A DNA stretch of 38,501 bases from Candidatus Mailhella excrementigallinarum (GTDB lineage Bacteria; Desulfobacterota; Desulfovibrionia; Desulfovibrionales; Desulfovibrionaceae). Numbering within the stretch: the stretch's first letter is position 1; each line of letters starts with the position of its first letter. The notes under the pieces are model-generated. The model was not told the origin of the DNA. It saw only the letters and a program-made list of their open reading frames with translations, and made no database searches. The stretch covers positions 1-38,501 of the forward strand of contig CALUUZ010000030.1 in assembly GCA_944324075.1 (NCBI GenBank), in the 5' to 3' direction. This document shows positions 1 to 38,501 of the stretch, piece after piece. The translations under genes and the position numbers were made by a program.

Positions 1-2
1 TC

Positions 3-122
3 TTGCCGGGGCTGTTGTGTTTTGGGCCGCACGGAAAACGCGAAAAAAACGCGCTTCATCTGCTGCAGGAAGCCCCCCCTGCCCCCCCGGTTCCGTCCCC
101 GCCTTGCAGGCGGGCAACATGA
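3..122 (+). CDS. Possible 3' end of an unidentified gene
   Basis: An open frame entering from the left edge ends in TGA at 120-122, directly before the terminator at 122-153. Most of its codons end in G or C, as in the coding genes of this window, and the last 15 residues are rich in proline. No domain is recognisable in the roughly 39 visible residues. Support is only the stop-terminator arrangement and codon pattern, so this could also be non-coding. Confidence 0.35.
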   Translation: MPGLLCFGPHGKREKNALHLLQEAPPAPPVPSPPCRRAT

Positions 123-153
123 AAGGCGCCGTTCTTCTGAGCGGCGCCTTTTT
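122..153 (+). terminator. Rho-independent terminator
   Basis: Inverted repeat AAAGGCGCC (122-130) and GGCGCCTTT (143-151) with a 12-nt loop, followed by more T. It lies right after the putative stop at 120-122 and just before the first insertion sequence. Confidence 0.8.
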
Positions 154-224
154 GGTTAAACGAAAACCCCCAGCTAGGCTGGGGGTTCAAAAAAGCTTTC
201 AGCTTTACCTATATTGTAAAAATT

Positions 225-286
225 CCTTTTGATTTGTTAGCGTTGAGCTGCGGTCTGGCAACTGCGGTCAACAACAAATCAAAAGG
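225..286 (+). promoter_or_regulatory. Stem that hides the tnpA ribosome binding site (copy 1)
   Basis: CCTTTTGATTTGTT at 225-238 is the perfect reverse complement of AACAAATCAAAAGG at 273-286. The right arm runs into the AGGAGG Shine-Dalgarno sequence of tnpA (ATG at 295). In RNA the stem would block translation start, as is known for IS200 of Salmonella. Confidence 0.7.
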
Positions 287-294
287 AGGTCACT

Positions 295-753
295 ATGGGG
301 GACGCCAAAAGTTTAGCGCATACAAAATGGAACTGCAAATACCACATGGTTTTTGCTCCTAAATATAGAAGACAGATATTTTACAGTGAAAGGAAAAAGG
401 CTGTTGGTGAAATTCTACGTAAATCATGTGAATGGAAAGGAGTAAATATTTTGGAAGCCGAGTGTTGTCCCGATCATATACATATGCTGTTGGAGATTCC
501 ACCAAAAATGAGCGTGTCGAGTTTTATGGGATACTTAAAAGGTAAAAGTAGTTTGATGCCATATGAACAGTTTGGCGATTTGAAATTCAAGTACCGCAAT
601 CGAGAATTTTGGTGCAGAGGATATTCTGTAGATACGGTAGGTAAAAATAAACAGAAGATTCAAGAATATATGCGAAAACAATTAGACGAGGACAAGCTGG
701 GAATTCAGTTATCCATTCCGTATTCGGGGAGCCCGTTTACGGGCGGCAAGTAA
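295..753 (+). CDS. tnpA: IS200-type transposase TnpA (Y1 HUH family), copy 1
   Basis: This 152-residue protein matches the length and pattern of IS200/IS605 single-strand transposases. It carries the HUH motif His61-Ile-His63 (in PDHIHM) and a candidate nucleophilic Tyr125 in the C-terminal helix (QEYMRKQ), plus the usual KWNCKYH and FWCRGY blocks. Such enzymes cut single-stranded DNA at end hairpins and move through a circular intermediate. Start ATG has AGGAGG five bases upstream, inside a sequestering stem. No tnpB accompanies it. It looks intact. Confidence 0.92.
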   Translation: MGDAKSLAHTKWNCKYHMVFAPKYRRQIFYSERKKAVGEILRKSCEWKGVNILEAECCPDHIHMLLEIPPKMSVSSFMGYLKGKSSLMPYEQFGDLKFKYRNREFWCRGYSVDTVGKNKQKIQEYMRKQLDEDKLGIQLSIPYSGSPFTGGK

Positions 754-774
754 CAGAAATGCAGATGCCAGACC

Positions 775-855
775 CATATGCGCCTGTTAGGGCGCTGCTG
801 GTAAGAGAGCCTTACAGGCGCATATGGAGACCCACCGGCTAGGCCGGTGGGTCTC
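775..855 (+). repeat. Right-end hairpins of IS copy 1
   Basis: Two stem-loops in series. The first is imperfect (775-793 with 809-826, arms beginning CATATGCGCCTGT). The second is a perfect 13-bp stem (827-839 with 843-855) around TAG, followed by TTTT. The second may serve as both transposon end and tnpA terminator. Its TAG centre also resembles the left-end hairpin, so its exact role is uncertain. Confidence 0.6.
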
Positions 856-926
856 TTTTCAAGGCCGAAAACTCCCGCTAAGCGGGGAGTTCCAAAAAGG
901 CGAAGCCTATACCTATCCACAAAAAG

Positions 927-982
927 CTCTCCTTTGCCTAGAAAGAAGTTGTCCTGACTTCTCACAAACAAGCAAAGGAGAG
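927..982 (+). promoter_or_regulatory. Stem that hides the tnpA ribosome binding site (copy 2)
   Basis: CTCTCCTTTGC at 927-937 pairs perfectly with GCAAAGGAGAG at 972-982, which contains the AAGGAG binding site for the ATG at 988. A smaller stem (AGAAGT with ACTTCT) sits in the loop. The primary sequence differs from copy 1 but the architecture is kept. Confidence 0.7.
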
Positions 983-987
983 TAACA

Positions 988-1503
988 ATGGAAGAGCAGA
1001 GTTTAGAGCATACTCGTTGGAATTGCAAATACCATATTGTTTTTGCCCCCAAGTTCAGGCGTAAGATAGTTTATGGCAAATACCGAAAAGAGATAGGTTT
1101 GATTTTACGAAAATTGTGTGAATATAAACGGATTGAAATATTGGAAGCGAATGCCTGCGTTGATCACATACATATGTGTATCAAAATTCCTCCCAAATAT
1201 AGTGTTTCCCAAATCATGGGCTACTTGAAAGGAAAAAGTAGTTTGATGATATTCGAGCAGTTTTCTAATCTTAAGTATAAGTTTGGGAATCGTCATTTCT
1301 GGTGCAAAGGCTATTTTGTCAGTACGGTGGGTGTGAATGAGGCTACAATAATCAAGTACATCCGTGAACAGGAAACGCGAGACAAAATAGCCGATCAGCA
1401 TAGTCTGATAGTGCATAAAAACCCATTTATGGGTAGCTGGGAACAATGGCAGAAGTCAGGACATGCCTGCTTAAGCGGGCAGACAAGTACCAGGCCCTTA
1501 TAG
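988..1503 (+). CDS. tnpA: IS200-type transposase TnpA (Y1 HUH family), copy 2
   Basis: This 171-residue protein belongs to the same family as the copy at 295-753 but has clearly diverged. It keeps His60-Ile-His62 and candidate nucleophile Tyr124 (IKYIRE), and the WNCKYHIVFAPKFRRK and FWCKGY blocks. It is about 20 residues longer at the C terminus, where the tail reads into the right-end hairpin region and is poor in conserved pattern. ATG start with AAGGAG six bases upstream inside a stem. No disruption is visible. Confidence 0.9.
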   Translation: MEEQSLEHTRWNCKYHIVFAPKFRRKIVYGKYRKEIGLILRKLCEYKRIEILEANACVDHIHMCIKIPPKYSVSQIMGYLKGKSSLMIFEQFSNLKYKFGNRHFWCKGYFVSTVGVNEATIIKYIREQETRDKIADQHSLIVHKNPFMGSWEQWQKSGHACLSGQTSTRPL

Positions 1504-1625
1504 GGCCAAATCAAACCGCCCCTTCAAGGGGCGGTCATGATTACCGGAACCGGCAAAGGGAGACTGCTTCGAATGGCGAAACCCTCTACAGTCCCTCATG
1601 TGGAGCAGGGCCTCTGCGGAGGAAT

Positions 1626-1655
1626 GAAAAAGAGCGGACTCTCCCGCTCTTTTTC
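1626..1655. terminator. Bidirectional terminator-like hairpin
   Basis: GAAAAAGAGCGG (1626-1637) pairs perfectly with CCGCTCTTTTTC (1644-1655) around six bases, giving T-runs in both directions. There is no gene immediately upstream except the IS, so it may once have served the gene left of the insertions. Confidence 0.65.
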
Positions 1656-1960
1656 ATGGCATGGCTTGAAAGAAGTTTTTTAAGCTGACAGAGCGGCAAC
1701 GGACGTTATCATGAGGACAGCCCGCATGTTGCACAGGTCAAGGTAACCTGTATCCACGTCTGGTTCGTTTGCGTCTTCGTGCAGCTTCGTCGCCCAAAGG
1801 TTTCGCTCAGCGAAACAGTGCTTCCGCGATCTCCCGGTGACGCTCGATCGGCCTTGTCGATATTCGCTCGTGGTTTGCGCGGAAAACGCCGTACCCGCAC
1901 TCCGTGCCCTCCCACCATGCCGGTTTCCGGCCAACGGGGGGCGCTCCATGCGTCGCGGCG

Positions 1961-2010
1961 GTCTCGCTTCGCTCGACTCCGTAGAGCATTTTCAAAACGA
2001 AAATACTCCA
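1961..2010 (-). repeat. Dispersed intergenic repeat, fragment 1 (inverted)
   Basis: The reverse complement reads ATGCTCTACGGAGTCGAGC, matching the left part of the repeats at 9073 and 21443. The GAGCATTTTC...GAAAATACTC palindrome at its edge (1984-2008) is the end structure of this family. Confidence 0.65.
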
Positions 2011-2088
2011 GTCTTACCCTCACGCATACATGAAGCCTTAAAGTTGAATTGCTTTAAGTCCTTGCCGTCATGATGTCACGGTATTCTG

Positions 2089-2301
2089 TCATTTGTCGGG
2101 AAAACGCCGTTTTTCCCGGCGGGCCAGCAACCAGCAGATGAGCATCACGGCCATGGCCAGGGGCACAGATGGAGGAATCTGCCTCCAGCCCTGCTCACGG
2201 ATAAGCGGACCGACGGGGGGAGCGCGAAAAATCAGCCACAGGGCTGCCAGCCCTGCCGTCATCCGCAGGAACATGATTTTTTGCATGCGGTTGATATTCA
2301 T
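2089..2301 (-). CDS. Small membrane protein, function unknown
   Basis: This 70-residue protein has two hydrophobic stretches (about residues 9-26 and 43-60) and a basic C-terminal tail (RREKRRFPDK). The ATG overlaps the stop of the upstream 2298-2705 gene in an ATGA arrangement, so the two are probably translationally coupled. No family is recognised. The tandem arrangement of small integral membrane proteins suggests a shared complex, but nothing in the sequence shows its role. Confidence 0.65.
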   Translation of the reverse strand: MNINRMQKIMFLRMTAGLAALWLIFRAPPVGPLIREQGWRQIPPSVPLAMAVMLICWLLARREKRRFPDK

Positions 2302-2705
2302 TTTTTTGTCCTGGCAAGCACGTCACGCAGGCGCGAGGATTGCCGAGTGGCATTTTTGTCGTCGCCGGGCCGGTATGTGAGCCGGGAGACGAAGATCATG
2401 CATACGGCCATGCCCATAACGCCCTGCAACATCATGTTGCTGGGCGGCAGGGTAACCAGCAGAAGCAGGCAGGACCCCGCCAGCAGGAGGAGAGAGAGAA
2501 TTTTGAGACGTCGGGTGCCGTATTCCCGCAGTTTGAGCCCACAGACGATGACGGCGTACAGAACCGACCAGAGCGCGAGGTAGAAAAGGATTTCGGCTTC
2601 TCCGCCCATAGTGCGCATTTCGCGCAGAATACGCAGCAATGCCTGGCCGGCAAAGAGCGCCGACGCGATTCCGGCGGCGCAGATAAGCGTGTTGTTCAGA
2701 CGCAT
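2298..2705 (-). CDS. Three- or four-helix membrane protein, function unknown
   Basis: From the ATG at 2705 the product is 135 residues with hydrophobic segments at about 7-24, 38-56, 71-87 and 92-107, and a polar, basic C terminus. This start has a GAGAGG element upstream; the frame extends to 2897 but that part is arginine- and proline-rich without membrane character and overlaps the neighbouring gene, so it is excluded. The gene ends in a 4-base overlap with the 2089-2301 gene. No family is recognised. Confidence 0.65.
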   Translation of the reverse strand: MRLNNTLICAAGIASALFAGQALLRILREMRTMGGEAEILFYLALWSVLYAVIVCGLKLREYGTRRLKILSLLLLAGSCLLLLVTLPPSNMMLQGVMGMAVCMIFVSRLTYRPGDDKNATRQSSRLRDVLARTKK

Positions 2706-2823
2706 GGGGGCCTCTCTCATGCTCCGGGGGCATGTTCTGCGGACGCGAAGTCCATGTGTGGTGGAGTTTACCCGAATCGGGAGTGATGTCCATATGCGCG
2801 CGGAGAGCCCGGCGGGCCGGGAT

Positions 2824-3792
2824 TCAGCGCGGCGCGGGAATATCCGCCCAGGGATTGCGAGCCGGGCAGTCGGCCCGGCATCCCTGCCACCAGTCATTCA
2901 TGTGCAGGATGGCGTCAATGGCGCGGACAGTTTCTCCTTTTCGCAGCGCCCAGTCAGGTGCGGCCAGTTCCCCGGGAGACGGATCGCCCGTCAGACGATG
3001 AACGACCACGCGGGAAGGGAGCAGCGTCAGCGCTCTGGCCGCCAGCAGCGCGTATTCATCCTGCTCCAGCGGGATATAGTTCCCTGCTTTCCAGTCTGTT
3101 TCCAGGTCAGTTCCCCCGCAGACATACAGCCCGTGCAGCTTGACTCCTGATACGGGAAGGTTTGCCAGCCAGCGGACGCTTTCCAGAAAATCTTCTCCGG
3201 TTTCTCCCGGAAGTCCGGCCATGAGATGGGCGCAGACTTTTACCCCGTATTCGGCCGCCAGCAGAATGGCCTGTTCGGAAGCCTCCGCACCGTGCCCCCG
3301 GCGGATACGGGCGAGGGTGGCGTCGTGCCTGCTCTGGACGCCGAGTTCAAGCCAGAGTTCAGGCCATGAACGAGCGGCGAGGATGCTCATTTTTTCCCTG
3401 TCGAGACAGTCGGGTCTGGTACCGACGCAGACTCCCACAAGGCCGGGCAGCCCCTCAAGCTCATCCAGGAGGATGCGCAGCCGATCAGCCGTGCCGTAGG
3501 TATTGGTGAAGGCCTGGAGATAGCCGAGGAAAAGCCGGGTATGCTTGAGCCGGTCGGACTGTGCGAAGCTGCGCCTCCAGTGATTCCACTGTTCGCTCAG
3601 AGAACCGCCGATACCGGACCCCGAACCGAGGGCGTTGCAGAATATGCAGCCGCCTCGCCCCAGCGTACCATCACGGTTGGGGCAGTCGGAACCTGCGTCA
3701 AGCGGGATTTTCTGAACTTTTTCACCGTGGCGGGCGCGCAGCCACATGTCGAACCCGTGATAGCGCACGGGACGCATTTCACGTCGTTTCAT
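2824..3792 (-). CDS. Radical SAM protein, YhcC/TIGR01212 family
   Basis: A 322-residue protein with the unusual cluster motif Cys37-X11-Cys49-X2-Cys52 (CPNRDGT...GCIFC), typical of the YhcC-like radical SAM family rather than the common CX3CX2C. The conserved CVGTRPDC, LELGVQS and HLMAGLPGE blocks of the barrel follow. It should bind a 4Fe-4S cluster and S-adenosylmethionine; the substrate is unknown. Start choice: ATG 3792 fits family N termini; ATG 3816 is possible and neither has a strong ribosome site. The frame continues open upstream to 4911, but that is antisense to mreB and not real. Divergent from mreB. Confidence 0.88.
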   Translation of the reverse strand: MKRREMRPVRYHGFDMWLRARHGEKVQKIPLDAGSDCPNRDGTLGRGGCIFCNALGSGSGIGGSLSEQWNHWRRSFAQSDRLKHTRLFLGYLQAFTNTYGTADRLRILLDELEGLPGLVGVCVGTRPDCLDREKMSILAARSWPELWLELGVQSRHDATLARIRRGHGAEASEQAILLAAEYGVKVCAHLMAGLPGETGEDFLESVRWLANLPVSGVKLHGLYVCGGTDLETDWKAGNYIPLEQDEYALLAARALTLLPSRVVVHRLTGDPSPGELAAPDWALRKGETVRAIDAILHMNDWWQGCRADCPARNPWADIPAPR

Positions 3793-3918
3793 TTTTATTT
3801 CCGAAAAGGTGAACATGCCCGGGCGAGCATACGCGGAGAGGCCGTGCCGGACAAGCAAAAAGGCGCTCGCGCGGGGCCGCGAAGCATGGGAGTACGAACT
3901 GTTGCGGCCTGAAAGAAG

Positions 3919-3948
3919 TTGACACCCCGGCGGGCTTGCGTCTAGAAA
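3919..3948 (+). promoter_or_regulatory. Probable sigma-70 promoter of the mre operon
   Basis: A perfect TTGACA (3919-3924) is followed, 16-18 bases on, by TCTAGAAA (3941-3948) as a weak -10. It lies 46 bases before the mreB start in the divergent gap. Confidence 0.5.
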
Positions 3949-3993
3949 TAACAGTTTACAACCATTCAACAACAAGGCAGCGAGACTTTTCTC

Positions 3994-5034
3994 ATGGCCA
4001 AATTTGTAGATTTTGTTCTGGGCATTTTTTCCAATGATCTTGCCATTGACCTGGGGACGGCCAATACATGCGTCTACGTCAAGGGGCACGGCATTGTGCT
4101 GCGCGAGCCGTCGGTAGTGGCGGTCAAAAAGGATTCCCGCGGCAACAATCAGATTCTTGCCGTCGGCTCCGAGGCGAAGCGCATGCTCGGCAAGGCTCCC
4201 GGCAATATTCAGGCCATCCGCCCCATGAAGGACGGTGTGATTGCGGACTTTGAAGTCACCGAAGCCATGCTTCGCTATTTTATTTCCAAAGTCCACAATC
4301 AGCGCCGCCTGGTGCGTCCCCGGATCATGATTTGCGTGCCCACGGGGATCACTCAGGTGGAAAAACGCGCCGTCAAGGAATCCGCGCAGAGTGCAGGGGC
4401 GCGTGAGGTATTCCTGATCGAGGAACCCATGGCTGCCGCCATTGGAGCGAATCTGCCCATCCAGGAGCCAACCTCCAACATGGTGGTGGATATCGGCGGG
4501 GGGACAACCGAGGTTGCGGTCATTTCTCTGGCAGGCATAGTGTATTCCAAGTCCGTGCGTGTGGGGGGGGACAAGATGGATGAAGCCATCCTTCACCACA
4601 TCAAGAACAAGTACAAGATGCTCATTGGAGAATCCTCCGCGGAAGCGATCAAGATGAAGATCGCTTCCGCGTATCCGCTCGATCCAGAACAGCAGATTGA
4701 AGTGAAGGGGCGTGACCTGGTATCCGGCATTCCGCAGACCATTGTCATCACTTCGGAAGAGGTGCGTGACGCGATTTCGGAGCAGGTGGGGGCCATTGTT
4801 CAGGCCGTGCGCATGGCTCTGGAGCAGACTCCCCCCGAACTGGCGGCTGATATCGTGGATCGCGGCATCGTGCTTACCGGCGGAGGCGCCTTGCTGCTGG
4901 GGCTGGATCAACTGCTTCGCGAGGAAACGTCACTGCCCATTTTTGTGGTGGATGATCCTCTCTCCACAGTGGTGATGGGCACAGGCATCGCTCTGGACAA
5001 CCTGTCCACACTTCGTGATGTCTGCATCAGTTGA
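3994..5034 (+). CDS. mreB: Rod shape-determining actin homologue MreB
   Basis: A 346-residue bacterial actin that polymerises under the inner membrane and guides lateral wall synthesis. Visible actin-fold signatures are [11 protein letters not shown] near residue 20 (phosphate 1), [13 protein letters not shown] near 165 (phosphate 2) and [15 protein letters not shown] near 290 (adenosine site). Length is normal. ATG 3994 is preceded by weak GCAGCGAG sequence and the protein starts as expected ([21 protein letters not shown]). First gene of mreB-mreC-mreD-mrdA, although 334 bases separate it from mreC. Confidence 0.97.
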
Positions 5035-5368
5035 AGTTTTTTCCGGGAGATTTTTTTCCGTTTCCGGGCGTAGCATCCTGCATGGCTGTCCTCCGAAGAG
5101 TCGTCTTGAACCCGGCGTATTCTCCGGCGATGGATATGATCGGGGGGCAGCATGGCGCGTCCGGCGCATGCGGCTGCGCAGGTGGCGGTGAATCCGCGTT
5201 TTTCTTTTGCGGGAGAGCAGACTGCCATGCCGGCTTTCAGGGAAAAGATATCCGAAATGCCCCGGAACTGTCTGTCCCGGTGTTCTCCGTGAGTGAAAAA
5301 AGACGTGGCGTGCCGTCTTGTCTCCTTGTGTACCCCGTACGCTGGAGCGCGCAAGAGGATGACAAATC
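5035..5368 (+). other. Long gap between mreB and mreC
   Basis: 334 bases separate the stop of mreB from the GTG of mreC. A frame across it from a TTG at 5031 has poor composition and no family features and is probably not a gene. No convincing terminator or promoter motif was found, only a T-rich patch at 5037-5060. An internal promoter or RNA element is possible. Confidence 0.5.
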
Positions 5369-6271
5369 GTGAGCACTCGTAGGATTATCATAGCCATTGT
5401 ACTGGCATTGCTGGCGTTTCTGGGCATTTATACCTGGAATCAGCGCACGGGACAGTGGGACTGGCTGGCGGCGAACACCGGACTGGAGGTTGCCGGGGGG
5501 GTGCTCCGCGCGGTGCATGGAGTGGGCGACAGCATCGGTGCGGTATGGAAACGTTACCTGGCGCTGATTGATGTACAGGAGGAAAATGACCGTCTGCGGG
5601 ATGAAGTCGCGCGTTTGCATCAGGAACTCATCGCCAGTCGTGAATCGCAGGCTGAACTGGAGCGTCTGCGCGGTCTGCTGCGTCTGGAGGTGCCGCAGGG
5701 CTGGTCTGTGGTCGGGGCTCGTGTGCTGGCCTCGCGCATAGGGCCGAACGCCAGCCTTGAGACATTGCTGCTTGCCCGGGGATATCTTGACGGTGCGGCT
5801 CCCGGCACGGCGGTTGCCGGCCGGGAAGGACTGGTCGGCCGGGTATACAAGGCCGGTCCGGGGACTTCCATGGTGCTGCTGCTCAGCGATGTCGGCAGCC
5901 GTGTGGCCGTAGTTGCTGCCAGAAGCCGGGTGCAGGGCATTCTGGCCGGAGGCGGGGCAGGCAATCTCATGGAAATGCGCTTTGTCAAGCAGAACGCGCC
6001 GCTGGAGGAGGGCGAACTTCTGCTCACTTCCGGTCTGGACGCCGCGTATCCCAAGGGTATACCCGTAGCCCGGGTGCGGTCGGTAAAAGCCGGCCCGGCG
6101 CCTACACTGGAAGTCACGGCTGAACCTCTCGTGCATTTCGGCGCGCTGGAAGAGGTCCTGCTGTATGAGCGTCCGGCCGGACTTTTCATGCCCGAGGCCG
6201 GGGACGTTTATGTTCGCAGTCCGCGCGATATCGTGTCTGAAGCGCCGCGGTATGCGGCACCGGCGGAATGA
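5369..6271 (+). CDS. mreC: Rod shape-determining protein MreC
   Basis: A 300-residue bitopic membrane protein: one N-terminal transmembrane segment (about residues 6-23), a coiled coil (about 65-105, ENDRLRDEVARLHQEL), then the periplasmic beta-barrel domain. It links MreB and MreD to the wall-synthesis enzymes. GTG start with AGAGGA about ten bases upstream. The stop overlaps the mreD start (ATGA), indicating coupling. Function assigned by structure, size and position. Confidence 0.93.
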   Translation: MSTRRIIIAIVLALLAFLGIYTWNQRTGQWDWLAANTGLEVAGGVLRAVHGVGDSIGAVWKRYLALIDVQEENDRLRDEVARLHQELIASRESQAELERLRGLLRLEVPQGWSVVGARVLASRIGPNASLETLLLARGYLDGAAPGTAVAGREGLVGRVYKAGPGTSMVLLLSDVGSRVAVVAARSRVQGILAGGGAGNLMEMRFVKQNAPLEEGELLLTSGLDAAYPKGIPVARVRSVKAGPAPTLEVTAEPLVHFGALEEVLLYERPAGLFMPEAGDVYVRSPRDIVSEAPRYAAPAE

Positions 6272-6735
6272 TGAACTGGCGCAATCTTGTGTGGTGGGGA
6301 GGATACGCCAGTATCGGCATCAGCCTTCAGGCGGTTCTTCCCGGTCTTGATTTTCTGCTTCCCGGTCTTATTCTTGCCATACAGGAAAGAAAGAAAGCCC
6401 AGTTTCTGTGGGTTGCAGCGCTGTTTCTGCTCATACAGGAGGGGACCGGCAGCATGCTGTTCGGCGGCACACTGGTCAGCTATGCTCTTGCTCCGGCATT
6501 TTTTTATGTGGGATACAGCCTTTTTGAAGTCGACAGCTTTCCGTTCATCGGGCTTCTGAGTCTGTGCCTGGGTGTCGTACACTATGTCACAACGGCTCTG
6601 ATGTCCGGGTTGCAGGGTATCCCGTTCCATGCTCCTCTGGTCATGGATGAAAGCGTCATCCAGACGCTTATGACGCCGTTTCTGTGGCGTTTTGCCCAGT
6701 TTACCCGCAGGTTCTGCCATGAAGCTCGTGTATGA
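6268..6735 (+). CDS. mreD: Rod shape-determining protein MreD
   Basis: A 155-residue, almost entirely hydrophobic protein with four to five membrane segments, in the canonical place between mreC and the class B penicillin-binding protein. It overlaps mreC by four bases and mrdA by 17. Sequence conservation in this family is low, so the call rests mainly on hydrophobicity, size and synteny. A second in-frame ATG at 6271 is equally plausible. Confidence 0.88.
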   Translation: MMNWRNLVWWGGYASIGISLQAVLPGLDFLLPGLILAIQERKKAQFLWVAALFLLIQEGTGSMLFGGTLVSYALAPAFFYVGYSLFEVDSFPFIGLLSLCLGVVHYVTTALMSGLQGIPFHAPLVMDESVIQTLMTPFLWRFAQFTRRFCHEARV

Positions 6736-8527
6736 TTCCGAGGAATATCAGCCGCCACGTTCGGGGCTGATTCTGCTGCAATGCGCCATTGGACTGCTGT
6801 TCATGGTATTCTGTGCGCGTTTCTGGTTTCTTCAGATCCACAGGGGGGCGGACTATGCGCGCGAGGCACAGGGCAATCTGCTTCGCCAGGAGATGATTTT
6901 CGCCTCGCGCGGTGAAATTCATGATCGCGCCGGAGTGCTGCTGGCGGAAAACCGTCCGGCCTTCGCTCTGGCTCTGACCCGTGAGGATTGTTACGATATT
7001 CCGGCCACGCTGGCTCAGGTGAGCGCCTGGCTCGACGTGCCTCTGGAAAAGGTGACCACCCGATATGAGCAGGAACGAATCAAGGGGAGAAAGTTCGACC
7101 CCATCATTCTGTTCACCGACATCCCCTTCGAAAAGATTGCGAGTATAGAGGCGGAACTGATCCACTGGCCTGGGCTTCAGGTCATTGCGCGTTCCCTGCG
7201 TCATTATACGCAGGGGCCTGCCTTTGCCCATATCCTTGGATATGTGGCCGAGGCGAGCGTGGAGGAACTGCAGAGCGACAGTACCCTTGTCCTGGGAGAT
7301 ACCGTGGGCAGACAGGGGCTGGAGCGAGTGCTGGAATCCCGCCTGCGGGGCAGGAAAGGACTGGTGCGCAAAGAGGTGGATGCCCTGGGACGCCCGCTAT
7401 CCCGCACGCAGGAAGAAAATCCCACCAGCGGCGAGAATATTGCCTTGGCGCTGGATTCCCGTCTGCAGAACGCAATCATGGATGCCATGGGCGAGTATTC
7501 GGGCTGTGTGGTGGTCATGGAGCCGGAAAGCGGCAAGCTCCGCGCGCTGGTGACCAAACCGACCTATGACAACAATATTTTTATCGGCGGGCTTTCCCGG
7601 CGGGACTGGGAGGCTCTGAGCAATAATCCGCGTTACCCCCTGCTGAACCGGGGCATTCAGAGCGTATATCCTCCGGGATCGGTGTGGAAGCTCATGATGT
7701 CGTCCATGCTGCTGGAAAAAGGCGTTTCTCCCCGCGAAAAGGTTTTCTGTCCCGGCTCCTACAAGGTGGGAAACCGTGTTTTCCGGTGCTGGCGCGGAGG
7801 CGGACATGGCAATGTGGATATGGAACATGCGCTTATAGGGTCCTGTGATGTCTATTTCTACGCCATGGGAGAAAAATACGGCATCAATGCCATTGAGCAG
7901 CACGCCCGCGCCTGCGGTTACGGACAGTTGACGGGCATTGATCTGCCCTATGAGAACAAGGGGCTTGTGCCCTCCCGGCAATGGAAGAAAAACCGGATGG
8001 GAGAGAGCTGGAAGGATGGGGATACGGTGAATGTGTCCATCGGACAGGGACATACCCTGGTAACGCCCATTCAGACGGCGGTGTTTCTCTCCGCGCTGTG
8101 CAACGGGGGAAAACTGCTCAAGCCCCAGCTGCTGGAAGATGCTCCCGTCGAAGTCCGCGGTGAGATCCCGGTCTCCGCCGAACATCGGGAAATGATCCTC
8201 GACTATATGGTCAAGACAGTGGAAGCTCCCGGTGCGACAGCCAGGGTACTGAAACGGCCCGATATGCGCATCGGGGGCAAGACAGGCACGGCGCAGGTGG
8301 TTAAGATACGCATGGTGGGAGAGCGTCGGGCCAAAACAGCGGAAATGGAGTTTCTTGAACGGGATCATGCATGGATTGGCTCCTGGGGGGAAAAGGACGG
8401 CCGGAAAATTGTCGTTGTCACCATGCTGGAACACGGAGGAGGCGGCTCTTCAGCCGCCGGGCCGGTGACCAAAGCCGTTTACGATATTCTGTTCCCCCGC
8501 GAAGAAAAGCCGGACTCCGCTTCCTGA
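6719..8527 (+). CDS. mrdA: Penicillin-binding protein 2 (elongation transpeptidase)
   Basis: A 602-residue class B PBP that cross-links peptidoglycan during elongation. One N-terminal membrane segment (about 14-34), the PBP dimerisation domain (RGEIHDRAGVLLAENRPAF), then the transpeptidase domain with SVWK (catalytic Ser321, Lys324), SCD (375-377) in place of SxN, and KTG (521-523). The start at 6719 fits the family N terminus and overlaps mreD. The usual rodA partner does not follow, which is unusual for this operon. Confidence 0.95.
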   Translation: MKLVYDSEEYQPPRSGLILLQCAIGLLFMVFCARFWFLQIHRGADYAREAQGNLLRQEMIFASRGEIHDRAGVLLAENRPAFALALTREDCYDIPATLAQVSAWLDVPLEKVTTRYEQERIKGRKFDPIILFTDIPFEKIASIEAELIHWPGLQVIARSLRHYTQGPAFAHILGYVAEASVEELQSDSTLVLGDTVGRQGLERVLESRLRGRKGLVRKEVDALGRPLSRTQEENPTSGENIALALDSRLQNAIMDAMGEYSGCVVVMEPESGKLRALVTKPTYDNNIFIGGLSRRDWEALSNNPRYPLLNRGIQSVYPPGSVWKLMMSSMLLEKGVSPREKVFCPGSYKVGNRVFRCWRGGGHGNVDMEHALIGSCDVYFYAMGEKYGINAIEQHARACGYGQLTGIDLPYENKGLVPSRQWKKNRMGESWKDGDTVNVSIGQGHTLVTPIQTAVFLSALCNGGKLLKPQLLEDAPVEVRGEIPVSAEHREMILDYMVKTVEAPGATARVLKRPDMRIGGKTGTAQVVKIRMVGERRAKTAEMEFLERDHAWIGSWGEKDGRKIVVVTMLEHGGGGSSAAGPVTKAVYDILFPREEKPDSAS

Positions 8528-8551
8528 TTCTGCAACAGAATTCTGCAACAG
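8527..8551 (+). repeat. 12-bp direct repeat after mrdA
   Basis: ATTCTGCAACAG occurs at 8527-8538 and again at 8540-8551, one base apart, directly after the mrdA stop region. Its role is unknown; it lies about 20 bases upstream of the next promoter and could be a binding site or a slippage duplication. Confidence 0.6.
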
Positions 8552-8570
8552 GGCGTCTGCCGGAAAATCC

Positions 8571-8600
8571 TTGACTTTTGGAGCAGGAACGGTATCTATT
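8571..8600 (+). promoter_or_regulatory. Probable promoter of the Fur-controlled membrane protein
   Basis: TTGACT (8571-8576) with a -10 candidate TATCTA (8593-8598, spacer 16) or TCTATT (8595-8600, spacer 18). The Fur box at 8598 overlaps or abuts the -10, the position expected for repression. Confidence 0.55.
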
Positions 8601-8616
8601 GAAAATAATTTTCAAT
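8598..8616 (+). promoter_or_regulatory. Fur box
   Basis: ATTGAAAATAATTTTCAAT is a perfect 19-bp palindrome. It matches the described Desulfovibrio-type Fur consensus WTGAAAATNATTTTCAW. It ends directly before AAGGAG (8617-8622) of the gene at 8628, so iron-loaded Fur would block transcription. Confidence 0.85.
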
Positions 8617-8627
8617 AAGGAGTTCCC

Positions 8628-9056
8628 ATGGATCAGACACTTCTCTGGCTGCATCCTGTCATGCAGGTATTTGCGTTGTTACTGGGTGGTTTTGCCATGT
8701 GGCAGGGGCTGCAGCGAGTGGCAATGAGTCATTTCAAGAAGAAAATCATTTTTCCATGGAAATCCCATGTCTGGTGGGGCAGTCTGGCCATGCTCCTGTG
8801 GATTGCCGGAGCATTTGGTTTTTACGTGACGCATGCGGTTTTCGGGGAAACGCACATTACCGGCATTCATGCCGTGCTGGCATGGTGGATTATTGCGCTG
8901 TGCGTTGCCGGGCTGATTACCGGGGCCGTAATGGATCGGCGCAAGAAGCGGCGCTTCTGGCTGCCTGTGGTGCATGGAGGGCTGAATATTCTGCTGCTCG
9001 CGCTTGTGGTGTATGAATGCTATACGGGGTATCAGATTTCCGGATCGTTCCTGTAA
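8628..9056 (+). CDS. Four-helix membrane protein, cytochrome b561-like (DUF4079-like), Fur-controlled
   Basis: A 142-residue protein with four predicted helices (about 8-26, 46-68, 81-99, 112-130) and histidines placed in or near membrane segments (His9, His47, His69, His81, His115), as expected for a b-type haem protein of the b561/DUF4079 type. ATG with AAGGAG five bases upstream. The Fur box directly before it implies expression on iron limitation. A role in ferric reduction or electron transfer for iron uptake is inference. It occupies the place where rodA might be expected after mrdA. Confidence 0.72.
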   Translation: MDQTLLWLHPVMQVFALLLGGFAMWQGLQRVAMSHFKKKIIFPWKSHVWWGSLAMLLWIAGAFGFYVTHAVFGETHITGIHAVLAWWIIALCVAGLITGAVMDRRKKRRFWLPVVHGGLNILLLALVVYECYTGYQISGSFL

Positions 9057-9072
9057 ACCTGTCGGCCTGTCT

Positions 9073-9160
9073 TCAGAGCACTTCGCTCAGGGAATGTTCT
9101 GCGGAGTCGAGCAGGGCGAGACTCATCTCCGCTCTCCTTGTCCGCAAGCGTTGCGCGGGG
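9073..9160 (+). repeat. Dispersed intergenic repeat, copy 2 (left part)
   Basis: Begins with the end palindrome CAGAGCACTTC...GAATGTTCTG. It continues with GCGGAGTCGAGCAGGGCGAG and the CTCATCTCCGCTCTCCTT block, nearly identical to 22684-22740. It starts 17 bases after the stop of the gene ending at 9056. The right half typical of full copies is absent or diverged. Confidence 0.75.
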
Positions 9161-9473
9161 CATATGGTTTTGCCCCGGCACAGGCGTCATGTATCCTCCA
9201 TGGCCGGCTCGCTTGCGCCGAGTGAAGCCGCGCTTCACTCGGCTCCGCTCCGCGGGACACAGCTTCCGCTCCTCATCTCTGCTCGCGATGCCCGTACGCC
9301 TCGCGCTGTTCGGCAACGGGTATGGCCCCTGCGGGGCCGCCGTCTGGTCGGCCCCCCCCCTTCATGCCGCATTGCCATGCGGCGGAGTCGTCGCTCAATG
9401 CTCGCTACGTCTGCGCCTCCGGCGGTCAAGGATGGATATTTTCAACACTATTCCGGAACAGAGCCTTTCAGAT

Positions 9474-9643
9474 TAGAGCGTTTTGTTATTGAAAATATCT
9501 GCGGGCCGGAACCCCGTGTTCCGGCCCGCAGGTTTCATGCCGCCGGAGCTGTGCGCTGCACGTGAATTGCGGCTGCTCCGGCGGCGCGGCTTCAGTCTCG
9601 CCCCGCTCGACTGAAGGAGAGCATTTCATAAGCAAAATGTTCC
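9474..9643 (-). repeat. Dispersed intergenic repeat, copy 3 (inverted, nearly full)
   Basis: Runs from TAGAGCGTTTTG to GCAAAATGTTCC. It contains a perfect 14-bp hairpin, CTGCGGGCCGGAAC (9499-9512) with GTTCCGGCCCGCAG (9518-9531), and a nested GCCGCA/TGCGGC type stem. The reverse complement aligns with the copies at 22673 and 28664. Confidence 0.8.
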
Positions 9644-9716
9644 AGGCTGAAAAGGCGTGCGGAGGCGGACATGGCGGGACTCCGCATATTGTAAGGTCGC
9701 GTATGGAGTGTCCGGC

Positions 9717-9752
9717 AAAAAAAATCCGTTCCCCGGGCGAAACGGGGAACGG
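9717..9752 (-). terminator. Terminator of the ald-tpa-sarD operon
   Basis: Perfect 9-bp stem CCGTTCCCC (9726-9734) with GGGGAACGG (9744-9752). On the minus strand it is followed by a run of eight T, about 33-68 bases after the sarD stop. Confidence 0.88.
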
Positions 9753-9784
9753 AACAGGAAACCGGACAGTACCCTCCTTTTGCG

Positions 9785-10936
9785 CTACAAGTAGGAAGAC
9801 TCCAGCAGCGTCAGGATTTGTCCGGCGGTGGCGGGGCGGGGGTTGTTGCCGATGAGACGGGCGTTGCTGGCGGCGCGTTCCGCTATGAGAGGGAGATCTC
9901 CCCGTTTTACGCCATAGGGACGCAGTCCGGCGTTGATGTCCAGATCTCTCAGCAGCGCGTGCATGCGTTCCGCCGCTCTTTCGGCCAGAGCAAGCGTGTC
10001 ATCGCTATTCTTTTCACCCAGAATGCGGGCGATTTCGGCATATTTTTCAGGTTGCGCCATGTGGTTGAACTTCATGCAGAGCGGAGCCAGACAGGCCATC
10101 AGCAGGCCGTGCGGGAGATGATACTCGCGGGGCACGGCAGTGCCCACCGCGTGAATAATGCCGTTCTGCGTATTGGAAAAGCCCATGCCGGCCATGGCCG
10201 ATGCGTACAGCATATCCGCTCGCGCCGCGAGGTCGCTGCCGTTTACATAGGCCCGGCGTATGCTTTGCGCGATGAGCTTCATGGCCTGCAGATTCAGGGC
10301 GTCGGTGATGGGCGTAGCCGCTTTGCCCACAAAGGATTCCATGGCGTGGACAAAAGCGTCGATGCCGGTCATTGCGGTGACGGCCGGCGGCAGGCCGAGG
10401 GTCAGCTCCGGATCAAGCAGGACGGCATCGGCATACATATGATCGGATACCACGCCCCATTTCCCCCCCTTTTTTGTGTCGGCCAGTACGGAAATCGACG
10501 TCATTTCACTGCCGGTACCCGCCGTGGTGGGCACAAGAATGACAGGAGGAAGGGGAAGGGGCACCTTGTCCATGCCGAAATACTGGCTGATGGGGCCGTC
10601 ATTGGTCAGCAGCACGGCTGCAGCCTTGGTCGTATCCAGAGCGCTGCCCCCGCCGATGCCGAAAATCACGTCGGCCTTGAAATCTTTTGCGGCGGCGGCG
10701 CAACTGGCTATGGAGTCCACTGTGGGTTCAAGTTCTGCCTGATCGTAAAGACTCCATGGAATCCCATCCTGTTCAAGGGCGTCTTCCAGGGGCTTTTGCA
10801 CTCCTGCCTTGGCTATCCCGGGGTCGGTAACGATGAGGGCACGGGTGCCGCCCAGACGTCTGGCTTCCGCAGGAGCATTTTTGATGCAGCCGGAACCATG
10901 GACGATGCGTTTGACAGTAGTATGGATGTACAGCAT
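9785..10936 (-). CDS. sarD: Sulfoacetaldehyde reductase, iron-type alcohol dehydrogenase
   Basis: A 383-residue group III (iron-dependent) alcohol dehydrogenase. Visible features are the nucleotide loop GIGGGSALDTTK (93-104), PTTAGTGSE (136-144) and the metal ligands Asp193, His197, His262 and His276, equivalent to those of FucO. In Bilophila the enzyme in this position reduces sulfoacetaldehyde to isethionate with NADH, the step after Tpa. Substrate is assigned from the operon, not from sequence alone. ATG 10936 has AAGGAC upstream; the frame extends to 11062 but that part lies in the intercistronic hairpin. Confidence 0.85.
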   Translation of the reverse strand: MLYIHTTVKRIVHGSGCIKNAPAEARRLGGTRALIVTDPGIAKAGVQKPLEDALEQDGIPWSLYDQAELEPTVDSIASCAAAAKDFKADVIFGIGGGSALDTTKAAAVLLTNDGPISQYFGMDKVPLPLPPVILVPTTAGTGSEMTSISVLADTKKGGKWGVVSDHMYADAVLLDPELTLGLPPAVTAMTGIDAFVHAMESFVGKAATPITDALNLQAMKLIAQSIRRAYVNGSDLAARADMLYASAMAGMGFSNTQNGIIHAVGTAVPREYHLPHGLLMACLAPLCMKFNHMAQPEKYAEIARILGEKNSDDTLALAERAAERMHALLRDLDINAGLRPYGVKRGDLPLIAERAASNARLIGNNPRPATAGQILTLLESSYL

Positions 10937-11000
10937 GTTTTTGTCCTTCACATGAGCATGTTGCTGTTGAGTCTGTCTATCCTGCCGGAGCGTTTCATGG

Positions 11001-11049
11001 CGGAGTCTCGACTCCGGAGGGGCCGCTCCATGCCGGGGCGCCCCTCCGG
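11001..11049 (-). repeat. Intercistronic hairpins between tpa and sarD
   Basis: Two adjoining stems: CGGAGTC (11001-11007) with GACTCCG (11010-11016), and CCGGAGGGGC (11014-11023) with GCCCCTCCGG (11040-11049), perfect over 10 bp. They lie 10 bases after the tpa stop. No T-run follows, so they are not terminators; they may set mRNA stability. Confidence 0.6.
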
Positions 11050-11058
11050 GGGGAGGCG

Positions 11059-12417
11059 TCAAAGCGTCTGCAGTCCCTTGTCAAGAGCACGCAGAATTTC
11101 GTCCATGTCGCCTCTGGTGGAAATGAGAGCGGGGGCCATGCAGACTGTGTTGTTCAGATCCCTGAAGCTTCGGGAAGTACGGCCGATTATCACGCCTTCT
11201 TTCATGCATGCGCCGCACAGGGCGGCAGCCTTGGACTCGTCGGCGGGTTCCCGGGTATCGCGGTTCTTGACGAGTTCAAGACCCACGAAAAGTCCCTTGC
11301 CGCGCACATCGCCGATAATCTCGTATTTTTCCTTGAGTTCCTCCAGTCCGTCCAGGAGATAGGCACCCTGGCTGACAACATTGTCGAGCAGATGCTCGTC
11401 CTCAATAATCCTGATGTTTTCCAGGCCCGCCACGGGGCCGGAGGTACAGCCGCCGAAGGTGGAAATATCACGGAAATAGGCATCTCGATCAGCGGGATCG
11501 TTAATGAAATCCTGAAAGACTTCTTCTGTTGTCACTGTGCAGGAGATGGGGGCATATCCGGACGCCACGCCCTTTGCCATGGTGACGATGTCGGGCTTCA
11601 CGTTCCAGTGCTGGTAGCCGAACCATTTTCCTGTGCGTCCGACACCGCAGACAACTTCGTCAATGATGAGCAGCACACCATATTTTTTGCAGATTTCCCC
11701 CATGGTTTCCATATAGCCGTCCGGCGGCACGATGACTCCGCCGCCTGCGGTAATGGGCTCAATGATCACACCGCCTACGGTATCGGGGTCTTCCTTCTGC
11801 AGGGCTTCCTCAAATTTGCGGGCAAATTTCACGCCCGCGTCGGGATCATTTTCCAGGCCCGCCCGGTATGCGGAACAGTCGGGAAATTCGACAAAGCCGG
11901 GAGTGAAAGGGCCATACTGGTTTTTCCGTTCAAACTGTCCGCATGCGGAAAGGCAGGTGATAGTGGTGCCGTGGTAGTCGCGATACCGATACATGACCTT
12001 GGTCTTTTTGCCGCCATGCTTGAGTTCTCCAATCTGGCGCACTATCTTGAATGCCTTTTCATTGGCTTCGGAGCCGGAGTTGGAAAGGTAGACGCGGTTC
12101 ATCCCCGGCATGAGGGAGATCAGCTTTTCGGAAAACCTGATGGTGGGAATGTTGCCGTAGGAGTTGGCAAAATAGTTCAGTTTCATCATCTGATCGGAAA
12201 CGGCCTTGACAATGCGTTCGCAGCCATAGCCCACATTGACGGTCCATACGCCGCCGGAAACGGCATCCAGATACTCCCTGCCGTTCACATCCTTTACGCG
12301 GCAGCCTTTTCCTTCCACAAAGACGACGGGGTCGCTTTTTTCAAAAACCTTGTGCTGGGTCAGATGATGCCAGACATGCTTTTTATCGAGAGCGATGATA
12401 TTCTGTGCCTGTGACAT
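11059..12417 (-). CDS. tpa: Taurine:pyruvate aminotransferase
   Basis: A 452-residue class III, PLP-dependent aminotransferase. It shows SNSGSEANE (112-120), the IIDEVVCGVGRTG block with Asp253, and the PLP-lysine Lys282 in MAKGVASGYAPIS. Taurine:pyruvate aminotransferase transfers the amino group of taurine to pyruvate, giving sulfoacetaldehyde and alanine. ATG 12417 has AGGAGG five bases upstream. Flanked by ald (recycles alanine) and sarD (uses sulfoacetaldehyde), which makes taurine the likely substrate; another omega-amino acid donor cannot be excluded by sequence alone. Confidence 0.87.
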   Translation of the reverse strand: MSQAQNIIALDKKHVWHHLTQHKVFEKSDPVVFVEGKGCRVKDVNGREYLDAVSGGVWTVNVGYGCERIVKAVSDQMMKLNYFANSYGNIPTIRFSEKLISLMPGMNRVYLSNSGSEANEKAFKIVRQIGELKHGGKKTKVMYRYRDYHGTTITCLSACGQFERKNQYGPFTPGFVEFPDCSAYRAGLENDPDAGVKFARKFEEALQKEDPDTVGGVIIEPITAGGGVIVPPDGYMETMGEICKKYGVLLIIDEVVCGVGRTGKWFGYQHWNVKPDIVTMAKGVASGYAPISCTVTTEEVFQDFINDPADRDAYFRDISTFGGCTSGPVAGLENIRIIEDEHLLDNVVSQGAYLLDGLEELKEKYEIIGDVRGKGLFVGLELVKNRDTREPADESKAAALCGACMKEGVIIGRTSRSFRDLNNTVCMAPALISTRGDMDEILRALDKGLQTL

Positions 12418-12460
12418 GACGGCCTCCTGGAGAACCGGAAAAAGGTGATGGGTAGGGGGA

Positions 12461-12486
12461 GCCGCCCCGTGAGGAGCCGGGGCGGC
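12461..12486 (-). repeat. Intercistronic hairpin between ald and tpa
   Basis: GCCGCCCCG (12461-12469) pairs perfectly with CGGGGCGGC (12478-12486) around eight bases, about 22 bases after the ald stop and without a following T-run. It parallels the hairpin after tpa. Confidence 0.6.
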
Positions 12487-12507
12487 CGGGAGCATGAGCC
12501 GGCGGAC

Positions 12508-13626
12508 TCAGAGAATCTCCGCCAGATCATGGACATCGTAGCCGAGGGCCTCTCCCACATACTTGAAAAACACATGCCCCTTGCAGGTGTTGATGCCGCG
12601 GGCCAGAGCCCGGTCTTCCCGGCAGGCGGTTTTCCAGCCCTGGCCGGCAAGGCGGATCATATACGGCATGGTTGCATTGGTCAGGGCAAAGGTGGACGTG
12701 CGAGCCACCGCACCCGGCATGTTGCCCACGGAGTAGTGTACTACGCCATGTTCCATGAACGTGGGCTTGTCGTGATATGTGGCTCCGTGGCGGGCAGTGG
12801 TGGCGATGCAGCCGCCCTGATCAATGGCCACGTCCACGATTGCGGAACCTTTTTTCATGGTTTTTACCATATCTTCCGTTACCAGTTTCGGAGTCAGCGC
12901 GCCCGGAATGAGGACGGAACCGATCAGCAGGTCGGCCTTTTTTACTGCCAGAGCGATGTTGTAGGCATTGGAGAACAGGGTCTGGAGTTTTTGGCCGTAT
13001 ATATCGTCCAACTGGCGGAGGCGGTTGATATTGCTGTCAAGCATGGTTACGCGCGCTCCCATGCCCATGGCGACTTTGGCGGCGGACAAGCCGACCGTGC
13101 CTGCTCCGAGAATGACAACCTCGGCGGCCTCGACCCCGGCAGTGCCCCCCATCAGCAGCCCCATGCCGCCTTCACGCTTGGTAAGCATCTGCGCACCCAC
13201 CTGGGTGGCCATGCGGCCTGCCACCTCGGACATGGGAGCCAGCAGCGGCAGCGCACCGTTATCGAGCTGCACGGTTTCATAGGCAATGCCGGTCACCTGC
13301 TTTTCCAGCAGTTTTTTCGTCAGTTCCGGTTCGGGAGCGAGGTGCAGATAGGTGAAGAGCAGTAAATCCTTGTGGAAAAACTCGTATTCGGCGGGCAGAG
13401 GCTCCTTGACCTTGACAACCATATCGCTGGCCCATATTTCGGCTGCACTGTCGACAATTCTGGCCCCTGCGGCCCGGTATTCCTCATCGGTAATCATGCT
13501 GCCGAGTCCGGCGCCTTTCTGCACGAGTACCTCGTGTCCCGCCTGCTTGAGCGCGTGGACTCCCGCAGGGGTGATGCCTGCACGAAATTCCTGTGTTTTG
13601 ATTTCAGTGGGGATGCCGACTTTCAT
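12508..13626 (-). CDS. ald: Alanine dehydrogenase
   Basis: A 372-residue NAD-dependent L-alanine dehydrogenase: N-terminal MKVGIPTEIKTQEFRAGITP, substrate-site Lys74 (VVKVKEPL) and His95 (TYLHLA), and the Rossmann motif GAGTVG. It oxidises alanine to pyruvate, ammonia and NADH, returning pyruvate to the taurine aminotransferase. ATG 13626 is preceded by AAAGGAG. First gene after the sigma-54 promoter, with a leader of about 125 bases. Length and motifs are normal. Confidence 0.95.
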   Translation of the reverse strand: MKVGIPTEIKTQEFRAGITPAGVHALKQAGHEVLVQKGAGLGSMITDEEYRAAGARIVDSAAEIWASDMVVKVKEPLPAEYEFFHKDLLLFTYLHLAPEPELTKKLLEKQVTGIAYETVQLDNGALPLLAPMSEVAGRMATQVGAQMLTKREGGMGLLMGGTAGVEAAEVVILGAGTVGLSAAKVAMGMGARVTMLDSNINRLRQLDDIYGQKLQTLFSNAYNIALAVKKADLLIGSVLIPGALTPKLVTEDMVKTMKKGSAIVDVAIDQGGCIATTARHGATYHDKPTFMEHGVVHYSVGNMPGAVARTSTFALTNATMPYMIRLAGQGWKTACREDRALARGINTCKGHVFFKYVGEALGYDVHDLAEIL

Positions 13627-13760
13627 AATCCAGACTCCTTTGTATGGGAAATGAGCGCGTCGTGAACCTTCTCCACGGGTTCGGTGCAAAAAGCTGCGGC
13701 CCCTCAGGAATCCGGCATTGAAGCCGTGCGAGAGAATTGCCGCAAGACTGCACAGGAAAT

Positions 13761-13777
13761 AGCAAGGGGTGTGCCAA
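13761..13777 (-). promoter_or_regulatory. Sigma-54 (-24/-12) promoter of ald-tpa-sarD
   Basis: On the minus strand this reads TTGGCACACCCCTTGCT, an essentially perfect match to YTGGCACGRNNNTTGCW with the required GG-N10-GC spacing. Transcription would start near 13750, about 125 bases before ald. The neighbouring gene at 14178-15863 encodes a sigma-54 activator. Confidence 0.9.
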
Positions 13778-13919
13778 CAGGGCCGTATCACTGTCTGCTT
13801 GTGGTATTATAGTGATTTATCATGATATTTTTTTTCTGGAACAGGAAGGGGACGGAATGGGGCGCGCGAACGTGATGCGGGTGTGCATTGTTTTGCGGGC
13901 AATGCCGGAGCATAAGAGT

Positions 13920-13999
13920 CGGAACTGACTTGTTCCGGTGGGAGGAAGCCATGCCAGTCAGCATGGAATATGCCGTGATGTCCCGGAACATTGTCCGGG
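13920..13999. promoter_or_regulatory. Cluster of three inverted repeats, candidate activator sites
   Basis: Three perfect 6-bp inverted repeats, each with a 6-base spacer: CGGAAC/GTTCCG (13920-13937), CCATGC/GCATGG (13949-13966) and CCCGGA/TCCGGG (13982-13999). They lie about 145-250 bp upstream of the sigma-54 promoter, a normal distance for enhancer sites. Their sequences differ, so only the first and third, which share CGGAAC, may bind the same protein. Confidence 0.4.
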
Positions 14000-14177
14000 C
14001 GGTTGAAAACATATTCATGACCGATGCTCTGCCGGCTGAGAGGGGCGCGGCTGTTCACATGCGGCGTTTGGCTCCGGCAGGGACATGAGCCTGAAGAGCA
14101 GCGCATCCGAAATACAGGCCGCGAGACCGCGCATGGGAATGGCGCGGGCCCGCGGCCGCATGGGAGCATATTTTGCT

Positions 14178-15863
14178 CTACGGATGCTGGATTAATGTCT
14201 CACGCAGACGATAGCGCCGGGCCTTTCGGACGATGGTGGACTGGCTAACTTTAAGCAGTTTGGCAGCCTTGTAGGTGGAGTGGGTTTCCCTCAGCGCGCG
14301 GCTGATCATCTCCCGCTCAAGGGCTTCCACTGCATCCTGAAGACTGGCAGGCGTCGGGGGAGATTTTGGCATTTCTGAAAGGATATAAGGGGGAAGATCG
14401 CTCAGCGTGAGCTTCTTTTTTTCCAGAGCCATCAGGAAGCGGGTAATGGAGCGAAGTTCACGGATATTGCCGGGCCAGTGATAGGAGCACAGCGCGTTGC
14501 GCAATGTTGGGCTGAGGTATGGCCTTGCTCCGTTTTCCGCCATGGAGTCAAAGAAATGATCCAGAAGGTCGGGAATATCTTCCCGCCGATCCCGCAGGGC
14601 GGGAAGCTCAATGGCAATGACGCGCAGCCGGTAAAACAGATCCTGGCGGAATGTTCCCTTTTCCACCATTTTCTCCAGAGACTTGTTGGTGGCGGCAATG
14701 ATACGCACGTCTGAACGGATATTCACCGTTCCTCCCACCCGTCGGAAAGGTTCCCCGTCCAGCACATGGAGCAGGGTTGCCTGAGCGGAGAGAGGCAGTT
14801 CCGCTATTTCGTCGAGGAAGAGCGTGCCTCCGTCCGCCATTTCAAAAACTCCCGGCTTGCCTTTTTTCAGCGCGCCTGTAAACGCCCCTGAATCATATCC
14901 GAACAGTTCCGATTCCAGCAGAGAAGAGGGAATGGCCCCGCAGTTCAGGGAAATGAAGCTCAGCTCCTTGCGGGGGCTTGCCTGGTGGATGGCCTTGGCC
15001 GTCATGGTCTTGCCGGTGCCTGTTTCGCCCAGCAGCAGAATGGGGGCATCCGTTCGAGCTGCTCTGCCCACGGCTTCCCGAAGCTGCATGGAAGCGGGAG
15101 AAGTTCCGAGAACCCCCATGTCAAGTTCAACGGCATGTCCATAAGGCATATAGGATACAGTGCTTTTCATCGTTTCCAGTTTGAGGCTCATATCCTCCAG
15201 CTCGGTCAGATCCCGTATGATGGCGATGACTTTTACCACGTTGCCGTGTTCGTCAAAAACAGGTGTTGATGTGTTCAGACAGTGTTTTCCATTGGCATAG
15301 TCGTCGAACATGGACACGGAGCGTCTGGCATTCAGGGCATGCAGCGTGACACATACCGAGAATTTTTTCATCTCCATGGCGGTGGTGACATGTTTTCCGA
15401 CAACCTCTTCCGGCACGATATCGGCAATACGCTGCATTGCCTTGTTGACTTGCAGTGTTATGCCATTGCCGTCAATAATCCATATACCGTCGTGGATGGA
15501 GTCGAGCAGGAGAGTCAGAGCCTCTTCATCCAGAATTTTGCCTGCGTCCGGAGAAAAAATCGTATCGGGCAGGAATAGTACATCCAGAAAACGGAAAGGG
15601 ACAAGATTTTGCATGCGGATGGTCATCCAGCGAAGAAGCATGATATTTTTGCCATGTACCGGGCACAGATGTACTCCAATATCCGGCGTATCTGCTGAAA
15701 GAAAACAAAAGTCTTCAGATAAACGGGAGAAGACCTCGGGAAGTGTCTTTCCAGCAGATGAGTCGGGAAATATTTTTTGAAAATATGGTGAGGAGAGGAG
15801 AATCTTCCAGTCTTCAATACGACATACCGCAAAAGCGGGTTGCATCAGCTTTTCTGCATTCAA
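14178..15863 (-). CDS. Sigma-54-dependent transcriptional activator with PAS domain
   Basis: A 561-residue enhancer-binding protein. Residues 1-105 form a divergent sensory region; a PAS domain spans about 115-225; the AAA+ domain carries GETGTGKT (279-286, Walker A), the sigma-54 contact loop GAFTGA (326-331) and GTLFLDE (346-352, Walker B); a Fis-type helix-turn-helix lies at about 520-555. There is no response-regulator receiver, so it probably senses a ligand or redox state directly. The start is TTG at 15863, with GGAGG nine bases before it. Its position upstream of the sigma-54 promoter of ald suggests it controls that operon in response to taurine or a product; this is inference. Confidence 0.92.
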   Translation of the reverse strand: MNAEKLMQPAFAVCRIEDWKILLSSPYFQKIFPDSSAGKTLPEVFSRLSEDFCFLSADTPDIGVHLCPVHGKNIMLLRWMTIRMQNLVPFRFLDVLFLPDTIFSPDAGKILDEEALTLLLDSIHDGIWIIDGNGITLQVNKAMQRIADIVPEEVVGKHVTTAMEMKKFSVCVTLHALNARRSVSMFDDYANGKHCLNTSTPVFDEHGNVVKVIAIIRDLTELEDMSLKLETMKSTVSYMPYGHAVELDMGVLGTSPASMQLREAVGRAARTDAPILLLGETGTGKTMTAKAIHQASPRKELSFISLNCGAIPSSLLESELFGYDSGAFTGALKKGKPGVFEMADGGTLFLDEIAELPLSAQATLLHVLDGEPFRRVGGTVNIRSDVRIIAATNKSLEKMVEKGTFRQDLFYRLRVIAIELPALRDRREDIPDLLDHFFDSMAENGARPYLSPTLRNALCSYHWPGNIRELRSITRFLMALEKKKLTLSDLPPYILSEMPKSPPTPASLQDAVEALEREMISRALRETHSTYKAAKLLKVSQSTIVRKARRYRLRETLIQHP

Positions 15864-16447
15864 TATAAAAAACCTCCGTATGGTTGCAATATTGCGACTT
15901 GTACGGTGTCCTTCATAAACACGATATATAACATTTTTTCATGAACTCTGTAATTAATCAATTACCTGAGCCATATGCATGCCGGGAGGCGCGGACACAG
16001 AAGACAGGTGCCTGCCGCCTTCCGGAGAAGTCCTCCTGAAAGGCTGTTTTCAGGGAAACGCTGATTAAAGCTGTTTTTCCTGCCGAATTAATAAGTTGTC
16101 ATGTGTTTTTGTTTTTTCAAAGAGGCAAAAGCCTCTTGGGGCATGGGGCTGATGTATCCACAGAATAAATCTGCGGCTCCTTAAACCTGGCGGTTCAGCA
16201 TGATCGATTCGCGGGGACGTGATAGCGGCAGCTTTCCGGAAGAGGGGAAAGGCATGCGGGGTTGCGAGGCAGGCACGCACTTTTGCGGGGAAAGACAGTT
16301 CCGGATTCCGCTGCAAACGACTCAAGCCGCCCCGGAGGACGGCGTTGAGGTTCCGTATCAGATGATGACGGGGAAGATACCCCCATTCGCGTCAGACCGG
16401 GGCGGAGTTTTTTTTTCGGCTGTTCTTTCCGTTATCGACGAGCTGCC
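15864..16447. other. Gene-free interval upstream of the activator gene
   Basis: About 580 bases with no credible gene. It includes the probable activator promoter and palindrome (15925-15965), a small hairpin AAGAGGC/GCCTCTT near 16120-16137, and a T-run at 16409-16417 preceded by a weak CCCC/GGGG pairing. The rest holds nothing recognisable. Confidence 0.55.
15925..15965 (-). promoter_or_regulatory. Probable promoter and operator of the activator gene
   Basis: On the minus strand TTACAG (15953-15948), a 17-base spacer and TATATA (15930-15925) form a plausible sigma-70 promoter. The palindrome GTAATT-AATC-AATTAC (15950-15965) overlaps the -35, so binding there would repress it. Confidence 0.4.
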
Positions 16448-17917
16448 TCATTTGTCTTTCCAGTTGGGCACGCAGGACTTGCACAATTCCGAGTCTCCCA
16501 GAATGAGATAGGCGCGTTCATCTTCCGGATAGGAACGTATTGTATTAAGCCGCAGACAATAGAGGCAGAAGCCCAGAGCTACCCATATGCCCAGTACGCA
16601 CCATGAGGGAAAGCTGATTGCGGCAGGAGAAAAGGGCAATACCAGGAGGCAGAGGCAGATGAGAGAGGCTATGCAGCCAAGAACAGCCAGCGGCCTTGTC
16701 GATGCGCTGAACATGTCGCGGCATGTCCCCGCTATGGAATAGGCGGCGAGGGAGGCGAACAGGTAGCCTATGATAGTGCCGATGGACGACATGTCCACGA
16801 CCCAGGACAGAACTTCGCGACCGAAAAAGGGCGCTATGAGCACAATGAGCATGACGAAGTTGAGAGCGTTGGTAGGGGTTTTGTGCTTACCGTGCAGCCT
16901 GCCGAACCAGTCCGGCAGAATATGGGCGCGTCCCATGCTGAACAGGAGGCGTGAACTGGCGATATAGAATCCGTTGATGCCGGTCAGAATGGCGGAGAGT
17001 ACGGCCAGGGCCAGAGGAATGCTGCCGGTTTTGCCCAGGGAAAGTTCTACTGTGTACCCGGTATGCCAGACAATGGACGCATCGGCTGTCAGAGAGGGCC
17101 AGGGCATGACGACGCCCACGGCCAGGGTGACGGCGGAGTAGACGAGAATACCGCACACGATGGAGAGTATCATCAGACCTGTGCCCTTGGAGGGCGGGAA
17201 CTTGAATTCTTCCGCCGCCTGCGGGATGGTGTCAAAGCCCACGAAAAGCCAGGGGGCAATGGCTGTTACTGCCGCTATGGACGCCAGTGCGGATTTGTCG
17301 GGGGCAAACCACGGACTCAGATTTTCCAGACGGCTGTCAGGCGCGCTCAGGGCCCCGACGACGATGACGATGACGCCGACGGCAAGAATGACCGCCAAAA
17401 GAACCTGGACCTTGCCGACAATATCCGCGCCGCAGTAGTTGAGCAGCCAGAAGATGACAAGCACAGCTTCCAGCATGAACAGTTCGCCCGCGTGGATGTC
17501 CCATCCGGCAATGGTGTACATGTGCCCGATTTCCAGAACGCCGGGGAGAAGAAAGCGCGTCAGCAGGACAATGGCCGTGGCGTTGAGGGCGATGATGCTC
17601 AGGTAGCCGAGAACCAGGGCCCACCCGCAGATGAATGACAGCGTAGGGCCGAAGGCGGCGTAGGAGAAGGCGAAAACTCCCCCGGCCACGGGATGGCATC
17701 CTACGAGTCTCCCATAGGTCAGGGCCACGAATGTGAGCATGAGGCCTCCCAGCACGAAACCGATGCAGGCCCCGATGGGACCGGAGCCGGGCAGAAAGCG
17801 AAGACCGGGCATGATGAATGCCCCCCAGCCGATGATCGCGCCAAACGCCAGAGCCCATATGGACAGTGGCGACATGCTTTTTTCCAGATTTTGGCGTTCA
17901 GTGTGGGGGTGTGGCAT
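16448..17917 (-). CDS. APC-superfamily amino acid permease
   Basis: A 489-residue integral membrane transporter with about 12 helices. The first helix carries the APC signature GAIIGWGAFIMPG, where backbone atoms bind the amino or carboxyl group of the substrate. The ATG at 17917 has AAAGGAGG upstream; the longer open frame to 18190 has no membrane character and is excluded. It is encoded next to the taurine operon and its activator, so it could import taurine or export/exchange alanine. The sequence alone does not fix the substrate. Confidence 0.85.
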   Translation of the reverse strand: MPHPHTERQNLEKSMSPLSIWALAFGAIIGWGAFIMPGLRFLPGSGPIGACIGFVLGGLMLTFVALTYGRLVGCHPVAGGVFAFSYAAFGPTLSFICGWALVLGYLSIIALNATAIVLLTRFLLPGVLEIGHMYTIAGWDIHAGELFMLEAVLVIFWLLNYCGADIVGKVQVLLAVILAVGVIVIVVGALSAPDSRLENLSPWFAPDKSALASIAAVTAIAPWLFVGFDTIPQAAEEFKFPPSKGTGLMILSIVCGILVYSAVTLAVGVVMPWPSLTADASIVWHTGYTVELSLGKTGSIPLALAVLSAILTGINGFYIASSRLLFSMGRAHILPDWFGRLHGKHKTPTNALNFVMLIVLIAPFFGREVLSWVVDMSSIGTIIGYLFASLAAYSIAGTCRDMFSASTRPLAVLGCIASLICLCLLVLPFSPAAISFPSWCVLGIWVALGFCLYCLRLNTIRSYPEDERAYLILGDSELCKSCVPNWKDK

Positions 17918-18889
17918 GACTTCCTCCTTTGGGTTGGTACATACAAATCTCTGGGAGATTTCCAGAGATGTCGCTTGTTGCTGGGGGTGATCACAGAGGA
18001 GCTGGGCCGGCCGGCGCTTCGCATGTGTGCATGGATTTTTTTTGCCAGTATGGAAGAGGGAACGGCACGGTTTGCGGCAAGAAGCATAAAAGTTCTGCCG
18101 AGAGAGGTTCTCTGAATCTGCCGGGAGGAAAACCCGGATACGGAGCAACCGATGCCGGATGACGACAGATATCATGCAAAAAACAGGCAATTTGTTTTTT
18201 ATGCTGTTATGTCAGCGTATTATCGCTGATTTTAAGATGACGGGGATCATGTACGGCAGACAAGCGAGATGGCCTGGTGAGGCTGAATTGCATTGGATAT
18301 TCTGCCTGCGCAGCAGATGTGCAATATGGAATTATTTATAATATATTGAAATAAATAAATAAAAAGAACAAGGTCGTGAAAGTTCCGGCAGCCGGGCTGA
18401 AAAGACGGAACGACTGAGGGTGCTGAAAAAATGATGATGGGCAGATTTGTCGCGGAGAATGGCATGCAATATATTTATTTAAAAGAGAAAATATAATTCA
18501 GATGTGGTTCGGCCCACAGCGGGGAAGGCATATGCACGGCGCTGTTTTCATCTCTTCCGGGATATTATGCCGCTGAAATGTCCGCCGCTTTGCCCCTCCT
18601 GCCTGCTGGAGTCCGTCCGCCTGATTGTTCTTCGGACGGCTGCCGCAGGTGAACTGCCGCGGCAGCCGGATATGGAGGCGCGACGGAGTTTCGGCCTGTT
18701 CGACTCCGGAGGACTTTCAAAACGGACATGGGCCGGCGTTTCTCATGTTGCAGTCTGTTTCTGTTGAGGTGTATAAGAAAAAAACGCTTCAAAAGCCCGG
18801 GGAGTGTGCAGCGGATAGTTTTCCGTATGGACGGAGCAGCATGGGGTTGTTTCGCCGGATGCCGCACCCGATATGCACGGGAGGTCAAT
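17918..18889. other. Long regulatory interval between permease and GlcG-like gene
   Basis: About 970 bases between divergent genes with no credible ORF. It holds an inverted repeat close to the permease start (17947-17969), two very AT-rich patches (18326-18364 and 18467-18500) likely to contain promoters or binding sites, and GC-rich palindromic sequence at 18600-18725 (for example GCCGCGGCAGCC) faintly like the dispersed repeats. No sigma-54 motif was found here. Confidence 0.55.
17947..17969 (-). promoter_or_regulatory. Inverted repeat upstream of the permease gene
   Basis: ATCTCTGG (17947-17954) and CCAGAGAT (17962-17969) are perfect arms around seven bases, 30 bases before the permease start. 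It could be an operator or a hairpin in the mRNA leader. Confidence 0.45.
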
Positions 18890-19384
18890 ATGCGTCGTAT
18901 TCTTTTCTCTTTGGCTCTTGTTCTCGCGCTGGCGGTTCCCGCCTCTGCCGCTGTGGACACCAGCAAACTCCAACTGCCCGGAGATCTGACCCTGGAGCAG
19001 GCTCAGAAAGTCATGGAAGGCGCGCTTGCCTTTGCGGTGAAACAGGGCGTGCCCATGAATATCACCATTGTCGATGCGGGGGGAAACCTCAAGGCATTTT
19101 ACCGCATGGACGGAGCTTTCCTCGGAAGCGTTGACGTTTCCATGAAGAAGGCCAGGACCGCGCGCATGTTCAATATGTCCACCGCCCAGCTCGGGGCGGC
19201 CTCACAGCCCGGTCAGGAGCTTTTTGGTATTGAGGTGACGAACGGTGGTCTGGTCATCTTTGGCGGCGGCGAGCTGCTGAAGGACAAGAATGGCGTTATT
19301 GTCGGAGCCATCGGCGTGAGCGGCGGTTCCGTGCAGGAGGATACCAATGTGGCCAGAGCCGGAGTCGAGGCACTGAACAAATAG
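18890..19384 (+). CDS. Exported GlcG/HbpS-family protein
   Basis: A 164-residue protein with a clear signal peptide (MRRILFSLALVLALAVPASAA, cleavage near residue 21) followed by a single GlcG/HbpS (DUF336) domain: LTLEQAQKVMEGAL, MNITIVDAGGNLKAFYRMDGA and the glycine-rich GGGELLKDKNGVIVGAIGVSGG. Family members bind haem or small ligands and often accompany catabolic operons. ATG 18890 with GGGAGG five bases upstream; the frame is open to 18728 but that part is not signal-like. A strong terminator follows. The role beside taurine genes is unknown. Confidence 0.88.
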   Translation: MRRILFSLALVLALAVPASAAVDTSKLQLPGDLTLEQAQKVMEGALAFAVKQGVPMNITIVDAGGNLKAFYRMDGAFLGSVDVSMKKARTARMFNMSTAQLGAASQPGQELFGIEVTNGGLVIFGGGELLKDKNGVIVGAIGVSGGSVQEDTNVARAGVEALNK

Positions 19385-19403
19385 ACGCTGTTTTCCACGG
19401 CGT

Positions 19404-19475
19404 GCGGCGGCCCGGCAGCGGGCCGCCGCTGCCCCCCCGCATCTTTCTCTCCGGGAGAGAAAGATGCGGGGGTTT
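19404..19475 (+). terminator. Double-hairpin terminator after the GlcG-like gene
   Basis: GCGGCGGCCCG/CGGGCCGCCGC (19404-19414, 19419-19429) is followed by a perfect 17-bp stem, 19434-19450 with 19456-19472, and then TTT. The long stem makes termination efficient; it may work in both directions. Confidence 0.88.
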
Positions 19476-19682
19476 CTGTTGCGGAGGCGCCGGCGTGCTT
19501 CCGTCCCGGAAAAAGACGGTGCGGGGATTGAGTTTTTTCATTTATGGCCGATAGAATATGGAGAAATCTGTTTGACTTTGTCGGGGAGAGGCGTCGAGAG
19601 GCTCCCCTGACCGTGGTTCGGACAAAGCCGCATGTCCGTTGCAGCAGCCTTTTTCCACGGCAGAGCGAACATGGTGAAGAAC
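19476..19682. other. Gap before the chemoreceptor
   Basis: About 200 bases with no gene. An open frame from 19544 joins the chemoreceptor, but its start lies upstream of the consensus promoter at 19683 and its sequence is not membrane-like, so it is taken as non-coding. Confidence 0.6.
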
Positions 19683-19710
19683 TTGACACTCTTTGTGACG
19701 GTCATATAAT
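19683..19710 (+). promoter_or_regulatory. Consensus sigma-70 promoter of the chemoreceptor
   Basis: TTGACA (19683-19688), 16 bases, TATAAT (19705-19710): both hexamers match the consensus exactly. Transcription would start near 19717, about 22 bases before the ATG at 19739. This fixes the gene start. Confidence 0.85.
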
Positions 19711-19738
19711 CGGAACAATTCTTGTTTGGGGGGATGTC

Positions 19739-21445
19739 ATGTCTGTCGGAATGCGTCATTTTGCCATTGTGGGGCTTGCCATGGCCCTGCTGATTGCCGG
19801 AATGCTTGTGCCATCACGGGAAATTGCGCTGGTGTGCGGGGCGGGAGCCCTGGTATGCATGCTTCTTGCCGTTATCATCGTGCGGACGGGGGTCAGCATG
19901 CCTCTGGCGAGCCTAGCCGCCTGGCGGAAAAGGGACTCCGACACAGGTGAGCTTTCGTCCGTTCCGGAGAACCTCGGGCGTGATTTTGCGGAACTGGGCG
20001 CTGTCATGGAAAGTTCGCTGCGGGAGTGTGCCGGATTGCGCGCAGCATGTGAGCAGGAGCGTACTCGCGCCGAAACGGCTGAACAGGCTCAGGAACGTAA
20101 CAGGGAAGAACTGGCCGCATTGCGGGAACAGATCGGGAAGGACGCAGAACTGAGACATTCCATGGCGGACAAGGTTCAGACGCTGTTTTCCCTGTACTGG
20201 TCTCTGGTGCATCCTCTTGCCAAGCTGGTGGGATGCATCGCGCAGGGCGTGGAAGAGCAGCGCTTTCGTTTGGATGAGACAAGCGGGGCGATGTCGCATA
20301 TCACCGATAATGTGGAGCATATTGCCGGCAGCGCGAATACCGCTTCGGAACAGGCGCAGGGGTCGCGTGACGTGGCCATCTCCGGAGCCCGGGAACTGCG
20401 CGTGGCCGTGGATTCCATAGATGAAGTCAAGGAGCGCACGCTGACCCTGAAAGATGCCATGAACAGCCTGGGACAGAAGGCCGAGGCCATCGGGCAGGTG
20501 GTGGGCTTCATTAATGATGTTGCCGATCAGACCAATCTGCTGGCTCTGAACGCCGCCATCGAGGCTGCCCGCGCCGGGGAAGCCGGGCGCGGATTCGCCG
20601 TGGTGGCGGACGAAGTGCGGAATCTGGCGGAAAAAACCATGCAGGCGACCAAGGAAGTAACCGAAGCTGTTTCCAGCATCCAGCGCCAGACGCAGGAAAC
20701 CATTGCCGCTGTGGACAGTTCCGCCGAGCAGACAGTGCGGAGCGCGGAAAGGGCGAGTTCCGCAGGGACTTCCATGGAAGCCATAGTGCAGAATATGGAG
20801 CGGGCCGCGCAGCAGTTGGAACAGATTGCCCACGCGACGGTTGAGCAGTCTCGCAGCAGTCAGGATACCAATGAGTCGCTGTCCGTCATCAGAGGGGTGG
20901 CGCTGGAAACTTCAAGTCATATGGAGAATTTTACGGCAACACTGGTGAAGCTGACAGGTTCGCTGGAAGATCTTGGTGCTGTCGCCATTGCCCTGAAAAA
21001 TGGAGAACATATACAAAGCCCCGCCGGTGATGTGGTTCAATGGACGGATTCTCTTTCAACGGGAATTTCTCTGATTGACGAGCAGCACAAGATGCTGCTG
21101 AACTATATAAATAATCTGTATCATGCCATGCAGCGCGGGGTGACGGATGATATTCTCCTGAATATTCTGGATGTACTGCATGACTATACCGTATCCCATT
21201 TCAGCACGGAAGAGCAGTTCTTCCTGCATTCTGATTACAAGGATTCGGAAAAGCATCGTGAGATTCACCGCAAGTTTACGTCCAGGATTGCGGAGTTTCG
21301 TGATAACATGAAAAACGGTTCCGCACAGGTCAGCATGGAACTGCTGAATTTTCTCAGGGATTGGCTGATTCATCATATCCAGGGAACTGATCACCAGTAT
21401 GTGGACAGCGTGCAGCGGGCTCTGCGCGAGGAACAGCGGGCCTAG
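19739..21445 (+). CDS. Methyl-accepting chemotaxis protein with hemerythrin domain (DcrH-like)
   Basis: A 568-residue chemoreceptor. Two membrane helices (about 7-24 and 28-49) are separated by only a few residues, so there is no periplasmic sensor. A coiled coil (about 75-140) and the signalling domain follow, with the highly conserved hairpin tip [20 protein letters not shown] near residues 257-280. The C terminus (about 434-560) is a bacteriohemerythrin with [17 protein letters not shown] and HHIQGTD, supplying ligands for a di-iron site that binds oxygen. Known relatives such as Desulfovibrio DcrH drive oxygen avoidance. The stop TAG is the first base triplet of a dispersed repeat. Confidence 0.93.
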
Positions 21446-21566
21446 AGCATTTCGCCATTGAAATGTTCTACGGAGTCGAGCAGGGCGAGCCTCCGGCGGA
21501 GGCGTGAAACCTGCGGGCCAGAACACAGGGCCTGGTCGGCAGATATGTTCGAAAGCAACACGCTCT
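21443..21566 (+). repeat. Dispersed intergenic repeat, copy 4
   Basis: TAGAGCATTTCGCC... to ...CAACACGCTCT. The first three bases are the stop codon of the chemoreceptor. It keeps the end palindrome AGAGCATTTC/GAAATGTTCT, CGGAGTCGAGCAGGGCGAG and the CCTGCGGGCC region, but lacks the middle block of full copies. Confidence 0.8.
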
Positions 21567-21582
21567 GGTGAGAGCGTGTTGC
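21555..21582. repeat. Perfect 12-bp hairpin at the end of repeat copy 4
   Basis: GCAACACGCTCT (21555-21566) and AGAGCGTGTTGC (21571-21582) around GGTG. It doubles the right end of the repeat as an inverted copy. No T-run follows, so it is not a typical terminator. Confidence 0.65.
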
Positions 21583-21630
21583 GTCTGAAAAAATCTCTGC
21601 CGTCAGAAAAACTGATCGGTTCCAGAGAAG

Positions 21631-21671
21631 AAAGCTCCCCGTTTTCTCACAGGAAAACGGGGAGCTTTCTT
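21631..21671. terminator. Bidirectional terminator between chemoreceptor and ubiE
   Basis: A perfect 16-bp stem, 21631-21646 with 21653-21668, starts with AAAGCTCCCC and ends with GGGGAGCTTT, around TCACAG. It can serve the chemoreceptor on the plus strand and the methyltransferase on the minus strand. Confidence 0.88.
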
Positions 21672-21720
21672 CATCAACTGCTTCCGCGGCGAACGGAGCG
21701 AGACTCTATCCGCAAGGGGA

Positions 21721-22548
21721 TCAGATACCTTTGACCGCAACATGCAGATTCACCACGCCGAATGTCAGGCTGGTGCATCTGACAAAAGGAAAGCCCGCTT
21801 CCCGGAGTTCTTCGCTGAAGTCGGCAGGACGGGGAAAGTTTTCCACCGTGTCGGCAAGGTAGGCATAGGCTTCGGGGTAACTGCAGATCAACCCTGCGAG
21901 GCGGGGCATGATCACACGCAGATACCAGTGGTAGAAGGGACCGAACAGGGGCGTTTCCACCGGGGCGAATTCAAGGACGCAGGCTCGTCCGCCCGGGACG
22001 AGCACGCGGTGCATTTCCTTCAGCGCGTCTGCACGCGGACGTACGTTGCGGATGCCGAAGGCCATGGTCACGGCGTCGAACGAGGCATCAGGCAGGGGGA
22101 GGCATCGAGCGTCGGCCACCAGGGGAGAGATGCGCTCTTTCAGAGGGCCTTTTGCCTTGCGTTCCATGCCGAAATCCAGCATGGGACCGCAGATGTCGGC
22201 CGCCACAACGCTGAGCCCGGGATGGCGTCGGCACAGGGCGATGCTTACGTCCAGGGTTCCGGCGGCAAGATCCAGCACCCTGCGCGTGGGGCCGGGCACT
22301 ATGGCACGGACGAGATGGCGCCGCCACCAGAAATCCAGCCCCAGGCTGAATGCATGATTTTGCAGATCATACCACGGCGTCAGGCGGCCGAACATATCAC
22401 TGACGGCCCGGGTATGGGCGTCGGCGGAATCTGCATCTGCGTCCGGGGAGTTCTGGTTCTCCGGAGAAAAGATATCCCTGTTCTCCTCCAGGGGAGGCGT
22501 GGTTTCAGACGCGGCAGAATCTGGCAGGAGCTTCTTGCGTTCGCTCAT
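21721..22548 (-). CDS. ubiE: UbiE/MenG-family quinone C-methyltransferase
   Basis: A 275-residue S-adenosylmethionine methyltransferase of the UbiE family, which methylates demethylmenaquinone in the last step of menaquinone synthesis. Seen are VSDMFGRLTPWYDLQNHAFS (about 50-70), motif I VLDLAAGTLDVSIAL, ADICGPML, and AFGIRNVRPRADALKEMHRVLVPGGR, all family hallmarks. Motif I has GTLD where GTGD is usual. A 45-residue acidic N-terminal extension is odd; ATG 22548 has AAGGAC upstream, so it seems real. Menaquinone is needed for anaerobic respiration in this group. Confidence 0.88.
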   Translation of the reverse strand: MSERKKLLPDSAASETTPPLEENRDIFSPENQNSPDADADSADAHTRAVSDMFGRLTPWYDLQNHAFSLGLDFWWRRHLVRAIVPGPTRRVLDLAAGTLDVSIALCRRHPGLSVVAADICGPMLDFGMERKAKGPLKERISPLVADARCLPLPDASFDAVTMAFGIRNVRPRADALKEMHRVLVPGGRACVLEFAPVETPLFGPFYHWYLRVIMPRLAGLICSYPEAYAYLADTVENFPRPADFSEELREAGFPFVRCTSLTFGVVNLHVAVKGI

Positions 22549-22672
22549 CGGTTGTCGTCCTTAAGGTATGAGATCGGAAGTCCGCCGGGTCTGGCGCCGC
22601 GTCCCGGCCCTGGAGGGCGCGCCTTCGCATCCGCCGTGCAGCCTGAGGGCATCGGCTCGCGGACATGCCCGG

Positions 22673-22876
22673 TTGAAAAAATGCTCTGCGGAGTCGGGCA
22701 GGGCGAGACTCATCTCCGCTCTCCTTATCCGCAGGCGTTACGCGCTGACGGCCGTGCGCCGCGAAACCGGAGCAGCCGCAATTCACCTGCGGCGTCAGGC
22801 TCCGGTGGAGGCGTGAAACCTGCGAGACGGAACACGGGAGCTGGCCGGAAGATATTTTCAAATGCAAAACGCTCTA
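22673..22876 (+). repeat. Dispersed intergenic repeat, copy 5 (full length)
   Basis: About 200 bp: end sequence GAAAAAATGCTCTGCGGAGTC, then the CTCATCTCCGCTCTCCTTATC block, GGAGCAGCCGCAATT, GGCGTCAGGCTCCGGTGG, AGGCGTGAAACCTGCG and finally TTTTCAAATGCAAAACGCTCTA. On the minus strand the last bases read TAGAGCGTTTTGC, and this TAG is the stop codon of the 58-residue gene at 22874-23050. Confidence 0.85.
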
Positions 22877-23050
22877 GTTCAGTCCCTGCTGCTGAAGGCG
22901 TTTTCCGCCTTCCAGCATGGTATCCAGTACAACCCTGTACAGGGCAGGGAAAATTTCACCGAAATTGGCGGGAGAAAGCCGCTGTGTTTCGATGAACTTG
23001 ACGGCGATTTCCTTGCTGACCTGCAGGGCCTCTTTTTCCATTCTGTCCAT
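22874..23050 (-). CDS. Small conserved-looking protein of 58 residues, function unknown
   Basis: On the minus strand an ATG at 23050, preceded by GAGGAG, opens a frame of 58 codons ending in TAG. The product begins MDRMEKEALQVSKEIAVKF and ends in GKRLQQQGLN; it is amphipathic and helical, with no membrane segment. The good ribosome site, charge pattern and codon use make it a credible gene. Short proteins with a KEI-VKFIE core are common in proteobacterial genomes, but no function can be given. Its stop codon belongs to the adjoining repeat. Confidence 0.72.
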   Translation of the reverse strand: MDRMEKEALQVSKEIAVKFIETQRLSPANFGEIFPALYRVVLDTMLEGGKRLQQQGLN

Positions 23051-23122
23051 GCGGACTCCTCAGCAGCCGGCGCGTGCCGGGACATGTTCCGTCGCCAAAC
23101 GGCGACAAGAACGGAAGATATT

Positions 23123-23178
23123 GAAAAACCCGCCGGGGGGAATGGCCCCGGCCACCATGGCAGGGAACCGGGCGGGTT
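23123..23178 (-). terminator. Terminator after the class A penicillin-binding protein
   Basis: AACCCGCC (23127-23134) pairs with GGCGGGTT (23171-23178) with further GC pairing inside. On the minus strand the stem is followed by five T. It lies about 36 bases after the stop of the gene at 23214. Confidence 0.75.
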
Positions 23179-23213
23179 AAAGAGAAAGGAACGGAGCCCC
23201 TCCCTCTTTGTTT

Positions 23214-25754
23214 TCAGAAGAGTTCCTTCAGCAGGTCTTCTCCCTGCTGGAGGGCCGGCTTGGGGCCACCCTTGGGGGCGACGGTCGTACCGGTGTCGGG
23301 AGCAGTGCCGGCCATGAACGGCAGGGTAATGCCTTCCACATTGAAGGTCACAATGCCGGGGGGCATGGTGAAATCATCCGGCGGATATGCCTCCAGAGCC
23401 TTTTTCGCATAGTAGACGTAAATGGGAAGCGCCGCGCCGGTGCCGGTTTCACCGCGTCCCATGGGCTGCACCTGATCATAGCCGATGTAGGTTCCGGTGA
23501 CCAGATGCGGAGTGACGGCAAGGAACCACGCATCGGTTTCCCCGTTGGTGGTTCCGGTTTTCGCGCCCAGAGGACGCTTGAAGACATTGGCCCTGCTCGC
23601 CGTGCCGTACTGCACCACGCCCTTGAGCAGACAGGCCATGATATAGGCATTCTGCGGAGAGATTGCCTGCACATATTCCGGTTGCGTCTCGTAGATGGTA
23701 TTGCCCCATGAACCCTGGATGCTCTGGATCAGGCGGGGTTTGACAAGCCTGCCTCCGTTGGCGAAGGCGGTGTACGCGCGAGTCATGGCCAGCGGGGTGA
23801 CCTCTCCCGCGCCGAGGCTCAGGGCAAGCACGGGAGGAAGGGAGTCGGGAAGTCCCAGAGCCAGTGCCCGATCCAGCATGGCCTGTACGCCGATGCTCTG
23901 CGCCACGCGGATGGAGCAGAGATTCCGCGAGCGGGCCAGCGCCCGGTTGAGGCGCATGGGACCTTCAAAACCGCCTTCAAAATTGCGCGGCCGCCAGGGT
24001 TCGTTGCTCATTTCATTGATCAGCAGGATAGGCGCATCCAGAATAATCGAACCGGCAGTGAAACCATGATCCAGCGCGGCAGAGTACAGGATGGGCTTGA
24101 ATGAGGAACCGGGCTGACGCATGGCCTGCGTGGCGCGGTTGAACTGACTGCCCTCGTAGCCGAAAGAGTAGCCTCCTACCATGGCGACCACATCGCCTGT
24201 TTCCGGTTCAATGGAAACCATGGCTCCCTGAATGTCGGGGTACTGCTGAAGTTTGAGCGGAATGACCGTGTCCGTGGTGACCGCCCCCAGAGAGAACGCC
24301 TTTTTGCCCTTGACCGGGGCGGGGGCGGCCAGGGAAACCCATACCACGTCGCCCGGCTCCAGTACCTTGCGCGCGTCGCTGACGACCACGGCTGTCACGC
24401 TGCCTGCAGCGTACTTGTTCGGTTTGCGGGCCCAGCCCATGTCACGCAGCGAGATGACCCCCCTGTAACCCGAACCGAGGGAAAGCTCCGCGCTTTTCTG
24501 CGTAACCGTATTCACCAGAGCCTTGACCCATGCATCGTTTTCCAGCTTGGCGGGCATGAATTCCTGTTTGGCAAGGAAGGCTTCGAACTGCGGCGGCGTC
24601 AGCTTTTCGATGGGACCGCGCCAGCCATGACGCTTGGTGGCATCTTCCAGCCCATGACGCAGGGCTTCGTCCGCGGCCATCTGCTGGACCGGATCCATGC
24701 TGGTGTGCACGGTAAGACCCATCTCATACACGACATCTTCGCCGTACAGTCCGAAATCAAAACCATAAAGGCGGGAATTTTCCTCATTGAAAAGCTCAAT
24801 GAGTTCCCGCCGCACTTCCTCAAGATACCAGCCGCCCTCCCGGCCCATGCCCGAAGGCATGCTCTTGTATTCCAGTTGTTCGTAAATGGCCCTGTCATAC
24901 TGGCCGTCGTCGATCCAGCCCAGATCGCGCATGCGGCGGAGCACCTGCTTCTGGCGGGCCTGCGCGGCCTCGGGATGGCGGTAGGGGTTATAGGTGGAGG
25001 GAGCCTGCGGCAGAGCGGCCAGCAGGGCGGATTCGGCCAGAGTCAGGTCTTTGGCGTGCTTGGCAAAATAGGTTCGGGCTGCCGCTTCGACTCCGTAGGA
25101 ATTGTTGCCGAGAAAAATCTGGTTGAGATACAGGGTCAGGATTTCATCCTTGCTCAGCTGCTTTTCCAGACGATAGGCGAGGATGATTTCCTTGATTTTG
25201 CGCTCGTAGCTCTTTTCCGGCGTGAGCATGAGGCGTTTGACAACCTGCTGGGTGATGGTGCTGCCGCCGCTCGTTTTTTCTCCGGATTTCAGATTGGTGA
25301 GCATGGCCCGTACTATAGCCTTGAGATCCACGCCGGGGTGCTTGTAGAACTCGTCATCCTCAATGGCAAGAAAGGCCTTGGGCAGCCAGGGCGACATTTC
25401 TTCCTGCGTTACGAGAAAGCGTCGTTCCCGATAGAACTGGCCGATCAGACTTCCATCCCGGGCAAGAACATTGGTGACGAGCGGCGGGCGGTAGTCCGCG
25501 ATTTTGCTGAAACTCGGCAGGTCATTGCTGGCCCACAGGTAGACGGCTCCCACAGCTCCGCACCCGAACAGTCCGCCCATCAGGGATGCGCACAGCAGAA
25601 AGCGCAGAACACGGCGTTTTTTGCGGGGGCGGGAGGAACCGGAAGGCTGAGGCCCTTCCGTCTGCTGCCCGGCGGAGCCGGATGGGGCTTCCGTGCCCGG
25701 CAAATCCAAAGTGAGCCTGTCAAGCTGGTCGTGATGCTGTTCTTTGTCTTGCAT
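23214..25754 (-). CDS. mrcA: Class A penicillin-binding protein 1A
   Basis: An 846-residue bifunctional wall enzyme: a cytoplasmic basic N terminus, one membrane helix (about 50-75), a family 51 glycosyltransferase with catalytic Glu132 in IEDDEFYKHPGVD and GGSTITQQV, then a transpeptidase with SSFK (Ser550, Lys553), SRN and KTG (Lys732). It polymerises and cross-links peptidoglycan in the periplasm. ATG 25754 has only a weak ribosome site, but the N terminus is typical. PBP1A-type rather than PBP1B-type by domain order and OB-like insertion between the two domains. Confidence 0.94.
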   Translation of the reverse strand: MQDKEQHHDQLDRLTLDLPGTEAPSGSAGQQTEGPQPSGSSRPRKKRRVLRFLLCASLMGGLFGCGAVGAVYLWASNDLPSFSKIADYRPPLVTNVLARDGSLIGQFYRERRFLVTQEEMSPWLPKAFLAIEDDEFYKHPGVDLKAIVRAMLTNLKSGEKTSGGSTITQQVVKRLMLTPEKSYERKIKEIILAYRLEKQLSKDEILTLYLNQIFLGNNSYGVEAAARTYFAKHAKDLTLAESALLAALPQAPSTYNPYRHPEAAQARQKQVLRRMRDLGWIDDGQYDRAIYEQLEYKSMPSGMGREGGWYLEEVRRELIELFNEENSRLYGFDFGLYGEDVVYEMGLTVHTSMDPVQQMAADEALRHGLEDATKRHGWRGPIEKLTPPQFEAFLAKQEFMPAKLENDAWVKALVNTVTQKSAELSLGSGYRGVISLRDMGWARKPNKYAAGSVTAVVVSDARKVLEPGDVVWVSLAAPAPVKGKKAFSLGAVTTDTVIPLKLQQYPDIQGAMVSIEPETGDVVAMVGGYSFGYEGSQFNRATQAMRQPGSSFKPILYSAALDHGFTAGSIILDAPILLINEMSNEPWRPRNFEGGFEGPMRLNRALARSRNLCSIRVAQSIGVQAMLDRALALGLPDSLPPVLALSLGAGEVTPLAMTRAYTAFANGGRLVKPRLIQSIQGSWGNTIYETQPEYVQAISPQNAYIMACLLKGVVQYGTASRANVFKRPLGAKTGTTNGETDAWFLAVTPHLVTGTYIGYDQVQPMGRGETGTGAALPIYVYYAKKALEAYPPDDFTMPPGIVTFNVEGITLPFMAGTAPDTGTTVAPKGGPKPALQQGEDLLKELF

Positions 25755-25870
25755 GGTATGTCAGAGGCCGCAACGGCCGTTTGCGCTCTTTCCGGAGCGG
25801 AGGTTCACAGTTTTTGAAACCGGCCGCATGGCAGGGACGCCGCATCTGCCGGGATGAGGATACGGAAACG

Positions 25871-25897
25871 AAAAAGGCCGCGCGGAGGAGAGCGCGG
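25871..25897 (-). terminator. Terminator after gatB
   Basis: CCGCGC (25878-25883) pairs with GCGCGG (25892-25897); on the minus strand it is followed by GGCC and five T. It lies about 40 bases after the gatB stop. Confidence 0.75.
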
Positions 25898-25935
25898 AAG
25901 TGCCCGCCGGACTGCGGAACGCCGTATTCACGACG

Positions 25936-27369
25936 TCAACTGCCCAGCAGGCGGGCCAGAATTTCATTGACTACGGCGGGGTTGGCCTTGCCGCGCATTT
26001 CGCGCATCACCTGACCGACAAAAAAGCTTATCAGTTTGGTCTTGCCTCCCCTGTAGGCTTCCGCTTCAGCGGGATTGGCTTCCACCACCTTTCTGACCGC
26101 CGCCTCGATTGCGCCGCTGTCCGATACCTGGGCAAGCCCGTGGGTTTTGACATAGTCTTCGGGCATAACGCCGCCCCGCATGAGTTCAGGGAAGATTTCT
26201 GCTCCGATCTTGGCGCTGATCAGTCCGGAATCGATGATCCTTGCCAGTTCGGCCAGCGCCTCGGGCGAAAGTTTCAGCCCTGCGCTGTCCAGCCCCTGTT
26301 CGTTGATCTGCCGGAGCAGAGGGCCAAGCATGAGATTGGCTATCTTGCGGGATTCAGGGTAGAGGCGGACCGCGTTTTCAAACAGCGCCGCAAGATGCGG
26401 ATCGGCGGCAAGCAGGACGGCGTCGGCTTCCGGGAGCTTCCACTCTTTCATGAAACGGGCCAGACGCGCCTGGGGCAGTTCAGGCTGCGTTTCTTTCCAG
26501 CCGGCGAGTTCCTCCTCGCTGATATCCACAGGCACCAGGTCCGGATCGGGAAAATAGCGGTAGTCCTGCGCATCTTCCTTGCCGCGCATGGCCAGAGTGA
26601 TGTTCCGGGCGGCATCGTACAGGCGGGTTTCCTGCACCACCTTTTCTCCGTCTTCCAGCAGATCGCTCTGGCGCGAAATCTCGTATTCTATGGCCTTCTG
26701 CACATGGCGGAACGAATTGAGATTCTTCAGCTCGGTACGCGTGCCCAGCGTCCTGCTGCCGCGGGGCCGTATGGACACATTGGCGTCGCAGCGGAAACTG
26801 CCTTCCTCCATGTTGCCGTTGCTGATGCCGAGGCTCACCACCATGGCGTGCAGAGCCTTCAGGTAAGCTACGGCTTCCTCGGCGCTGGACATGTCCGGGT
26901 CACTCACGATTTCAATCAGCGGCGTCCCCGCCCGGTTAAGATCCACAAGGCTGATGCGTTCGCCCTGAGGATGAATGTTCTTGCCCGCGTCGTCTTCCAT
27001 GTGGATGCGGGTAATCCCGATCCGCTTGCTTTTTCCGGCCACGGAGATGTCCAGCCGGCCGTGTTCGCACAGAGGCTCCTCAAACTGGGAGATCTGATAA
27101 TCCTTGGGCATGTCGGGGTAGAAATAGTTTTTGCGGGCGAAACGGGAGTGGCGGTTAATCTCCGCGTCGACGGCCAGCGCCATGCGGGCGGCATATTCCA
27201 CCGCCTTGCGGTTCAGCGAGGGCAGCACGCCCGGCATGCCGGCGCATATTTCACAGACGTTGGTGTTGGGCGCGTCGCCGAAAGAGTTGGGGCAGGAGCA
27301 GAACAGCTTGCTTTTGGTGGCGAGATGCACATGAACCTCAAGCCCGATGACGGCTTCATAATCCGACAT
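25936..27369 (-). CDS. gatB: Aspartyl/glutamyl-tRNA amidotransferase subunit B
   Basis: A 477-residue GatB, the kinase/transamidase subunit of the GatCAB complex that converts Glu-tRNA(Gln) or Asp-tRNA(Asn) into the amide form. It opens with [23 protein letters not shown] and has the zinc cysteines CSCPN and CEIC, then the [14 protein letters not shown] and ADP-binding [10 protein letters not shown] blocks, and ends with the YqeY-like tail [15 protein letters not shown] 27369 has CGGAG upstream. gatA and gatC are not adjacent, so the subunits are scattered, as in many bacteria. Confidence 0.97.
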
Positions 27370-27447
27370 GAAATACTCCGGAAAGGCGGCATGCCCGCGG
27401 GGTCTGCCGCGAATTGCGGCGCAAGGCCGTGATGGCGCGAAAAGAGG

Positions 27448-27476
27448 AAAATAGCATGATTTGAATCAGGGCTCAA
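27448..27476 (-). promoter_or_regulatory. Possible promoter of gatB
   Basis: On the minus strand TTGAGC (27476-27471), a 17-base spacer and TATTTT (27453-27448), about 80 bases before the gatB start. Only moderate agreement with the consensus. Confidence 0.35.
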
Positions 27477-27509
27477 CCCATTGAGGCATGCCGGAACCCC
27501 GCGGTTATG

Positions 27510-28439
27510 TCAGGGCTGCGCCTCGTCAGCATATTCGGGTGGAGCGTAGCTGCCCGGGCCGGGCAGGATGAAGCCGCGCTGTCCCAGACGCCGCAGATAC
27601 CAGCGCGGATCGCGTACGAGCAGAGGCATCTTGTCTGTTTCGCCGCGTATCAGCAGGTCGTCTCCCGGCGCGGCCGGAAGGTGTTCCTGTCCGTCAATGG
27701 TGACGAAAACCTGATCCGCGCTCTGCACGGTTCTGAGGCGGATGCAGGCGGAAGAGGGCAGAACGAGAGGGGGAAAGGCCCCGGCAAAGGGGCAGACCGG
27801 TGTGATCATGACGGCGTTCAGCGAGGGAAACACCAGCGGGCCGCCTGCCGAGGCGGCATATGCCGTGGAGCCGAGGGCTGTGGAAACGATGATGCCGTCA
27901 CAGCGCAGGCGGCTCATGAAAATGTCGTCCACGAACAGATCCAGCGTTACCGCGCGCGCTACGCTGCCGCGCGCGAATACCACATCGTTGACGGCCCATC
28001 CGCTGCCGCCTTGCGCGCCGGATTTCCGGACGAGCGCCCAGTGCAGGGCGTTGTGTCCCTGAATTGAAAATTCGCCGTCCATCAGGGCCTGAAGGTGGGG
28101 TTTCCAGTTTTCCGAGGAAATTTCCGTCAGGAAGCCCACCTTGCCGAAGTTGACGCCCAGCAGGGGAATGGCGCACGGCTGGAGTGCCCGGCCCACACCC
28201 AGCATGGTGCCGTCACCGCCCAGAATCAGGGCCGCGTCCATCCCTCTCGCATGCGCTGCGTCAAAGGGCTGCAGGGGAATACCTCCCTCATCCGGCGGGG
28301 GGGCGGATGCGGCGGAGGGGACAAGACATGAGGAAACTCCCCGTTCCCTCAGCCACGCGGAGATTTCCTCTGCTTCACGCATGGCTTCCGCGTTGTGAGC
28401 CTTGACCACAATAAGGAGAGAACGGGGTATGAACTGCAT
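27510..28439 (-). CDS. nadK: NAD kinase
   Basis: A 309-residue ATP- (or polyphosphate-) dependent NAD kinase that makes NADP. It shows GGDGTML (74-80), the conserved NDVV and GSTAYAASAGGPLV blocks and the PVCPFA region. ATG 28439 gives the expected MQFIPRSLLIVVK opening, but no Shine-Dalgarno sequence precedes it; the frame runs open to 28577 without family-like sequence. The gene may therefore use a leaderless or weak start. Confidence 0.93.
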   Translation of the reverse strand: MQFIPRSLLIVVKAHNAEAMREAEEISAWLRERGVSSCLVPSAASAPPPDEGGIPLQPFDAAHARGMDAALILGGDGTMLGVGRALQPCAIPLLGVNFGKVGFLTEISSENWKPHLQALMDGEFSIQGHNALHWALVRKSGAQGGSGWAVNDVVFARGSVARAVTLDLFVDDIFMSRLRCDGIIVSTALGSTAYAASAGGPLVFPSLNAVMITPVCPFAGAFPPLVLPSSACIRLRTVQSADQVFVTIDGQEHLPAAPGDDLLIRGETDKMPLLVRDPRWYLRRLGQRGFILPGPGSYAPPEYADEAQP

Positions 28440-28993
28440 GAAAGTAAAGTAAACCAGAACGTCGCACAGGGCAACCGGGTCACTGCACCTTCGTATCGGG
28501 TGTTTCTTTCCGCTCCTGAAGGCTGGTCGATATTGCCAGGAACCAGGCTTTGGGCTATCAGTTTCGGAACATTCCATCCGGGTCGGCGGAGCACGGGCGT
28601 TTTTTCGTGAACTGCCGGTGTTGCCGTCCTGAATTTTCCGGACAGTTCCGAAATGGAAGCGGCCTGGAGCATTTCGCTCATGAAATGCGCTGCTTCAGGC
28701 GAGCAGGGCGAGACTGAAGCAGCGACATCGGAGCAGCCGCAATTGACTTGCGGCGTCAGGCTCCGATGGAGGCGTGAAGCCTGCGGGCCGGAACATGGGG
28801 TCCCGGCCGGCAGATATTTTCAATAACAAGACGCTCTTGGGGATGCGCAAGGCGCGCGGGCCGGATACAGGATCTCGAGCCGTTGAAATTTTCAGGCGCC
28901 GGGTCCGCATGAGGCGGCAGTTCGCCGGGGAGCGGCCGAGTGAATCCGGATCGCCCGCTCCATGTCGGGCATGATGGGAAACGGAGGTTCCGG
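28440..28993. other. Interval between divergent nadK and gmhA
   Basis: About 550 bases with no credible gene. It holds a nearly full copy of the dispersed repeat (28664-28838). The part 28440-28660 should contain the nadK promoter but no clear hexamers were found. The part 28840-28990 leads to gmhA and has no obvious promoter either. Confidence 0.55.
28664..28838 (+). repeat. Dispersed intergenic repeat, copy 6 (nearly full)
   Basis: Starts with GGAGCATTTCGCTCATGAAATGCGCT and includes GGCGAGCAGGGCGAGACT, GGAGCAGCCGCAATT, TGCGGCGTCAGGCTCC, GGCGTGAAGCCTGCGGGCC and TTTTCAATAACAAGACGCTC. The CTCATCTCCGC block of copy 5 is missing. Confidence 0.85.
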
Positions 28994-29602
28994 TTGAGCG
29001 CAGCACTGACGGTAATTCGTGAGCATGCGGAAGAAGGGGCGAAACTTCGCCTGTCGTTTTTTGAAAACAATGCGGAGCGTGTTGACGCCGTCGCGCTGGC
29101 CCTTGCCCGCTGTCTTGCAAAAGGCGGAAAGGTGCTGATTTGCGGCAACGGCGGCAGCGCGGCGGATGCCCAGCACATGAGCGGCGAATTTCTCGGGCGC
29201 TTTGTGATGGAGCGCCCCTCCCTGCCGGCGGTGGCGCTTTCCGTGGACAGTTCCACACTTACCGCGGTGGGCAACGACTACGGCTTTGACGACGTGTTTG
29301 CCCGGCAGGTGCAAGGCCTGGGCCGGGCGGGTGACGCGCTGGTGGCGTTTTCCACTTCGGGGAAGAGTTCCAACATTATCCGGGCCCTTGAGGCCGCACG
29401 GAGCGTGGGTATGCTGACGGTGGGACTGACCGGCAGGGGCGGAGGACTCATGCCGCCCCTGTGCGATTATCTGCTGGATGTGCCCTGTCCGAAGACGCCG
29501 CTGATTCAGGAAATTCACGAAGCCTGCCTGCATCTTGTCTGCGGGCTGGTGGATCATTATCTTTTCAGGGAGCCGGCCGCATTGCGCGGCGCGTCAGATT
29601 GA
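28994..29602 (+). CDS. gmhA: Phosphoheptose isomerase (sedoheptulose-7-phosphate isomerase)
   Basis: A 202-residue SIS-domain isomerase making D-glycero-D-manno-heptose-7-phosphate, the first step to the LPS inner-core heptose. Visible are CGNGGSAADAQHMSGEFLGRF, the SVDSSTLTAVGNDYGF block and FSTSGKSSNI, all GmhA hallmarks, and the C-terminal EIHEACLHLVCGLVDHYLF. A TTG at 28994 with GGAGG six bases upstream gives the usual N terminus. A GTG at 28940 is in frame, but adds a tail without family similarity. Confidence 0.93.
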   Translation: MSAALTVIREHAEEGAKLRLSFFENNAERVDAVALALARCLAKGGKVLICGNGGSAADAQHMSGEFLGRFVMERPSLPAVALSVDSSTLTAVGNDYGFDDVFARQVQGLGRAGDALVAFSTSGKSSNIIRALEAARSVGMLTVGLTGRGGGLMPPLCDYLLDVPCPKTPLIQEIHEACLHLVCGLVDHYLFREPAALRGASD

Positions 29603-29728
29603 CGGCGCGACATCCTCCGGCGGAAGATACGGAAATCAGTCCCGGATATGCGCGAAGACGTTCCGGCTGTCTGATTTTCCGATGCTGTCCGAATCTTCCG
29701 GAGCCCCTTCGTCGTGCGGTGGAATAAA

Positions 29729-29786
29729 ACTGCGGACCGGAATACAGGGTTCCGGCCGGCGACATGTGCAATCGCAAAACGCTCCA
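29729..29786 (+). repeat. Dispersed intergenic repeat, copy 7 (right end only)
   Basis: CTGCGGACCGGAATACAGG, GTTCCGGCCGGC and finally GCAATCGCAAAACGCTCC. The repeat ends five bases before the GGGAG ribosome site of the zinc-ribbon gene at 29798. Confidence 0.75.
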
Positions 29787-29797
29787 GGGAGCGAGTT

Positions 29798-30025
29798 ATG
29801 CCTATTTTCGAGTACCATTGCAAAAGCTGCATGCGGGAATTTGAAGAAGTCGTGTTCGATGACAGCCTTCCCGTGTGCCCGTACTGTCATTCCGCCAATA
29901 CAGAAAAGATGATGTCCCGGCCGTGCCGTTGCTGCGCGTCGGGAGGCTCATCCTCAGGAGGCGCATCTTCCGGCGGCGGGTGTGCGGGCTGTTCCGGCGG
30001 GTCCTGCGCCTCGTGCGGGCACTGA
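29798..30025 (+). CDS. FmdB-family zinc-ribbon protein
   Basis: A 75-residue protein with the MPIFEYHCKSC...CPYCHS zinc ribbon (Cys8, Cys11, Cys27, Cys30), typical of the FmdB/YhcN regulatory family. The C-terminal third is a low-complexity Gly/Ser/Cys tail ending in SCASCGH, with extra CxxC-like pairs. Function in this family is not established; a role in regulation or metal handling is suggested. ATG 29798 has GGGAG upstream. Ahead of hemC, same strand, about 116 bases away. Confidence 0.88.
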   Translation: MPIFEYHCKSCMREFEEVVFDDSLPVCPYCHSANTEKMMSRPCRCCASGGSSSGGASSGGGCAGCSGGSCASCGH

Positions 30026-30141
30026 CTCCGGCCGGGCCGCGCTTGCGGAACTCCCGGCGGACAAGCCCGTCAACCGAAAACTTTAAAACACTGCCGTCGT
30101 AAAAGGCTTGGGGATGTCTTCCGGCATCCTGTGGAAAACGC

Positions 30142-31110
30142 ATGAAAAAACTTGTCATAGCAACCAGGGGCAGCGCGCTGGCCCTGTGGCAGGCCAATCA
30201 TATCAAGGCTCTGCTGCAGGAGCGGCATGCCCGGCTGGATGTCGAGCTGCTCGTCCTGAAAACCCGTGGAGACGTCATCCTTGACGTGCCGCTGGCCAAG
30301 GTCGGCGGCAAGGGGTTGTTCGTCAAGGAAATAGAGGAAGCCCTGCTTGAAGGGCGGGCAGATCTGGCCGTGCACAGCATGAAGGACGTGCCCATGGTTC
30401 TGCCGGAAGGGCTGACACTGGGCGTGGTGCCGGAACGGGAAGTCAAGAGCGACCTTTTCCTGTCCGAGCGCTATGATGATCTCGCCGCCCTGCCGCCCGG
30501 CGCAACGCTGGGCACCAGCAGTCTGCGGCGTCAGGCCCAGGTGCTGGCCGCGCGTCCCGACATCAGGGTCGCCCTGCTGCGCGGGAACGTGGAAACCAGG
30601 CTGCGCAAGATGCGGGAAGGGCAGTATGACGCGATTATCCTCGCCTGCGCCGGGGTGAAGCGTCTTGGGCTTTCCGCTTCGCGGGAGCATGTGCTGGCCG
30701 CGCCCGGATTTCTGCCCGCTGTGGGGCAGGGGGCGCTGGGTGTGGAAATGCGCTCCGATCGTGAAGACCTGCGTGAGCTGACCGCCTTTCTTGAACATGC
30801 GCCCACGCGTCTCTGTGTGGAGGCGGAACGCGGCTTTCTCGCCGGTCTGGACGGCGGATGCCAAGTGCCCATAGCTGCCGACGCCGAACTGAAAAACGGA
30901 GAAATCCTGCTGGAGGGGCTGGTGGCGGAGCCGGACGGCAGCCGGGTGCTGCGCCGGAGCGTCCGCGGTGATGTGGGAGAAAGCGCAGAATCCGGCGCCG
31001 AGAGGGCGCGGAAACTGGGTGAAGGTCTGGCCCGCGAGCTGCTGGAAGCCGGTGCGCGCGGGATACTTGAGCGCCTGTACGCGGAAGAGAAGGCGGAGGG
31101 TCATTCATGA
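30142..31110 (+). CDS. hemC: Porphobilinogen deaminase (hydroxymethylbilane synthase)
   Basis: A 322-residue enzyme that joins four porphobilinogens into hydroxymethylbilane, feeding sirohaem and haem. It begins [17 protein letters not shown] and has [18 protein letters not shown] and the cofactor cysteine Cys240 in LDGGCQVPI. Sirohaem is the cofactor of dissimilatory sulfite reductase, so hemC is central to energy metabolism here. The stop overlaps the next gene in ATGA, meaning coupled translation with a Lon-like protease. Confidence 0.96.
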
Positions 31111-33584
31111 GCAGCCGCCGCGTCACTCCGCTGCCCGCGGAAAGCCTGCGCCCCCGCTGGCCCGAGGAGCGCATCCCCTGGGCGGACAGCGACGCCGCTC
31201 CCCGCGGGGGCAGGCTGCGTCCGGCCCAGCCCCGGGCACTGCGGGCTCTGGAGCTGGCCCTGAAAATCAAGACGGCGGGATATAACGTCTACCTTGCCGG
31301 GGAGGCGGATCTGGGCCGCACCTACATGCTGCGTGATTTCCTTGTTCCGCGCGCCCGCAGGGAGGCCACGCCGCCCGATCTGCTGTACGTCAATAATTTC
31401 GAGGACGAGGATCGTCCGCTGCTGCTGCGTCTGCCCGCCGGGCAGGGCAGGCAGCTCAAGTCGGCCATGTCCCGTGCCCTTCAGGTTGTCCGCAAGGAAC
31501 TTCCCGGACGTTTCGAGGCCGATTCCTATGTGAAGAAGCGCGGTGAGCTGCTGGACAGCTTCCAGACGTCCCGCGCCCGTCTGCTCAAGGAAATGGACAG
31601 CATGGCGGGAGGGCAGGGCTTCAACCTTGATGTGGACGAGCAGGGCAGCCTGACGCTGTATCCTCTGGTGGAGGGCAGGCGTCTCAGCGAGGAGGAGTTC
31701 GACAAGCTGGATCGCGGTCTGCGCCAGAAGCTCAAGCGCAAGGGGGATGTGCTGCTCCAGACCATGACCGGCCTGGTGCGCAAGCTCTCCCAGGCGGAGC
31801 GCGATTTTCGTTTCCACGAGCGCGATCTGGATCGGGAAGTTGTGGATGCCGTGCTGTCCCGCGTGTTTGACCCCGTGGCCGAGCGGGCATGCCGCAATGC
31901 GGCGGGAGGAGCCGGAGAGGCGGGAGCCTGCGGCGGAGATGCCGCGGCGGCGCTGCGCGGGTTCTTTGACAAGGTGCGGGCCGACATCCTGGAGAATCTG
32001 GACATGTTCCTGCCGCGGGAAGGGCAGGGTGGAGCGCCTCTGCCGCCGGAACCCGCCCTTGCGCCTCCTCCCGAACCGGACTTCGGCCGCTATGATATCA
32101 ATCTGTTTGTGGACAACAGCGGCACAAAGGGCGCGCCTCTCATCGTGGACGATCATCCGACCTTCACCAACCTGCTGGGCTGTGTGGAGAGGGAATCCGA
32201 AATGGGCGCGCTGATCACGGATTTTACCCTGATTAAGGCGGGTTCCCTGCATCGGGCAAACGGCGGCTATCTTGTGCTGCATATCGCGGACGTGCTCCAG
32301 CACCACGGCGCATGGGAAGGGCTTGTCCGCGCCCTGCGCTCCGGTCTGGCGCGCATCGAGGATGCGGGCGACATGCCGGACGGCGCGCGGACCAAGGGTA
32401 TAGAGCCCGAGGCCCTGCCCCTTGATCTCAAGGTGGTGCTGGTCGGGCCGGACGATCTGTATGAAAGCCTGCTGGACAATGACGACCGTTTCGCCAAGCT
32501 GTTCAAGATCAAGGCGCAGATGACCGGGGAAACCCGCCGTTCCGCACCCGAAGTGCGGGCATGGCTGCGCGGCCTCGTCCGCATCATTGATGAGGCGGAG
32601 CTGCTGCCCTTCAGCCGGGATGCCCTTGCCGGGCTGGTGGATTACGCCTCTCTGCTGTGCGAGGATCAGCGCAAGATTTCTCTCAAGTTTCCGCTGCTGC
32701 GCGAGGCCATGATCGAAGCCTCGGCCGTGGCGGCCATGAACGGAGCTCCGAAGGTGGATCGCTCCAGCCTCGCTGAAGCCCTCAAGGGCCGCCTGTATCG
32801 GGTGAATCTGGTGGAAGAGCTGTTTATGGAGGAATATGACCGCGATCTGATCAAAATCCGTACGGACGGGGTGGAAGTCGGGCGCGTCAACGGCCTCTCC
32901 GTGACATGGAACGGCGATTTCGAGTTCGGTCTGCCGCACCAGATTTCCTGCACGGTGGGTGTGGGACATGGCGGCGTTATCGACCTGGAGCGCGAGGCGG
33001 AACTTGGCGGTCCCATCCATACCAAGGCCATGATGATCCTCAAGAGCTATCTGCTTGATCAGTTTGCGCACAACAAGCCTCTGGTGCTTGCGGGCAGCCT
33101 GTACTTTGAGCAGAGCTATTCGGGCATTGAGGGCGATTCCGCCTCCGGGGCGGAACTGGCTGCGCTGCTGTCGGCCATTTCCGGCGTGCCCGTGCGGCGC
33201 TCGCTGGCCTTCACCGGGGCCGTGAACCACTCCGGCGACATCCTTGCCGTGGGAGGAGTCAACCGCAAGATTGAAGGCTTTTTCGCGCTGTGCGCGCGGA
33301 GGGGGCTGAGCGGAGAACAGGGCGTGATTATTCCCCGTGACAATGTGGAACATCTCATGCTCGACGAACGTGTGGTCGATGCCGTGCGCGCGGGTACTTT
33401 CTTCATTTATCCTGTTTCGCACATCAGCGAGGCTCTGGAACTGCTGACCGGCATGAATGCCGGACGCCGCCGCAAGGACGGTTCCTTCACAAGAGGGAGT
33501 CTGTTCCGCCTGGTGGATGAACGTCTGCATGAACTCGGCTGGCAGGCGGAAAATGCTTTCAAGAAGCGGCGCCGGGGGGCCTGA
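31107..33584 (+). CDS. Lon-like protease of the LonH/YcbZ (AAA_32) type
   Basis: An 825-residue protein: N-terminal AAA-like domain and a C-terminal S16 Lon protease domain. The catalytic pair is Ser678 (GDSASG) and Lys721 (GGVNRKIEG), spaced 43 residues as in Lon itself. The Walker A is degenerate: GEADLGRT (65-72) has Arg71 where Lys is needed, so nucleotide hydrolysis is doubtful, as in E. coli YcbZ. A coiled-coil middle section (about 150-260) follows. It overlaps hemC by four bases. Substrate unknown; control of haem-pathway enzymes is only a thought. Confidence 0.9.
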
Positions 33585-33700
33585 GCCGGAACTTCGTCAA
33601 TCCTTTCCCGCGCGGCGCCGGGGGAAAGCGTTCCTGATTCCGCAGCATCCCCCCAGGGAGAGGCGGTCCGCACGTTCCCTGTCCGATGTCGTCGCAGTTT

Positions 33701-33795
33701 GCCTGCAAGCGCGGCGCTCCGGCGTCGCGTGAAGCCTGCCGCGGACCGGAACATGGGGTTCCGGTCCGCAGATACTTTCAATAGCAGAATGTCCC
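33701..33795 (+). repeat. Dispersed intergenic repeat, copy 8 (right half)
   Basis: GGCGTCGCGTGAAGCCTGC, then CGGACCGGAAC/GTTCCGGTCCG, a perfect 11-bp hairpin, and CTTTCAATAGCAGAATGTCC. It ends directly at the AGGAGG ribosome site of the LOG-family gene. Confidence 0.8.
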
Positions 33796-33805
33796 AGGAG
33801 GTTCC

Positions 33806-34465
33806 ATGTCCGGCTCTTCTCAGCAATATGTCATTGATACCCTTTCCGCTCAGGAATCCTGGCGTCTTTTCCGCATCATGGCGGAGATGGTCGAGGGAAT
33901 TGACACGCTTTCCGCCCTGCCTCCCTGCGTTTCCATCTTCGGTTCGGCCCGATCCAGGCCGGAAGACGCCCTGTACCGTCAGACGGAAGAAATCGCACGG
34001 GGACTGGTAGAGGCCGGGTACGGCGTGATCACCGGCGGCGGGCCGGGCCTCATGGAGGCGGGCAACAGGGGCGCGACCGAAGCGGGCGGGCCGTCCGTGG
34101 GGCTGCATATCCAGCTGCCCATGGAGCAGGCCGCCAACCAGTACCTGCAGACGCGCTGCAATTTCAACTACTTTTTTGTCCGCAAGCTCATGTTTGTCAA
34201 ATACGCGGTGGCTTATGTGGTCATGCCCGGCGGCACGGGCACCCTGGATGAGCTGTTCGAGGCATTTGTACTCGTGCAGACCCACCGCATCAAGCCGTTC
34301 CCCATTATTCTCTACAGCCGCGACTACTGGGGCGGCCTGCTGGACTGGATGAAAGACCGCATGGTCGGTCAGGGCTTCCTGCGGGAAGAGGAGCTGGAAC
34401 TGATCACTCTTTGTGATGAGCCGGCCGAAGTGGTGCAGACCATCAGGAAGTACACCATTGTCTGA
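33806..34465 (+). CDS. LOG-family nucleotide phosphoribohydrolase
   Basis: A 219-residue protein of the TIGR00730/LOG group (often misnamed lysine decarboxylase), with GGGPGLMEAGNRGA (77-90) and the signature PGGTGTLDE (141-149). Relatives cleave nucleoside 5'-monophosphates to base and ribose phosphate. ATG 33806 has AGGAGG upstream. The last bases overlap the tadA start, so the two are co-translated, giving a pair of nucleotide- or tRNA-related enzymes. Confidence 0.9.
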   Translation: MSGSSQQYVIDTLSAQESWRLFRIMAEMVEGIDTLSALPPCVSIFGSARSRPEDALYRQTEEIARGLVEAGYGVITGGGPGLMEAGNRGATEAGGPSVGLHIQLPMEQAANQYLQTRCNFNYFFVRKLMFVKYAVAYVVMPGGTGTLDELFEAFVLVQTHRIKPFPIILYSRDYWGGLLDWMKDRMVGQGFLREEELELITLCDEPAEVVQTIRKYTIV

Positions 34466-35003
34466 GCGTCGTGAGGCCGGGCCGTGCGGCTCCGCCGGGG
34501 AGCGTTTCCGCGCTGCCGGGATATGGGGGCCGGTTCCCGCGCCTCCTCCGGGCCGGACATGGAGCGGGCTCATGCGCGAGGCGCTGAGGCTTGCGCGCAA
34601 GGCTGCCGAGGCTGGGGAGGTTCCGGTGGGAGCGCTGGTGGTGGACGATGCCGGAGCCGTCGTGGGGAGCGGACGCAATGAAACCGAGACGCTGCGCGAT
34701 CCTTCCGCTCATGCCGAGGTGCTTGCCCTGCGCCGCGCGGCTGTGCGCGTCGGCAACCACCGGCTGGGCAACTGCGTGCTGGTGGTGACGCTGGAACCCT
34801 GTCTCATGTGCGCCGGGGCGATACGGGAGGCCCGCGTGCGCGGTGTGGTGTACGGCGCGCGCGACGAGCGGGCCGGAGCGGTGGAGTCGCGCCTGGAAGG
34901 TCTTGCCTACGCAGACGGCCCCGCCCCCTGGCATATGGGCGGCGTGGAAAGCGGCCCGTGCGCGGAACTTCTGCGCGCCTTCTTCCGCGTGCGCCGGGAT
35001 TGA
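34458..35003 (+). CDS. tadA: tRNA-specific adenosine deaminase
   Basis: A 181-residue zinc deaminase converting A34 to inosine in tRNA-Arg(ACG). It has HAE (85-87, ligand His85 and proton-shuttle Glu87) and PCLMC (Cys115, Cys118), plus AREARVRGVVYGARD. TTG at 34458, overlapping the LOG gene by eight bases, is preceded by AGGAAG at the right distance; an ATG at 34572 would start at the normal deaminase core. The first 38 residues are therefore uncertain. Confidence 0.88.
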   Translation: MSERREAGPCGSAGERFRAAGIWGPVPAPPPGRTWSGLMREALRLARKAAEAGEVPVGALVVDDAGAVVGSGRNETETLRDPSAHAEVLALRRAAVRVGNHRLGNCVLVVTLEPCLMCAGAIREARVRGVVYGARDERAGAVESRLEGLAYADGPAPWHMGGVESGPCAELLRAFFRVRRD

Positions 35004-35323
35004 AGTCAGATCTGCACGCTTCCGAACCTGGTTTTCCTCCATTCTGGAGCATTTTGCTGTTGAAAGCATCTGCCGGCCGGGCTTGCAGGGACCGGCACAC
35101 AGGTTTCACGTCTCTGCCGGAGATTGGCACAGCAGGGTAACTGCTGTTGCCCGGGGTTCGGCGTCCTTAACCGTGAGTGCGGATCGCCTTGCGGATAAGG
35201 AGAGCAGAGAGAGGAATCTCGTCCCGCTCAACTCCGGGGGTATTCCAAGGCAAAAACGCTCCGGCCCGTTTCCCGCCGTCTCCGGACACGGCGGAGTTCA
35301 GGCGCTTCTGCTGGAGGCTTTTC
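35004..35323. other. Interval between tadA and the magnesium ATPase
   Basis: About 320 bases, mostly taken by an inverted copy of the dispersed repeat. No gene, terminator, or M-box-type magnesium riboswitch was recognised. The promoter for the ATPase, if here, must lie within or after the repeat. Confidence 0.55.
35044..35265 (-). repeat. Dispersed intergenic repeat, copy 9 (inverted, full length)
   Basis: Begins with TGGAGCATTTTGCTGTTGAAAG. The reverse complement of 35190-35265 reads through GGAGTTGAGCGGGACGAG and the CTCTCCTTATCCGCAAGGCG block, as in copies 2 and 5. With the AGGTTTCACG part (35101-35110) it spans about 220 bp. Confidence 0.75.
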
Positions 35324-37975
35324 ATGAATACAGTCCAGAGCACCCATGAGCGCATAAAGAAGTATGCCCAGTCGGATATTTCCGTCCTTTTTCAGGAGCT
35401 GCGAATTTCCGGCAAGGGATATACGGAAAGAGAAGCATGTGAAAATCGTCTGAAATACGGGATAAACAGTTCTGTCAGCATGCGGGGCGGCACGGTGCTG
35501 TCGTGCATGTACAGATCGTTCATTAATCCGTTTACAGTTACGCTGCTTGTCATTTCAGCGCTTTCATTCAGTGTTTATATTTTTCAGGAAGAGAGCGCAG
35601 TGCGCAACGGCATGACCACGCTGATCATGCTCAGCATGGTCATGATGAGCGGGATTCTGCGTCTTGTCCGGGAACTGCGGGCAAAACGCGCCGCTGATCG
35701 CGTTGTCCGCGCCGCGGATGCTTCCTTGCCGGTACTCCGGGACGGAAAATGGGGGCCGCTGCCCGCAGGAGAACTTGTGGTCGGAGATACGGTACGTCTG
35801 ATTGCAGGCGGACGTGCCCCTGCGGATATCCGTCTGCTCGACGCTTCCGACCTTTATGTCTCGCAGGCCGCGCTGACGGGAGAACATGCGATACAGGAAA
35901 AGCGTGCGGAGAGCTTTCCGGAGTGTCCTGCCAGCCTCGGAGCCTGCCGCAATATTGTTTTTGCGGGATCACTGATTGTGAGCGGCGAGGGAACCGGCAT
36001 CGCATTGGCCGTGGGCGGGGATACGGCCCGTGGTGACATGCCGGACATGGCGCGAGGCCGCGGGAACAGCTTCAACCGCGGCGCCGCCTCCATAGCATGG
36101 GTTCTGCTCCGTTTCATGGCCGTTCTGGTGCCGGTTATCTTTATTGTCTGCGGACTGGTGCGGGGCGACTGGGGACTGGCGCTTCCCTTCGCTCTTGCCG
36201 TGGCCGTGGGGCTTGTTCCCGAGATGCTGCCCATGGTGATCGCCGCCTGCCTTGCCAGGGGCAGCGCCGTCATGAAAAGGCAGAGGGTCATCGTCAAGGA
36301 TATGAACGCGATGCAGAGCTTCGGCAGCATGGATACGCTCTGCGTGGACAAGACGGGAACCCTGACCAGCGATTCCATTCTGCTGGAATACTATATGGAC
36401 ATTCTCGGCAATGAGAGCGCAGAGACGCTGGATTATGCCTATCTGAACAGTCTGTATCACACCGGTGCCCGGAATCCTCTGGACGCGGCCGTTCTCCGGT
36501 GCCGCTCCATGCCGGGAAAGGAAGGACACTTTGCATCTCTGGCAAGGCGATATCCCAGGCTGGATGAGCAGCCTTTTGATCATGAGAGACGCTTGGCAAG
36601 TGTTCTTGTGCGGGGAGAGCGGGAAAATCTCCTGATTGTCAAGGGCGGCGTGTGGGATGTCTGCGGGCGCTGCACGCATGCCGCCTACCGGGGAGAAAGG
36701 AAGGATATGAGGGAAGGCGGCCTTGAAGGGGTTCGTGCCGTGGCGGATGAGCTGCTGAAGGACGGCATGAAGGTTCTGGCCGTGGCATACCGTTCTATGG
36801 GGCAGGCCTGCACGTGCTCTGCGGAGGACGAGAACGGCCTTGTTCTTGTGGGGTATCTGGCCTTTTTCGATACGCCCAGGAAGAGTGCGGCCGGTGCCCT
36901 GCGCAGGCTGCGCGAACTGCATGTGGACGTCAAGGTTCTGACCGGCGATCAGCGGGCTGTGGCCGTTTCCGTCTGTCGCAGGCTGGGCATGGATGCCGCG
37001 CGGGTACTGACAGGCCGGCAGATGGAGCTGATGAGGGAGAATGAACTGCCCGTGCATATCGAACGGACGGAGATATTTGCCGAGCTTTCACCCCGGCAGA
37101 AGGCCCGCATCGTCAGCATGCTGCGGGATAACGGGCATACTGTGGGTTTTCTGGGCGACGGCATGAATGACCTCCCCGCCATGGCCGTGGCGGATGTGGG
37201 CATTTCGGTGGACACTGCGGTGGAGACCGTGCGGGAAAGCTCGGATGCAATCCTGCTGGAAAAAGATCTGAATGTGCTGGAAAGGGGGATTCTGGAAGGG
37301 CGCAGGACATTCGTCAACATGTCGAAATACATCAGGATTACCGCCTCTTCGAATTTTGGAAACATCTGCTCGATCGTCGCCGCCAGCCTGTGTCTCCCGT
37401 TCCTGCCCATGACTGCCGTGCAGATACTTCTGCTGAATCTTCTGTACGACACGCTGTGTCTCGCGCTTCCCTGGGACAGGGTGGCTGTCGGGCTTCGCGG
37501 GCGGCCCGGGGAGTGGTCGGGAGATACGCTTGGGCGCTTCATGCTGTTCTTTGGCCCTCTCAGCTCCATTTTTGATCTTGTCACGTTTGCGTTCCTGTAT
37601 TTTGTTCTGTGCCCGTCCATGTATGGAGGCTCCTTCGGTTCGCTCCCCCCGGTCGGACAGGCCGGATTCATCATGGCCTTTCATACCGGCTGGTTTCTGG
37701 AGTCCTTGTGGACGCAGACCCTGATTCTGCACCTGCTCAGAACCGGAAGGCTGCCCCTGCTGCAAAGCCGTCCGGCTCTGCCCGTACTTGCCGTCGCGGG
37801 GGCAGGCATCACCCTGTTCACGGCCATGACGTTCACCCCGCTGGGAACCATGCTGGGACTCACTGCACTGCCCCCCCTCTACTTTGCCTTTCTGGCCCTG
37901 GTCGTTCCGGCATACATGCTGCTGGTTTCCGGCGCCAAGGCCCTTTATGTCCGCTGGAACCGCGATTTGATATAG
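35324..37975 (+). CDS. mgtA: P-type magnesium-transporting ATPase (P3B, MgtA-like)
   Basis: An 883-residue P3B-type ATPase importing Mg2+. It has the actuator TGEHA (TGE loop), the phosphorylation motif DKTGT with Asp342, TGDQ, and GDGMND. Helix 4 reads GLVPEMLPMVIA and helix 6 LLNLLYDTL...PWD, both typical of MgtA and not of calcium or heavy-metal pumps. ATG 35324 has TGGAGG upstream; the longer open frame from 35177 runs through a repeat and is excluded. The DNA-binding gene downstream on the same strand may regulate it. Confidence 0.92.
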   Translation: MNTVQSTHERIKKYAQSDISVLFQELRISGKGYTEREACENRLKYGINSSVSMRGGTVLSCMYRSFINPFTVTLLVISALSFSVYIFQEESAVRNGMTTLIMLSMVMMSGILRLVRELRAKRAADRVVRAADASLPVLRDGKWGPLPAGELVVGDTVRLIAGGRAPADIRLLDASDLYVSQAALTGEHAIQEKRAESFPECPASLGACRNIVFAGSLIVSGEGTGIALAVGGDTARGDMPDMARGRGNSFNRGAASIAWVLLRFMAVLVPVIFIVCGLVRGDWGLALPFALAVAVGLVPEMLPMVIAACLARGSAVMKRQRVIVKDMNAMQSFGSMDTLCVDKTGTLTSDSILLEYYMDILGNESAETLDYAYLNSLYHTGARNPLDAAVLRCRSMPGKEGHFASLARRYPRLDEQPFDHERRLASVLVRGERENLLIVKGGVWDVCGRCTHAAYRGERKDMREGGLEGVRAVADELLKDGMKVLAVAYRSMGQACTCSAEDENGLVLVGYLAFFDTPRKSAAGALRRLRELHVDVKVLTGDQRAVAVSVCRRLGMDAARVLTGRQMELMRENELPVHIERTEIFAELSPRQKARIVSMLRDNGHTVGFLGDGMNDLPAMAVADVGISVDTAVETVRESSDAILLEKDLNVLERGILEGRRTFVNMSKYIRITASSNFGNICSIVAASLCLPFLPMTAVQILLLNLLYDTLCLALPWDRVAVGLRGRPGEWSGDTLGRFMLFFGPLSSIFDLVTFAFLYFVLCPSMYGGSFGSLPPVGQAGFIMAFHTGWFLESLWTQTLILHLLRTGRLPLLQSRPALPVLAVAGAGITLFTAMTFTPLGTMLGLTALPPLYFAFLALVVPAYMLLVSGAKALYVRWNRDLI

Positions 37976-37985
37976 GGTGTCCACC

Positions 37986-38023
37986 TTGAACCCCGGATGT
38001 GTTTTCAATAACAACATGCTCAG
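37986..38023 (+). repeat. Dispersed intergenic repeat, right-end fragment
   Basis: TGTTTTCAATAACAACATGCTC matches the right end of copy 6 (TTTTCAATAACAAGACGCTC). It ends about seven bases before the ribosome binding site of the gene at 38038. Confidence 0.7.
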
Positions 38024-38037
38024 GAAAGGGGAGGCGT

Positions 38038-38501
38038 ATGAAAAAGAGCATTGAGCTGCTTTCCCTCGAAGCGTCCACTCTGGAATGGCTGAAAGACAGG
38101 CTTTGCGGCGATCGGGATGCACCCGCCGCATACGATATTCTGAATGCGCTGGAAGACCTGCGTTCCGGCAGGAGCGACGGTCTGTTCCTGCGGATGGAAG
38201 GCTGGGGGAACAGCTCCGCGGACGGCGGAACCATCACCAGCGGCGCGCTGTCCATCCGGCCCGGAAGCAGAAAAGTGACGCGGGACGGCGAGGAGATCAT
38301 GCTCACTCCCAAGGAGTTCGACATCTTGCACTTCCTTGCCCGCAACCGGGGAGAGGTCTTCACCAGGGAGCAGATTTACCAGGCCGTATGGGAGAGTGAT
38401 TACTTATTGGATGACAGCAACATTATGGCTTTTATCCGGAAGCTGCGAAAGAAAATCGAGCCCAACCCCGATGCGCCGCAGTATATCCTGACCATCTGGG
38501 G
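38038..38501 (+). CDS. Winged-helix DNA-binding protein without receiver domain (cut by window end)
   Basis: From ATG 38038 (GGGAGG upstream) 154 codons are visible before the right edge. The first 75 residues are helical and unlike any response-regulator receiver. The rest is an OmpR/PhoB-type winged helix: GSRKVTRDGEEIMLTPKEF, LARNRGEVFTREQIYQAVW, DSNIMAFIRKLRKKIEPNP, ending YILTIWG, close to the usual C terminus. It should bind DNA without phosphorelay control. Located 62 bases after the magnesium ATPase. Confidence 0.85.
   Translation, partial: MKKSIELLSLEASTLEWLKDRLCGDRDAPAAYDILNALEDLRSGRSDGLFLRMEGWGNSSADGGTITSGALSIRPGSRKVTRDGEEIMLTPKEFDILHFLARNRGEVFTREQIYQAVWESDYLLDDSNIMAFIRKLRKKIEPNPDAPQYILTIW

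Follow-up and report, generated by a model that had tools for sequence, protein, structure and literature searches.

Repeats with IS630-like ends in a Desulfovibrionaceae genome: a very probable non-autonomous element seated in stop codons

The RIME, ABC, and Bru-RS repeats of Rhizobiales are intergenic mosaics of palindromes, and in that respect they are similar to the repeat described here. REP and BIME sequences are by definition short units without long inverted ends; the units of our repeat, at 128 to about 187 bp and with inverted ends, fall outside this definition.

The repeat unit of pneumococcus (RUP) is described as a 107-bp intergenic sequence of about 110 copies, with TA ends and terminal repeats like those of IS630-Spn1 (PMC2229807, PMC3049150). 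Going by the parts of the literature that describe it, our repeat is like RUP in its intergenic position, its TA ends, and terminal repeats that resemble those of an IS630 transposon. It is also like the Correia/NEMIS elements of Neisseria, as these are portrayed in the relevant section, in TA ends, terminal repeats, and target duplication, with base-paired transcripts described on the Neisseria side (PMC2229807). For QMITE2 of Coxiella burnetii, one strain is described in which a copy that lies at the 3′ end of the gene enhC is bordered by a stop codon (PMC5896051). The accessible portions of the open-licence literature on Desulfovibrio and IS630 MITEs, intergenic repeats, stop-codon insertion, and covariation yielded no description of the present family.

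The repeat family and its copies in the window

The window, as we use the term, is the whole stretch of 38,501 nucleotides that was analysed. An initial annotation had proposed a family of structured intergenic repeats, present about nine times in it and named at ten places, and all ten places do hold related pieces, in both orientations: two complete canonical copies, two long variants, one internally deleted copy, and five fragments. These are given below, with the one gene whose end coincides with a copy.

1949..2010, minus strand: fragment, left end; profile positions 3-65, E 9.5e-7
9074..9157, plus strand: fragment, left end and hairpin 2, then inserted module; profile positions 2-51
9474..9644, minus strand: complete canonical copy, 171 bp, TA at right end; 181.7 bits, model 1-174
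19544..21445, plus strand: open reading frame with chemotaxis (MCP) and hemerythrin domains (Pfam PF00015, PF01814), whose stop is the terminal TAG of the element
21443..21567, plus strand: internally deleted copy, both ends retained; 105.1 bits, two profile pieces (1.7e-9 and 9.2e-19)
22645..22876, plus strand: copy into which a hairpin module is inserted (about 22712-22757), CTCTA at right end; 135.3 bits
28665..28838, plus strand: complete canonical copy, 174 bp; 203.8 bits, model 1-174
29718..29786, plus strand: fragment, right part; profile positions 104-173
33684..33796, plus strand: fragment, right two thirds; profile positions 65-172
35045..35263, minus strand: long variant copy, 219 bp, inserted module as in 22645..22876; 78.8 bits, profile 35046-35261
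37991..38023, plus strand: fragment, right terminal repeat only, weak; inverted-repeat match, E 0.32

A profile built from 24 full copies recovered every place but one at E ≤ 1e-6, nine in all, and nothing in the reversed window at E ≤ 1; the tenth place (37993-38023, 31 bp) is weak (E 0.32), yet it is an inverted-repeat match to the right end. The left end of copy 22645..22876 is worn and its start uncertain (22645-22675), other bounds being 22660-22876 and the profile match 22675-22875. Positions 9093-9157 are 92% identical to 22680-22744, and an extra hairpin module (CTCCGCTCTCCTTGTCCGCAAGCG..) is repeated at 9125-9157 and 22712-22757, in long variants. Weak profile matches at 18641-18729 (E 5e-4) and 14048-14089 (E 1e-3) may be old fragments or chance hairpins. 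The window also contains two IS200/IS605 tnpA genes (295-753 and 988-1503), and ahead of the first lies the sole Rfam match of the window at the gathering threshold, to STnc490 (165-285, 103.5 bits).

The suggestion that the copies lie only between genes was examined in the window and held in large part. Eight of the ten open reading frames tested have Pfam support, and the copies avoid such frames with two exceptions, at 21443-21445, where the terminal TAG is the stop codon of ORF 19544-21445, and at 35177, where copy 35045-35263 covers the first codons of ORF 35177-37975, a frame whose Pfam match begins at residue 65. The full length had been put at 200–220 bp; most full copies instead measure ~165–187 bp and fall into two size classes, one around 170 and the other around 180, and the two window copies of 217–219 bp are long variants with the extra module.

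At one locus of the genome a NAD kinase is 80% identical to that of Candidatus Mailhella merdavium, which suggests Mailhella as the genus; NCBI taxonomy puts Mailhella in the Desulfovibrionaceae. Copy number was determined over 3,709,134 bases in 51 contigs. A 24-base right-end pattern, allowing at most 3 mismatches, was found 106 + 99 = 205 times, while the same pattern read backwards was found 0 + 0 times; 205 right ends in a 3.7-Mb genome clearly dispose of the alternative that only a few copies exist. With a covariance model of the element (R1), all 150 candidates scored, among 3693, matched at E ≤ 1.0e-18, which gives at least 150 matches. Mean identity among 24 aligned copies was 83%. 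We found no Rfam match to the element, either in the window at the gathering threshold or in five element-bearing loci at E ≤ 0.1, and no DNA match to it among plasmids and phages (nor, among plasmids, to its relative in genome G034).

The element is ~165–187 bp long, with inverted ends of the form TA, then GAGCRTTTYG..TTGAAA, and its two ends are mutually inverted over about 20 bases. In the consensus, TA is followed by GAGCATTTCGCTCATGAAATGCTC.., which is the left hairpin; a second hairpin is formed by CTTCAGTC..GACTGAAG, a third has its inner stem around GCCGCAATTCACTTGCGGC, and the right end is ..ATATTTTCAATAGCAAAACGCTC followed by TA (the right end of the window's element reads TAGAGCRTTTTGYTATTGAAAAT). 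A further hairpin around GCCGGAAC..GTTCCGGC, placed between the third one and the right end, occurs in this genome and in the G006 copy and is absent from most other genera. The inverted ends, the GCCGGAAC/GTTCCGGC hairpin, and the missing internal blocks had all been recognised initially and are confirmed. Tandem or nested copies of the same family occur at L113:1256-1437, L076:1501-1681, and L009. A second dispersed repeat family is present in the genome (L107:2031-2200 and other loci), for which BLAST gave 36 distinct alignments within about 1.03 Mb of its sequence and no match in the window; one copy of the present element, L002, is inserted within it.

Target sites and stop codons

In the younger families that we found in other genomes, most ends carry TA, and the target there is YTAR. 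Among 26 copies in genome G034, TA was present at the left end of 25 and at the right end of 24, with T or C before it in 25 and A or G after it in 24. Of 15 copies in G274, 14 had TA at one end and 12 at the other, with Y before and R after in all 15; for the 15 copies in G104 the corresponding numbers were 13 and 14 for TA and 13 and 13 for Y before and R after. In the genome of the window, 132 full hits, which include 8 opposite-strand doubles and thus represent 124 copies, show conservation that runs inward from GAGC with a sharp boundary, just outside which lies a dinucleotide that is mostly YR. Beyond this dinucleotide, Y occurs on the left of 105 of the 132 hits and R on the right of 115. 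The outermost dinucleotides are TA at only 49 and 34 of the 124 ends, being otherwise often TG, CA, or CG.

In this genome the terminal dinucleotides of a copy were neither identical nor complementary to each other more often than by chance: where both were YR, which held for 98 copies, they matched in 28 cases against 28.1 expected. When exactly one end of a copy was a stop-codon end, the other was TA in 5 of 35. The terminal dinucleotide positions are more variable than unpaired internal ones (0.615 versus 0.856), so plain decay is not the full answer for the lost terminal TA. Avoidance of CTAG is a known phenomenon, and in loci of this genome CTAG occurs 52 times against 120 expected, about 2.3-fold too rarely (it is also low in G034, 70 against 104). 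At left ends, where this was compared, TA was retained in 14 of 68 cases after C and in 16 of 40 after T (p 0.04), and CTAG avoidance may thus add to the loss of terminal TA. The best scores belong to copies that have TA on either side, and CTAG is scarce in the genome, so that age and CTAG avoidance would be likely reasons for the mismatched ends. Longer target duplications found no support: a single one of the offsets and lengths tried passed |z| 2.5, and it was located inside the element.

Uninterrupted sites were sought by comparing the joined flanks of 155 copies (25 from G034 and 130 from the genome of the window, opposite-strand doubles included) with available DNA. TA was found at the uninterrupted paralogous place for L008 versus L012, L131, and L038 and for L071 versus L012, and it adjoins an alignment gap in L140 versus L075; three copies of this genome (L008, L071, L140) therefore sit where paralogous repeats carry TA. 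Other paralogous empty places lacked it: L096 versus L099, an 89% identical paralogue, has TG, L181 versus L185 in G034 has CG, L008 versus L021 has CA, L140 versus L021 has none, and L002 versus its repeat family has TTG. The comparisons for L020 and L024 gave no clear reading, and L113 and L076 are positioned within other copies of the same family. A module similar to CTCCGCTCTCCTTGTCCGCAAGCG.. is the insertion target of the element in L008 and L071.

The element is seated in stop codons more often than random TA sites are. A long open frame stops exactly at the element end in 39 of the 124 full copies, compared with 38 of 1035 random TA sites (p 2e-20). Relative to non-coding TA (a comparison that omitted 54 of the 124 joined sites for lying inside some 150-codon open frame; at this G+C a good number of such frames may be spurious), the elements gave 41 stop and 29 other sites and the control 172 of 702 (p 1e-8). 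When the control was restricted to YTAR, 27 of 50 stood against 26 of 86 (odds ratio 2.7, p 0.01). The excess thus shrinks yet persists under stricter controls. Start codons adjoining the ends showed no excess (32 of 124 versus 253 of 1035).

The reading frame points the same way. At the 241 ends examined, 81 frames of at least 150 codons reach the element, of which 50 enter in the frame that reads TA first, the other two frames accounting for 21 and 10 (p 2e-7 for 50 of 81 versus one third). For frames of at least 200 codons, the TA-first frame makes up 42 of 64 at elements and 202 of 509 at random TA, and the same frame is taken in 10 of 12 cases in G034, 6 of 8 in G274, and 6 of 7 in G104. 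Of the 50 TA-first cases, 43 have a stop as the first codon at the element, and this stop is TAG except in two cases with TGA; the stop is rebuilt as TAG because the element begins with G, after TA. ORF 19544-21445 is the example of such seating in the window. The base on the far side of the element, which would complete the old stop, is A or G at 41 of 43 stop-codon ends and at 160 of 198 other ends (p 0.02), the latter being common because YTAR is preferred anyway; in G034, G274, and G104 this base adds little since it is nearly always A or G at any end. We infer that the harmlessness of such insertions and the preference for YTAR together cause the seating in stop codons.

Relatives and transposases

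At E ≤ 1e-6 the R1 model found the element in 3 of 59 genomes including its own, the others being G006 and G034, the latter of another genus. Its occurrence within the genus is patchy, G006 being 1 of 18 other genomes. The copies in G034 measure 128 bp, with a mean identity of 96%; the element is short and without a transposase gene there, as it is in its mostly 165–187-bp form here. A second model (R2) was built from 25 of the G034 copies. R2 detected relatives in at least 26 of 149 genomes of the family, and in at least 13 of its 44 genera, at E ≤ 1e-6, and, at E ≤ 1e-7, in at least 35 of 297 genomes of the order; each of the 35 carriers listed belongs to the same family. These counts are lower bounds because the best 23 (family) and best 11 (order) candidates per genome were scored, with strict filters; R2 recovers one or two copies in the genome of the window and none in G006. 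Searched singly, G274 and G104 gave 37 and 81 matches at E ≤ 1e-6, and the mean identity among 15 copies from each was 95% and 94%. The families in G034, G274, and G104, which represent three other genera, are thus younger, at about 95% identity, and the copies in the genome of the window, at 83%, look old by comparison.

The initial annotation had left the choice between a MITE and a REP/BIME-like family, and the latter would imply palindromes spread by a REP-associated tyrosine transposase (RAYT). Hundreds of palindromic copies, arranged in mosaics, would suit such a process, as would the Y1_Tnp matches of the genome, which number nine and include two from the window. Five of the nine proteins were classified, however, and all five scored above the IS200 cut-off and at 25.7–38.3 on the RAYT model, below its cut-off of 80 bits; they are IS200-type enzymes. 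The element also has long terminal inverted repeats and TA targets, and we know of no Y1 enzymes that produce either. We consider spread by a RAYT highly improbable, and the five proteins classified give this half of the earlier reading no support. The MITE half stands on the inverted ends, the TA target, some paralogous empty sites, and the IS630 ends in related genera that we turn to here.

In agreement with the earlier remark that no transposase for the repeat is visible, a search of its genome for DDE_3 and Y1 domains gave 0 DDE_3 matches; none were found in G006, and four were found in G034. No parent transposase was thus detected by DDE_3 in the genome of the window, and relics do not require one. 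All three of the transposases tested by NCBIfam scored above the cut-off of the IS630-family equivalog. (Two IS630 transposase genes of G034, L190:366 and L191:1404, are split over two frames with an eight-A run near the junction, as in programmed frameshifting.) A protein search with the transposase found relatives in 12 of 149 genomes, and relatives on plasmids were all under 60% identity. Taking both samples of 149 genomes as identical, which we assume from their equal numbers and handles, the element is present in 8 of the 12 transposase genomes and in 18 of the 137 others (p 1e-4). Against an IS630 parent, 18 of the 26 element-bearing genomes had no match to the transposase query.

The ends of these transposons resemble those of the element (for example TAGAGCATTTTAACTTTGAAA). 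Within 130 nt behind the transposase match, inverted TAGAGCA was found at 13 of the 28 loci with enough sequence (30 loci in all); 12 of these lie 16–24 nt from the end of the match, and one (L246) is a neighbouring copy of the element. Within 450 nt in front of the match, TAGAGCA was found at 11 of 25 loci, 10 of them at 364–378 nt. Four scrambled-word controls gave 0, 0, 0, and 0 behind and 1, 0, 0, and 1 in front. The end motif was absent behind the gene at 15 of the 28 loci, which counts against the relation. Examples of transposon ends are TAGAGCATTTTAACTTTGAAAAG (G097), TAGAGCATTTTAATATTGAAAA (G033), and TAGAGCAATTTCGCTTTGAGA (G160), and two transposons of G034 have TAAAGCA in place at one or both ends. 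The terminal inverted repeats of the element thus match in kind those of IS630 transposons in other genera of the family.

IS5-type groups have short TA-containing targets, and by such target rules the YTAR flanks on both sides would also suit a MITE of such a DDE family. IS630 transposons with ends of the same kind at a fixed distance from the gene, in several element-bearing genomes, argue against that origin, and we regard it as extremely improbable. From the element ends, the YTAR and TA targets, and the same kind of ends on IS630 transposons of related genera, we conclude that the repeats are very probably copies of a non-autonomous element (MITE) of the IS630/Tc1-mariner type.

Internal hairpins, possible roles, and known systems

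To examine pairing we aligned one copy per genome from 13 genomes, which span 7 genera. Of the cells in the third hairpin, 94.8% are paired, compared with 30–46% when the partner is slid by 1–3 columns; 15 cells are changed on both sides, where shuffling gave a mean of 4.5 (0 of 500 shuffles as high), and 6 pairs contain such a change (2 of 500 as high). Over all 31 pairs of the RNAalifold structure, 90.2% are paired, with 37 cells changed on both sides versus 13.0 (sd 3.1) in shuffles (0 of 500) and 14 pairs with both-side change versus 8.0, the pairs being the sturdier measure because this very alignment also supplied the structure and kinship can inflate counts. Across the 7 genera sampled, the internal hairpins therefore keep their pairing while their sequence changes. 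They may serve transposition, or they may act on the message.

Such pairing could also mean that the repeat is a structured RNA or DNA element kept for the host, as a 3′ UTR stabiliser, terminator, or RNase III site, and that it only seems mobile, having spread by recombination. The 14 of 31 pairs, in internal and terminal helices, that change on both sides and stay paired are in keeping with this, as is the position directly behind stop codons. Near-alike copies at unrelated TA sites, IS630-like ends, patchy occurrence, and the lack of an Rfam match are difficult to reconcile with it, and we find it very unlikely as an account of the family, even though host function and mobility are compatible with each other.

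For the IS630-type MITE that we favour, we propose that an IS630-family transposase of the type found in related genera would cut the element out and paste it into the TA of YTAR, duplicating TA. Since the element starts with G, its insertion into a TAA or TAG stop codon would leave TA plus G, that is TAG, and so preserve the gene end; the hairpins of the element would then follow the coding sequence immediately, within the 3′ untranslated region of the message. On this model IS630 enzymes would mobilise the element in trans, and TA would have been duplicated in this genome as well. Two features exceed what an ordinary MITE shows, namely the seating in stop codons and the retained internal structure; together with the occurrence in many genera of a single family they mark this element as a variant. 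It is conceivable, though doubtful, that this is a harmless, long-lived MITE lineage in one bacterial family, whose ends rewrite stop codons and whose internal hairpins, maintained through compensatory change in at least seven genera, function within the 3′ untranslated region of the messages that it follows, which would make it a spreading 3′-end module rather than plain junk.

These results link hundreds of repeats in a Desulfovibrionaceae genome to a likely parent transposon and offer a rule, simple in sequence terms, that would let a mobile element enter stop codons without altering the protein. They also provide a natural set of 3′-end hairpins usable for testing effects on message stability, and the covarying internal hairpins make transposition versus host service a testable question.

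Known systems share parts of this picture. IS630-family transposons of G034, G068, G026, G033, G097, G127, and others have ends that start with TARAGCA and a similar inner part, as the element does, but they carry a transposase and have about 1 kb between their ends, so that the element has the ends alone in common with them. For Correia/NEMIS, the structure usually given in the available account is a stem loop formed from the two ends, whereas here internal hairpins are kept too (PMC2229807). The stop codon at the border of QMITE2 is, in the section that reports it, a single case that arose by indel, whereas here about a third of full copies are so placed, by the form of their ends (PMC5896051). 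RUP is said, in the portions at hand, to occur near or in IS elements, and the window's element is seated in stop codons (PMC2229807, PMC3049150). Unlike RUP as described there, the element has a host genome in which no parent was found, and it has relatives in at least 13 of 44 genera. The element would nevertheless stand to the IS630 transposons of related genera in the relation that these descriptions state for RUP and IS630-Spn1 (PMC2229807, PMC3049150).
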